From assembly GCA_015143295.1 (NCBI GenBank), contig CM026561.1, forward strand, positions 37,824,875 through 37,888,874: a DNA stretch of 64,000 nucleotides, written 5' to 3'. The position numbers and the translations under genes are program-made. Of the stretch, positions 1 to 64,000 are shown in pieces. Each line of letters starts with the position of its first letter. Position 1 is the stretch's first letter. Under the pieces are notes generated by a model that did no database searches, was not told the DNA's origin, and saw nothing but the letters and a program-made list of their open reading frames with translations. This DNA comes from Tetracentron sinense. Lineage: Eukaryota > Streptophyta > Magnoliopsida > Trochodendrales > Trochodendraceae.

Positions 1-314
1 TTGCCCAGAGCTATTCCATGGTTCATTTGGAAAGAGAGGAATAGTCGTGTCTTTGATAATTCATCCACTTCAAATACCCGGATTTTATATCGCATTTGGA
101 ACTCGATAGTGAAATGGACTTCAATCAGTCAGTTGGTGTGGAAGTGGAAGTGAGTGATATTTTGTTGTAACGCGTCCGCTTATGTACCTGAGGCATGCTT
201 TATCTTTTGATTTCTTGAGTTTCCATTAATGTAGACATCTTTGTTTACACCTCCGTAAACTGCTTGTGCTTCTTTTGTTATATATATATACTGATATTTA
301 CAGATTAAAAAAAA
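1..314 (+). mobile_element. LINE (L1-type) 3' end, 5' part outside window
   Basis: Frame 1 from base 1 reads about 50 residues ending at a stop near 153. They include the pattern WFIWKERNSRVFDN, which is the C-terminal tail of plant L1-type ORF2 just after the zf-RVT region. A 3' UTR follows, ending in a short A-run at about 306-314. The piece lies in the same orientation as the ABCG gene and sits in the intron before exon 490-774. Its 5' end is outside the window, so its length and target duplication cannot be judged. Confidence 0.8.
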
Positions 315-489
315 ATTAATATTGTGTGCACTGTGCTTTTAGAATCCTAATTTAAACTCCAAGGTGAAGTTAAATAGGATTTCTCATTTAATTCATTCAA
401 TCATTTTCACAAACACCACTTGCTTCAGTGAATCTTAAACATCATTCAAGTGGTTAATTTCTTATCATGAATGAGTTGATCAAATGCAG

Positions 490-2091
490 GGAGAATTTGT
501 CATGAAATCAGAGAGAGGGAGCAAGGCCAATTGGTGGAAGCAGCTCAGCACATTGACTCAGCGGTCTTTCTTAAACATGTCCAGAGACATGGGGTACTAC
601 TGGATAAGGATCATATTCTACATTTTTGTATCAATATGTGAAGGCAGCATCTTTTTCGATGTTGGGACAAGCTACTCAGCAATCTTGGCCAGACAATCTT
701 GTGGTGGATTCATCTATGGATTCATGACATGCATGTCTATTGGAGGCTTACCATATTTCATTGAAGAAATGAAGGTATTTTACATTGGATAAAGAAGTCA
801 TGGCAAAACCATGGAACCAACTTTGTCTAGCATTCAAGGTGACATTTCTTTTAAACAGGTGTTCCATCGTGAAAGGCTCAATGGACATTACGGAAATGCT
901 GTCTTCATCCTATCCAACTTCCTCTCGTCATTTCCTTTCTTGCTCCTGGTGTCTCTCAGTTCAACGACGTTAACCTATTACATGGTGAAATTTCATCCGG
1001 GGCTCTCTCACTATGCATACTCCTGTCTTAATCTTTTCAGCTGCATTTCCGTTATAGAAAGCTGCATGATGATTGTTGCAGCACTGGTACCAAACTCCTT
1101 GATGGGCATCATAGTTGGAGCTGGCATTCTGGTAAGAAAACTACTCATTTAACCTCTTCTCATCACCATCACTGATGGTGTCATCAATGTCCCTTCATTA
1201 TCATTATCTCTAATTATTGTGGATGCAGGGAATTATGATGATGGCATCTGGGTTCTTCCGATTGCTGCCTGATCTTCCAAAATTCTTTTGGCGCTACCCG
1301 ATGTCCTATATCAGTTTTGGATCATGGGCATTACAGGTAAATATTTCTGAAACCTGATTAATATAGACAGCAATTTAAGTTCTATAAGCAGGAGGACATT
1401 GAGTATATATATACGACACATGTAGTCCCGACTATATATCCGACATGTACAGCTGCAGCATTTACAATATGTATAACTCAAAAACCATGTAGTCCCGACT
1501 ATCGGTGCCTCAAAAGGGTCATCATCTTCGTCACATCTTGTTTCCTTTCTAGTGCCCATATAACAAGGCACAATCAGCCCATCTTGGAAATTGGTTGTGA
1601 TCTGTGTGTTTGCCCAAGTACAAAAATTAGAGTACAATTCACACTTACAAAGTCGTAAATGATCCTAAATTTCTTTCTAAGAACTGATGACATCCAACAG
1701 ACGGAATATATCACTATGATAATATGTGATGCAGGGTCAGTACAAGAACGACATGATCGGCCTCGAGTTCGATCCTCTGGTATCTGGTGACCCAAAACTG
1801 AAGGGTGAGCAAGTCATCCAAACGATGTTTGGGATTCAGTTGGATCACTCTAAGTGGTGGGACTTAACTGCTGTCATAGTCATATTCATATCTTACAGAC
1901 TAACGTTTTTCATAGTACTCAAGTTCAAGGAGAAAGCATTGCGATTGTTACACGGGTTTTATGCCAAGATAACTCTCCAACACCTTGACATGAAGTCTTC
2001 ATTCAAGAGGGAGCCAATTATCTCCTCCAAGAGGGACCAACCTCTCCATCCATTACCTTATCAAGAGGGTCTCAGCTCCCCACTCCCTTAG
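490..2091 (+). CDS. ABCG half-transporter, ABCG11 (WBC11)-like, last four exons (5' partial)
   Basis: Exons 490-774, 859-1131, 1229-1336 and 1735-2091 have AG/GT borders and all join in phase 0 (95, 91, 36 and 118 residues, then TAG). The product is the transmembrane half of an ABCG transporter. It has membrane segments around [17 protein letters not shown] and [14 protein letters not shown], two to three hydrophobic segments in exon 2, and a last one at [18 protein letters not shown]. Exon 3 holds the conserved [20 protein letters not shown]. The tail ending in QEGLSSPLP resembles the QEGLNSPIH end of Arabidopsis ABCG11, a plasma-membrane half-transporter that dimerises to export wax and cutin precursors. 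The Walker A, signature and Walker B motifs lie upstream, outside the window. A (CAG)n-like run follows the stop directly. Other ABCG12/15-type paralogues are less likely because of the tail. Confidence 0.88.
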
Positions 2092-3848
2092 CAGCAGCAG
2101 CAGCAACAACAAAACCATGTTCAAGCTTACAAGTTGCAATGGAGTCAAAACAGGATATTGTTTATGGTTTTGTTACTTATGTTTATGGAAATAACAAGGA
2201 ATGATGCAGAATTCTCATTCAAGACTTGTACACACAAAACTGTGTACAAACTGTAGCAGAATATTATATTTATGACTAAAATTTTGGAGGAAAGGTCTCC
2301 AAATTTCCTAATCTATTGTCTCTACTTAATTTATCTATTTCTTTTTGTGTGTCTAAGGTGCTATTATCCTATTCTATCCAAATAAATCATCATACCTAAA
2401 TATTTACATTAACACATTTGGCTAACAAAATACAAGTCGTTTTAATCAAACAGGAACTTCAACATGCAAAAGGAGAATAAGCATTCCTCGAATCCAAGTT
2501 ACCATCTTCTCAAAAACTAGGCATCACCTTACGCATTATCTGTTGACATAAAACGTCGAATGAGCTATGACACTCAGTAAGTAAAATCAATCCTGCTACT
2601 TTAATCCATTCATTACTTTTATTTTAATAGTCATAGTATCAGTTGGTTTTATATCATCGTTACTTACTACATTTCATGTGTAAATCTTTCGGGTTCTATA
2701 TTCCCGATAACTGTTCTTTTTAACAAATTTTCTGCTTGTCATGATTTAGGTTTGGTTTTCTTTTTGTGTAATATCTTTTCCTTTAATAGTCATAACTTCT
2801 TTGTTCGCATTTTTCATCCCGAGCTTAATTATCTTACCTCCCGTCCTCGGACTAAGGATTCATATCCAAACTAAACCGCCCTATCTTGGCACTTACTGGT
2901 CTTTCACGGATTTTGTACCTCAAGGATGATTGCTAGTCGGTAGTTAATCGGATGACCCGCCCCGTCTTTGAACTCACCGGTCTTTCATGGATTTTGTCCC
3001 TCGGAGATGATTGCCAGCGTCATTGACCCGCCCTATCTTGGAACCACATCGGTCTTTCACGGATTTGTCCCTCAAGGATGTTTGTCAAATGACTCGTCTC
3101 GACTTTAGCCTGCCTTTTGTGTCATGCATTTTAGTTAGGTCTTTCTTGTGGTCTGCAAACCTATATTATATCTGAAATCATGCTTTATTACCTCTCGAAT
3201 GAGTCTTGCCTCATGTAGAAGTCTTAAAAGTTCATGTTATCTTTTTCATTTGTCGAGCAATCGTGTCATTTTGACCTTCCACTCTCTTTTATCTGAACTA
3301 TTATTTCAAAAACATTTATCTACAAATTGTGACAACATCATATTATGTCATTGAATCGAAGGTTTTAATATTTAGATTGTATTTCCTATACTTGGCTAAG
3401 TAACTATGGTTTGTATTTTCATACCTATTTATCAGCACACACGCCTTTTTAATTTATAAAATACCTAAATCACATGTATATGGTTGTGAATGTAGTTGAT
3501 GGGTTCCATTTAATTTTTTTAAACTTATATTTGCATTAAAAAAAGTTTTATGCAAGGTATCCAAGTTTTTCTTTGCGCATTCAAGCATTTCTTAGCGTTT
3601 TCTGATTTTTTCTGCCATATTCAACTGATATGCTGATATGTATCCTATATCCGACTTAACAAAACGGCACACAATACCGATATTATGAACCATGACTCTA
3701 TTAGGGCCTTGCCCACCAGTACATAGGGAGCCAAGGAAGTTATTTGATTGAGCTCTGAATGATGGGAAGACATGAGGATGTGAAAGAAGTGGGAGGGGAG
3801 GGTAGGGCAGTGGGGATAATTCCATTTGGTTCTCAATGAAGATTCTAT
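2092..3848. other. Intergenic stretch after the ABCG gene
   Basis: No coding region is recognised. The first 200 bases hold CAG/CAA triplets and AT-rich sequence suitable for a 3' UTR. A degenerate tandem repeat lies at 2876-3110. The rest is AT-rich single-copy-looking sequence up to the poly-T that marks the 3' end of the minus-strand LINE. Confidence 0.5.
2876..3110. repeat. Degenerate tandem repeat, 64-80 bp period
   Basis: Three to four units begin with an ACCCGCC-like word near 2876, 2956, 3027 and (weaker) 3091. Each continues through GGTCTTTCACGGATTTTGT and CCTCAAGGATGATTGC-like blocks. Units have drifted in sequence and length. No protein or known element is recognised. Confidence 0.6.
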
Positions 3849-5511
3849 CTTTTTTTTTTATCGATAATCCATGCAAATATATATAAAAATGAAACAACTA
3901 AGCAAGCTACACTGGTGACTAAAGATGGAAGTTCACGAGATCATGAACCACAAAAAGAAAAGAAAGAAAATAACAAGACACCCATGATAGTCCCCTGTGG
4001 GCAGATTAGGCTAGAAGAAGACCCGTTTTCACCCCTCCCTGTCTAGAAGAGACCCAATCCACAACCAAAGAAACAATGCGAGAACAAATTCTATGGGGAG
4101 ATGAGTGTGAATTGTCAAAAACCCTCTTGTTCCTGTCTTTCCAAATTGCCCATGCTACTGCACCCGGTAGAACCCGCCAAATAGTCATCTTTGAACCATC
4201 CCCACTTACCAATTCCCAGCAAGATAAAAAGTTTAGAAAGGAAGAGAGAAAGACCCACTCCACACCTACTCAGGAGAGAAAGAAACTCCAAACCTCACTT
4301 CAACATGACAATGCAAGAGGAGATGATCCACCGACTCTTCCTCTTGAAGACACATAAAGCATCTGTTAGCCAAACTCCACCCTCTGTTTTTCAAGTGATC
4401 ACATGTGAGAATTTTATTTCAATCCGCATTCCATAGAAAGAAAGATACTTTAAAAGGAAGACTTGGATTCCACACAATCCTATGAGGGAATAGGACGGAT
4501 GGACCAATACCGAGCAATTGAAGTAGAGATCTCACTGAAAACCAGTGTTTTAAAAAGCGTGTGAGGCTTACGCCTCAAGGCTTGCCTCGAGGTGAGGCTG
4601 GAGGAAAACACCTCGAGGCTCAATCAAGAGGCTTAAACTCCATGAGGCATACACCTAATGCCTTGAAACTCGCTTTATGCCTATAGTAAACATCTCATAC
4701 ATTAACTAAAATTAAATATCTAGCCACAACTGAGACTTAAATGTCGGTTTTTTTAAATTTGTTTCAACTAGTAAAAAATAACACTAATTATTTTCCGATA
4801 AGGCATTGAAAATGATGATGGTTATATTGGTTATAATTAACACTTAATTTATTATGTTTAATGTATTAGGATTTTAAAACCATTTGAGTCTAATTCACAC
4901 TATTTCCCTAGTAGACATTGCAAAAATTTGGAGTCAGTACTGGCCTACAATGTCATTAACGTTTTGAATTTTTGTAATATTTTTCTTATATTTTATTTTT
5001 TTGTTAACATGAGAGGGCATGAAACTTTCTTTTGAGGCTTAAGCCTCACACCTCGAGGCTTACGCCTCACGCATCTTGAGGTCCTAACGCCTCGCCTCAC
5101 GCCTTCACGTTTTAAAACATTGCTGAAAACCAACCCTTGTTGCCTCTAGAGTCTAGAACATGATCTACTATCCCGTCCACGAGAGACCGGAAGAGGAGAC
5201 CCCAACCGCTCTAAGAGTCTACCAAACTCGACTATCTCCCAATCATTTAAGTTTCTTCTCAACTTGGGATACCAAACTGCCCCCTCACCTACCCTATCCA
5301 AGCAATCATGCACTGTCGCATTCCTATCTCGGGCTATACGGAAGATAACACCAAAATCATCTTGCAAAGTGGTAGCCCCACGCCACAGGTCCTTCCAAAA
5401 TCTGACCTTAGACCCCTCACCCACCTTATATTTAAAAAATGGAACTACTACATTAGCAGTTGACATGATCCCCTTCCACAGTCCCACTCCATGAGGCCTT
5501 TTAACTTCCTT
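3849..5511 (-). mobile_element. L1-type LINE, ORF2 C-terminal part, interrupted by a hAT-like insertion
   Basis: Read on the minus strand, 5511 to 5146 encodes the post-RT part of plant LINE ORF2 (KVGEGSKVRFWKDLWRG). 4263 to 4006 encodes the last segment (AWAIWKDRNKRVFDNSH). The element ends in a poly-A (poly-T on + at 3850-3858). The reading frame has several stops. A 580-bp inverted-repeat element at 4543-5122 splits it. It abuts another LINE in the opposite orientation near 5512. Confidence 0.8.
4543..5122. mobile_element. hAT-like non-autonomous element, GAGGC-word type, TSD CTGAAAAC
   Basis: Ends are CAGTGTTTTAAAA (left) and TTTTAAAACATTG (right), inverted with one mismatch. A perfect 8-bp direct repeat CTGAAAAC (4535-4542 and 5123-5130) flanks it, as expected for hAT insertions. 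About 120 bp inside each end is packed with GAGGC/GCCTC words, often paired as GAGGCTTACGCCTC. The centre is AT-rich and non-coding. The insertion is inside the minus-strand LINE. A related single end is at 31080-31262. Confidence 0.82.
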
Positions 5512-7860
5512 GGGGACCTAACCCGAGGACTTCCTGTACTTGGAATATTAAGGGTCTAGGTAGACAATGTTGAGAATGTTATATTGTGTGAGTTTTATGT
5601 GAGGGCATTTATGTCCATTAATCTTTATGTTTCTGCTTTCCCTTTGATAGTAAGGGTATATTTGTAACTTGGACTTCTTATAAACATAAGTTAAAGGAGA
5701 CTTACATGTTAAGCACTCACTCTCTTTTTCCATTTCTTCTCTTCTCTTATCGTTCCTTCTCCTTCTTTCTTCTCCATCCAAACCCTAGACCCAAACCTCC
5801 TTTCCAACTTGGTACCAGAGCACTTTACGATCAAAGTGGAGTTCCTTTAAAGTAAAACCAAGGCAACAAAGAGAAGAACAAAGGTTGGCGTCTCTGCCCG
5901 TACGGCTGACATCAACAGCCGTATGGACCAGGTTTTGGTTACCTCATTTTGAAGGTATGATCTGGTAGAGTGTTTTAATGTGACTTTTGGAACTGGTTTC
6001 ATGCAATTTGGGTAAGAATTGAAGAAGTTATGATGTTTTTCCCAAACTATAAAAAAATTCCAAGATTTTTTCCATATTGATAAATCTGGCTGTTCCTCTT
6101 AACTTTAAAGTGTTACATGGGTTTAATCACCCCATATGAACCGTTTTTTATGGAGAATTACTTTAGCAATCACCCCGGGGTGATTGGAACTGTTTTGAGT
6201 GATCTACACTCTTGTTTGTGAAGCATAGTTGATGCCTGCAGTCTTTTTTCTTTTTTTTTTGTGTTTTTTTCCAACTTTGAAGCCTTGGTGTGGTGCTAAT
6301 AGCTGGTCAGATGTTGGGGTGCTATTTCCTTCTTTGTATGGATTGTTGAGAGTTGTCTTTGGTTGGTTGTGGTGGTCTTGGATGGTGTTCTTTGAAGTAA
6401 AGGGTGATTGTTGTGTGTTCCATGCACTCCAAGTGTTTGTAAGAATGTGCTAGTGAGCCAAGTGTTGCTGGTTCACCTTTTATTGTGTGGTTAGTTGTTG
6501 TTGGTAATTTTTGGAAGCATGTCAGAGGTGAATCAATCATTGGAGGGCTACCCAATTAGTGGACTTTATCCAATTGGATCGAGTGGGCACAATGTAGATG
6601 CCCCTAATCAGAAAATCACCATTGTTATGTTGAATGGTCCCAACTACCTATCATGGTCCCAATTGGTGAGGTTATACCTTGATGGAAGAGGTTTAGGGTT
6701 GAGGGAGCTTGGCCTTTCCCCATAGAGGCCTATGAGACTATACTGTGACAACAAGGCAGCCATTAGCATTGCACACAACCCTGTGCAACATGACCGAACC
6801 AAGCATATTGAGGTTGACAGACACTTTATTAAAGAAAAACTCAATTCGGGAATCATTTGTACTCCTTTTGTGAAGACTAGAGACCAACTAGCTGACATCT
6901 TAACTAAAGGAGTAGGGAGACCTCAGTTTCACATCATCATAGGCAAGCTAGGCATGCTAGACATTTTTGCACCAGCTAGAGGGGGAGTGTTGAGAATGTT
7001 ATATTGTGTGAGTTTTATATAAGGGCATTTATGTCCATTCATCTTTATGTTTCTGTTTTCCCTTTGATAGTAAGGGTATATTTGTAACTCGGACTTCTTA
7101 TGAATAGAAGTTAGAGGAGACTTACATGGTAAGCACTCACTCTCTTTTTCCATTTCTTATCCTCTCTTATCTTTCCTTCTCCTTCTTTCTTCTCCATCCA
7201 AACCCTAGAGCCAAACCACCTCCTTTCCAACTGACAGGAGAGGAGAGCTATCCTCGAGGCCTTAATTAAGGAGACGAAGACGGATATCGTGGGGTGCAAG
7301 AGAACAAGTTAGAGGTGGTTGATTGTGGGGTTATCTTGAAGTTGTTGGATAGTAGGAACGTGGAGTGGGTTTATCTTCCGGTAGTGGGGTCATAAGAGGG
7401 GATGATAGTGATGTGGGACTTGAGATTTCTGGAGAAAGTGGATCAGCATGAAGGGGTTTCTTTGCTATATGTGTTGTTCTACGAAGTAAAAGACAAGTTT
7501 AAGTGAGTTTGTTCTTCAATTTACGGCCCAAATTCCAGGTCTTTGTGTGAGGCTTTGTGGAGGGAGCTTGATTTAGGAAGGCTTGTTGTACTCCTTATCA
7601 GATCACAAGCCTATTTTGATGGGGGACTGCAGTAGTTCGCATAGGCTGACTCTGTTCAATTTCAAGAACATGTGGCTTCAAGCTGATGGGTTCATGGAGT
7701 TAGTGCAGTCTTGGTGGGGAGCAATCATCTTTTCAAGGTTGGGTTTTGGTGTAAAGATAAAGACCATTAAGGCCAAGCTTAAGGTCTGGAATATTGAAGT
7801 CCTTGGGAAGATAGGGGTGAAGAAAAAGAAGGTTTTCAAGGTAAGGTTTTGAATGTCGAT
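5512..7860 (+). mobile_element. L1-type LINE, ORF2 endonuclease part, split by a copia element
   Basis: 5534-5567 reads TWNIKGLGRQ, the start of the apurinic endonuclease domain. The frame resumes after the copia insertion (from about 7233) as RRAILEALIKETKTDIV, then KLLDSRNVEWVYLP and GMIVMWDLRF. It ends with SDHKPILM, NFKNMWLQADGF and KLKVWNIEVLGK (7583-7852). Several stops interrupt it. The RT part continues at 11993-14367 and may belong to the same copy; about 150-180 residues between the two parts are not visible. Confidence 0.78.
5568..7232 (+). mobile_element. Ty1/copia LTR element fossil, internally shortened
   Basis: Two LTRs (about 5568-5808 and 6988-7232) both start TGTTGAGAATG and differ at roughly 6% of positions by eye, which suggests an insertion some millions of years old under usual plant rates. 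A methionine-tRNA-type primer site TTGGTACCAGAGC follows the first LTR. A purine tract AGAGGGGGAG precedes the second. The interior keeps a gag N-terminal-like segment (NGPNYLSWSQLVRLYL, about 6495-6720) and the end of RNase H (CDNKAAISIAHNPVQHDRTK, about 6740-6985). Most of pol is absent, so the element is broken. Flanks GACAA and GACAG are a near-perfect 5-bp target duplication inside a LINE. Confidence 0.85.
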
Positions 7861-7884
7861 ATCGCAAGACATGTTGCACCTTAA

Positions 7885-8706
7885 GTAACTATAGTGGGGA
7901 CCAGGAGTGGACCAGGAGTGAGAGTGTCAAATTTCAATTCTGGATAGGGTCGAGAGTGTCGGTATATATTATATATGGGGGGAAGCTATAGTTCACGTAA
8001 TGCGTGAACCACGCAAGGGTATTTGGAGTGACATTCTTATAATTATTACAATTTACAAGAATGCAGGGGGATTCTTAATTTATGGAGAAAAACTAATTTT
8101 ACAAGAATGCCACTCAAAATGGCCTTGTGCAGTGGTTAAATAATCCATGCATTGCATGGTAGTTAGGTTTCCCCTATATATATATATATATATATGAATA
8201 ATTGACAATTCTTGAAAATTACTTATAGATACAAATATAACTTTTTTCACTTTCTAAACTATACGAAAGAATGGATAAAATCATTCATCATTCAAATTTG
8301 TAGTCCTAGTAAACAAGATGACTATTGATATATTACATTTATCCTTCCAAATTCAATTACAACATCACCAACAATTAGCAAACCTTACAAGAATCTTATA
8401 CCTCTGCAAAGGAAAATGAGAAAATACACCCCACTTAACAAGGAAAATGGGGGTAAATTTGATACTTTCACAAAAACCACACTCTCTAAGTAGGTGAAAC
8501 TATGATCTCCTTCATTTTAAACCCCCCGGCTCTCTAAACAGGTGAACCGCGATCTCTAGATCCATAAATTGCACTCTACAGAGACCACAGACCGCGTTAC
8601 AAAAATTGAAATCGCGCTCCCAAGGCAATTTCGCTCTCAAATCGTGAAAACAAGGTTTGAGAGCGGGAGCAAGTAGTAGGTTGAGCGGTTTGGGTTACTA
8701 AGGTCA
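7885..8706. mobile_element. Possible hAT-like element carrying a TA-flanked miniature
   Basis: Near-identical 8-mers CACCTTAA (7877-7884) and CACCTTGA (8707-8714) flank a segment that begins GTAACTATAG and ends with GGGTTACTAAGGTCA. Subterminal GAGTG/GAGCG and CAAATTTCAATT-like words recur in inverted orientation. One TSD mismatch and poorly matched ends make this tentative. The interior otherwise looks non-coding. Confidence 0.35.
7977..8174. mobile_element. 198-bp foldback miniature flanked by TA repeats
   Basis: The left arm starts GGGGGGAAGCTATAG and includes GAGTGACATTCTT. The right arm, read in reverse, starts GGGGAAACCTAAC and includes GAGTGGCATTCTT. Both sides are TATATA tracts, which fits TA target preference (Tc1/Mariner type), but the TA microsatellite prevents proof of a duplication. 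No ORF. Confidence 0.55.
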
Positions 8707-8714
8707 CACCTTGA

Positions 8715-9329
8715 GAAAATAATATATCCCGGGATATATCATTTCGCGAGGAATATATTGCACGCTAAGGAAAAAATTCGGCAAAATGGAACCAAAATGA
8801 AAATTTTCAATGAAACTTTAGGAAAAGTTAATACAAATTTGAGAATCAAAAGTTAAAAAAATACCAACATACATGAGAGATGCAATGGGAAGGGGGCACA
8901 GATGTGCGTTGACAATATTGTATGATTGGCTAATATTGATTAAAAAAACATAAAATGTTTCATTCATCTCAATCAATCATAACACTAAAATTACATACTT
9001 AGAGCTTCATACTTAATACATCCATGATCTAACCCACCCCAAAAGCTACAATCAAAGCACATGAAATTAAGCTAAAGAATTGAAAATTTTGAGTTTCCCT
9101 CAATTTTCTCTCCCTAAAGTAAGAAATTCGAATTTTGAACTTAGAAATCTAGTGTAATAGTATCAAATTGATGCATTTGCACTAATTTAGGACCAATGAC
9201 ACTAATTATGCAAAACTTCATTCTAATTTGAAGAAAATTTTTATCTTTTAGGAAAATTTCACTAAAGGCAATGCAAATGGAGTGCACTTCGACTCTGAAT
9301 GACAAATATAGGTAAATGTGGGTGCCAAA
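8715..9329. other. AT-rich stretch, nothing recognised
   Basis: No conserved coding frame. A short palindrome around TATATCCCGGGATATA lies near 8725-8740. The rest is unremarkable AT-rich sequence up to the 2.15-kb foldback. Confidence 0.5.
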
Positions 9330-11486
9330 CATGGTTGCATAGTTATTAAAGGCGCTGCTTCAGGCGACCACCTAGGCAACCAGGCACTCTGTTGGGCTCA
9401 AGCAACTTACCACCTCAGGCGTTCAGGTGATCATTATTAAATATCTAATATATATAATATTATTATTGTTTAAGAATAGAAATTTTTATTTTATTTGAAT
9501 ATGATAGTTCGGTAAACAAAAAAATGTTATTTTATATATTTTTCATGTCTTTTACAATATAATATATTAGGATTTGTATATCCAACAAAAATAGTTTGCA
9601 GATAAAAGAATAGACGAACAATGTCAAGTATGTTTCTCTCATGTTAACTTGTTCTCTCTCTTAATTGATGAACTAATTATTCTCTCTCCCTCTGTTTATG
9701 GGTGGACCATATAATCCTCATTTTCTTTGTATGGTTGTTAAAGTACAGTTGGGCTCAAGCGGCCCAATAACAAAAAAAAAACTTTAAATATCCCAAATTC
9801 CTTCTAAGACCCCAAAACTCTCATAAACCTATATTTAAAGGGTTTTTAAAAAAAAATTTAAATAAGTCCAGGTTCCATAGTTATATATTTTACTTATCAT
9901 ATATTATTTTTATTACTTGTCTTGAATATAATCGAGAAAAAGAAAGAAATAAGACTTAGAAGTACGACATCTCTCTTCTCCCCCCTCCTTCCTCTCTCTC
10001 TCTCTCTCCTGTTGGGTTGCCGTTGTTGATTTTTATTTCTCTCTATTTTTATCCCCCACAATCCCTCTCTCCCCCCCTTTGAGCAATCATTGTAAAATTA
10101 ATTTTTTATTCCATTTTTTTTTTCAACACTTGATATCCCCCTTTATTATTCTTAAAAATTCTTTAAAAATGGTTCTATCAAAGTGCATCTTAACAACGAT
10201 GTAATTTATATGAATTTAGGGGCCCTTATAAAAGGAAATGCATCATACATAGATCTCATATTAGGGGAAATTTCTGCAACAAAAATTTCATCAGATGACG
10301 CCTCAGGCTTCCATGGGGTCTGTCGCCTTGACAAACTTGCATGGTTGTCAAGGCGACGGACCCCATAGACGCCTAAGGCGGTAGCTTAAGGCACCCAAGG
10401 CGTCGCTTGATGAACTCTTTGCAATAGAAATCTCCCTAATATGAGATCTATGTATGTTGCATTTCCTTGAATAAAGAGCATACACTTCATATAAATTACA
10501 AAATCTCCATTGTCAAGAGGCACTCTGGTAGAACCATCCTTGGAGACAATTTTAGGAATAATAAAAGGGGATTTTAAGCGTTGGGAATAAAAAATGGAAC
10601 AAAAAAGAACAAAGAATCTACAATTGACTGTCGAAATGGGGGAGGAGTGAGGAGGATAAAAAATAACAAAAAAACAACAACAATTTATTTTGGCAGCCAA
10701 ACAGGAGAAGGAGAGAGAGAGATAAAAGGAAAGGGAGAGAGGAGCGAGAGTATAGGATTGAATAGAAAATAGAAATAGTCCGACAGTCAATGTGAATGTC
10801 GAACAAGTGAGAGAAGAGAGGGGAGAGAGGGAGAGGTCGTACCTCTTACTCTTCTTTCTTCCTTCTTGATTATGTCAAAGAAATGTAAGAAAAATTATAT
10901 AATAGGTAAAATATATAATTATGGGGCATGTATTTATTTAAATTATTAAAGTCTCCTTTAAAGATGAGTTTATGAGAGGTGAGAGGTTTGAGGGCCCTAA
11001 AGGAAATTTGGGGCATTGAAAGGTTTTTTTTTTGTCATTGGGCCACTTGAGCCCAATTATATGCTTGGTCATCTAGGTGACGCCTTTAACAACTATGCAA
11101 AAAAAAAAAGATCATATGGTCCACCCACAAACAGAGGAAAAGAGAAAGACCAATTGATCCACCCATTAAGCGAGAGAGAGGACAAGTTAACATGAAGGAA
11201 ACAAATTTGACACCGTTTGTCTCTTCTTTCTTCGTTTAACTGCAAACTTTTTTTGTTGGATATACAAATCCTAATATATTTTATGGTAAAAGAAATTAGA
11301 AGCATTTAAAATAACATATTTTTGTTGACTAAGATATCATATTCAAATAAAATAAATTTGTATACCCTTAAATAATAAAATATTACATATATCAGATTTT
11401 TAGTAATTACCGCCAAGGCGGCTAGTTGTCTAAGCTCAGCAAAGGCAGAGCGTATGGTCGCCTAGGCGACACCTTTAACAACAATG
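9330..11486. mobile_element. Giant foldback, hAT-like, GCCTAGGCG-word type (2.15 kb)
   Basis: The two halves are imperfect inverted copies about a centre near 10336 (GGGGTCTGTCGCCTTGACAA facing TTGTCAAGGCGACGGACCCC). Outer arms are about 9338-9735 and 11092-11486; inner arms reach from there to the centre. Subterminal blocks are dense in GGCG, CGCC and CCTAGG words. Flanks GTGCCAAA (9322-9329) and GTACTAAA (11487-11494) match at 6 of 8. Open frames inside (such as 10386-10790) are low-complexity and match nothing I recognise. A single outer arm recurs as the element at 11586-11984. Confidence 0.65.
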
Positions 11487-11585
11487 GTACTAAAGTGCGT
11501 GATTTCTCAAGAAAATGAAAAAATCCTTCAATCCCTCAAATTTCTTCAAAATCTTCCAACATACAAATGGAAAAGCAGAGGGGGC

Positions 11586-11984
11586 CATATGTTTGTCAAC
11601 ACCAACAATAAGATGGATAGAGAGAGAGAGACCAATTGGTCCACCTGTTGAGCAAGAGAAATGATGAGTTAACAGAAGGGAAACATACTTGGCACCGTTT
11701 GTCTCTTCTTTCTTCTTCTATCTGCAAACCATTTTTTGTTGGATATACAAACTCTGACGTATTATATAGTAAAAGACACGAGAAGTATATAAAATAACAT
11801 GATTTTTTGTTGACCAAACTATCATATTCAAATCAAATAATTTTCATACTCTAAAAATACTAACAATTTTATATATATATATATAGATTTTTAATAATAA
11901 CCGCCTAGGCGGCCAGTCGCCTGAGCCCAACAGAATGCCTGATTGCCTAGGCGACCGCTTGAGGCGATGCCTTTAACAACTATG
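11586..11984. mobile_element. hAT-like element, GCCTAGGCG-word type, about 400 bp
   Basis: A perfect 9-bp direct repeat GAGGGGGCC (11578-11586 and 11984-11992) overlaps the ends, consistent with an 8-bp duplication. The right end reads CCTTTAACAACTATG, so the terminus is CATAGTTGTTAAAGG; the left starts CATATGTTTGTCAAC. Its body is a third copy of the arm seen at 9338-9735 (inverted) and 11092-11486 (direct), including the shared block TTTGTTGGATATACAAA. It sits at the left border of LINE sequence. Confidence 0.72.
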
Positions 11985-12776
11985 AGGGGGCCGTCTATGG
12001 GAGGTAGACATCTTGTTGATGGGGTTCTTATGCTAGTGAATGTATAAATTCTAGAATCAGAGAAGGCAATAGCAGGATTATGTGCGAAATTGATCTTGAG
12101 AAGGCCTATAACCATGCGAATTGGAGATTCTTAGATTTCATGTTAGGGAAGATATGTTTTGGGTTGCAATGGAGAGGATGGATTAGGTCTTGCATTTTGT
12201 CGCATTCTTTTTCTGTTATCGTGAATTATTTTCCTATAGGGCACTTCTCTAGTTCTAGGGCACTCGTCGAGGTTGTCTGCTTTCTCCTCTACTGTGAATT
12301 TTGGTAGCAGAGGCGCTTAGCAAGATGTTATATAAGGTTGCTGATTTGAATCCAGTTTAGGGTTTCCAAGTTGGGAATGGGGGCCCTTTGATTATGCATT
12401 CACAGTATGCTGGTGATACTTTGTTATAAATGGATGCGCATAGAGATCAGATGCTAATACTAGACCTGTTTTGAGATGCTTTGAGGCCATTTTGGGACTA
12501 TGCAGTAACCTCTCCAAAAGCATGCCAGTTGGAGTGGGAGCTGTGGAGGAGGGTTTGTTGAAGAGTTTTTCTTTTGCCATGGGGTGTCCTATAGGCTGGG
12601 TCAATTTCCCATTAGATAGTTGGGTCTTCCTATTGGAACAAGACCCGTAGCACAGAGATTGGGGATCCAGAAATCAAAACTGTCCAAAGAAAACTGGTGG
12701 GCCGGAAGAGGAGCTTTTAATCTCGTGGGAGGATAACTCTCATCAAAAGTGTCTTCGCAAGCCTCCCGATGTTCTT

Positions 12777-13019
12777 TATGTCAGTTTTGAAGATGTTGAT
12801 GTCAGTGACAACATAGCTTGAGAAGCTCTAGAGGCCAGAGGGATTTATTTAATTATTATTTATTTAGTTTGGTTGTGGGAGTGGATATGTCAGTTTTCAA
12901 GATGTTGACATCAGTGACAACATAGCTTGAGAAGCTCAAGAGGGATATATTTATTTATTTATTATTTTTTGGTTGTGGGAGTGGGTATGTCAGTTTTCAA
13001 GATGTTGATGTCAGTAATA
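12777..13019 (+). repeat. Tandem triplication (109 and 100 bp units) inside the LINE
   Basis: Units start TATGTCAGTTTT at 12777, 12886 and 12986; the third is partial. Units 1 and 2 share GACAACATAGCTTGAGAAGC and a TTATTTATT-rich block before GGTTGTGGGAGTGG. The duplication arose after LINE insertion, since it repeats LINE-derived sequence around the SVF/LEKL region. Confidence 0.8.
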
Positions 13020-13100
13020 TTTTTGGGGGAAAAGTGTGAGTGGGTGTATTGCCCAAAGGACTTTAAGGGTCTAGGTTTAGGAGGATACAAAGTATATAAA

Positions 13101-13230
13101 ACTTTATTAGAGAAATGGTTGTGGCATTTCAGCAATGAAAATAGGTCTATGTGGAGAAATGTGGCGTTTCAGCAAAATATAACTTTATTGGAGAAATGTT
13201 TTTGGCGTTTTAGCAATGAAAATGGGTCTA
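13101..13230 (+). repeat. Short tandem duplication, 81-bp period, inside the LINE
   Basis: ACTTTATTAGAGAAATGG at 13101 recurs as ACTTTATTGGAGAAATGT at 13182. Each is followed by a GCAATGAAAATRGGTCTATG block. It duplicates the LINE segment that encodes a LLEKWLW.FSNEN-type motif. Confidence 0.7.
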
Positions 13231-14367
13231 TGTGAAGTGTGGTGGGGGAAAAGTTTGGAACCACTAGATTGGGATCCCAAACATGTCAATACTTCATAAG
13301 GCGTGGCAGTGTGGAAAGGGATCATGAAGATTCAAGATCGGTTCTTGGTGTAGACGAGAATTGAGATCGGACGCAGTGATAGGATCTGTTTCTAGGAGGA
13401 TTATTGGAGTGGGGCAGGAAATTCAAGTGAGTTACTCTAATATATACAAACTAGCTCCCGTGAGAGATGCTGTTGTCTGCGGTTTATTTAAGAGGAGGAC
13501 CAATGAAGTTGTGTGGTACCTAATTTTCAGGAGGAATATTTTTAGAGAGAAATGGAAGAGTCACTTTATCTTTTTAACAGAGTTAGTCAGATTTGCATCA
13601 AAGCAAATCGAGGGGACAAGCGGATTTGGTTGGGTAATTCCAGAGGGGTAATTACGACTACCGATTTCTACAGATTCCTGTTTAACAGGATGCGGGGAGC
13701 TTTCTTAAGAGGCCATAGTTTTTGAAAATTTGGAAATCCCTTGCTCCTCCTAAAGTACAAGCTTTTGGATGGTTGGCATCCTTGGTCAAGATCCTTGCGG
13801 TGGACCACTCGAGGAGTTGAAGTAGAATAACTCCAAACGGTTGCAGCATTGCATAAATGATGAAGAGGTTGCATCATATTCTTCTACACTGCACGTGGGT
13901 GTGGGCGAGTTGGAGTTTCTACCTCTCTCTATTTGGAGTCTCATGGGTAACACCGAAAGAAGTCAGCAATGTCTTCTTGTGTTGGCCAGAGGACGCGTTT
14001 GGCAGTAGGGGCAACATGCTTTGGAGCTTGTTACCTTATGCTATTTGTTGGGGGTTGTGGAGAGAGAAGCAACAGAATTTTGAATGGGTCTGACTCCTCG
14101 TTGCCTAGACTGTGCTCGTCTATTGACTGGAACCTCCGAAATTGGTCATGTCATCTTTTAGAGTGCACAACATCTCCGCAGAAAATTTCACTTCTAATTG
14201 GAATCATTTAGTATTTGCAACTTCTAATTGAAATCATTTAGAATTGCAATTCCTAATTCATTTGTTGTTGTTTTTTGTTCTTTGAAGGTTTTGGGGGAAT
14301 TTCCTCATTCCCCCCTCTTGAATATTCTCTCTCTTCTATAAAATTCTCATTGTTGTTTAAAACAAAA

Positions 14368-15150
14368 TTATGAACTTTCTAGAGAGTCTGAGAGAGCGAT
14401 AGTGAAGGGCCCAACTCAAGAATCATTTAAGAGATATGGGTGGAGAGAACGAGCCATCCTTATCAATGAATCCCTATACCAACTTCCAAAAATTGTACTC
14501 AAATCATATTTACAGCTCAATAGAAGGGAACACCAAAGTTGGAATTTCAAAACCATCCAATGATGCACTAAAACTCTGTATAATGTAGATTTTCATTGAT
14601 CAAATTATAAGGTCTTGATGTGAAAAAACAACACACTTGCCATTATTCCTTCAGCTAGTTTAGACAAATGGAGAAAATGAATGCATCAGAAATAAACAAG
14701 CATTTAAGGTCAGTCATTTGTTTGCATAGATGATTTCTCTGTATTTTTTCTTCATTTTCACACCTGATACAGTCCTGCATATCCAGTATTTTAAACAATT
14801 GGCAGCATCCAAGGGATAGTGAATATATATATATATGCTTTATAATTAAAAAAAATTATATATATATGCTTTATTTGTCCTAGTTGATCCTGATTTGACA
14901 TTAGAAGTATATTGATTTTTAAATGTTAGCCAAAAACTTTGTCTATAAATACTGTTTATTTTCCTATTCCATCCATAAATCCATTTTCTTCCCTATGAGT
15001 TTCAAGTGAGGGTGATCGCGAAAGTCACAGTCAGGCTTTTTCTTAAGTTTGCCCCAGATTAAAAAATGGTGTGGGAGGACACTGCAGATGTCCAAGATGG
15101 GCATGACTTCTTCTAACGCTAGAAGACCATGAGAAGACACATGGGAACAT
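14368..15150. other. Intergenic stretch, nothing recognised
   Basis: Sequence between the LINE 3' end and a GATAC-word repeat. It contains short TA tracts near 14826-14870 and no conserved coding frame. Confidence 0.45.
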
Positions 15151-15510
15151 GGAAATAAAAATCGCCGAAACCGATATGACACGGGTGATACATATAGGTA
15201 TCGGTAGTCCCCTGTACGATATTTATACTGATACGAAACGGGTGATAGGTATCGTTTACTAGTTATGTATGTTTTATATCAATGTAAAATTGTAATTGTG
15301 TTTGTTACATTGTCTTTGAGTCGCTTCTCATGATTTTATATTTGGTAAATTTGGTTCCTATAAATCATTTGATTTAAAAAAAAAAACTTTAATTTGATTT
15401 TTTTTAGAAAAAGAAAAAATTATATGTATCGTCTGAAACCGATACCGAAACTGATATGAATAGGTTTTAGTTGGGACCGATACATCCTCCGAAACCATAT
15501 TTTTAATCCT
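15151..15510. repeat. CCGATAC-word repeat element (ends uncertain)
   Basis: Clusters of CCGATAT/CGGTATC/CCGATAC words lie at both ends (15160-15255 and 15425-15500) in inverted orientation, around an AT-rich core. This is the layout of the other word elements here. No convincing target duplication was found. Related word clusters occur at 17855-17965, 21945-22115, 48310-48425 and 49380-49560. Confidence 0.45.
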
Positions 15511-15707
15511 TGCCTAGGGACCAGAGCATGTCGTGAAAGAAGCACATTGGACGGGTGTGCTTCTACTGTTTTTCCTCCTCATTTCTATACTTGGAGAAGG
15601 ACATGGAACATACTGAGACTTGAACACGAAATATACATTTTTTTTGCCCCATGTCATAACCAAGATTGAATCGCTATGAAAGAGCAAGATCTGTGACTAG
15701 CCCTAGC

Positions 15708-16055
15708 CATAGTTACAAAGTCAAAGTTCGGGAATTATTCGTCTACGAAATAATTAGGAAAAATCGACAAATTTCAGAAAAGTCAAAATTAATTTGGGAA
15801 AATTTTGAGCAAGATATGAAAAAATATATAATAAAATTACTAATTATAAACAAATACATTTGATATATTAGATATTTATTCAGGACTTCTCTAAAAGTCA
15901 TAAATAATTCATGTTTAATTGGCGAAATTTGTAGCTTTTTAAAAATGTCGTGATTTTTTCCAAATGTCGCAAATACTTCATCAATTAATCGTTCGACAAA
16001 AACGTTGGTTATGATTCGGGACTTTTTAAAAATATTGGAGAACTTTGTTACTATG
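15708..16055. mobile_element. hAT-like element, CATAGTTACAAAG family, copy 1
   Basis: Ends are CATAGTTACAAAGTC (left) and GAACTTTGTTACTATG (right), inverted. Flanking 8-mers GCCCTAGC (15700-15707) and GTCCTATC (16056-16063) match at 6 of 8, as expected of an aged duplication. Interior blocks such as AATAAATATCTAATATAT (reverse strand) recur in copies at 18225-18475 and 29546-29875. The open frame on the minus strand over this element is repeat sequence, not a gene. Confidence 0.68.
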
Positions 16056-16381
16056 GTCCTATCTAAGGTTTTCTCAAGTAGTAACAAACAAAGAAACTTT
16101 TCCAGTCTACTCTTCATTCAAGAGTGATTTGGGGAGCGCTTGCTACAGTCTGTAGCCATGTTTTGGAGCATATCATGAAATGTCACATAAAGTGTTCAAA
16201 CATTGTCAAAGTCCAGCAATCAAGAAAGTTAAAAGTGACACATTTGGATCTTAAAATCATATAAACATTAATTAATCAGAACGAAAGAAAACCAGCCAAG
16301 ATAGCATGCCCTCACACACAGAGACACGAATAAGCATACATATGGACCAAGCAATATCATAAAAGTACACAATTTAACCAA

Positions 16382-16517
16382 CCTGAGCATCTCATATTTT
16401 TGAAAATTTTCACACATGGCATGCTCATAGTTCCTGCTGCCTCAGCTATTTCTGGATCTTCCTCAAAATCAATTTCAACAAAAAGCACATTTTGATCAAA
16501 TTCATCAATTACCTACC
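16382..16517 (-). pseudogene. Orphan thioredoxin-domain exon resembling NTRC
   Basis: On the minus strand, a good acceptor (TTTCTTTGATGGTAG) at 16518 precedes [20 protein letters not shown], then EIAEAAGTM and PCVKIFKN. This matches the C-terminal thioredoxin domain of NTRC, the chloroplast NADPH-dependent thioredoxin reductase fused to thioredoxin. In the family the next residues are MGTPCVQFFKNKEM; here the residue before the cis-proline is Met, not Thr, and two residues after FKN are missing. No final exon (GVKMKKEYREFIEANK type) is seen below it. The stretch around 16795-16870 lies where the exon with the CGPC active site should be, and its resemblance is too weak to call. The FAD/NADPH domains are not found up to 25 kb. 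I read it as a relic of NTRC, possibly beside its ancestral neighbour HSFB3. Confidence 0.6.
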
Positions 16518-17169
16518 ATCAAAGAAAGTTGAGTGCATTAATGATAGATCAATAGCTATTTAGTCCTTGAACATGATAACAAATGGAGAAAAGCTTGTAT
16601 TGCTACATGTCATTAAATATGATACAAGGAAGAAAATATTATAGTATATCAGATCAGCCACCTGAAATACCATTTTGGATTCTCCTACAAATTAATTCAC
16701 TTGTAGTGGTACTTTCAAATTACAAATTTGTGCAACTGCTTGGATATCAAAATAGAATGTCATTCAATAGAGAACTATATCACCTCATGTTCGCCACTCC
16801 GTATGGTTTAAGGACTGCTCTTCTTCTTGGAATAGCTCTGCTCCCTAGCACTCCGCTTGCCACTGCATCCAATTTAATGACATGATGTCAAGATTCTAAT
16901 CCAGAATCTAGTAGAAATCTAGCTATGTATGCAGGAGTCACGATAACTTATAATAAAAAGAACTTAACAGATGTTTGTTCTCATAATTATTCACTGATCC
17001 ATTCCATCAGGAAACCCAGAAGTCATGAACCATCCTTTTGTAACACCACCTACTTGATGCCCCTCAAACATTACATCCTTCAAATTCGCCCGCACTGCAT
17101 AAATTGTTGTCATGTATAGTATCCGGTGGGACCCAAACCTATGACTACCATATTCTAAAGAATTTCAAC
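16518..17169. other. Stretch upstream of the orphan NTRC-like exon
   Basis: No confident feature. 16795-16870, read on the minus strand, could be a decayed thioredoxin active-site exon, since it sits about 280 bases upstream of the acceptor at 16518, but CGPC is not readable. The plus-strand frame 16583-16885 has no recognisable content. Confidence 0.35.
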
Positions 17170-17580
17170 CATAGTTGCAAGGAAGCTATGTACAGGGTGT
17201 GAAGCTCGCTTCCCTGGAAGCTCATTTCCTAGATTCGCTTCCTCGGACATACTCGCTTCCTAGGAAGCTCGCTTCCATCGTGTCTCATTTAATAGTTAAA
17301 GGGAGTTGTATGTGTAAAGTAATGGAATAGACCATAGTCTATAGCATACAGTGTAGACTCTAAGCAAATATCGTCGGTTTGGAACCTAAGGTACCTACTT
17401 TTCCACAAAAATCTCATGTAAGATAAAATCAAAGGTATAGCTACTCATAATAACATAATGGGAATGAGTAGCCTATATGTCATTTCTCGCTTCCCATTTC
17501 CTAAGGTTTTTTTGAGTCTCGCTTCCTACTTCTTGTTTTCGCTTTGCTTCTCGTTTTCGCTTCTCACTCTGGTAACTATG
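17170..17580. mobile_element. hAT-like element, GGAAGC-word type, TSD ATTTCAAC
   Basis: Ends are CATAGTTGCAAGGAAGC (left) and TCACTCTGGTAACTATG (right); CATAGTT(G/A)C is inverted. A perfect 8-bp repeat ATTTCAAC flanks it (17162-17169 and 17581-17588). The left 110 bp and right 80 bp are built of GCTTCC/GGAAGC and CTCGCTTCC words. The core is AT-rich and non-coding. Length 411 bp. Confidence 0.82.
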
Positions 17581-17854
17581 ATTTCAACAGCTTTAGCAGT
17601 AACTACAGACAAACACATAATTCATCTTACTTTTACTTAACTTTGAGATAATAAAAGAAGCACAAAACCGTGTTTTGTATTAAGCTAACACCAATGCATG
17701 AAGAGGGAGTGGAACAAAACTCTTCAAGACCACCACTATAATCTCTTCTTGTTTGGTAAACTTAAGTGTAAATCTTCGTCTCTAGTCTATAGGCTTAGAG
17801 AAAGGGATCTTGTGTACAAGCTAAGTTGGACAGACAAACAGGAGCATGGTTCGA

Positions 17855-17965
17855 AATATTGGTATCGGGTGAGGATACATATCAGCGTATGAGACAGTAT
17901 TAGTTGGATACGGTGGAAAAAATCAGAATACGCTAAGATATGTAAGGAAAAACTTAGACACATGC
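17855..17965. repeat. GATAC-word cluster
   Basis: A short run of GGTATCGG, GGATACAT, AGTATTAG and GGATACGG words of the same kind as the CCGATAC elements. A partner end is not clear, so this is a partial or decayed copy. Confidence 0.35.
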
Positions 17966-18224
17966 GAAGATAAGCTAAAAACAAACTAAATGAAGGCCCA
18001 CAACTACATTTATGAGGGTTAAGAATTTTAAAAGTTAAAAAAGCGTATAAAAACACAAGCAATAGTCATTTCGCCAAGTATAGGCAATACAATCTAAATA
18101 TTAAAAACCTTACATTCAATGAATTAAATAAGTATTAAATTATAACCATAAAGTAAATTACATACATGATACAAGCTCAATATCATATTGAGCTTTGTGC
18201 CGGCTCGAACGGTATAGGCTCAGG

Positions 18225-18475
18225 CATAGTAACAAAGTTCTCCGATTTGTTTCAAAAAAATTTGAATAACACGCAATTTTTTCGTCGAGCGATAACGAAT
18301 AATTCACAACTTTTTGAAAAAGTCCAGAATAAATATCTAATGTATAAAATAAGTTTGTTAATAATTTAATAATTAGTAATATTTTTTCATATCTTACCTG
18401 ATGTTTTACAAATTTATTTTCGACTTTGCCAATTTTTTCAAAACGAATAATTTTCAAACTCCGACTTGGTAACTA
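18225..18475. mobile_element. hAT-like element, CATAGTTACAAAG family, copy 2
   Basis: Starts CATAGTAACAAAGTTCTCCG and ends CTCCGACTTGGTAACTAG. The interior shares AATAAATATCTAATGTATA and the TTTTTTCATATCTT block with copy 1 at 15708-16055. The target duplication is not clear. Confidence 0.55.
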
Positions 18476-18803
18476 GGGTTGGTATCATGTTAGTTTCACT
18501 CGATACTTAGGACTAAGCATGTAATGACCTAACACCATATAGACTCTAATATATGAATTAAATTTACTAGGCTTTTGTGTTTTAATAATGTTTTGACATA
18601 TTGAAAATTATGAGCCCTTAAGATTCGGAAAAAGCCTTGCAATTTGAAAGTTAATTTAGCTCGGACGGCTAAAAATCGAATCTTAGCCTTAAAATGAAAA
18701 TTTGAATTGAATTTTGACTCTTTGGAATTTAAATTTTGGAGTACTTTTAATAAAGGGGGCACCAAGCATATGCTTCGAAATTTTTTGTAAAGTTTGAATA
18801 TAA

Positions 18804-19093
18804 GGTGGTGTTTGGTACACTAATCCAAATAGGTAGAGCTTATTTGAAAATTGTGCTTAATTAGACTTTAGATTGTTAAGTTGAAGGTTAATCGTGTCTA
18901 CATCTTTTTTAAGTAGGGGTTTTACCTCTTATTAAAAAAGTAGCTATGAGGAACTTTTTTAATCAAAAGTGAAACCTATACTTCAAAAAGATGTAGACAT
19001 GTAATTAACCTTCAACTTAACAATCTAAAGTCCAACTAAGCACAATTTTCAAATAAGTTCTACCTAATTAGATTAGTGTTACCAAACACCACC
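18804..19093. mobile_element. PIF/Harbinger (Tourist-like) miniature, 290 bp
   Basis: Inverted ends GGTGGTGTTTGGTA and TACCAAACACCACC are flanked by a TAA direct repeat (18801-18803 and 19094-19096), the TNA-type 3-bp duplication of Tourist elements. The arms are nearly full-length inverted copies sharing GTTAAGTTGAAGGTTAA. A diverged relative lies at 26856-27207. Confidence 0.85.
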
Positions 19094-19519
19094 TAAGTCT
19101 TTCCATTGGTCTGATTTTCTGTACAGCTGGTCAAGTAACTTAGCTTGACTTTTGCTTTTTGTTTTTGTTTTTTTCTGGGAGTTGTTTCTTGCATCGTTTG
19201 TATATTCTTCTCTCTTTAATAATATTCTCTCGTTATCTATAAAAAAAAAAGTCTTTTCAGTTGAATTGTTACTCTATTAGTTGAGTTTTTTTATCATGTA
19301 GATGAAATATTTTGAAAACTAAAATGAGACCTTTTTTTACAGACTTTGGGGTTTTAGTAATGTTTTGATATAATAGAATTTATGAAATTTTAAGATTTGA
19401 GAAATACTTTACCATTTGAAAGTTAAAATATTGATCTAATCCCTAAAAACAAATTTTGTTCTTGAAATAGAAAGTTGATCTAATCCCAAACTGGATGTAT
19501 AAGGAATTGATCCAATCGG

Positions 19520-21770
19520 TTGGCTGGCTAGTTTGATGCTGACTGAGACCAAGTGAATTGGGCCCCTTTCAAGGGAATATCAATCAAACCATGACAAAAA
19601 ATGAAAGACCCAAACTTTCTCATTTTGACACTAACAACACAACCCCCTTTTCTCTCCCTAGAAAGTCTTATATTGTTGAAGTCCCCCCCCCCCCCCCCCC
19701 CCACTCTCCCCCAGACACCATGGTGCCTCCCATCTTACACTGATATCGTCCAATTCCTCTCAAAAATCAGAGTCATCCATAGACCCCAAAGGACCGTAAA
19801 CCATAGAGAAAACCCACTAAAAACTATCCTCAATCAATTTGCACAATATCGATATCGAGTATGCACTCACTTCTGAGTTCAAGACTTCCAATTTATTCTT
19901 ATCCCAAAGTAACAAAATCCCCCCCCCCCCCCCCCATAAAGATAGTAATGCCAGTCATTCTGGGGATGAATCCCCCCAAATATCCCTAATGGTGTGATCC
20001 TTTATGACCTCGAGTTTGGTTTCTTGGATGAATAGAAGCATTGGTTTGTTGAAGCACACCATCTCCTTTAAAACCATCCTTTTCTTTACGAGCCCTAGAC
20101 CTCGAACATTTCAAGATATAATGGAGATGTCCGTCATCTAGAAACTTTATAGGCCCTCCGTGCACTGGGACTAACCGACAGACCCCAGACGACCCTTGGT
20201 CATAACTGTTTGAGCATTCCAACATCCTCAATTCCAAAGCTGAGATAGCTTTTCGGCCTATGCTGGAATTCGGGGTGGTATGCACCAATTCCGCCACCCG
20301 ATTCCCCTCGAGACTGAAGAAGTTCAATAGTCTCCTTCTCAAGCCCCCCCCCCCCCCCCCCCCCCCAAAGAGACCTAAAAACTGACACACTTCCTCTAAC
20401 TGGCTAACTACCCATGACGTGGCCTCACTCGGATCTCGAGGAGGTAACAAAAATCTCCCCCTGAGAGACCTAAGGCCGACACTAGTAGTCATGTCCGATA
20501 GCACTGGCATCTATTATGTTAGAACTAGCCACACTTCCTTTGAACCCATCAAGGTGAGGTAACACAGTTGCTTGAATTTGCAAAGATGAATCAAAAACCT
20601 CACTGAATGAACATAGTAAACTCATTCTACCGACCCTATCCACCCCGAGATGGATAGAGTGAGTAGAGGGAGAAGAAAAAGAAGGCGTACCTCCCAAGGG
20701 AAGAAGTGAAGTGATTGGCTGTTGAGGCTTGCCCTTACTGCCGTCGACAGTTTGTGGACAATTATGGGAAGAATTCGAACTCGAGTTTGGCGTGGACTGA
20801 CCCTTCTCATTCCTTCCCGACTTTACTTGGATAAACCCTCAGAGCGCATATGAAAAATCGGCCTTGACCGCATCTCCATACCCTGAGTTACCTCTGATAG
20901 TTGAAAAATCATTATGCCATCTAAATATTAGCAATGGAGTGAGTATCAATTTGGACTGCATTCAGATTGTCCTTATCCTGTTTTTTGCTTGCTGTTGAAG
21001 AATTCGAGTCATCAGGACTTGTTAGACATCCTAATGCTTGCCATACTGCCGATCAGAGATTCCGCCCTTGAGCTTGGAGGTCCTGGAGACACCCCCCACC
21101 CCACACCCTATCAATTGCCCATTCGATGTGACCCACCGGTAGAACTGTCATCCTATCGCTATAAAATCGAATCGAGCCCAAACGGTTCATCTGACATATC
21201 CATTGGCCCACGGGTGATCTTTTGATTACAAACCCTAATTATCGATAGAGGACCTTGGGTTCTTACAAAGCCCATCCCCATGCTCCTATCCGTGTTTGGT
21301 AGGTCTACGGGCCCAAATGGTTGCGTCCCACTACTCCCTGGCTTTTCAGTGCTCGCGTGAGGAGGGCCATGTGCAATGTATATGATATCCCCTTCTTCCT
21401 CGACCTCGATAGAAACCCTAGGGTTCATCTCACCCCACCCTCATTGGAACTTGATTCTGGTGCTGGGCAGAGCTTCCGACTCCCATCTCTCATTGCCTGA
21501 CGAGATCTCTTACGGCGTAAATTTCTTTCCCCATTTTTTGTTTGTCGTTTTTCCTTTTTTTTTTTTTTGGAGTTCCCTAAGGCTGCCATCTGCTGCTTGG
21601 AGTTTCATTGGTGCTTCGATTTTGTGGCACGCTCGAAATTTCAATTTGAAATATAGGGTTTTGATTGGTTCGTATTCTCCACTCCGATTGTGGCATGTGT
21701 CTTTCCCTTCCCCGGAGCATCTGCAATGACTTGGACCCAACTCTAGAAGTACTGGGCTTCCATTGATTCG
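19520..21770 (-). mobile_element. L1-type LINE, 5' region (5' UTR, ORF1, start of ORF2), 3'-truncated
   Basis: On the minus strand, ORF1-like sequence runs from MNPRVSIEVEEEGD (21428) to about 20150. ORF2 begins near 20140 with NVRGLG, then KRMVLKEMVCFNKPMLLFIQ, ETKLEVIKDHTIRDIWG and, further on, GLIDIPLKGAQFTWS (19620-19540). That is the apurinic endonuclease domain. RT and the 3' end are absent. Three G-runs on the coding strand (C-runs on +: 19683-19702, 19919-19935 and 20344-20366) replace short glycine or GG stretches and disturb the frame. Confidence 0.78.
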
Positions 21771-21944
21771 CACTTTACAGTTCTAGGATAATTTTTATTG
21801 AATTCAAATAAAGATATAATTGTATTTACATATAAATATCTTAAGTAAATGAATTTAAAAATCATTTACTTAAATGATATTTTATGTAAGTTACATATTG
21901 GATCTGTGTCATGTCTTCTAGTATAAATGGAAGGAAAAATGAGT

Positions 21945-22115
21945 CTATGTTGTGCATATCAATACGTATCAGTCTTATTGGGAGTGTAGCGGGTCTGATA
22001 CGAGTCATACGACCGACACGATACCAATATGCATCTATGTATCGGGTAGTTCAAAACCCGATACGTACGAACCGATACGGGCTGGTACGTATCGATATTT
22101 AATTCCATAGACACA
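21945..22115. repeat. GATACG-word cluster
   Basis: Dense ATACGTATC, CCGATACG, GGTACGTATCG and GATACGAG words, partly in inverted pairs, in about 170 bp. Same type as 15151-15510 and 48310-48425. Ends and duplication not resolved. Confidence 0.45.
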
Positions 22116-22304
22116 AGTGTGAGAATCTAACATAGACACGAGTGTAGGAATCCAACATGGATGCGGGGTGTTGGATCCGGCGACACTGAAAAAATAAGAT
22201 TCGAGGTGTCAAAGGATATTTAAATTTTAGCGCATTATTATTTGGCATAGCTTATGATGTATATCATATATTATTGGAAACAAGCACATAATGAATGTAA
22301 TAGT

Positions 22305-23424
22305 GCAGGGAGGCTTCATTTTGATGAAGGGGAAGAAGTGTGATGATTTGTATCTCCTGGTTGGGAATACAGTGGTATGTGCAGCTTCTACAAGGTTTGT
22401 AGGAAAACGAAAACCAGATGTTATGTAGAGGTTAGAAAGCTCACATAAGGTCTCTTTTGTAGTTGAAGCGGAGATTGTTATTCCAGAGGATTTTCGTAGT
22501 GATGGAGATAGTGATGATGTGCCTTTGACGGAGAGTACAAGTTTATGTCCTCGTTCAGGGTCCTTTTAGAATGAAAGATGGGTTTTCAGGCTACACATGA
22601 GTTTTGACCATGTTTTATCGAATTTGGTGGATGACTTTCCAGGGTGATTCGAGGATTTGTATAGTTGGTGGGTCTCTTTCACAAATGGTGCAAAGACGGA
22701 CAAGGTTAAAAGAATTGTTTACGGTATTTGCAAATGAGTTTGCGGTATTTGTAAACGGGGGGTTTCAAAAACTTTGAAAGAATTTTTTGGTTCGAGGTGG
22801 AGGTGCTTCCCAAATGTGGGTGATGCAGTGTTTCATTTGAAGGTTTTGTTTGGTGATTAGTAAATCGGTTCTCTTGGTTCGTGGTGGTGTTGCGGAATTC
22901 TCGTCAATGTAGAGATTTGTGAAAATTGGCTTGAATTGAAGAAAACTAGGGTGAGGGATCGGCTGGACCAATCGACCGGCCATGAAGTGGCGGATCGATC
23001 AGTGGTGCGCTGATTTCCGAAAAAAAGGTTGAGTTTTGTGTTTTGGAAACCCCTATTCCAAGTGGGGACTTTCTAATTGTCTAGGTTTCTTGTTTAGACC
23101 TATGAATACGTAGTTATTAGTCTAGGGTTTTAATATGAGAATGCTTATGCGTTGAGAGATAGATAATAGAAATAATTAAAGCATACTAGGGTTTGAGAAA
23201 TATTTGAGGGAGGATAAATAGAGATTCTCCTTTGAATTTTCATAGAGAAGGTGAGTTGAGTGCTTCTATACTGGTTCCTCAAGGTTTCTGTGTATAAATA
23301 AGTAATTGATCTTGACCTGTGGACGTAGGCAGATTATTGTCGAACGACGTATATCTCTTATGTTTCCTTATGTGTATGTGTTTTTGGTTTATTCTTTTTC
23401 ATCTGGTTCAATTATTCCCAACAG
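22305..23424 (+). mobile_element. Ty1/copia fossil: small pol remnant plus 3' LTR
   Basis: 22310-22560 resembles the gag-pre-integrase and following region of plant copia (KGKKCDDLYLLVGNTV). A 3' LTR-like segment from about 23040 to 23424 has the conserved plant copia block CTGTGGACGTAGGCAGAT, followed by GTCGAACGACGTA, and ends CCCAACA. Most of the element is missing and it is broken. No 5' LTR is seen, so no age can be given. Confidence 0.55.
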
Positions 23425-23632
23425 ATTGATGGGTCGGCAGGGGAAGAGCCAGGGGGGCCATGGCCCCCCCAAATTTTTTGTAATTCCTCTTAGTTTTGCT
23501 ATGAAACAGTAGGCCCCTCAAATTTTATACTTGCCTTGCCCCCCCCCCCCCAATTTTTTTTTTCTTATGTATATATGTGGCCCCCAAATTTTTTTCCATA
23601 TATATAGTGGGCCCTCCAATGGAGTCCGCTTT

Positions 23633-23874
23633 AGGTTGCCACATGTCCCTATTGACCCCTCTTAACTATGGATAAAATTCACTCACTCTTAGGATTCACC
23701 TACTTATCCTTATTTTTAGAAAAAAATATTATTTTTTTTGTAACCTTAGGAGTTAGTGAATTTTAACTAGGGTTTGAAAAATAATTTGATAATTTTTTTA
23801 AAAAAAACCAAGGTAGGTGGATGAATCTCAACCACGGTTAAGGGGTATCAATAGGGACACGTGGCGACCTCAAG
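23633..23874. mobile_element. Foldback miniature of the CACGTGTCCC family
   Basis: AGGTTGCCACATGTCCCTAT (left) and ATAGGGACACGTGGCGACCT (right) are inverted, with the CCCTTAACCRTGGTTAAG-like blocks just inside each. It is one inverted pair of the about 150-bp unit that forms the arrays at 42105-42870 and 46210-46960. The left border runs into GGGGCC-rich repeat sequence from 23430, so the true ends are uncertain. Confidence 0.6.
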
Positions 23875-23899
23875 TAATTTCTGGAAAAAAATTCTCAAA

Positions 23900-25200
23900 A
23901 TAAAAAATTACCCAAATTTTTTTTTCTGAGGGCTTCGTCCTGAACCACTCCTGCGGGTAAGAAATTCCATCATTATGAAATCTCGATAGGCATCTTTGGA
24001 GCACAAATGGGAAGGCAAACTGGGTTGGTGAAGACGTATGGGCGGAAAACAACTAAGAAAAAGGATAATAATCAAGTCAAGAAAACTGGGCTGCCCACAG
24101 TAACCACAATCTTCCAAAAACGTCCACGTACCTTGTACTCATTTATTCATCCCCTATTCCATATAATTTTATTCCCTGGAAGGGCCTCAAAGTCAAAGGA
24201 AAGAAAAACTTAAGCATTGGATATCAACAAGAGAGGCAGAGAATTAAATAATGTAGAAAGTATCACCACACCTAATGAAAACAGAGTTTAAATATATAAT
24301 GAAAACAGAGTTTAAATATATAAAAGAATGATATTTCCGTCAACTAAATATTTTAATCTAATTCCTAAAAAGCTCTATCAATGCAATTTTTTTTTTTTGT
24401 AGAAGCAATCGTTACCTTATTGGTAGTGAGTGCATAACACTAATCGTTTCCTCAGGTATTCAATCACAGAGGGTGCATGAAATCCTTACCATTTTCTGAT
24501 CTAGAATAGATACTAACCCTAACTACTAGCAAGAGATTGCAAGAATAACTAAACCCTAGTGAGTATCAGTTAGTAGTTGATCATGCAGAGCCTACCCAAA
24601 GGTTCAGGCCGGATTGTAGGTAGTGGATGATACGTTTTTGTATTTCTATGAGAAGCTGTACGGCACCCACAATTCCCAGTAGTCAGTCGTTGGCATATCA
24701 TGCATAACAAATCCTTATTAAGTAATGGTAATTTAAGGGGGCTTATGATAATTTTTAGAACAAAATTAGGTCTAGCCCTAATTCTTGGAACCTATACTGT
24801 CATGTATATGTAAGAAGATTAGCAAATGCGTAACGACCTAAAATGCACACCTATTCATCAATCTCCATCGACTCGGTATTCCAAATCATTGGATTGATGG
24901 GTTTTTTGAGGTGATCTTCTCTGAAAATGTCATTCGATCGAGCAGTCACTGATATACAATGGAGTGATATTTGGGGCTATTACCGGCTATGGTTAAGATT
25001 CACTAAAACCTTTCAGGAATAAAGCATTTAACCTTAGTTTTTAGGAAAAAAATTTAACTGAAGGGGTTAAAACTGGTTAACAATATTTGAAGGGCAGTTA
25101 AAGGGCTTTGTGGAGGATGAGGAGCAACAGTCCGCTGGTCGGTTGTTCTTGCCCTGAGGAGCGGATTACTGCTCTATATTATAAATAATGGGTGTATGAA
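23900..25200. other. Region upstream of the HSFB3-like gene
   Basis: No coding region recognised. A 24-bp unit (AATGAAAACAGAGTTTAAAT and a few further bases) is duplicated in tandem near 24276-24322. The last few hundred bases before 25200 are the distal promoter of the heat stress factor gene. Confidence 0.4.
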
Positions 25201-25212
25201 ATGGTTTCTCCC

Positions 25213-25219
25213 TATATAA
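25213..25219 (+). promoter_or_regulatory. Probable TATA box of the HSFB3-like gene
   Basis: TATATAA in the context CCCTATATAAGAAG lies 223 bases before the start codon at 25442, leaving room for a leader of roughly 190 bases. Inferred from position and sequence only. Confidence 0.5.
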
Positions 25220-25441
25220 GAAGAGGTAGACATAGTACATACGTTTCAACCATTTAATATTTCTTCTTTGAAACAGAAGGGGAGGCCTTGCATTTCTCAT
25301 GAACTGTGGAATCGTGTTGGGTTTCTATTGTTGGGGTTGGGAGTTCTTAACTGCCCTTCTTCTCTTCTCCACTTCTCCATCTTCTTCTCCCTCTTACTAG
25401 CTAGTCTTTGTAATTAGAGGAGAAACAGTACCACATACACC

Positions 25442-26352
25442 ATGTCTCAGGCAATTTTCATGGACCATGATCAGTGTGAAAAGGGTCTCTTAGAATATGT
25501 CAAGAAATGCTCTCCACCACCTTTCTTACTCAAAACCTACATGCTCGTCGAAGATCCGACCACCGACGACATAATTTCGTGGAATTCCGATGGGACGGCC
25601 TTTGTTGTATGGCAACCGGCCGAGTTCGCCAGAGATCTTCTTCCTACTCTCTTCAAGCACAGCAACTTCTCCAGCTTTGTTCGCCAGCTCAATACTTATG
25701 TATGTTTTTTTTTTTTTTCATGAATGATCATAATTCATGACCATCCTGATGCATGCAGGGCGGTTTTGTGGTGGTTTAATTTGAAGGAAAACCACGAAAG
25801 ACTTAGTCGTTTATCTTGGGCTGCATCACATCCTCTCTTCAAAGGGTTGTTCTTAATTCTTTTTAGTTCTCATGTATTGTTTTTGTATAGGGGTTCCGAA
25901 AAGTCGCGACTAGCCGATGGGAATTCTATAACAACATGTTCAAAAGGGGTGAAAGAGAGCTATTGTGTGAAATCCGTCGAAGGAAAACATGGTCAAGTAA
26001 GCATCGATCTGTTGCACCGATCCGAAATGAACCACAGGAGTCTGATGAAGAAAGGGGATCATCGTCAACATCTTCGTCATCCGGTGGTGGTTACAGCAGC
26101 CTCGTCGACGAGAATAAGCGGCTCAAAATGGAGAATGGGGCCTTAAGCTCTGAGCTGATGAGTATGAAAAAGAAGTGCAAGGAGCTTCTTGATTTGGTGA
26201 CCATGTACGAGAGTTCAGAGAAGAAAGAAGAGGATGATGAAAGGCCTAAGCTGTTTGGTGTGAGGTTGGAGGTTCCAGGGGAGAGGAAGAGGAAGAAGGT
26301 ATCAGAGATTAGTGAAATTGTAAATGTTTTATTATCCCAATCATGCAAATAA
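25442..26352 (+). CDS. Heat stress transcription factor, class B (HSFB3-like), complete
   Basis: Exon 1 is 25442-25699 and exon 2 is 25891-26352, joined in phase 0, giving 239 residues. The DNA-binding domain spans about residues 24-119 ([15 protein letters not shown], then [11 protein letters not shown] and, across the intron, [14 protein letters not shown]). The intron sits between the two halves of the helix-turn-helix, where HSF genes normally have it. A short class B oligomerisation coiled coil follows ([20 protein letters not shown] to LLDLVTMYE). Near the end are KLFGVRLEV, the LFGV repressor motif of class B factors, and a basic GERKRKKV, a likely nuclear signal. It should bind heat shock elements as a repressor or co-regulator in the nucleus. 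Length fits HSFB3 (about 240 residues) better than B1, B2 or B4. The start is chosen because it is the first ATG after the TATA box and gives the usual short N-terminus. Confidence 0.9.
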
Positions 26353-26855
26353 TGCCATGTAGAAATCTAAAGAAGTAAGTCACTTACAATCAAGTGGCTC
26401 ATACATGTTATGACTTCTTATGCATATACTATTGAAATGTTGAGATAATAAAAGAATTATTTAAGTATTCAAGAGGCAAGCATCGTATGAAGAACCCCTG
26501 GTCGGTATTAAAGAGGTTGGAAGTTGGGACCCAACATTTGATGGGTCCCACCTAAGAGATCAAAAAATACAAAAATCAATATCAACGAACGATTTCAACC
26601 GTCCGATTTTGATCTTCTCTTTGGATGGTGGAAGATCTCTAGCAAAAGTTTTTGAAAAAAAAAAATCTATAGATCGAATAGTAAAAATAAACCGATCATG
26701 ATAGTGATTCTTGACCTAGATTATAATGATTTATTTATGGTGAGTGCATTTATAGTCAATATGCATGCCATTTTAAAATGATTTTGATAGATACTCAGTG
26801 TTTGTGTCTACAACTCATCAGTTAATCTTGAAGCCCGTTTTAGCATCTTCTCTAA
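26353..26855. other. 3' flank of the HSFB3-like gene
   Basis: AT-rich non-coding sequence holding the 3' UTR and a repeat-like stretch around 26515-26640 (GGGTCCCACC, CAACCGTCCGATTT). No gene seen. Confidence 0.45.
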
Positions 26856-27207
26856 GGGCTCGTTTGATTGAAATTATCATAAGCACTTATTTGAGACTTA
26901 TTAGGTGACGATTGTTAACACTAGTCAAATAAGTGCTTATATGAAAAATATGCTTAGTTGGACTTTAGATTGTCATTTGAAGGTTATTTACATATCTACA
27001 TTTTAGAGATTTTAGGAGTAAAAACCTCTACTTTAAAAAGTAGTTACTCCTAAAATCTCTAACTACTTTTTAAAGTAGAGGTTTTTACTCTTAAAATCTC
27101 TAAAATGTAAACATGCAATTAACCTTTAACTTAATAATCTAAAGTCCAACTAAGCATAAATTTCAAATAAGAACTTCTTTTAAGACTATTGTTAGCAAAC
27201 ACCACCT
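26856..27207. mobile_element. PIF/Harbinger (Tourist-like) miniature, diverged
   Basis: The right end AGCAAACACCACC and the internal block TCTAAAGTCCAACTAAGCA match the element at 18804-19093. The left end is GGGCTCGTTTGATTG. TAA occurs on both sides (26853-26855 and 27208-27210). The central region is a long perfect-looking hairpin (AAAAACCTCTACTTTAAAAA and its complement). No ORF. Confidence 0.65.
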
Positions 27208-27439
27208 TAATCTCTTATGTCCGGTTTATGTACATGATGATAACATTTGGTTTTATTTATCATAAGTGATTATCTTTCCTATTATAATGCGAGAGGCATG
27301 TGTGGATGATTTTTCCAAAATTCCAAAAATGCCCTTATATAAAAATAAAACGATGATTTAATGTTTTACATTTATTTTCAAACTACCCTTTGCCTAATTC
27401 CCAAACTAACCCTTGTTCATCTATCTATTTTGAATCACA

Positions 27440-27685
27440 GCCAATCGCGATTGAACTCAGGGAGAGTTCAATCGCGATTGCAGGTTAACACGTGTCCCTT
27501 TTAACTCTTATTAACTATGGTTAACTCCTTCATCTTGCTTTCACGTGCATCGCACGTGCCACTAGCGAGTTCAATCGCACCCGCGGGTTAACGCATGTCC
27601 CTTTTCACTCTTATTAACTGTGGTTAACACCTTCCCCTCGCTCTCACGTGCATCGCACGTGCCACCCGCTAGTGATTATATAATG
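27440..27685. repeat. Two tandem 117-bp units with CACGTGC-ATCGCACGTG palindromes
   Basis: Each unit runs GTTCAATCGC, GGTTAACRCRTGTCCCTTTT, TATTAACTRTGGTTAAC, then TCACGTGCATCGCACGTGCC and a CTAG. The first unit is near 27465-27565 and the second near 27570-27680. Related inverted pieces occur at 41245-41345 and 41520-41590. The CACGTGCNATGCACGTG part also recurs at 48460 and 53735. The CACGTGTCCC plus GGTTAA blocks resemble a distant form of the Mutator-like array unit. Confidence 0.6.
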
Positions 27686-28093
27686 ACAGATTATGAAACT
27701 AACCGATGATTCCATAATTTGATGAAAGGGTGATTATTATATGGCATAACCACTTATGCACCTTCAAAACTCCAAATTATTATAAGCACCCAGGAAAGCC
27801 TACACGATTTATTAAGCTTAAGAGAGATTACTCAAAAAAAAAAAAAGATCAAAATACCATTTTAAAAATTGACCAGATAATCGTTTATCAGCAAAATGCC
27901 AACCAAACAGGATTACAACTGTCAGCACTTATTGACAACATCACTTATTTATGACAACTCTTATTAGTATAATAGCTTAGTACTACAATAATCCATACCA
28001 CATGGGCCATTAAGAGAATACTCACATTTCCAATCTTAAAATAACTTTCAAGTTCCTAGAAACATGTTCTAAGAATGGAAGATGAAACTGTAA

Positions 28094-28421
28094 GGGTCTG
28101 TTCTTTTGGTGGAACTTTTAAAGTCTAGAACTTTCATAGTTAATTTCATGCTTAATTTTACTTAATGTCTAAAAATTTTTTGTTCAATAGAATACAAAAT
28201 TTCTACAAATATAGAACTTTTAAGTTCTACCCAAAATTTCGGATGTTTTAAATTCCATATATGTGAAACTTCTAATTAAGTTAACCCAATAAATCTAAGA
28301 TATCATTGTGTAAAAGAGTTAGAAACCCTCTCCCCTCTCCCCTCTCCCCCAAAACTCTTGTCTCTTATTCTAAAATATTAATGTTCCGGACTTTTAAAAG
28401 TTCCACCAAAAGAACGGAGCC
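28094..28421. mobile_element. PIF/Harbinger-like miniature, 328 bp, TSD TAA
   Basis: Inverted ends GGGTCTGTTCTTTTGGTGG and, from the right, GGCTCCGTTCTTTTGGTGG, continuing for about 30 bp, with two mismatches in the first 19. A perfect TAA repeat flanks it (28091-28093 and 28422-28424). The interior is AT-rich without coding potential. Confidence 0.85.
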
Positions 28422-28820
28422 TAATTGAACATCACATGAACAAATGCTGAAAAGCATCGATCGACTACCATATTAATTTCCATAAGCAAATGAGAAAAGA
28501 AGCTGATTGAGACTAATTACCAGCACAACTGTTGATGAGGAAAGCAAGTCGACACCACTTTAATACGATGTAATCACTATTGGAAAGCAATAAGGCCAAC
28601 CAATTTATGTTGAAAAGAGACTCTAAAATGGATGAAAAATCAATAATGGATGGGGGTCATTCGAAATTGTTCATCTTTCTAGACACTTTCAAAATGATAT
28701 TTTTGCACTTGAGTAGCCTTATCTCCTTACCAAAGTCCATGTATGTGTTTGTTTGTTCCTCCGACCGACTTCATCTTTGTGAGTATAGTAACGGGATACT
28801 GTGCTCTTGTATACCCAAAG

Positions 28821-29161
28821 ACATAGTTACCAAGTCCGGGTATAGGTATAATACGGCAATGATCCATTCGAGAAGTACGAATATTATACGGCAAAAACAC
28901 AACAAAAGTATGAAAAATTAAAAAAATAATTAATGATATAAATAAATATGAATCATGATACTAATTGATAACAATCATTTAATACGGAATACATGTTTAA
29001 CACGGTAAAAAGTATGACAAAAATATAATACAAAATTCTCGTATTAATCATATATAATACGGCGATAGGTGTATAATATGTAATATGGCAAAAATACGTT
29101 GTTTAAAATTGTGACCCCCTAAAAATATTATACTAGTATAATACACGAATTTGGTAACTAT
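28821..29161. mobile_element. hAT-like element, GTATAATACGG-word type, TSD ACCCAAAG
   Basis: Left end ACATAGTTACCAAGTCCGGG; right end CGAATTTGGTAACTAT. ATAGTTACCAA is inverted at the two ends. A perfect 8-bp repeat ACCCAAAG flanks it (28813-28820 and 29162-29169). The body repeats TATAATACGG, TATTATACGG and ATAATATGG words. Length 341 bp. The plus frame 28580-28921 runs into it and is not a gene. Confidence 0.8.
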
Positions 29162-29545
29162 ACCCAAAGGAGACACGAATATATTTTGATCATCTTTGAA
29201 GAGAAGAATTGTGCACAAGTCTTTGTTTATGAAATTTCTGAAATAGTGAGGAAAGAGAGAACCAAATAATATGTGGAATATATGAAAAGAATAACAATGA
29301 AAACTGAGGGAGAATGATGCAGTCTATCTACTTCAAACAGAAATGTGTACATAGAAAAGTCAATTGAGAAGAAAATAAGGGTGAGATTAGTTGCTGTTTT
29401 TGTCTTCTTTTGTAGTCCTTTCTTTCTTTTTGTTTTTTGTTCTTTTTTTTGTCAAAGCACTTTTCTTGCTTCTTTCAAAGTTGTTGGTAAGTAGTTAGCT
29501 TTTAAACAGTGGTTAATTACTCATTTGGATGAGGATTATCTGACT

Positions 29546-29875
29546 ATTAGTAACAAAGTTTTCTGATCTTTTGTTTTAAATCCTGAATAACACACTACTC
29601 TTTTGTCGATAGATTGATTCACAAAATATTGTGGCTTTATAAAAAAAAAAAATTGCAACTTTTTCAATAATTCACAAGTTTTGTGAATTAAATACCAATT
29701 ATTCCCCACTTTTTGAGAAAATCTCAAATAAAAATCTAATATATAAAATATATACTATTTATTTTTTATTCATCTCTTAACCGAGATGTTTCTAATTTTT
29801 TCCTAAATTTAGCCTATTTTATTTTCTGAATTTTTCCCTAGTAAATATTTCCCATTCTATGACCTGGTAACTATG
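29546..29875. mobile_element. hAT-like element, CATAGTTACAAAG family, copy 3
   Basis: Starts near ATTAGTAACAAAGTTTTCTG and ends ATGACCTGGTAACTATGG. Shares the AAATCTAATATATAAAATAT block with copies 1 and 2. No clear target duplication. Confidence 0.55.
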
Positions 29876-30369
29876 GATATGAAGTCCTGTGCTCTCTTTC
29901 CATTTGGAGTCTTTGACCTTAACCAATCCCTAATTTGGGTTGAAAAATTGAGCTAGTGCTTCAACAGTCTAATTGTTTTGGTTGATTTTATGATTGTGGA
30001 ATTGACCCCCTATTCTGGTATTTGGTTTTGGTAGCCTTATGGGTCCTTCTATGCCCAGATCCTAAGGATCCTTGACTATTTGTTGGGCCTTTGGAAACAT
30101 TGAAATCATGTCCAAATCTTGGATATCTCGTCTGAAAGAGGCTTCCTTCCCCCCAGTCAACAGATGCATTAATCTTGAAAACAATTCAGATATCCCAGCA
30201 TTTAAACAAAACCCTACATTCTCTAGTTATTTGTATATATATATTTAACTTAAAGCCAGGACAAAAAAGAAAGAGGACTCCCAGCCTACTTTGTGTATCG
30301 TACAGAAGGTCTTAATGCAACCCAAGCTAAAAGGGAATTGCACCAGACATATCATGACAATTTTTGGGC

Positions 30370-30697
30370 GGCACAGGATTCTCTCGAGTTTGAACCCCTA
30401 GAGGTCCCCACGTGTCTCCTTTGACACCCCTTAACCATGGGTAAGGTTCACCCACCCATCCTTGGTTTTTTTTTAATATATATTTATTATTATTTTTTAA
30501 ATTAAAAAAACTGTTTTTAGAATTTTTTTAATATTAAAAAAAGTTTTTAATTTTAAAAAAAGAAATAATATTTTTTAAAAAAAACTAAGGATGGATGGAT
30601 GAACCCTAGGGGTGGTTGAACCTTATCCATGGTTAAGGGGTGTCAAAGGAGACACGTGGCAACCTCTAGGGGTTCAAACTCGAGAGGATCCTGAGCC
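30370..30697. mobile_element. Mutator-like miniature, 328 bp, TSD TTTTTGGGC
   Basis: Inverted ends GGCACAGGATTCTCTCGAG and, from the right, GGCTCAGGATCCTCTCGAG, continuing through TTTGAACCCCTAGAGG. A perfect 9-bp repeat TTTTTGGGC flanks it (30361-30369 and 30698-30706), the duplication size typical of Mutator-like elements. Inside each end is one copy of the CACGTGTC..CCCCTTAACCATGG..TTCACCCACCCATCC unit that forms arrays in the large element at 41840-47309. Confidence 0.85.
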
Positions 30698-31079
30698 TTT
30701 TTGGGCCTGTGAAAACACGCTTCCTTTCAAACATTCTTTTGAAAGGCGAGGAGTTGGGACTTCCTCATTTTGTAGGTTAAAAATAATTAAAAATTCGAAA
30801 AATTGCAAAAAGTTCAAAAGAAGAGAAAATATACTATAAAAGAAGTGTTTAACAAATTATTCAACCATCATATACGAAGAAAAGCAAGTCCTTAGAGGCA
30901 AGCACTAAATTTATATTTATATTCGTATACATTGAAAAATATAGATGATGCTCGGTCATCAATCATCAATTAATGTTGGATTCCAACAAATAGTTACAAA
31001 GAAGTCTTGAAGAGGAAAAAATGGAAAATAAAATAAAATTCTAAAGTCTTAATATATGTGGCTAGAACCCAAGTTTTGG

Positions 31080-31262
31080 TTAATGCATGAGGCATACGCC
31101 TACACCTCATGCATAAATCGAGCCACACTAAGCGTGGGACATTCCCCTCGTGTGATTCTCCTACTTTGAGGTGTATGCCTTAGGAGATTTAAGCCTCAAG
31201 GTTGAGCCTTGAGGTGTTTTCCTTAAGTCTCCACCCAAAGCCTTGCATGCCTTTTAAAACAC
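31080..31262. repeat. Single end of a GAGGC-word hAT-like element
   Basis: GAGGCATACGCCTACACCTC and further GCCTTAGG, GCCTCAAGG and GCCTTGAGG words end in TTTTAAAACACTG, the same terminus as the element at 4543-5122. The left part is decayed and no duplication is seen. It lies about 180 bases downstream of the TRAUCO-like stop codon. Confidence 0.55.
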
Positions 31263-31443
31263 TGGTTTCAAATGCGATCAGGTCATTACTTTGTTTCCTC
31301 TAAAAGAAAAATTTTACATTTTCAAGGCACTTTCTTTGGCCCATCACTCGTAATTTAACATTGACTAGAAGTATGAGGCACTAATTACACAGATCCATCC
31401 TCATTTGTCATTTTGTTCGGGAAGGCCAGGAGATGTAACACTG

Positions 31444-32405
31444 CTAATGCTTCTTCTCTGTGGAGACCACATTTTCAACTCTGCTGTCAAACCCATGATA
31501 AGGAACTTCAATCATGGGTTTGGGTACCGGACGGCCGTCGAAGTCCTTGGGGAAGAGTTCGAAATCAGGGCCAAAGTTGAACTTGACCATGCAGTTGGGT
31601 TGGTTGGGGAGTGTATACATGGAAGCAGCAGGGTAATAGCGTCCGCCAAAAAGATCCTTGAATGCAACACCTTGGCATATACCATTCTTGAAGAAAGATA
31701 TCTCACTTCCTGCACCACAGGGAAAAAAATTTGTTAATACAAAGTAAAGAACGACTCTCTTGACTTAAACAAGAGGAGATCAGCCTTGGTTCTTAATACA
31801 CAGCAAATTAACAACTCGTCTAATACTGGTAGACATGAACAATGCCAATAAAGAAACGTGTCTTTTCAAGTCAGTCCCAGCAAGATGGGTCTCCAATGAT
31901 CTAGTTGTTGTCTAATTATTAGTGACACAAGATTGACTGTGACAATATACATTTTTGAGATCTTTTAACTAAATTGCTACACGGGAAAAGGGATGATCAT
32001 AAACTGTTGAAGCCAACAGCTACAAGTATTTAGAGTTTTTTCTCTTTCATGAAGCTGCACACACGAAAACCGCATGCACAGGGGTTTAAACCTCTTTATT
32101 GAATCATTGTATAAAATTTCCTTGCACCTCACTAGTAACAGCTACCACGTTCAAGATATCAGAAACCATCGGCTAGAGAACCACTCATAGCTCTGTTGTA
32201 CTGTGGAAAGCCACATAATGTAACCAACAAGACCATTGCAGCAACTTATTTATCTGCCTATGGCAGTAAACGAGATGAAGGACAAGATGCTATTTGCAAA
32301 GCAACAATGTGGATGAAAGTACTGAAACGATTTGAAGTCTCACAATCAACAAGAGATGGCTCTAGAATAGAATTCGTGCATCCAACTCATAGTTGGGATA
32401 AAGCA

Positions 32406-32436
<31 letters not shown>

Positions 32437-35400
32437 ACACGCGAACGTGTACATACATATATATAATATATACTAGTAAAGGTGTACGTGCTTTGCATGC
32501 ATTAATCTTCTATTAAATCATAATTAGTTTAATATAAAAATAATTATTATAATTAACATGATTACAGGAGACTTTTTAGTATTTAGATATTCTGTTGATC
32601 AGATCTTTCCTGATCTCTCTCTTTAGTGGCTTCCACTATTAGTAAAAAAGAAACATATCTTAAACCAATCTTATAGAGGTTTACAATGTTACGAAGGGGA
32701 ACGGTCTCCTATGTCGACTCAAACCAAATAATACCCTATCCAAACTTTTATTTGTAAGCATCCCCTAAAAGGAAACATATCTTAAACTAATCTTATAGAG
32801 ATTTTGAATTTTAAGAAGGGGAACAGTCTCGTATGTCGACTCAACCCAAATAATACCCATTCCGAACTTTTATTGGTCAGTATCCCCTATTTTGCAGAAA
32901 TTGACTAATATTTATTGGGCCAACTAGATAGTGGGGTCCACTTGGACTAATAAGTGCATGACCAAATTAACTGCTTTGAGTTGTCTTAGGAGATACTCCC
33001 CTTTTACAAATCCTAAATAAGAGTCTTAAATTATTATTTATTATAGTATTTAAAGATTACTATTAAGTTTTTACATAGAACTCAAGAGAAGAGAAGGAAA
33101 CTTTTCACTTGTTTATATATAGAAAAGGGAATACTAGTCAAACTAAGAAATTACAAATAGAGAATTATAATTAGATTAGATTTTAGCAAAATTATTTTAC
33201 AGGACACAATTTAGATATAATAATGTCTTCTATTAGTATATAATATAAATTATAGGGTTAATAATATCTAGTGAAAAATTATTTAAAACAGTTTTTTTAT
33301 AATTATTTTTCATTAGACACTATTAACCTTTTCTTTGCTTATTCAGTTAGACAATATGAATCTCACGCTATATACCTTTATAAACATTGCTATATTTTAT
33401 ATGCAGCTATTTATGTAATAAGATCTTAGTACTTTTATTATTAGTGGCACCCACAATCAATCTTCATACTCACTAAAACTCTTATGAATTTTAATTAAGA
33501 AATGACTCCGAATAAATAACAATTAAGTGAAACCCACAATTAATCTATAGTACCAACTAAAACAATTATGAAATCCAATTAAGAAATAAGTCCGAATAAA
33601 TACTAATTAGTAATATTTATTTTCATGTGATTATATTTAATATAGGAATAGAAAAATATAAGTAATATGTATCTACTACTAATTTAGAACTTCGGTCTTT
33701 TTGGTAAAATAATTATTTGAACAAAATAATACTAATTAAGAATGAATTGTTTGTATATTTCTACTAATTACATAAAATAAATTTTAAAATATTTAGTAAT
33801 AACAATTTAAATGAAAACTTAAAGTTCAAAGGTTTTATTATAAGTAAATAATTAAAATAGAAACATTAAATAATTATTTTAAAATATTAATACTAATTAC
33901 GTAAAATAAATTAAACCTTACTATATAAAAAATTAATTAACACCTTCACTAATCACTATTATTATTCTACTACGAAAAGTATGAGAAAATTTTAATGTAT
34001 TTGATATTAATTTAATATTTTATCTTTTTTATTTAGATGTCAATGTCCAAATATTATACGATTTAATGAGATCATGTTGTATTTTATGTATATCTATTTT
34101 AGTAATTTTAGTATTTGAATCAAATTTTTAATGTTGGTCACACTCTTATAAAATTCAAGTTTAGACAAATTCTTCCTAGGCCTAGGGTATACAACAAGTT
34201 TTGCTCCATCATTCACAAAAGAGTGTAATTTTTATCCCTTTGAGTGTTGTCCCTATCAAACAGCCATGGTCAACAAAACAATATAGGGCACGCATCCATT
34301 CTGAACATCACAACACATATCATCCTCGTTTTGAAGAAAAAAAACAAGGCATTGGGTTAGAACAAGTACCTCTAGTACTTTTTCAGGCATTGAATCTTCA
34401 ATGGATGAAAATGCTTTACTTCTTTAAGCTGCTATTTATGACATAAATTAAGTTCTCGTACATCCAATACTGGTAATAATGTTGTACACTTTTCCTCAAA
34501 CTCGAAGGGCGAAAATCCTCCGAGAGAGGCTGTAGCACAATCATTCTTGACTTGGACAACATACCTCCATGAACAAGAAGATTAGAAGGTCCATTGCCAT
34601 ATAATCCGTTATCCTACTCGAGACGTTCTAGCATATCGTCAAAGATTGGATCTCCAACAACATCAGTTTTGTCTCCTTCGAACAATTATAGCACTTCTTT
34701 CTAGGACACCTGTTTGTCATTATGGTAACACGGGCTTTATTATAATCCACGAACATTGGGTTGCAATCTAGGAATTAGGACTAGGACTTCCACGCCCAAC
34801 ACTAGACATGTAACTGTAAGATTCATAAATACATGGTATCAATTGCCAATAGAATTTATCCTAGGTCGTTCACGTTTTATCGGATACTTGACCAATTCTT
34901 CTGCCTTCAACACGAAGCGATTATCATCTCAATTTCACATAATCATGAAAGGCTAGTTGCTGTTGTACTTGCATATTCAGCCCTCCAATGTATCAAGCTA
35001 CATGATGCTCGTTAAATTCTTCTCATGTAGTCGATTGGAGAGCATTTAGAAGTTAGAATCAGTGTAGTCAGAATGTTGCCTAGTTTGGCATCACTCCCCA
35101 AGACAATTTAGAAGTTAGAATCTGTGTAGTAAGAATGTCGCCTAGGGGCCGTTTGGCATCACTCCCGGGGAGTGATTTTGATTTTCTATTCTCAGGGAAT
35201 AGAAAATTGGAAAGGCCATTTGGATGCATTTTGGTGTGGAGTAATTCTGACAAAAGTTGTGCAGTTGTGCTTATGGAACAGAATTTTGGGAAACCAAAAA
35301 AAAGTTACTTCTAAGAATTAATTCTCGGAAGCATAAATTTTTTACTCTCACCTCAACACCTCAACACCACAACCCTCACTCATGGCCCACCACCCCAACA

Positions 35401-38400
35401 ACCACCTCCACTGCCACCACCTACACCACCACCACCACCATTGCCACCATCACCACAGCACCACCTCCATTGCCACCCCACTCCCCATTGCCTCTGCCCC
35501 CACCACAACCTACATCATTACCACCTCCCACCACCACCCCCATTGCCAACACCCTCTGCCCCACCACCAACCCACACCCACCATTACCACCACTACATTC
35601 ATCACAACCAACTCCCCCCACCTCCATGGCTCCATCACAACCCCCACCACCTCTACCACAAACAATCCCCTATTCCCCTCACGCCCACGTGCCAACTCCA
35701 CCCTCACCACCGCCACCTCCACCCTCAGGCCTCACCTCGGTTTCGTTCCCACTCGACGAAATTGAAATCACTCTTATTTTATTTGGCAGATTTCGACCAA
35801 AATTTTGGAATTTGGCGTGAAATTTCAGAATTTCAGTCAAAATTTCGGAAATTTAAGTTTAAATACTTTTTTAACTATTTTTTAAGAAAATAGTTTACTA
35901 CTCTGTAAACTCTTTTTAATCTATGATATATCTCCACTTTACTGATAAAAAAAAAACTATTTTTTAAATAAAATAGCGAAATATTCTGAAATATTTTAAA
36001 ATTTTGAAAATTTTAAATTTTATTTTAAAAAACAAAATAATAATATTATATAAATATATTAAATTTTGATAAAATAATAAATTTGTCAAAATATTCTGTA
36101 ATTTTCACCGAATTGTTTCAAAATTTCATCCGTATTTTTGTGAAATAATATATTTAATTTTTGAAATTTCAATTCAGGTTGGAGGATTGAAATTGCCGAT
36201 ATAAACATGATTTCAAACCTTGGGCCTCACCGCCTCCACCCCCATGCATTACCCCCACCACCCATCCCCACATTCACCCCCACCCTTACTAGTCTACAAT
36301 GATCCTAATTTTTTCCCATCCAAACACAATTCTACTATTTTTGTTCTTCAAAATGGATTTTGACCGAATGTTTTCAAAGAAGCTCCCAACACAAAATTCA
36401 TTATGAGATTTAGGAATTTGGGAATTGATTATTTTCCAAAATTAGAGAATCACTAGAATTAATACCAAACAGTCTCCTAGGTGATGCCTAGGCCACTGCC
36501 TTGCCTTGTCAAGACCCCTATTGTGTAATTAGGGTCTAGGCAGGCACTCGTTAAGACTATGCTGCCTAATGGTGCCTCGAACTCATCTCCTGAGCACTAA
36601 AGCGCTAGTGACAAAGACCCACATAATATTAGATGTTATTAACAAAAGTAAAAAAATATTAATACAAACACGCATATACATGTCTGGTTATATATATAAT
36701 AATACATTTTTTACTTGGACAAATTTTATTTAGGCTGTTGCATTTGGCTCTCTCTCTCGCCTTTCTCCAAACTATTTCTTTTTTTTGTAGTGACATTTTG
36801 GTCTAATGTATGCTTTATTTCCTAAGTTTATATCTTTTTTCTCAATAATATATGAATAACTTAAAATTTTAAAGGGTAAATTTAGGTCGGCTAGGCATCG
36901 CCTAGGGAACCCTTATCACCTAGGCATCACCTAGACACTTTAACAACACTATTTAGAACTATTTTCGCCTACTCACAAACAACTCTTTCTCCTTGTCACA
37001 AAATTTGAGAGAGGTTATAGAGCTTATGCTAGGTACAAGTGTACAACATAAGGAAACATGATAACCCCAAAGATCTTTTCCAATTATTTATATCCTAAGT
37101 CTTGATTTTCTACTTTCCTTACTTTGGCATCGAGCTATTTTTCCACAGGAACTGCCCTACAATATTGTCACCGCAATAGAGTTTAACCACCAAATTCGGG
37201 ATGGATTGGTGATTTTTGAATAGGCCCGGCCCGAGCCTGACACATTTTCAAGAGGCTTGAAACCCAAATTCAGCCCGATTGACACCTTGCACATCCTTGC
37301 ACAAAAAAACCTTTTCACATTTCTCAACCACTCCAAGAATTAATTCAGCTTCACTTGGAATTTTGAAATTTCTACTTTTAAAACATTTCGTTTCCTGATC
37401 CTTTCCATCATTCGGACAAATCAACTGTCAAGATATACACGTGTACTCGCAGCGTCTTCGATGAAAAGGGTAGATATCCGAATGTTCTCCGAGGTCTTCA
37501 ACTTTAGCTTCCTCGTTTGATGTCCGTTACATCTAATTAGAGTTAATTTAGTTTTTGGTTGATATCTTCAACAACTGGAGCATCATCTCCATCATAGCTT
37601 CTAGCAATGGGAAGAACCATGATCAGCAGTTGATACATGTTACAGATGTTGGTTGTTTCTTTTGAGCCATTACACTTCCTATAGTCGAAACCCACTAATG
37701 AACCTCCAACGGTGATACCAATTGAAAAGGAGGATAACACTTGCAGTAGCAGCAAGCATATATTATCAACCGACCCAAAGTACAGTACCCAAAAACTTCC
37801 TCCAAACGAATAGAAAACAGCTAAGATAGGAATTACCCTTTAAAACACTAGATTCCAGTGATTCAGCAATCTCACAGAGAATAACAACAACAACAAAAAA
37901 ACAATTATAATCTCAAAATTCTGAATGTCTACTGGTTACAACCATTATTTGTAAGATTTTGTTATATAAAAGTCAATTATAACTAGGACTGCTACTTCTA
38001 AAATAACTTCGACTAAGATAAACAGATAAACAAATCCTACTACAACTCGAAACAAGGACTCTTACTTATTGAAACTCCTTAACATATTCAAATAACATCT
38101 ACTTTCATAAGTCCTACTGATGACTACTTTAAACAAGTAAAACAACAATTTTTAGGCAACGACTTCTAGAACTCCGAACTCCTGATTTGACATCACAAAC
38201 TCCTATTGATTACTGTCACATGGCTGCAACATTAATGGCAGAGAGATCCAATAATATTAGTCATGGAATATGGCATAGCTACACTAGCCCACTTGACTTT
38301 GTGATCTTACCCACTATAAATATGGTAACAACTAACAAGTAACAACTACCGGTACGAAGTACCAAACCTTTATTTCGTGTTAAAAATAATTGGATGCTTG

Positions 38401-40814
38401 CTTGTTCAATGTACTTTGTGATTTGTCATTTTCCTAACAGTAACCACGAATCCAATTTCTAAGGGGAAATATTACATTCCCATCTCCTTGCTTTCCTGCA
38501 CCTTGATAACTACTATATAAATTGTTGCAAATTAGGTGTGTTTCCAATATCACTCCCACATTTACTGGTATGAAGAGTAGAATCTAGAACTTTGAAAGCA
38601 GGATGTGTTTCTTTTCTTCTCTCTCATTTTAGTTATTTAACTTTATCTTTTAGTTTGAAATAAATTACTTAATTGTTGTGGTTTTTTAGAACGTGATTAT
38701 CACCAACTGACATAAAATCAGGAAATAAAAATGACATTTTAAGCAATTAACAAATATTTAGTGTCATTTTCAAGTTTGAACTATTTACTGCCATATGTAT
38801 AGCACCATGGCACTAACAGTTCTAATATTTGGATAGTAGTAGAAAAAGAACAGTAAAAAAGCTAATCGAATCATGCACAACTGACTCTCAAGCTGGCCCA
38901 GACTACATGGGAATCTCATCCTTTATACACGGATGTCAACTCGCTAAGTTGATAAGTGTCAAAACTCGTCTCCAAGACCTGGGTTCAAAACCCGTTTATA
39001 CCTGCTAAATCCCTAACAACCATGCTTGCCTATCCGGGCGAAAAGAAAAAGAAAAAGAAAAAAAATCTCATCCTTGACATGAAACTGATTTACCACTTTC
39101 AATTCACTCCATTTGCACTTTAATCTAAACACCCTGAAAGAAAGTTGCAGATGCAGTCCACAAAAAAATGTTCCTAGACATGAGTGTTTAAAATTTATGG
39201 AAATCATGAGAACTGAAAAATCAATACATTAAAATACATCAAATCAAACATTGAGCGAGTTAATACTAGAATGAATCTAGATCCATACAAGGACAAATAA
39301 GACAAAGAAGTGCACAACCACCAAAATGCACTCATTTCAACCCAACAGTCTTAAACTATGAGGCCGGAATAAATAAAAGGGCATTAGCTTCCTCCATACT
39401 ATTAGACCCATAGAACAACAAAAGATACAAATGGAAACATACTGATTGCAGAGATCCCATTAAATTTAAAATAATAGCAAGAATAATATTGACAAAAGAC
39501 TAAAACCAAAAGTTTCAGTTCAAGAAGGCAAGCACTTCAGCAATCAAATCCTACATTTTGAAAGTAAACTTAAACTTCAAACAGCAGTGCACGCCCCAAA
39601 AATGATAAAAAGGGCACTGCCCAAGCAATAAAGCTCAAAAAGGAGAAGGAAACAAGTGAATTTGCAACAGTTCTCTATCTAGGGTGAGAAAAAAGCTCAA
39701 ATAAAGAACATCATAACATATAGAACATCAATGCTCACTCACCTGGTACTACTTTTGGCGGATCTTCCTTCCCATCAGCTGTGCAAGCATATCTCTGCCC
39801 CTTAAACCAAACCAGCTGCGGTGGTTTCGGCATATACAAAGCCCCGTCGGGCAAATTGATGTAGAAACCAATAACATCACCTTCAACATACCCCTCTTCC
39901 CCATACTTCTCCCTCAAAGCCCTATGAACCTTACTTCCATCCACATCCCTATACCCAAAACTATTCATATCGTACCCCACCGGTGCCTGCAAATCGGCCT
40001 TCTCCGTCGACCACCCGAGCCTTGTATGCCCAGTCTCCCCAAGCTTCCAAACCTTGATTTCAAAATACCATGCCCCATCCATAACTCCTCTTGTCGCCCT
40101 AACCATTCGATACCCTTTTGAGCTCCCTGCAGATAATCGATCATCACCCACCTCAACTTTCTCTGCCTTGTAGACCTTTGACAGGCAAATTTTCATTTCA
40201 GGGGTGTCATCCGTTTTGTCAGGGAAACGAGGAATTGGGGTTATAAGAACAGTGTCTTCTGTAGCGGCATGGTTGCCATTGGTTTTGCTTTTCTTTTTCC
40301 CCTTTCGAGAAGTGGATTTCGTCCAAACATTGTTTTTCTTTTTCGACTTTTTCGCCATTGCTGCTGATGCTGCTGTTGGGAGTATCGGTGGGATTGTTTT
40401 GGGTGTCGTTAGTTCTGGTAGCATTGTTTCAGGAGCTTGAGAAGTGAAGGAAGAGAGGGATTTCTGCTTTTTCATTGGGGGGTCCTCGTCTTCTTCGGAG
40501 ATTGAAGTGGGTTTTGGTGATTCTTCTTCTTCTTCTTCTTGGGGCTGTTGGGGTTGTGGTTCTTCATCGTCGTTGTCCTCGTCGGAAATTTCGTCTTCGG
40601 AGAGTTCGTCGTAGACATCTGGTTCTTCTTGAATTTGAGTAGTATGAGGACTGGAGACGGCGGCGTCGGTTCCGGTGCCGGCGCCGATGCCGATGCCGAT
40701 GCCGATGCCGATGCCGATGCCGATGCCGGGAGGGGTTTGATTGATGGGGTCGGTGTTGCTCCAGTCATCGTCTTCGTCTTCCTCGTCTCTGTAAGTGGCT
40801 CTTAGGTTTTCCAT
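31444..40814 (-). CDS. TRO: Ash2/TRAUCO-like SPRY protein (COMPASS-type complex), complete, two exons
   Basis: Exon 1 is 40814-39743 and exon 2 is 31709-31444 (minus). Phase 1 joins exactly, giving 445 residues. The N-terminal 200 residues are acidic and low-complexity, with a (GI)n run at 30-44, acidic stretches at 75-110, and basic nuclear-signal-like KKSKKK and RKGKKKSK at 155-177. The SPRY domain runs from about 205 to the C-terminus ([20 protein letters not shown], then [17 protein letters not shown]; across the intron [20 protein letters not shown] and [14 protein letters not shown]). This is the plant Ash2L homologue TRAUCO, a core subunit of H3K4 methyltransferase complexes in the nucleus and needed in embryo development in Arabidopsis. 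The 8.0-kb intron splits the SPRY domain and is full of transposons. It is a little shorter than the Arabidopsis protein (about 509), mostly in the acidic region. No frame break is seen. Confidence 0.93.
32406..32432. repeat. (CT)n microsatellite
   Basis: About 13 CT units in the TRAUCO intron, followed by GTGCACACGCG and a TA-rich run. Confidence 0.9.
32651..32895. repeat. Tandem duplication, 122-bp period
   Basis: AAACATATCTTAAACCAATC at 32651 recurs as AAACATATCTTAAACTAATC at 32773. Both copies continue with AAGGGGAAC, GTATGTCGACTCAA-like and CAAATAATACCC blocks to TATCCCCTA. Non-coding; origin not recognised. Confidence 0.75.
32896..35043. other. TRAUCO intron, AT-rich part and unrecognised stretch
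   Basis: 32896-34140 is extremely AT-rich with no feature. 34150-35040 has a more balanced composition and several short open frames on both strands that contain stops and match no family I can name. It could be a decayed element body. Confidence 0.4.
35345..35735 (+). repeat. C-rich, G-poor CCA/CAC low-complexity tract
   Basis: The plus strand is almost only C, A and T in irregular CCA, CAC, CCT and ACC triplets and contains very few G. Open frames of 127-187 codons in three phases on this tract are a by-product of stop-poor composition. Confidence 0.85.
35736..36222. mobile_element. hAT-like element, GAAATTTCG-word type, TSD GGCCTCAC
   Basis: A perfect 8-bp repeat GGCCTCAC (35728-35735 and 36223-36230) flanks it; one more C could be shared. 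Left end CTCGGTTTCG, and from the right CAAGGTTTGAAATC. Subterminal GAAATTTC, AAAATTTTGG and CAAAATTTCGG words fill both ends around an AT-rich core. Length 487 bp. It is inserted in the C-rich part of the PIF-like element. A relative is at 47339-48132. Confidence 0.8.
36959..38923. other. TRAUCO intron, proximal part
   Basis: A decayed piece with AGGCCCGGCCCGAGCC and CAGCCCGATTGACACC (about 37215-37290) resembles the GGGCCGGG-type ends of plant hAT elements. The rest is single-copy-looking and non-coding; the minus frame at 37543-37755 is not recognised. Confidence 0.4.
38924..39063 (+). mobile_element. tRNA-derived SINE with 12-bp target duplication
   Basis: A perfect 12-bp repeat AATCTCATCCTT (38912-38923 and 39064-39075) flanks a 140-bp unit. 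Inside are an A-box-like stretch (CTCGCTAAGTTGATAAG) and a B-box-like GGGTTCAAAACCC about 35 bases on, as in plant tRNA-derived SINEs. The tail is AAAAAGAAAAAGAAAA-like. It lies inside the TRAUCO intron, antisense to the gene. Confidence 0.85.
40678..40733. repeat. Hexanucleotide repeat CCGATG in TRAUCO coding exon
   Basis: About seven CCGATG units on the plus strand encode the (Gly-Ile)n run at residues 30-44 of the TRAUCO-like protein. Such a repeat is likely to vary in length between individuals. Confidence 0.85.
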
Positions 40815-40917
40815 ATTGGAGAGGAGATGGTTAGGGTTTAAAATCCAACAATGCCATCACGTTGGATCTTTCTTTTCTGTTGTTTTTCAGAGCAGATATA
40901 TTAACACACGAAAGCAT

Positions 40918-41697
40918 GGGCGGAGCTAGGATTTTCTAGCAGAGGGGCAGACGAGGATTGATCGAAAATGATACTTAATTTTTGATGGTATCGTGGAGAA
41001 TTATCAGCCGATACATAATATTATGGGTCTAGGGGATAGGTTCGGGCAGCAGCCCTAGAAATTTTTTTTTACGAAGTTTTTGGGTTAGTTTATCCATGCA
41101 TCTCATGTTGTTTTTCCTTGTTTACAAACATATATTCTTTTGTTTCATGACTATGCCTTGTCTTTCATGATTATGCCTGGTTAAATAACATGATATAAAA
41201 ATTATATTTTGTTTACAATAATTCAGGAATCGTGGCCCTTTCCTCATAGAAATCGAATCACAACCAATTAAGATTAAACTTGAAGAGAGTTCAATCGCAT
41301 CCACAAGTTAACATGTGTCCCTGTTAACCTTTATTAATTGTGCTTAAGACTTAATAACTTTTAGGGTTCAAGAATCTAACCTTGATTTGTAAGAAAAATA
41401 TTTAAAAAATCTAGTTAAGAATTTTTAACTCTTAATGTTCATTAATATTAAGAAAAGAAATGTTATATTGTTAACTCCAAAGGTTAGTAATTCTTAACCA
41501 TAATTAATAGAAGGTAAAAAGGATACATGTTGGAGTGTGGGTGCGATTGAACTTTTCCCTAGTTCAATTGCAATTGATTGATCTACTCTCACTGCATGCA
41601 TGTCCTTATTCCCATTTCTCATGACTAACCTAAAAGAAGAAAAAAAAACTTGTTTTCAAAAGTTCAATAGGGCACGTGCCCCCATCTGGCTCCGCCC
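40918..41697. mobile_element. GGGCGGAGC-ended repeat element with an inner hairpin
   Basis: Left GGGCGGAGCTAGGATTTT; right end, reversed, GGGCGGAGCCAGATGGGG. Ends of this type are common in plant DNA elements; no target duplication is visible. Inside, 41245-41345 and 41520-41590 are inverted copies of the GTTCAATCGC / CATGTGTCCC / TTAATTGT repeat seen in tandem at 27440-27685. It begins about 100 bases upstream of the TRAUCO start codon, so it may overlap its promoter. Confidence 0.5.
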
Positions 41698-42104
41698 CTC
41701 ATCAGAAGAAGACATGCATATAGGGTTTTTCCTGATTGCTCGTGTAGTTTGAGTTTGTATGGGATTATTCTCAAAATACATACTTTTTAAAACCCCTTCT
41801 GACAAGATACTTACCACTATTTTTTCATAGTTTTTTATTGGCGAAAATATATTTACACCCCGGGAGGTTTGATGAAAATACACATAGACCCCCTCAATTT
41901 TTAAAAGATACATTAAGTACCCTTAATTTTTAAAATAATGACACTTAGGCCCCTCCATTAGTTGACCGTTAGTCAACTCACAAAAATATTGATGTATGTT
42001 GATGTCATGTGATGAAGTATATAAATTCTAAAATTACACCTCTAATTTTCAAAAAACACTATTCTTACTCCAAAACACAATTTATTTAATATTTAAAAAT
42101 CTGG

Positions 42105-42870
42105 TTCTCACCCGTGAGGTCATCACATGTCCCTTTTGACACCCCTTAACCGTGGTTAAGATTCATTCCCCATCCTTGATCTTTTTTAATATTAATTTTT
42201 TTTTGAAAATTAAAAAAAAATTTAATTTTTTTAATATTAAAAACAGATTTTTAATATCACCCCTTGAGGTCGCCATGTCTCCCTTTTGACACCCCTAAAC
42301 CATGGTTAAGATTTACCCACCCATTTTTTTTTAAAATATTAATTCTTTTTTGAAAATAAAAAAAAAAGTTTTTTTAATATTAAAAACAGTTTTTTGATAC
42401 CACCCCTTGAGGTCGCCACGTGTCCCATTTGACACCCCTTAACCGTGGTTAAGATTCACCCATCCATCCTTGGCTTTTAAAAAAAATATTAATTCATTTT
42501 TGAAAATGAAAAAAAAAATAGAGTTTTTTAATAACACCCCTTAACTGTGGTTAAGATTCACCCACCTATCCTTTTTTTTCTTTACATTTTAATTTTTTTT
42601 TTTGAAAATTAAAATAAGTAGAGTTTTTTTAATATTAAAAACAGTTTTTTAATATCACCCCTTGAGGTCGCCACGTCTCCCTTTTGACACCCCTTAACCA
42701 TGCTTAAGATTCATCCACCCATCCTTGGTTTTTTTAAAATATTAATTCATTTTTGAAAATTAAGGGGTCAATCTTAACCACGGTTAAGGGGTGTCAAAAG
42801 GGACACGTGGCAACCTCAAGGGGTGACGGTTAACGGGTGTCAAAAGGGACACGGGGCCACCTCAAGTGGT
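42105..42870. repeat. About 150-bp tandem array, left arm, turning at 42762
   Basis: Units start near 42110, 42263, 42408, 42531 (partial) and 42661. Each has TGAGGTCGCCACGTGTCCC, TTTTGACACCCCTTAACCG, TGGTTAAGATTCACCCACCC and a poly-A/T-rich AATATTAATTC linker. From 42763 two inverted units follow up to the LINE. Confidence 0.85.
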
Positions 42871-42880
42871 GATATCAACA

Positions 42881-45800
42881 GAGAATACTTGATTCCCGTC
42901 AAGTTATTGCAGAATGCCAGCTTGTAGACATGGGTTATAAGGGACTTGATTTCACATGGAATAACATGAGGGAAGAGGAAGCTAATATTCAAGAAAGGCT
43001 AGATAGAGCAATGGTATCTATGAGTTGGTTGGATTGGTTTAAGGGTCCTTGAGTTCATCATATCCCTTCCACGACTTCAGATCATGTCTTTCTTCTCATA
43101 GAAGTGGTTGATCAATCTAACCCCAAGCGGCATCGAAAGGTGATTCACCGTTTTAAGGAGATATGGGCTTCCCGACCAGAATGTGAAGATATTATTCGGA
43201 ATGTATGGGAAAGTGAAGTTTCAGATGGTAGTCCTATGTACCAAGTAACTGAAAAAATTAAATTGTGTCGAAACCAACTCATTGTCTGGAGTCAGTCTGC
43301 ATTTCAGAAAGATAGGGAGGTGCTTGAAACAAAAAGAAAAGAGTTAGAAGAATGCATGAAGAACAATAAGGAGAGTCGGTATCAGACAATTATTCATAGG
43401 ATCAAGGAGGAAATTAATGGGTTCCTACTCAAAGAGGAAGTGTATTGACGTCAGAGATCGCGAGCTATTTGGTTATCATCGGGGGATAAAAATACGAAAT
43501 ATTTTCACCAAAGAGCTTCTCAACGTAAGTGGAAAAAAATATAGTGGGGCTGATGGATAAAAATGACAGGTGGATTGAAGATGAAGATGGGATTGGGGTT
43601 ATTGCTACGACGTATTTTCAGGATATTTTCACCACAACCAATCCTTCTCTTATCAGTCGAACTACGGGGGTGATGGAAAAAGTGGTAGATCCAAATCAGA
43701 ATAGAAAGCTTCTTTGCCCATTCACACCGGATGAGATTAAAAAAGCAGTCTTTCAAATGCATCCACCCAAGGCTCCTGATCCGGACGGTATGTCTTGCTT
43801 TTTCTACCAACACTATTGGCATATTGTGAGCGGTCAAGTTACTTCGACTGTGCTATCTTTTTTAAATTCTGGTCATTTGCTTTCGAAGATAAATTTCACT
43901 CATATTGCACTGATTCCTAAAGTTAAAAGTCCTCAACGCATGTCAGAATATAGACCCATTAGTCTGTGTAATGTGCTTTATAAAATAGTGTCAAAAATTC
44001 TTGCAAATCGTTTGCAAAATGTTTTGTCATCTATTATTTCAGATTCCCAGAGTGCTTTTCTTCCGGGAAGGCTTATATCTGACAATATAGCAGTTGCATA
44101 CGAATTGATGCATACTATGAAACAGAAGAGGAAATGAAAAATGGGATGGATGGCCATGAAGCTTGACATGAGCAAGGCATATGACAGGGTGGAATGAAAT
44201 TTTTTGAAAGAGGCTATGAATAAATTGGGTTTTGAAGATAGATGAGTTGATCTTATTATAAGTTGTGTTACCTCTGCAACATATTCGATTTTGGTTAATG
44301 GTACCCCTCAGAGATATATATAACCTACTCGAGGTTTGCGTCAGGGAGATCCTCTATCACCATATCTATTCCTTATTTGTGCGGAAGGTCTTTCGGCTTT
44401 GTTACGGGAGTCGGAAAGACAAGGAAAACTTCATGGATTTTCGGCTAGTGGGTATGGTCCAAAAATCTCTCATATTTTATTTATTAACAATAGTCTTCTC
44501 ATGTCTCAGGCCTCTTCAAATGAATGTCGCAATATTCTCAAAGTTCTTGAGAATTATGAGCAAGCTTCGGGACAAAAAATAAATCGAGAAAATACCTCAA
44601 TTTTCTTCAATCCAAATACGTCAAACGCGGTACAACAAGAGATAAAAGATCTAGTGGGGGTTAACAATTCAAATCCTAGTGAGCAATATCTTGGGTTACC
44701 GGTTATGGTTGGGAAATCAAAAATGCGTTCTTTCAGTGGCCTTAAGGAGAGGGTTTTTAAGAAGATCAGTGGATGGAAAGAAAAAGCATTGTCAAGAGGG
44801 GGTCGAGAGATCTTGATAAAGGCGGTGGCCTAAACCATTCCTACTTACACAATGTCATATTTCAAACTTCCTAATTCGTGGTGTACGGAAACTCAATCAG
44901 GTATTTCGAAATTCTGGTGGGGACAATAAGACTCGGAACATAAAATTCATTGGGTCAGTTGGGCTAAAATGTGTAAGGAAAAGAAAAATGGTGGTTTGGG
45001 GTTCCGTGATCTCCAAGTTTTCAATTTATCTCTCTTAGCTAAACAAGGGTGGAGGCTCCTTCAGAATCTGTAGTCTATGTTCTACCGGATTTTTAAAGCT
45101 AAATATTTCCCTCATAGCTCTTTTATTAATGCTAATTCGGGTTCAAATCCGAGTTATAATTGGAGAACTTTTTTGGCAACTCAAAGACTTATTCAGCAGG
45201 GAATGGTTTGGAAAGTTGGAAATGGAAATTGTATTAATCTTTGGAGAGATAAATGGACTCCTTGGCCACTCACTAATAATCCAGAGGCTGCTTCTCTAAC
45301 ATAGGTTAAAGATATCATTGATCCAGTAACTAGAAAGTGAAACACATCCATTATTGATAGAGTATTTGATGATCATGATGCAACTATGATTAAGGAGATT
45401 CTGTTAAATGATATCTCTGATCCAAATAAGATCATATGGCATCCTAGGAAATTTGGGAGGTTCTCAGTACGTTCGGCTTATCATTTTGCCATTCGAGAGA
45501 AGGAAGCCAATAATAAAGCTAATGATGCAGAAGGATCAAATGCAGCAGATATCAGGCGACTTTGGAGGCGGATATGGGGTCTTGGAATACCAAGCAAATG
45601 TAAGCATTTTGTGTGGAGAGTTTGTGCAGATTCCCTTCCAACAATGGCAAATCTAGTCAGACGAGGAGTTCCAACCGAAAAATCATGCCGCATTTGTTTA
45701 TATCATTCTGAATCTGTGACCCATGCATTGTGGGCTGGCTTGTACATTGGCTCGAAATACTTGGGCGTTACTGAAGGGGAGAGTCCAGAAAATGACTACA

Positions 45801-46206
45801 TTCGAGGATTTGGATTTTATTAATATCATGCTAGATCTTGAATCTCAGTCTTCAAAAAATAATTTAGAATTGGGGATAATGATAGCTTGGGCTATTTGAG
45901 ATTCGCGCAACAAGATACTTTTTGACAATTACTAACTTCACCCAACTCAAATTGTTCAAAAAGCTAAAACTCTTTTAGAAGATTTCCAAGGGTTAGCAAT
46001 GGTTCAACATCTCCCTCCTGCAAATTTCAGCTCAATCTCAACAGGGATAATGGATAATAGAATTGGCTAGATTCTCAATTGGTAGTCTTTGATTTGTTCT
46101 TCTTTTTTTGAATGCAGCAGATTCAGATCTATCCATGACTATGGTTCTTTGTAACTCTTTGTTTTCATTTTGGCAATAAAATTTCTATCTTTTAATCAAA
46201 AAAAAA
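42881..46206 (+). mobile_element. L1-type LINE, 5'-truncated, ORF2 almost to the end, poly-A tail
   Basis: The element starts inside the endonuclease domain (LVDMGYKGLDFTWNN, then ERLDRAMVS). RT blocks follow: IALIPKVKSPQRMSEYRPIS near 43900, SAFLPGRLISDNI, LDMSKAYDRVE and RQGDPLSPYLF near 44340. The catalytic FADD box reads FINN. Post-RT blocks are YLGLPVMVGKSKMRSFSGLK, WKVGNGNCINLWRDKW and, in the zf-RVT part, LGIPSKCKHFVWRVCADSLP. The frame stays aligned over long stretches but has about ten stops, mostly where Trp or Gln is expected. A poly-A closes it at 46198-46208. It is inserted in the right arm of the Mutator-like element. Confidence 0.88.
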
Positions 46207-46209
46207 AAC

Positions 46210-46960
46210 TGTTTTTAATATTAAAAAAACTCTAATTCTTTTTTTTTTTAATATTCAAAAATGAATTAATATTATTTTTAAAAAGCCAAGGATGGGCGGG
46301 TGAATCTTAATCACGGAATAAGGGGTGTCACAAGGGACACGTGGTGACCTCAAGGGGTGATATTAAAAAACTGTTTTTAATATTAAAAAAACTGTAATTC
46401 TTTTTTTTTAAAATTTTTATTTAAAAAAAAAAAGCCAAGCATGGGCGGGTGAATCTTAACCACGGCTAAGGGGTGTCAAAAGGGACACGTGGTGACCTCA
46501 AGGGGTGATATTAAAAAACTGTTTTTAATATTAAAAAAACTCTATTTTTTTTTTAATTTTCAAAACAAAAAATTAATATGTATAAAAAAACAAGGATATG
46601 TGGGTGAATCTTAACCACGGTTAAGGGTGTCAAAAGGGATATGTGACGACCCCAAGGGGTGATATTAAAAAACTCTATTTTTTTTTAATTTTCAAAAATG
46701 AATTAATATTTTTTTTTAAAGCCAAGGATGGGTGGGATAATCTTAACCATGGTTAAGGGGTGTCAAAAGGGACACGTGGCGACCTCAAGGGGTGGTATTA
46801 AAAAACTGTTTTTAATATTAAAATACTCTAATTTAATTTTCAAAAAAGAATTAATATTTTCTTAAGAAAAAACAAGGATGGGTGGGTGAATCTGAACCAT
46901 GGTTTAGGGGTGTCAAAAGGGACACGTGGTGACCTCACGGGTGAGAACCAGATTTTTAAA
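46210..46960. repeat. About 150-bp tandem array, right arm (inverted)
   Basis: Units carry TTAACCACGGTTAAGGGGTG and AAAGGGACACGTGGTGACCT near 46330, 46490, 46645, 46780 and 46935. They are inverted copies of the left array, with the same AT-rich linkers. Four of the five keep an intact ACACGTGG core. Confidence 0.85.
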
Positions 46961-47121
46961 TATTAAACAAATAGTGTTTTGGAGCAAGAATAGTGTTTTC
47001 TGAAAATTAGAGGGGTAATTTTGGAATTTTATATAATTCATCACATGACATCAACATACATCAACATTTCTGTGAGTTGACTAACGGTCAACTGATGGAC
47101 CGTCTATTTGCTATTATTTTA

Positions 47122-47212
47122 GGATTCGGATTCTCTTGGCAACAGCCGAGAGGTGCTCTCGGGCAGCCATACATCATGCAGCCAGCGGCAGGTGGCTGGA
47201 GAATCCGAAGCC
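47122..47212. mobile_element. 91-bp miniature inverted-repeat element, TSD TTATTTTA
   Basis: Ends GGATTCGGATTCTC and, from the right, GGCTTCGGATTCTC (one mismatch). A perfect 8-bp repeat TTATTTTA flanks it (47114-47121 and 47213-47220). The interior holds GCAACAGCCGAGAGGTGCTC and CAGCCAGCGGCAGGTGGCTG, GC-rich against an AT-rich setting. The opposite arm of the Mutator-like element lacks it. Confidence 0.8.
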
Positions 47213-47338
47213 TTATTTTAAAAAGTAAGGGTATTTAATGTATTTTTTGAAAACTGAGGGGTCTATATGTATTTTCGTCAAACCTCAGGAGATGAAATGC
47301 ATTTTCTCCTTTCTTATTTATGAAAAGTCGGAAACACC

Positions 47339-48132
47339 CAAGGTTAAAATTTCGAAATTTCACACGAAATTTCGAATAACATCTTGCCGAAATCTCATTT
47401 AATAAAATATTATTTTGATATTTTATCCGAAAATTTCGCCGAAATATTTCTAAATTTTGGGTTTTTAATTTCGAAATTTCGGCCGAAATTTAATGACTTT
47501 TTTTATAAAAAAAAATTAAGTGATTTTTATATATTTTTGTACATAGTATTAAATATATATTTATATATTTAAAATACGTAATTTACTAGTATATTACTAT
47601 ATTATACTTTATTAAAAAAATCACTGAAAATATAGGAATATATTTACTAGTATATTAAATATAATAATATACTTTAAAATATATAATTTTAATGATTTTT
47701 TTTACTTTTCAAGGGAGTCGAACAGAATATTTTGAGCATATTATTTTCTAAATATATATATTTTTTAAAATACAAAATATAATAATATACTATTTATGTA
47801 TAGTTTATATTCTCTTTATAAAGTATAATAATATACTATTCATAGTATACTTCATTTCATGTATACATATTAATATATCATATAGTTATAAACTATAGTT
47901 TATATACTCTTTATAAAGTATAATAATATACTATTCATTGTATATTTTTTAAACTATAGTTTATAAAGTATAATATAGTAATATACTAGTAAATTATGTA
48001 TTTTAGATTTTAAACATATAAAAATATATTTAATACTATATATCGTCCCAAATTCTCTCTTCCAAAAATACACCCATTTCGATATTTGGGGGGGGTATCC
48101 AAAACTGAAATTTCGCAAAATTTCAAAGCTTG
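47339..48132. mobile_element. GAAATTTCG-word element in the filled locus
   Basis: Left CAAGGTTAAAATTTCGAAAT and right TTCGCAAAATTTCAAAGCTTG-like ends are inverted. GAAATTTCG and CGAAATTTCGG words fill 47345-47485 and 48100-48130; the core is AT-rich with TATAATAATATACTA repeats. The related locus at 49027-49560 lacks it, with GAAACACCCCTCCA at the join. No 8-bp duplication can be read, unlike its relative at 35736-36222. Confidence 0.65.
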
Positions 48133-48455
48133 CCCTCCACTACCGCCAATACTTTAAAAATTAATTTTTAAAGGGAATAAGAAAAGAGGATTTACGTGCG
48201 TGCGCATGAGATTCGACTCCTCAGGTTTTTTTTTTTAGTATAAATTATCTTGAAATTATATATATATTTTTTAAAAAGGCAAAAAATCCTAGTTTTAACG
48301 AAGTTTTCTGCGCACAAGATCGATACAATCGATACCGGTTGATACATGTGGTCAATACACCTACTCAATACTTATATCAATACATATCGATATCTAACAG
48401 TATAACTTGTTTTGACCATAACTTTTGATCCAGAAATCCGATTGACTATTATAAT

Positions 48456-48545
48456 ATACTAGTGGGCAGCACGTACGATGCACGTAAGAGAGAGGGGAAT
48501 GGGAGAGAGACTGGAAAGAGGGACTCTAGTGAAAGAATTTTAAAA
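48456..48545. repeat. ACTAGTGGGC-CACGTNNGATGCACGT repeat, copy 1
   Basis: TACTAGTGGGCAGCACGTAC, GATGCACGTAAGAGAGAGG and GGGACTCTAGTGAAAG match 53728-53835 block by block. The palindromic CACGTGC.ATGCACGTG core is shared with 27540-27680 (reverse orientation). Element class not recognised. Confidence 0.55.
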
Positions 48546-49026
48546 TTTTGAACTTAAAAAGATAGAGTAGTAGGTTGAAACTACCTTATAAACATTCATT
48601 AAATAGTTACAATGTTGAGGAAATCATGGAGATAATTGAGGGATTATTGTTAGTTGTAGTTAATATTACCTCAATACCTCTACTAATTTTTCTCATGTAA
48701 AATAAGATAACATAATATCTTAATTTTTTTTATATAAAGTTGTAGGCAAAATAAGAAAAATATAAAAAATTCACCCTTATACCATAAAATTGTGACTCAT
48801 TTGGAATATTAAAAAAAAATCAACCAACTTTTCAACCCCGCTTCTCTCATTATAATAGTAGAGATGAATTTGGGGTAGCTCGATGAGATGGATCCGGGTT
48901 GAATGGCTAAAGCAATTCTCTGACGCTCAAATTTCTATTTCGAGGTCGTTTTGAGGGTTTTCAAGGCACTTTCTCAGTTTCAGCGACATTTTTTAATAAG
49001 TAGAAGGGGTTTTCCCTAATTTCCCC

Positions 49027-49560
49027 TTTAGTTTACCTTATTTCTCAAAAGACCCACCTTTTAAAAACCCTTCTTATAATGCCCTTAGACTATTTTCTCA
49101 TAATTCATTATTTATGAAAAGTCTGAAACACCCCTCCATTACCATCAACACTCAAAAGAACAATTTAAATTTAAAAAAAAGGTTTTACATACGTGCACAT
49201 GAGATTGGAGAAACTCCCTACTCTCTTAATCTTCTCGTATGACAAAGCTCCTCACTCCTTTCTCTTTTAATGAATGTTTTATTACAAACTTAATAGGAGT
49301 GTCCATGAAAAAATACGAAATTTCCGCAAAAATCTAAGTTTCAACTAAGTTTTTGCGCACTTTTTGTGTGCGGGGTCGATACATATCGATAGTAGTTGAT
49401 ACACGTGATCGACACACCTGCTCAATACCCATATCAATACATAATGCTACCCATAACAGTACATATTGATACTCATATCGATACTAGTTAATACACTTGT
49501 TCAATACCCATATCAATACATATCGATACCCATATCGATACAGATCGTCTTCAACCTTGG
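49027..49560. repeat. Duplicated segment, empty-site copy
   Basis: Continuous copy of the locus split by two insertions at 41718-48430. At the Mutator-like site it reads AATTCATTATTTATGAAAAG, with a single TTCATTATT where the filled copy has two 9-mers. At the second site it reads GAAACACCCCTCCATTACC. It ends in GATAC/GTATCG words (49380-49560). Confidence 0.75.
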
Positions 49561-50789
49561 AATACAACCAATATCACTACGAAGTATCGACCCGAGTTAT
49601 TGAATATCGCCGTACACTGTAAATCATTAAAAATGTAAAGAAAATGCATATAAACTCATCTAACATTGGATTTGAGGTTTAAAATTGAAAATATCATGAT
49701 TATAATCTTTTTTCTTTAGGTAAAACTATTTTTTTTAATTAAAAAAAACACAAACTGTTCCAGTGAGGCTATGGCTCATCCAAAAAAACGATTCAATTGA
49801 TCAAACAGTTCTGATCGGCCCCCACCAAGATGATAGTTTCGGTGAAAAATCAATCATATCCGATACACATAAATAACAATCCAAGCAAGGAGTGTACACG
49901 CCCGCGCGCACTCGAAAGACCTGCGGAATTGAGTTATGACTTATGACCCACATACCAGAGCCACAGAACATGAATGAGAAGACTATACTACCCCCTGCAA
50001 GGACAATATATCCAAGGAACCAATACATTTTTTTTTTTGGTTTGGAGGAATCAATACATTAGTATACTATAGAATGAAATAGTTTACCTACTATCCTGCT
50101 ATACACCTACCAGCCAAACTGATCAGTATAATACACACACATACAAACTGGTCAATATAATACATACATAATGAGTGAAGGAATGCTATCCTTCACTTTT
50201 TTGGTAAACTCAGTAATACCACACGGTGAATACTAAAGGCAAAGAAAGGAAAAAATGCTATCCTTCACTCAATGTATGAAATTGTTAACCATCACCAAAC
50301 TTTTTTACCCTTATATATTGAATACCATTCTATTAAATGCAAGGGTATTTTGGTATTTTCATAAGCAACAATTCATTAAATAGGAGAGAGAATGTGCAAG
50401 AAAATTCAAACAGTATTTATTCACTCCTGCATTTAGTGATTGGTCCCTAGTGAAAAGACTAAAATACCCTTATCTTTAGTGGACTTTGATGATTAATGTA
50501 GAGATAAAAATGTATTGGTGTTCGTTACCAAGTTCACCCACTTAGTGAATGTTAGCAAGACCTATATATATATATATATATATAAAGTTACAGTTAGCCT
50601 GTGCTGATTCGTACCCAGTGCATACAACAGTACTTGATCTCTGCTTGAAATCTACAATGGAAAAGTTCGGCCTTGTAATCTCCAATCTTTCAGTTTGTCA
50701 GAGGTGATAATATATCTGAAAGATGGAGCTCTTCCAGCAGTCTGGACTCTGGAGATACAACTGTAGCCACTGACTCTGGTATGATGTCT
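49561..50789. other. 3' flank of the PPR gene
   Basis: Non-coding. Includes a (TA)n tract at about 50563-50584 and short AT-rich repeats. The PPR 3' UTR should lie at its right end on the minus strand. Confidence 0.45.
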
Positions 50790-53700
50790 TCACACTTTTG
50801 TTCCGTCAACCAAAGGCAATGTGGGGTGGGGAGAAGTGTAAAGCACACTTGGTTCAATCCTGTCCCCAGCCTTTCTTTTCAAGGATCCTGCAGAATATCC
50901 ATACCAATGAAGTTTCATAAAAATTTACTGATATGAAGCTTCTAAGAAAAATCACTTGGAAAGAGACTTTGACTTGGCAACTTGCAACTATGATTCATAA
51001 TAGAGGCCGAGGGACTAACAAACAGGCAGCATTATCCTGACCCACCATGCAAAGAATAGAAAAAAACACGACAATATATAACTGAACAATTATAAACCAG
51101 AAAGGGGCGGGCTCCGGTAAAGTACATTTTGGATGATTTCCTATAACTCTTCAAAAGCATACATGACACACGCAATTCTCAGCATGAGGCCACCCCCCCT
51201 AAAGTTGGAAATAGATGTAGCAATCTTTGACCCAACCCATCAACCCATCTGGCTTTTTCCCAGGTTAGGATTGATTTTTTCGACTCCCGGGTCAGGTTTG
51301 GGTTCAGTTCTACGGATCCATCGGGTCCTAATGCATAGTAAACTAATTATATAATGATAGATGTGATATGTAAGGTATGAAAGAGACTGCACATCTGCAT
51401 TCAATCAAGGAAAAAGCCTAAAGCCTCCGCATGACGATTTTTGAAAATGGATCTTCCAACTTGAGCAACAAGTGAATTTATATATTTGTATTTTGTAGTA
51501 TCCAACTGCCTCACCATTAAAAGACTCGAACCCAAGTCATCCCCCATGGGGGCACACTTCCTACCACTGACATATTAACAAGTGTCAAGAGTAAACTAAC
51601 ATGGCTAAATGATAGTATATTTATAGTATTAGTATCAATGATAAGCTTCAGTTTCTTGTAAGAAAACACACAACATTCAGCAATGCTTCTAAACTCAAAC
51701 CACATCAATATCTTGAAAGAAGAGTCAAGCATTAATACTGGTTAATTTAGATGTCACCGATTAAGCTGAAAGCCATGCTTAGCTTATGCTGGGTTTCATC
51801 CAAGTTTGAAAAGATGTGGTACAAATCAAGGTGCAGTTTTAACCTAAGCAAATGGTTGAGACTTGAGATTAATTTTTCTTCTGCATGTGGTGCGAATGAT
51901 TTCCCATAACTAAAAAATCCTAGACTTATATAATGATCCATCAATCGACCAATATTGAAGCCCTTATTGGTCCATAATGTTCGGACCAAGGTCATGTCAG
52001 CCAATACAGGCTCCACCATGGTATCCTCACTTACCACCCATCCTCCAACACAGCACACAGTGGATGCTTGCAGCTGTAATGAACCGAGTTTATAGGCTCT
52101 TATTCACATCTAACATAATAGGGAGTAGGTTGCATGACTATTTCCTAAAATATTGGGAATCTTAACCACTTAAGGGGTTTCTAGTTTAGAACAGTGCAAA
52201 TTCTCTCATCAAGGAAAAAAGAAATCTGCATACTTATTTTTTCTTGGATGATAGCAGCATATTCCGTCCCACTAACTTTCCATGCAAAGGAGAAGACATT
52301 GCGATACATTCCAATAGAAGGTTGAATTCCCGCCTCCTCCATCCATTGCAGTACCTGCAGAGATAATTTGCATCATTCTTCCGAGCAAAAAGAAGTTATA
52401 ACGGCATGGCCATAATAGATGGAACCATGAGATGCTTGCAAGAGCTACACAACGATATATGGCAGAAATAAGTTTGAACAGATACAAGCAAGGAGCAGAT
52501 AGTAAAAAAAAATCACCAGATACGAAGAAGAGAAATTCAATAATTGATTCTTTTTTCCTTTTCCTCCTATTGAGTAGGTCCTCCCTCTCTAAATTTCCTT
52601 CTATTTTGTTTTTGTTTTTATAATAGACACCAAAACCACATAACAAAAAATTACAAAAATTCTCCTTTTTGCCTTTTCCCCTCTATGGCTCTATTAGGCA
52701 CAATTTTATATATTTGGTGGGAATGGATGTACATTCCATGATATCCATGAAAGCTACGATTCAGAATAGATGTCACGTGATGTTACTAAAGTTTTAAACT
52801 TCGGTGTTGGCAACTTGGCGTAAATTTCGTTCACTAGGGAAGTGGAAACATTTCAAGGAAGTTTAAGGAAGTCCAAAGAAACACTGGAAAACATTAAGGA
52901 AAAGTTGGAAATCTAAGATGAAATTTTAGGGAGTAAATAAATAGCATAAATACACATCCATAACTCATTACATAGTAAATTTGAAGCATGTATAATATAA
53001 AATATAAGAATCATGCGAAGGAGCATGCGTTGTCTGAAACTATAAAACCAAACATGCACATAAATGAGTGTTACAAGATAATACATTCATAAAAAGAGAA
53101 TATCACAATAGAGCATTCAGAAAATCTCAAATCATGAGTCATAATTACATAAAGCATTGATATGGCTCGAAGTCATCATCTTTGTTTTGACGATATTCAC
53201 AAAGCTGCTACTCTAATTAATTACAATATTGAGCCTCATACATGTAACTCTGGTAGCAACTAATATACTCCCAAATGTACTACTCTTATTGTCGAGGATC
53301 AATAAACACAAGAGCCCCAAGTTGTGGTTAGTTAGGTGACAAGCCACACCTATAATTATGTAAAAAGACTCATAACATTGCTCATAACCAAGACTATCGA
53401 TAGGGCTGATAGGGCCTTATCCATAAGACTCATCCATAATCATAGGGCCACATTCATTATCATGGTAAATGAGTAAGACCATTTTCCTTATTATATGATT
53501 TATATATTATAACTAACTATAATTTTATAAAATATAATATTCTTAAATAAAAATAATTAAATAAATTTTTTTAATTTTGGAAAAATACCCACCCAACTTG
53601 TAGATCAGGTCAAGAGTATTAATACTTATCAACTAATGTACAAACATATAGATATAACCTATATATTCCTAAATTAGTTTAATATGTACAAAAAATATTT

Positions 53701-56700
53701 TATTAATTTTGTAGTTATAAATACTAGTGGGCCGCACGTGTGATGCACGTGAGAGATAGGAGAGATCGGGGGAGAGAGTCTGAGAAGGGGGACACTAGTG
53801 AGGGGCTTTTTGGGAAAAAATTTTAAAATATTTTGTGTATATAAACTTGAGGGAAATTTTGGGTTAGAAAAATTGTAAAGGACACATTAGGAAGAGAAGC
53901 ATGACGTAGGGACATTTTGAGAACCAAAAAGCATTAAGAGCATTTTGGGTATAGAAAAAATTGAGGACATTTTGAGTATATAAACTTGGGGGACATTTTA
54001 GAAATAAAGAAAATGAAATATGGGCAAACTTGAGCATTTTGGGTCAAAAAATTTGTGAGGGGCATTTTAGGTATAGAAGTTTGACTTAGGGGTATTTTGG
54101 AAACTAAAAAAATATTCGGGACATTTTGACTATAGAAACTCGACTTAAGGGCATTTGGGGTATAGAAACTTGACTTAAGGGCATTTTGAGAATTAATTTT
54201 TTTTAGAGACGTTCTAGCCAAGAAAATAAATAAATAAGTAATAATAAAAGGACATGATCCAACTAGACCGGGAGAACCGGGAACCAGTCACCTAACCAGT
54301 TGACGGCCAATCTGGTTATGAAAACATTGCTTTATATAAAAATAAAGGGCAGTTTTAAAATCAAATTAAATTTCAATCAACTTCTTATGTCTACTTTATT
54401 TTTTGGTGAAAAATTCCCCTATGTTAATCAAAGTTAAAATTAATAAAGGGTAATTATGAAATTAAGCTAAAATTCAATCAACTTTTTTAAATATTATCCT
54501 GTTTGTATATTAGCAAAAGGTAGTTTTGGAATTAAGGTAAAATTCAATCAACCTTTTAAATAGGGTGCTACTACGAGCACACCACTATTTACTGATTAGA
54601 CACCATTTAAAAAAATCACTTTTTTTTTTTTTTTTTATAATCCATCTTTCTATGCGCACCCATACCCCAAATCCCTAAACCCTCTCTAAAAACATCTCCT
54701 TCTAAGAACGTCCTAAGAATGCAGTCTTCTAGTTTTAAAGAAGGATTGTCTTCTTCCAAACGTCTTCTCCTTCTATATCCCTTCTCGAACCAGAGATATT
54801 GTTTTCTTAAATTAGTGAGCTTGCAGATTGTGCAGTTGTAGTTGGTGGTCACAGGCTGTTTCGCGGAACCTTCAGAAAGTTTGCAAGAGATTGTTTTCTA
54901 TCCACTGTGGTCATGGGCAAGGACAAGGGTTGTCAAGTACTGTTTTAATATACCACACTAGCTTGAAGAGATAAGTCTACCCACCCCATTCCATTCAATT
55001 TTCTTACCTGATTTCATTCCATGGTTCTCAACTCATCGATTTTGAATGCTTTACTTGACTCAATTCAATGAGCTTTTTAAAAGGGGGTAAACTAATTGAA
55101 TGCATTACCACTTCTCAAGTGATGGAGTGAAATTTGTGGGTATAATTAGGGAGACGTAATTCTCTACGGTTAGTTATTAGGATTAGTAACAGTAGTGGAC
55201 CTCCTCCAACCATCAATTAAAAGCTTAGAAAATTGAAGTTAATATTTTAGTTTTTTTTTTTTTCTACAACCCTAGGTTAGATTGTTTAATCCTAAGGGTG
55301 AGTGAATCTTAACCATTGTTGCTTAACCCTAGAGGTGAAGCTATGGCATATTGGCATGAAAGGATATGAATTATCATGTTTTATGGTGTTAAGTTTAGAA
55401 TGGTGTACAATTAGAAATTTTATAGGTATTTTGTAACCTCTTGGTGTGCTCCTAGAATTTGTTATATTTTAATGGTGTACAGTTAGTAAGAAATATATTT
55501 GGTTTCCAGTCAGTAAATAGTGGTGTGCTCATAGCAGCACCCTTTAAATATCATTGTTATTTATGAGTAAAGGGTAGTTTTGGGATTAAGTAAATTTCAT
55601 TAACGTTTTGAACCTATATGAGGAAAGGGAAAATTTGAAATTAACCAAAATTTATTTAACATTTTGAATCCATATAAGTAAAGGATAGTTTTGGAATAAA
55701 TAACAATTCAATCAACGTTTTGAAAATGCCGCCATCCTCTTTAAATTAGTAAAGATAATTTTTATTTTAAATATGAAAAATCCAACCAAGTTGTGGATAT
55801 AAAGATTCAAATCGAAACATTAAAGTTTGGGGAGAACTTCAGTGAAATTGGATTTTTTTTTTTTTTCCTTCAAATTTTCAAAATTTCATCCACAAAACCA
55901 TTTTGAATCACTAAATCATATGCAAATATATATATTTGATGCATCTTCACACGATTAGATTAAGTACAAGCTATTTGTATGAAAAAATGTGATTGCTTGT
56001 ACTCAAAGCTATTTACCTTGTTTTGAAAATCCTCATCGATCTTTAAAACCCGCCCAAAATGGGTGTTTATGCAAAATGTTAAAGCTGAATAACCAAAAAT
56101 GAGTTTAGAACCCTCGAATGTAGGCATTGATTTAAGAAGGCAAAGGTTTTTTTGAAAAAAAAAAAGTTTTCCACCAAAAACATATGACTTTGGTTCATAT
56201 CAACCAAAGTCATGTAATTTATATAAATATTTGTAATATTTCGATTGATGTTACCAAAACTTGTTCAAAACTACTAAAACATGCCACTGAAATCCTGTAC
56301 CATATACATTTTAAGTGAATATCATTCGTTGGACAATGAAACCGACACATATCCACACTCCACCGAAGTCTACCAAAACGTGTCGATTTTGTAAACCATA
56401 GAGGTAGGTTTCATGTCAATATCAATGAAAATGGAAGCGTTTCATAGAAAACATTAGAAAAAGTGTTGGAAAATGTAGTGACCCTAATTAATTAGTGGCA
56501 CTCAAGGATAAATTGGTAATTTACACCCTGAGGGTAGTTTAGTAATTGGTATTGGTGTTTGGTCATAATGGCTAACCTTGGTGGGTTAGGGCTAAACCAA
56601 TGATTTAATTTAACTGAGTTTAATTTGTTTAATCTTTGTTATAACTAAACAGACCTTAGTAGGGATACCATAGTAATTCTCTAAATGGGGTTTAGTATAA

Positions 56701-59700
56701 ATAGAATTTTTAAAACTTAATTAGCCTCACTTTTGATAGCCTGATTTAGGAGGCTGAGATACGTAAGTTTGGGGGAGAGAGAACAGCCGTAGGGTTTTGG
56801 AGATCGGTGAATGCTCGTTGAGGAACAGAAAATCGAAGATTTGGATCATCTGGGATAGCATCAGACCTCTCTAGCGATCACCTTCTTTGTTCTCTTCTAG
56901 AGATCCAGAATTAAAGGCAAGTGGATACCTATGTAGTTTAGATGTAGTGTGTGTTGTGATCACACAATTGTTTAATATACTTTTATTCGAATCGATGATT
57001 ATTAGTTTAAAGAGCATGATAATAAAAGTTGATTAAAAATCTGTACTGTTTTGATTTATTGAAGGATGTTGTTTACGATACAATGAATAATAATGCAATA
57101 TCATAATATATTTATAAAGGATGAAAACCTGTAAAACCTGTGAATACAGGAGGTCTATGGCGAAATTCGTGAGAAACTAGGGGGATCTGTTCAGGTTTTG
57201 CGCAGACCGGTCAACCAGGGCCTTAGGCGGTTGACCGGTAGTGTTGTATTTTGCCTGTATCGACTGTTTTGACTGTTTTTGACTGAATTTTGCTAATAGT
57301 CGGATTATGATAGAACTTTAATGACCTCTTTAGATCAAATTTAGTATAAAGGGATTAAACTTGAGTTCAGAAAGGATAATATGAATTGTTCGTGTAGGTT
57401 GCCTTTCTATTCTTACAATTAATTGTCATTGAACTTCTTAGGATGCTTTGTTGGAGTAGGATGTCTATTAATTATGATTCCTAAACTATACTCGAGCATG
57501 CTAAATATATCACTGTAATGATGGAACTTTTAGACATATTGTGAGATCTATAATGCATGTAATGAATTCATGTTTCATATAATGGTGTTGTAATAAACAA
57601 TGTGATAAACCTTGGGTAAGGGTCATTCAAGGAGTAAGTTGTGTTAAGACCTCCATGAATGGATCCTAGGGTGACACTGTGTACCACCCAATGATGGTTT
57701 CAGGGTGGTGTAGAGTACCTACCCAGAAACAGAGAATTGAGCAAAGTTGTGTTAGACACTCAATTCTCAGATAGGTGAACTGTGTGAGACCCAAGGGATA
57801 GAGTAAGCTGTGTGAGATCCCAAGGATTCCCTTGGTCAATAGAGTAAGTTGTGTAAGATCCCTATTGATCGGACTGGAACATAAGTAAGGACTAACTCGA
57901 ATAATATGCATAAATTGTTAGTCATTTCATCATATAAATTGTTAATACATCTAAGCTACAGTTGTATTCTTATGTTGAGTTGTAAGCTCACCCTTGTTGA
58001 TTATTCTTTTCAGGTGGTGATAAAGATGGATAGGGATCTTTTCTCGCTTGAGACAGCGGGACAAGTTTTAGAGTTTTCACTTCTGTTAGAGTGAGTGAGA
58101 ACTATAGTGAGGTAACATTGTGGAACCTTTTGATAGTTTATTTTAAGAGAACTCATGTTATTGAGTCATTAGTTGTGCTGTCTATTTTATATCTGTTTAA
58201 TGGAGTATTAAATGTTTTAATTTACATTATATCTTAGAATTTGTTTCTAGTTCACGCCTTGATATATGTACAAATATGAGTACTATTATGTATAGGTTTT
58301 GGGGCATGACATAAAATACTATAATTTTGATGTCACAGGTAGATTTTGTGTCGGTATACATGGTAACAGAAGCATTTAATAGGAAACATGTCGATGTTTT
58401 AAACCACCTGCATATTAATACTAGTTATATTTTAAGTGTCCTAGTACAGTAATAATCTTGACCGAATATCTGGAACTAAATTGATTAAGTTTCCTAAAAG
58501 GATCATTAGTTTTAAATTCAAATATCCCTAAATCCATGCAATTATATAATAATTAAATGCAACTGCCTCCGTGTTTTTTCTTTTCTCTTTATAAAATTTT
58601 TGTAGCTAGCCTGCCACCTAGGTAACATGAAGGAACAGAAATAAGCCACTAGTTACCTCAATATATTTCTTCCATTTTCCAGCAACCAAAAGATTCTTCA
58701 ACAAAATTGAATAAGTACCAAAATTGATATCTGCACCTGACGTCACTATCTTGTAGAACAGCTGCATATGTAAAGAAAAAAATGTTTCTTAATCAGAAGC
58801 ATCATGCATGGATTTTTTTTACTACAGTATGAGGAAGAGATAGGTTCAGGCGAACAGGAAATCAGAGGAAGAAACATGGCAAAACTGTTAAATATGATAC
58901 AATATTAACAAATTTAAATTTATTATTTTATTCATTGTGAATAGAGTAGAGTGGCTTGAACACATAAAGCTTTCGTCTGACCAGAGCGTGGAAACAACAA
59001 AGTTGGAAGACCATAAAAACATTTTTAATGAAGTTGTCAGTAAATACTTACAGCTTATAACCAAGAAGAATTAATTAAGAAATAAAACCATAATCAGAAG
59101 AACTACGTTGGAATATTAACCAGTACAGATGAAGAATCCTTTCTCATGCTTAACCACCAGAGCCACAAAGAATTGGAGTCCTAATTCAATTTTATTTCAC
59201 AGATAGCATGGTCTATCTGGAAGGAGAGGAACAAGAGAGTTTTTAACAATTCTCCGTCATCTATGCAGCGCATATGTGTTCGGACCCGCACTTTGGTTTT
59301 AGACTGGTGTTCCTCTCAACAGGCAGGGGTGAACTTGGGCATATTGACAGTTTGATTGCATCTGGGTAGTCACTATTAGGGGCTACTGTGGTTTTTGTTA
59401 TATTTTCCTTTTAGACTTTCAGTATCGGTTTACGATCTCGTAATCCATACTCTGGCTCATTTATGTAGTTTCGCTTCTCTTCTATATTATATTTTTTCTT
59501 GGATTGCCGATCAAAAAAAAACAAAATTATTTCACAGTTCATCATTCAAGATGTGCATAGTGAAATCTATTAGTAGAGAGTAGATCAGCAATGATTTAGT
59601 AGGGTGTACAGGGAGAAGAAAGTGACAATGAGATTATAACATGTTTTCAAACAAAATCATATCTTACAGGACAACAAATTACCAAAATGCTTCGCAAGTC

Positions 59701-62700
59701 GCAACAACTAGAAAAGAATATAATATTATAATAGTTTAAAAACTGGAAACTAAAAAAGAATAAGAAACAATGAAAAAACTAAAGTCACAATAGTAGTGTA
59801 TTACATGTTAAGAAGAGGTGTCGATTAAACTTCCAATTGCGGTGATGCAAATGTCCTTGGCTGAAATTCTGAAAAAGCATGAAGTGTATGTAGCGCACTA
59901 TGAACCATGTGTGACAAGCTTGGGTCAAACCCCATGATATATGGACTAACAATCAAGTCATTTTATTAATGGACATGATCTAAACTGCAATTTGGAAGAA
60001 AGCACGAGAGCATGCGTATGTGGCTATGCGCCAAGAGTGGGATCACCATGGAATCACAATCCCATCATTTTACTTGTGGCTAGGGGTGGTAATCCTGGCC
60101 CTCTAATGAGGTTACCTGGCTGGCCCGGCCCCACCCTCCTAAACCTAAAAGTTCAAGTTTTTTTTCTTCCCCAAGGCCAGCAGGTAGGTAGGGCCGAATT
60201 TTCGAAAGCCCTATAACTTGAGGGCGGGCCTAGGGACTTGCACACAGCGAGGTTAGCAAAAAGGCAGGGGAAGGGAGATAGCTACTTGATAGGTATGATC
60301 GCCAAGCCTTTCTTAATGGAAGGGTCGAGAGGATAAATATATCGATCTCGACGGATTCCGATTACCAAGCTCTGAAACTCGATCACTCAATTCAGGCTAT
60401 TCCATGAGATCAGGGAGGTATCTTTGGTAAGAAGATCATTTGGGTCTTCACCATTTACTCTGTTCAAGTGTCCCTCGTGATAGGAGCACCAGAGCAAGGT
60501 ATGTTATATATACTTTACAGAGTAGAACTTAGTACAATGCCTTATGCTAGTACTGTATCAAAAATAGATACATGATAGTACCATGGTTTATGTTAACACT
60601 TTAATAAGATCAATGTAGGCCTTATGGTTATGTATACTGTGTCAAAATCAAAAATCAAATGCATTGAAAGAGCATATTGCTAAAAGCCTAAAACACATAC
60701 CAAAATATATAATATATTATTATAATTTCATTTAAAAGAATAGTAAACACATAATTAATTGTAGTATGTTCTACTATTTTTAACCTAGAAAAATATTATA
60801 CTCTGTCATTGAGTTAATAAAATAAGAACTCCGTTGTGCTGCTCTTTGTGTTGCATTGCCAATCTCAAGACTGGATAAAGGAGGAGGGTTGAGTTCAGGT
60901 TGGCATCGGTGGCGGTGTATGGCCAAAAAAAAATTACCCTTCTTTTAGGCCCTGGACCTTAAGGGTATGGCTTGGGCCTAGCCAGTTCAGTTCAAGTTCA
61001 AGCCCTCTGAGGGCTAAGACTAGACCCTTCTAAGTGAGGGCCAGGCCTGGTAAGACCCTTTAATAGCCCCTCTCTCGGCCACATTAGTCTCGGTAAAGAG
61101 GTGTCCGAAGACCTTATTTTGGTTTCAATATAAAGCTATTTGATTAGTTATCTGTGGAGCCTAAGATTGCAAGATTCAGACTTGACTTGAACAATTTATG
61201 GCCAAAACACAGACAAGGTGCAGACTGCAGATCTATGGCCAAAAAAGTAAGTTGATATGTTTATATTGTATAGGGACAAGTAAAAGAAGAGTTCCACCCT
61301 TCCTTTCGGAGGAGTTAAAAAATAATATGATGGTTCCATTGCTTCATATATTTATCTCGTTTGTGACTCAGCAATCCCAAAGTTTATATTTCATCTAATC
61401 AAATAAAAGATCATCCAAGGCACATTAGCATGGTGTACTCCTCTTGTTTGAACTGAAGTTTGAAACCAAACTTCTCCTAAAGAGGATAGATCGGGCGAGA
61501 CGAGAGCACAGTACAACAAAGAGTTGTATGTTGCGTTCAGGAAGGATGAATCACTCCCGAATGGAAGTATTAGATTTGATGAGTTTATATGTTTAAGTTA
61601 GGTTTCTAATTTTACCTCCTAAAGTTTCCAAATCTTTATGAGTATTTATTTAGCTTAGATGAGTGTCTATTTTCTTTGAAGTTTCTACCTTGAGTTGTAC
61701 TTGGAGAAGGAAAAAAGCTCCTTTAAATTGATCTATAAATACCAAAATAATTCAAAATTTAAAGAAGAAAAAAATTCTATTTAACTTGCATGCTAATTTG
61801 AGTGGTGCAACTCCTCTCAATCATAGTGGTGACTCCATCAGCATCCTAAGAGGTAGCTCCTCTTTCTAAGATATTGACAGGTTAGTGAAATTATGACCTG
61901 AACTCCTTTGAATTGGTGAAACTTCAATTCCTTATCTTTCTCTATTATTTCTATTTCAAGTCATTCCTTTGTTTTTGAATTTCTTCATAATGCTATTCGC
62001 CTATTCCTTACAACCTCATTTTTTACATGTTCCCTAGTTGTGTTCAAAACCCCACTCCAACCCTATTTTCTATCAAGCCTTAATTTTCTAATGACCAAAT
62101 CCAAACCCTGGTAGATTCCCTAAACCCCAAAATTTTCACTATTGCTATACCAATTCCAAACCCTAAATCCTGAGACTCAAAACCCTAGTCCCTAGCTACA
62201 CCTCACTTCTCCCGCATCAAGTGGCCTGATTAGTTGGAAACTTGGACTTGGACATGTAATTCCATGTTAAGGAGGTACTCATTTGCTTCACCATCGATAT
62301 TCTGCCAAGTGCCAAGTGCCAACTGCAAATGATCAACATATCTATTCCATTTCTAGGTAGATAGAAAATGAACCCCCAAAGTAGAGACACATCAACCTTT
62401 TTTCATCTAACAGCATTTGTCACATTCCTTTGGATCCTTACAGTATCCAACATATGTTGGGGAGTTCTTCAAATTGAAATTTGGAAATATCATGTTTTTA
62501 TCTTTTCTTTCATTTCAATAATGCAACTCAATTCAAGATCTAACCGCCAAAGCAGTCATGGAGTGGCAACTGGCAAGAGGCCTATGAGAGGAGACCCCTG
62601 CAGTTAGGATGCCACAATTTTAATCCCGACAGTTTTCGGCTATGTAACTCCTGTAGCTTACCATTAAAAAAAAAAACTGATGTAGATCTAATTTATTAGA

Positions 62701-63004
62701 GTTGTTTAACACTGAACTGTTCTTAAGAATTCTTCCCAATAGAGACAGAAATGGAACAAAAAACTAAAAAATTAGATGAGTAGAAAGTCTTGCTTGCTTT
62801 GCAACAGTAAGAATAAATCTTGTCCATCAAGCAATGAATGAACCAATTATACGAGGAAAATATACAAGTACCTTCATCATAGTCTCAACCTTTCCACTTT
62901 TTCCAAGAAAATGTAGAAGCTGATTCAGAAGTCCAATCGAAAGTACTGAAAACGAAGGCTCCATAATTTCAATCAGGTCAGTTGTTGTCCTCCAATCTCG
63001 TAGC
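50790..63004 (-). CDS. P-class PPR protein, last four exons (5' partial)
   Basis: Minus-strand exons are 63004-62872, 58761-58657, 52354-52234 and 50887-50790, with AG/GT borders and matching phases (1+132, 105, 120+1, 2+96 nt). The exons read, among others, LIEIMEPSFSVLSIGLLNQL, LFYKIVTSGADINFGTYSIL, VLQWMEEAGIQPSIGMYRNV and KAGDRIEPSVLYTSP, then TGA at 50792-50790. The helix-pair pattern (GLLNQLLHFLGKSGKVETMM; TYSILLKNLLVAGKWKKYIE) is that of PPR repeats without E or DYW tails, so an RNA-binding protein probably sent to plastids or mitochondria. It may belong near EMB2279-type PPRs, from memory only. Introns of 4.1, 6.3 and 1.35 kb are unusual, since most PPR genes have few introns. The targeting peptide and earlier repeats are beyond 64000. 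Confidence 0.8.
51499..51560 (-). repeat. SINE-like fragment A
   Basis: Plus strand AACTGCCTCACCATTAAAAG, then ACTCGAACCCAAGTC and CCCCCATGGGGGC. Read on the minus strand it gives a B-box-like GGGTTCGAGTC. It is repeated at 63505-63565. Confidence 0.5.
52790..53725. other. PPR intron stretch with a word-type element end
   Basis: 52795-52920 starts AAGTTTTAAACTTCGGTGTT and is rich in GGAAG/GGAAAC words. A candidate partner end with GTCGATGTTTTAAACC lies near 58395-58412, so much of 52.8-58.4 kb could be one element hit by later insertions. This is tentative. The remainder is AT-rich non-coding sequence. Confidence 0.3.
53728..53835. repeat. ACTAGTGGGC-CACGTGNGATGCACGTG repeat, copy 2
   Basis: TACTAGTGGGCCGCACGTGT, GATGCACGTGAGAGA and GGGACACTAGTGAGGGGC match the repeat at 48456-48545. 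Confidence 0.55.
53840..54220. repeat. Degenerate tandem repeat, about 30-40 bp unit
   Basis: About ten units of the type GGGCATTTTGGGTATAGAAA plus CTTGACTTAA, with much drift. The best-kept units are at 54050-54200. The minus open frame 53934-54221 simply reads through it. Confidence 0.75.
54563..55542. mobile_element. 980-bp inverted-end element, TSD TTTAAATA, unknown interior
   Basis: Ends GGGTGCTACTACGAGCACA and, from the right, GGGTGCTGCTATGAGCACA, continuing through CCACTATTTACTGA to about 43 bp with few mismatches. A perfect 8-bp repeat TTTAAATA flanks it (54555-54562 and 55543-55550), as for hAT. The interior (54640-55480) is more balanced in composition than its surroundings and has no recognised ORF; 54616-54852 minus is a short frame without known motifs. 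Confidence 0.78.
56474..58311 (+). mobile_element. Solo LTR, Ty3/gypsy-like, about 1.84 kb
   Basis: Starts TGTAGTGACCCTAATTAA and ends GGTTTTGGGGCATGACA, the TG..CA borders and GGGGCATGACA end common in long plant gypsy LTRs. Flanks GAAAA (56469-56473) and TAAAA (58312-58316) nearly match. A TATA-like TATAAATAGAA lies near 56697. No second LTR, primer site or coding part is present, so it is a recombination remnant; age cannot be estimated. Confidence 0.6.
59203..59526 (+). mobile_element. LINE 3' end, 5'-truncated, with 11-bp target duplication
   Basis: It reads AWSIWKERNKRVFNNSPSSM and RTLVLDWCSSQQAGVN, the ORF2 tail as at 4006-4263, then a 3' UTR and a poly-A at about 59513-59526. A perfect 11-bp repeat TTATTTCACAG (59192-59202 and 59527-59537) marks target-primed insertion. 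Only 324 bp long; sits in a PPR intron, antisense to the gene. Confidence 0.88.
60081..61085. repeat. GGGCC-word relics of hAT-type repeats
   Basis: 60081-60240 starts CTAGGGGTGGTAATCCTGGC and holds GGCCCGGCCCC and GGGCGGGCCTAGGG. 60940-61085 holds GGCCCTGGACC, TTGGGCCTAGCC and GGGCCAGGCCTGG. TAGGGGTGGCAAT plus GGGCC words is a known plant hAT end type. Borders and duplications are not resolved, and the two parts could be the ends of one decayed copy. Confidence 0.35.
61086..62871. other. PPR intron stretch, nothing recognised
   Basis: AT-rich non-coding sequence. Around 62040-62210 there are scattered CCCTAAA/ACCCTA words, too irregular for telomeric repeat. The plus frame 62368-62607 has no recognisable content. 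Confidence 0.4.
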
Positions 63005-64000
63005 CTTGAACCAAAAATTTAAACATTACTATAATGGTAAGCAAGAACTCCAGCAGAAACTCTAGACAAAAGTGGTGATGCTGTCATGCCAGAAAAATGT
63101 GTACAAAGCAAGAAAAACAAAGACTTCGAGCATAAATGAATAAATGCTATCTCAGTGAGTCTACCAAACATAATGGCAGATGCAAAAGGAATTAGCATAC
63201 AAAAGTAAGCAGTGTGACATTCAAAACTGCAGATAGTATTAGTTTAGTTGTTACTTTTATTAAGGATGGATTTAATATTTTGGTTTGGGACGTAGATGCA
63301 AATTTTAAGTTCTTAATATATAAGTGATTTCAAGGGAGGGGACGGACACAATGAGAAATAATTCCTTCTTCCTCTTGATTTCTCCTTCTTCCTTTCTTCA
63401 TTGTTTAATCAAATCCCCATTTAAATAGAATATGGTATCTTTTAGCTATGTAAGTTGACTCGACACTTCACTCTTGTTAGTATGTTAGTAAATTGGGGAC
63501 TTTTCAACTGCCTCACCATTAAGAGATTCGAACTCGAGTCCTCCCCCATGGGAGACACACTTTAACATTAATGCACAGGCTACTTCAAGCAGGTGTTCAT
63601 TCTTTTGTTAACAAACACCATTCTGTTGAGTATACGAATATTATGTTTGATGCAATATATCATATTAGACAAATATTTTTAAAGGCATTGACTATTCAAA
63701 GACATCCTCTCATGTTGCCAAGCTCAATTATGTTCTAGCATTGTTACAAATCTCCAGAGAACTTAATTTCTCACGAGAAATACCGAGAAAAACATCTAAA
63801 GGTTAAAACTCCATTTTTATCACAGTAGTTTCAGTCTTGCGAAAAATAAAATTTTCTCTTTTTATCACGTAACTATCTCGAGATTTAGCCGATATTTTAA
63901 AAATGTCGTGAAAAATACTAAATGTTGCTAGTTTGATGAATTTATATATTGATGATATATAATTTTATTTTTTTTGGTAATTTTAATTATTTTAATCATT
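63005..64000. other. PPR intron, 5' side, to the window end
   Basis: No further PPR exon is seen. Contains SINE-like fragment B (63505-63565). From about 63760 there is a CGAGA/TCTCG-word stretch (TCTCACGAGAAATACCGAGA, ACTATCTCGAGATTTAGCCG) that looks like the end of another word-type element running out of the window. Confidence 0.4.
63505..63565 (-). repeat. SINE-like fragment B
   Basis: AACTGCCTCACCATTAAGAG, ATTCGAACTCGAGTCCTCCC and CCATGGGAG repeat the 51499-51560 fragment with few differences. Minus-strand B-box-like GAGTTCGAAT. Confidence 0.5.

Follow-up and report, generated by a model that had tools for sequence, protein, structure and literature searches.

For transposases and transcription factors alike, it has long been asked how a protein that must bind many sites at once can change its specificity. 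A 64,000-nucleotide stretch of contig CM026561.1 of Tetracentron sinense (the window) raises this question again, as it holds several hAT-like miniatures with similar tips and, behind these, arrays of a short word that differs between elements. A sequence-only reading of the window had suggested a single superfamily in which the word arrays had diversified, possibly in step with different transposases. Our results support this proposal, through 8-bp target site duplications with an nTnnnnAn preference and through three of the six words, which DUF659 genes carry at their 3' ends along with matching tips. The best reading is that one hAT group may keep the geometry of its word slots and swap the word in all of them along with the transposase. 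The elements concerned are as follows.

4543-5122, forward strand: F1, a GAGGC-word hAT miniature of 580 bp; ends CAGTGTTTTAAAA / CAATGTTTTAAAACGTGAAGGCG; duplications CTGAAAAC at 4535-4542 and 5123-5130.
9338-11984, both orientations: F5, a nest of GCCTAGG/GCCTCAGG-word copies that contains 11586-11984; relatives of ~1.1 kb have 8-bp duplications; the 3' end is found at a DUF659 gene.
15148-15512, no strand assigned: F6a, a degraded CGATACG-word element; ends CATGGAAATAAAAATCG / CAAGGATTAAAAATATGG, to be compared with the DUF659-gene end CATGGTTCAAAATATCGG.
17170-17580, forward strand: F2, a GAAGC-word hAT miniature of 411 bp; duplications ATTTCAAC; orientation set by resemblance to the 3' ruler described below.
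21945-22115, no strand assigned: F6b, a degraded CGATACG-word fragment; some genome relatives have remnants of a DUF659 transposase C-terminus.
28822-29162, reverse strand: F3, a GTATAATACGG-word miniature of an old family; ends CATAGTTACCAA; duplication cccaaaga/cccaaagg; orientation likewise set by resemblance to the 3' ruler.
35736-36222, no strand assigned: F4, a GAAATTTC-word element; end CAAGGTTTGAAATC; duplication GGCCTCAC.
About 36460-36950, no strand assigned: the span that a decayed GCCTAGG-type copy seems to occupy, replacing a larger element proposed at 35052-36950; right end AGTGTTGTTAAAGTG at 36950, left limit by eye.
47339-48132, no strand assigned: an F4-type element read by eye, in which CAAGGTTAAAATTTCG / CAAGCTTTGAAATTTTGCG ends flank GAAATTTCG arrays; no duplication seen.

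Six elements had been described as flanked by perfect 8-bp repeats. This is exact for F1 (CTGAAAAC on both sides) and for F2 (ATTTCAAC), and the genome agrees, with 8/8 duplications in 8/8 F1 copies tested and 7-8/8 in 7/8 F2 copies. Three others stood in part: 11586-11984 has a genuine right end, but its left end is degenerate, its duplication can be placed in two ways one base apart (gagggggc/agggggcc) and it sits inside the F5 nest; the element placed at 28821-29161 is present, but its boundaries were off by one and its duplication is 7/8; 35736-36222 does have the duplication GGCCTCAC, but in a flank rich in CCTCAC/CCACC. The least sure of the six, 35052-36950, was rejected: ATTTAGAA is found at six places in the window, two of them near 35044-35106, and no end is present on the left. 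The CGATACG arrays reported at 15151-15510 and 21945-22115 are there, in degraded copies that lack a good duplication (by eye, the first has 5/8).

When the window alone was searched for CA..GTT-type ends whose duplications matched at 7/8 or more, just two pairs emerged, the elements at 4543 and 17170, against 0.75 on average and as many as 3 in displaced controls, and therefore the remaining elements depend on genome copies. Among these copies, duplications of at least 7/8 were found in 8/8 of F1, 7/8 of F2, 16/19 of F5 and 2/6 of F3 (L022 and L024, whose matches fail to span the element from end to end, being left out), that is 33/41 as compared to 0/410 in displaced controls; for F1, F2 and F5 together, 31/35 copies had 7-8/8 and 0/350 controls did. 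The 30 F5 loci (L043 and L052 are one place, and L046 and L051 resemble one duplicated insertion) comprised 15 with 8/8, two with 7/8, two with 6/8 and 11 with no end pair; the 19 counted above omit the window's own L033, nine others with no end pair, and L052. In the 33 duplications, of which L046 and L051 are probably a single insertion, T occupied position 2 in 25/33 and A position 7 in 25/33. These 8-bp duplications with their nTnnnnAn preference support a place for the elements in the hAT superfamily, and they also have its short terminal inverted repeats starting CA/TA. The same preference is of the Ac type, and Ac/Ds makes 8-bp duplications. Tag1, a hAT element of Arabidopsis, is presumably similar in having a CAATGTTTT-type tip, with a zinc finger that recognises its subterminal motifs.

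The GAGGC, GAAGC and GCCTAGG elements are present in high copy number, flanked by 8-bp duplications. F1, F2 and F3 are short, non-coding, abundant and homogeneous in length, as MITEs are (best 40 of 3199, 3771 and 1910 candidates scored, respectively, with interior coding content looked at by tblastn only). F3 copies are 75-83% identical, and the GTATAATACGG family is therefore old; F5 members are typically about 1.0-1.1 kb. The family picture is less clear for F4, where the best of several end pairs gave 6-7/8 with the CAAGGTTTGAAATC end in 3/8 loci (L025-L032).

The words had been described as private to each group and subterminal. They crowd the ends and do not occur in the middle samples: per 100 bp in the last 120 bp, a 120-bp middle sample and the window, respectively, we counted 5.36, 0.00 and 0.11 for GAGGC in F1, 4.22, 0.00 and 0.14 for GAAGC in F2, 1.32, 0.00 and 0.02 for GTATAATA in F3, and 1.34, 0.00 and 0.03 for GCCT[C/A]?AGG in F5. 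The words of the other groups reach at most 0.33 per 100 bp at these ends, except GAGGC, which reaches 1.43 in F5; "private" is therefore too strong a label. A GAGGCG core is common to F1 and F5, and so a change of word is not always coupled to a change of subgroup.

Some of these words lead to transposases. We read the 3' regions of 12 DUF659 (PF04937) genes, and 9/12 end in a word array; the other three (L102, L105, L112) have none. The words found were GAGGC (with the right end of F1), GCCTCAGG and CGATACG, each with matching tips and with a DUF659 domain ~1.8, 1.9 and 2.6 kb upstream of it, respectively, and two new ones, ACTCGG and GATTCG. Candidate autonomous copies with the same ends were found in this way for GAGGC, GCCTAGG/GCCTCAGG and CGATACG, but the 12 regions held none for GAAGC, GTATAATACGG or GAAATTTCG (F4); the first two of these families are tied to the superfamily by duplications, tips and (weakly) slot positions, and the GAAATTTCG family by its tips alone. 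At no fewer than nine GAGGC, eight GCCTCAGG and 15 CGATACG loci, the 3' end with the words has PF04937 upstream of it on the same strand. Matches to the L101, L103 and L100 3' regions mostly end at the predicted tip or within a few bases of it.

One of four words could be attributed to at least 43/150 DUF659 loci, and two words to none, with the best 40 or fewer matches scored per query and the 107 unassigned loci not counted as negatives (two of the 43, of the ACTCGG group, are 3.1 and 5.0 kb away); that none has two words is partly expected because an element has one 3' end. Length and score of the DUF659 match do not split all groups, as L104 (456 nt) has the ACTCGG word of mostly 453-nt loci, and the scores of GCCTCAGG loci overlap those of GAGGC loci. 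A hAT C-terminal dimerisation domain goes with the same ends in the CGATACG group only (PF05699, E 7e-12, in L099, the end being in adjacent L100); upstream of the F1 and F5 ends we found the DUF659 domain only. Remnants of a transposase C-terminus lie between the word-bearing ends of non-autonomous CGATACG loci (L066, L072, L074, L075), and those of a DUF659 transposase were found in 4/15 genome relatives fetched with F6b.

Could unrelated hAT families have converged on similar tips, so that the word groups have no common origin? One group is clearly separate, with different tips (TAGGG), the word AGGGCC and a high-scoring PF05699 domain; it accounts for 11 of 20 PF05699 genes whose 3' regions were fetched (picked from 150 among high scorers, many with long frames), the other nine having no clear array, and 150 PF05699 and 150 DUF659 loci gave no pair within 6 kb. 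The DUF659 domain, the similar tips and the 3' slots common to five word groups nevertheless make convergence extremely improbable.

These slots form a common 3' ruler. Across groups, words of different letters stand at matching positions (CpG near 33, 59 and 78). Counted from the tip to the C of the word's CG, the slots lie at about 21-23, 28, 33, 58-59, 67-72 and 78-79; the letters before the CG are GAGG-CG, GTAT-CG, AACT-CG or AAAT-CG depending on the group, and are the same in most slots within a group. The exceptions are L104 (ACTCGG end), without slots 33 and 78, and L107, without slot 21. Five transposase-anchored groups gave 32 coincidences within 1 bp as compared to 9.8 expected (reached in 0/20,000 rotations), 22 versus 6.7 when F5 was removed (0/20,000), and 28-33 versus 9.7-12.8 across all eight choices of transposase-derived ends (0/4000 each). 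In these tests the L106/L109 end was re-anchored by one base, and the five groups exclude F2 and F3, whose 3' ends were picked by resemblance to the ruler. Six F3 copies, held out of the ruler and with a 3' end chosen after looking, gave a mixed result (1, 2, 8, 16, 17 and 21 of 88 rotations, tolerance 1), and the controls were not all flat (8/88 and 10/88 for two 5' ends, 16/88 for the AGGGCC group). A ruler at the 5' ends was rejected, as the coincidences there were not above chance (957/5000 rotations reached the observed value at tolerance 1, 836/5000 at tolerance 0).

The ruler could simply reflect common descent, from an ancestral array in which the CpGs stayed while other letters drifted and slippage or gene conversion, not selection by a new transposase, made the words uniform. 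The tips do suggest descent, the near-chance identity between groups outside the words (0.08-0.36 over 13-46 positions) fits long drift, and over the whole stretch the identity between the ACTCGG and GATTCG ends is 0.41, a little above the best of the shifted comparisons (0.38). Yet uniformity across most slots has come with a kept spacing, which slippage would disturb, and CpG is otherwise depleted (observed/expected 0.54 in the window, 0.75-3.26 in the 3' ends), so that we consider this explanation unlikely. It is also distinctly improbable that one or a few transposases read just the shared tips and moved all families, with the arrays as passengers from different founders. Tips are indeed alike across groups, and some maize Ds1 elements are described as transposing without AAACGG repeats (PMC3260210); against this, arrays stand at both ends and not in middle samples, each of five words is found at the 3' end of DUF659 genes, slots coincide between words, and such repeats are bound by the Ac, Hermes and Herves transposases (PMC3260210, PMC10368747, PMC3143072). 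Finally, the arrays might be targets of host factors or DNA methylation, given that CG forms part of the word slots in the DUF659 groups and CpG is enriched at the 3' ends, but this would account neither for a different word per transposase group nor for the parallel with Ac, Hermes and Herves, and we hold it to be very improbable.

Based on the words, tips and slots, the elements are probably non-autonomous members, miniature or internally deleted, of one plant hAT group with DUF659 transposases, each family being moved by its own transposase subgroup with its own code on the common 3' ruler. The shared tip (CAnnGTT..AAA, with 8-bp duplications) would reflect a shared catalytic machinery, and the array behind it would be the recognition code, presumably bound and read by an N-terminal zinc finger (BED in other hATs). 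Words in nearly fixed slots from the 3' tip are what would be expected of a rigid complex of several subunits, with DNA-binding domains at set distances, and the three to four letters preceding each CG may have changed jointly in the slots between subgroups. Whether one group has in this way acquired several distinct transposition codes in one genome, the word being rewritten in the slots of a conserved CG-anchored ruler along with the DNA-binding domain, seems to us an even bet; if so, transposition codes in this hAT group would have fixed geometry and exchangeable letters. With similar tips, differing words and near-equal 3' positions, the change of a selfish element's recognition code becomes testable, since one genome offers sister families with open frames for the transposase, along with several words and non-autonomous partners, so that zinc finger, word and spacing can be directly compared and swapped. 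A practical rule is also suggested, namely that tip, CG ruler and word together could assign orphan hAT miniatures to a transposase.

The coincidence of 3' slots between word groups is new here, and among the open-licence titles and opening lines of abstracts surveyed, and in passages of the papers cited here, none described related hAT families that exchange words on a shared ruler. Ac/Ds of maize resembles our elements in its short tips and non-autonomous derivatives, and its transposase binds subterminal hexamers ending in CGG (AAACGG; PMC3260210); it differs in that one word is reported for the family, whereas here a single genome has at least five at the ends of DUF659-type elements, and these share a 3' ruler. 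In Hermes of the house fly, BED domains read subterminal repeats in a rigid, precisely spaced pattern, unlike at the two ends, and the repeats are "precisely positioned", a 1-bp shift impairing cleavage; that system has a single site, AAG(T/C), and a bound left end, in contrast to our 3' ruler, and the accessible part of the report describes no sister families with swapped words (PMC10368747). In grapevine and Brassica nigra, hAT elements and hAT MITEs are described with 8-bp duplications, short TIRs and both autonomous and defective copies, and the word "subterminal" occurs 0 times in either main text (PMC2528002, PMC7385995). The Herves transposase of Anopheles binds a repeated subterminal motif, CG/AATTCAT, and the authors of that report remark that regions bound by hAT transposases differ in sequence (PMC3143072). 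This motif resembles the CGATTC words of our GATTCG group, a likeness to an insect family that may be due to chance.

The elements that the sequence-only reading had claimed for the window were each compared with their copies in the 1.16-Gb genome; copy numbers are lower bounds, because scoring stopped at the 40 best matches (150 for families). Two elements claimed with perfect 8-bp repeats were found exactly so in the window sequence. A third, 11586-11984, does belong to a nest of GCCTAGG copies, but the usual member of that family is longer (about 1.0-1.1 kb), and an element at 35052-36950 was unsupported.

4543-5122: GAGGC element, 580 bp, exact boundaries, perfect 8-bp duplication
17170-17580: GAAGC element, 411 bp, exact boundaries, perfect 8-bp duplication
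9338-11984: nest of GCCTAGG copies, containing 11586-11984

Across the genome copies tested, duplications matching at 7 or more of 8 positions flanked 8/8 GAGGC, 7/8 GAAGC, 16/19 GCCTAGG and 2/6 GTATAATACGG copies, and 0/410 when the same comparison was shifted 20-110 bp outward. The 33 duplications showed a base preference: 25 had T as their second base, and 25 had A as their seventh. Each group's word (GAGGC, GAAGC, GTATAATACGG, GCCTAGG) was dense in the last 120 bp of copies and missing from 120-bp middle samples (8, 8, 6 and 14 copies). Exclusivity of the words is incomplete, since GAGGC also occurs in the GCCTAGG group.

What is shown is the anatomy of these elements and the association of words with transposases. 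Candidate autonomous hAT copies with matching ends, which the sequence-only reading proposed to look for, exist as DUF659 genes with GAGGC, GCCTAGG-family and CGATACG ends. The search for DUF659 (PF04937) scored the best 150 loci, many with long frames; in one of them, L099, the hAT dimerisation domain follows downstream (PF05699, 7e-12). Among 12 DUF659 3' regions read, nine had an array-bearing end and three (L102, L105, L112) had none. At locus L101, GAGGC words accompany CGTTTTAAAACATTG, with which the 4543 family ends on its right, and L107 with L108 carries GCCTCAGGCG words and CACCTGGTCGCCTTGACAACTATG, matching the GCCTAGG family's 3' end CATAGTTGTCAAGGCGACCAGG. GATTCG words and a CAAGGTTGTTAAA end are found at L106 with L109 and at L110, and ACTCGG words with a CAGTGTT..AAAA end at L103, L104, L111 and L113. 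No other word occurs at as many of these ends as ACTCGG (4/9), which is absent from the words first listed for the window.

By searching the genome with four DUF659 3' regions and intersecting the matches with the 150-locus list, we assigned, among the matches listed, at least 9 DUF659 loci to GAGGC, at least 11 to ACTCGG, at least 8 to GCCTCAGG and at least 15 to CGATACG. No locus among these matches was assigned to two of the four words, which is partly expected of elements that each possess a single 3' end. The distance from the DUF659 domain to the word-bearing end downstream is about 1.8-1.9 kb in the GAGGC, ACTCGG and GCCTCAGG groups, apart from two ACTCGG outliers at 3.1 and 5.0 kb; in the CGATACG group it is about 2.6 kb. 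Domain scores separate CGATACG (185.9-193.5) from GAGGC (202.6-219.5), but are no substitute for a tree, because GCCTCAGG (195.2-205.8) and ACTCGG (196-215.6) overlap the GAGGC range.

The L099/L100 DUF659 locus has a 3' end built of CGATACG words and CCGATATTTTGAACCATG, and beyond the dimerisation domain its transposase extends into a long, acidic C-terminal tail rich in Gly and Tyr (L099 1140-2142). At E up to 0.01, this tail matched 4 of 16 loci from the CGATACG query (L074, L072, L066, L075) and nothing in the window or the other loci compared, while the pieces upstream of it matched no locus compared. The ends of these four loci carry words, with duplications of 8/8 (L074), 7/8 (L075, L072) and 6/8 (L066). 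The CGATACG group thus includes deletion derivatives of the L099/L100 transposon. Among the matches listed, 11 besides the query are 98-100% identical across the 3' end, and nine of these follow DUF659 frames of 607-617 codons, a sign of recent activity.

A separate hAT group has AGGGCC arrays in 11 of the 20 PF05699 genes whose 3' regions were fetched (L081, L082, L084, L085, L087-L089, L092-L095; TAGGG(C/G)TGTCAAAGGGC ends, on which 10/11 were aligned). In this TAGGG-ended group the arrays follow the dimerisation domain at a distance of about 300-500 bp, and here already a single word goes with a single group of transposases.

The DUF659 groups also share word positions at the 3' end, in five groups each oriented by its own transposase gene.

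Slots by group (locus), as the C of the word's CG counted from the 3' tip
L101 (GAGGC): 28, 33, 58, 72, 79
L107: 32, 57, 70, 79
L100: 15, 21, 33, 59, 67, 78
L103: 23, 28, 33, 59, 67, 78
L110: 20, 25, 33, 59, 71, 78

Word coincidences within 1 bp numbered 32 against 9.8 expected under rotation (0/20,000), and exact ones 15 against 3.3 (2/20,000); without L107 there were 22 against 6.7 (0/20,000), and CG dinucleotides alone gave 49 against 28.2 (1/20,000). The ruler was stable across all 8 choices of transposase-derived ends (0/4000 rotations each). L104, an ACTCGG locus, is without slots 33 and 78. Outside the words, between-group identity is close to the chance level (0.08-0.36 over 13-46 positions). 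Inside a group most slots have the same letters, which differ across groups (GAGG-CG; GTAT-CG; AACT-CG or GACT-CG; AAAT-CG); the GAAGC family has GAAG-CG, and the slots of the GTATAATACGG family are mostly (A/T)ATA-CG or GTA-CG. For the held-out GTATAATACGG family, whose 3' end was picked after looking, agreement was clear in two copies (1 and 2 of 88 rotations) and weak in the other four (8, 16, 17 and 21 of 88). Two kinds of comparison were expected to fail on the 3' ruler: 5' ends gave 8, 10, 26 and 77 of 88 rotations, and the AGGGCC group 16/88. The 5' ends compared with each other showed no ruler (957/5000 rotations).

The probable mechanism is that the tip is cut by chemistry common to all groups, that the words recruit a multimeric transposase via its DNA-binding domains at set distances, and that a subgroup with an altered finger would need a matching word in its own slots. 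We infer that the words are bound by the transposase; the finger would be the reader of the word, and the word would have changed in concert. Family-specific subterminal repeats bound by the transposases of Ac, Hermes and Herves are known (excerpts of PMC3260210, PMC10368747, PMC3143072). In Hermes, the repeats of one end, the left, are reported to be bound in a rigid arrangement, and moving them by 1 bp to impair cleavage (PMC10368747). This end asymmetry and exact phase parallel the 3'-only ruler, but the bound end there is the left and the ruler here is at the 3' end. The binding motif reported for Herves, a mosquito hAT, is CGATTCAT (PMC3143072); the GATTCG group (L106, L109, L110) has CGATTC words that resemble it. 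Our searches of the open-licence literature turned up no account of a genome whose sister families resemble each other in tips and slots but differ in their words.

Other features of the window were also observed.

42111-42826 and 46203-46688: AAGGGGTGTCAAAAGGGACACGTGG-type sequence in inverted arrays that enclose reverse-transcriptase-like frames (43529-44833); these may be a further set of word-type hAT ends or a nested repeat
47592-47983: inverted repeat, rich in AT, whose arms TATTACTATATTAT match perfectly over 14 bp and are flanked by TACTAGTA, inside a GAAATTTCG element
39735-40814, - strand: long open frame of 359 aa, which by eye looks like a plant SPRY-domain gene
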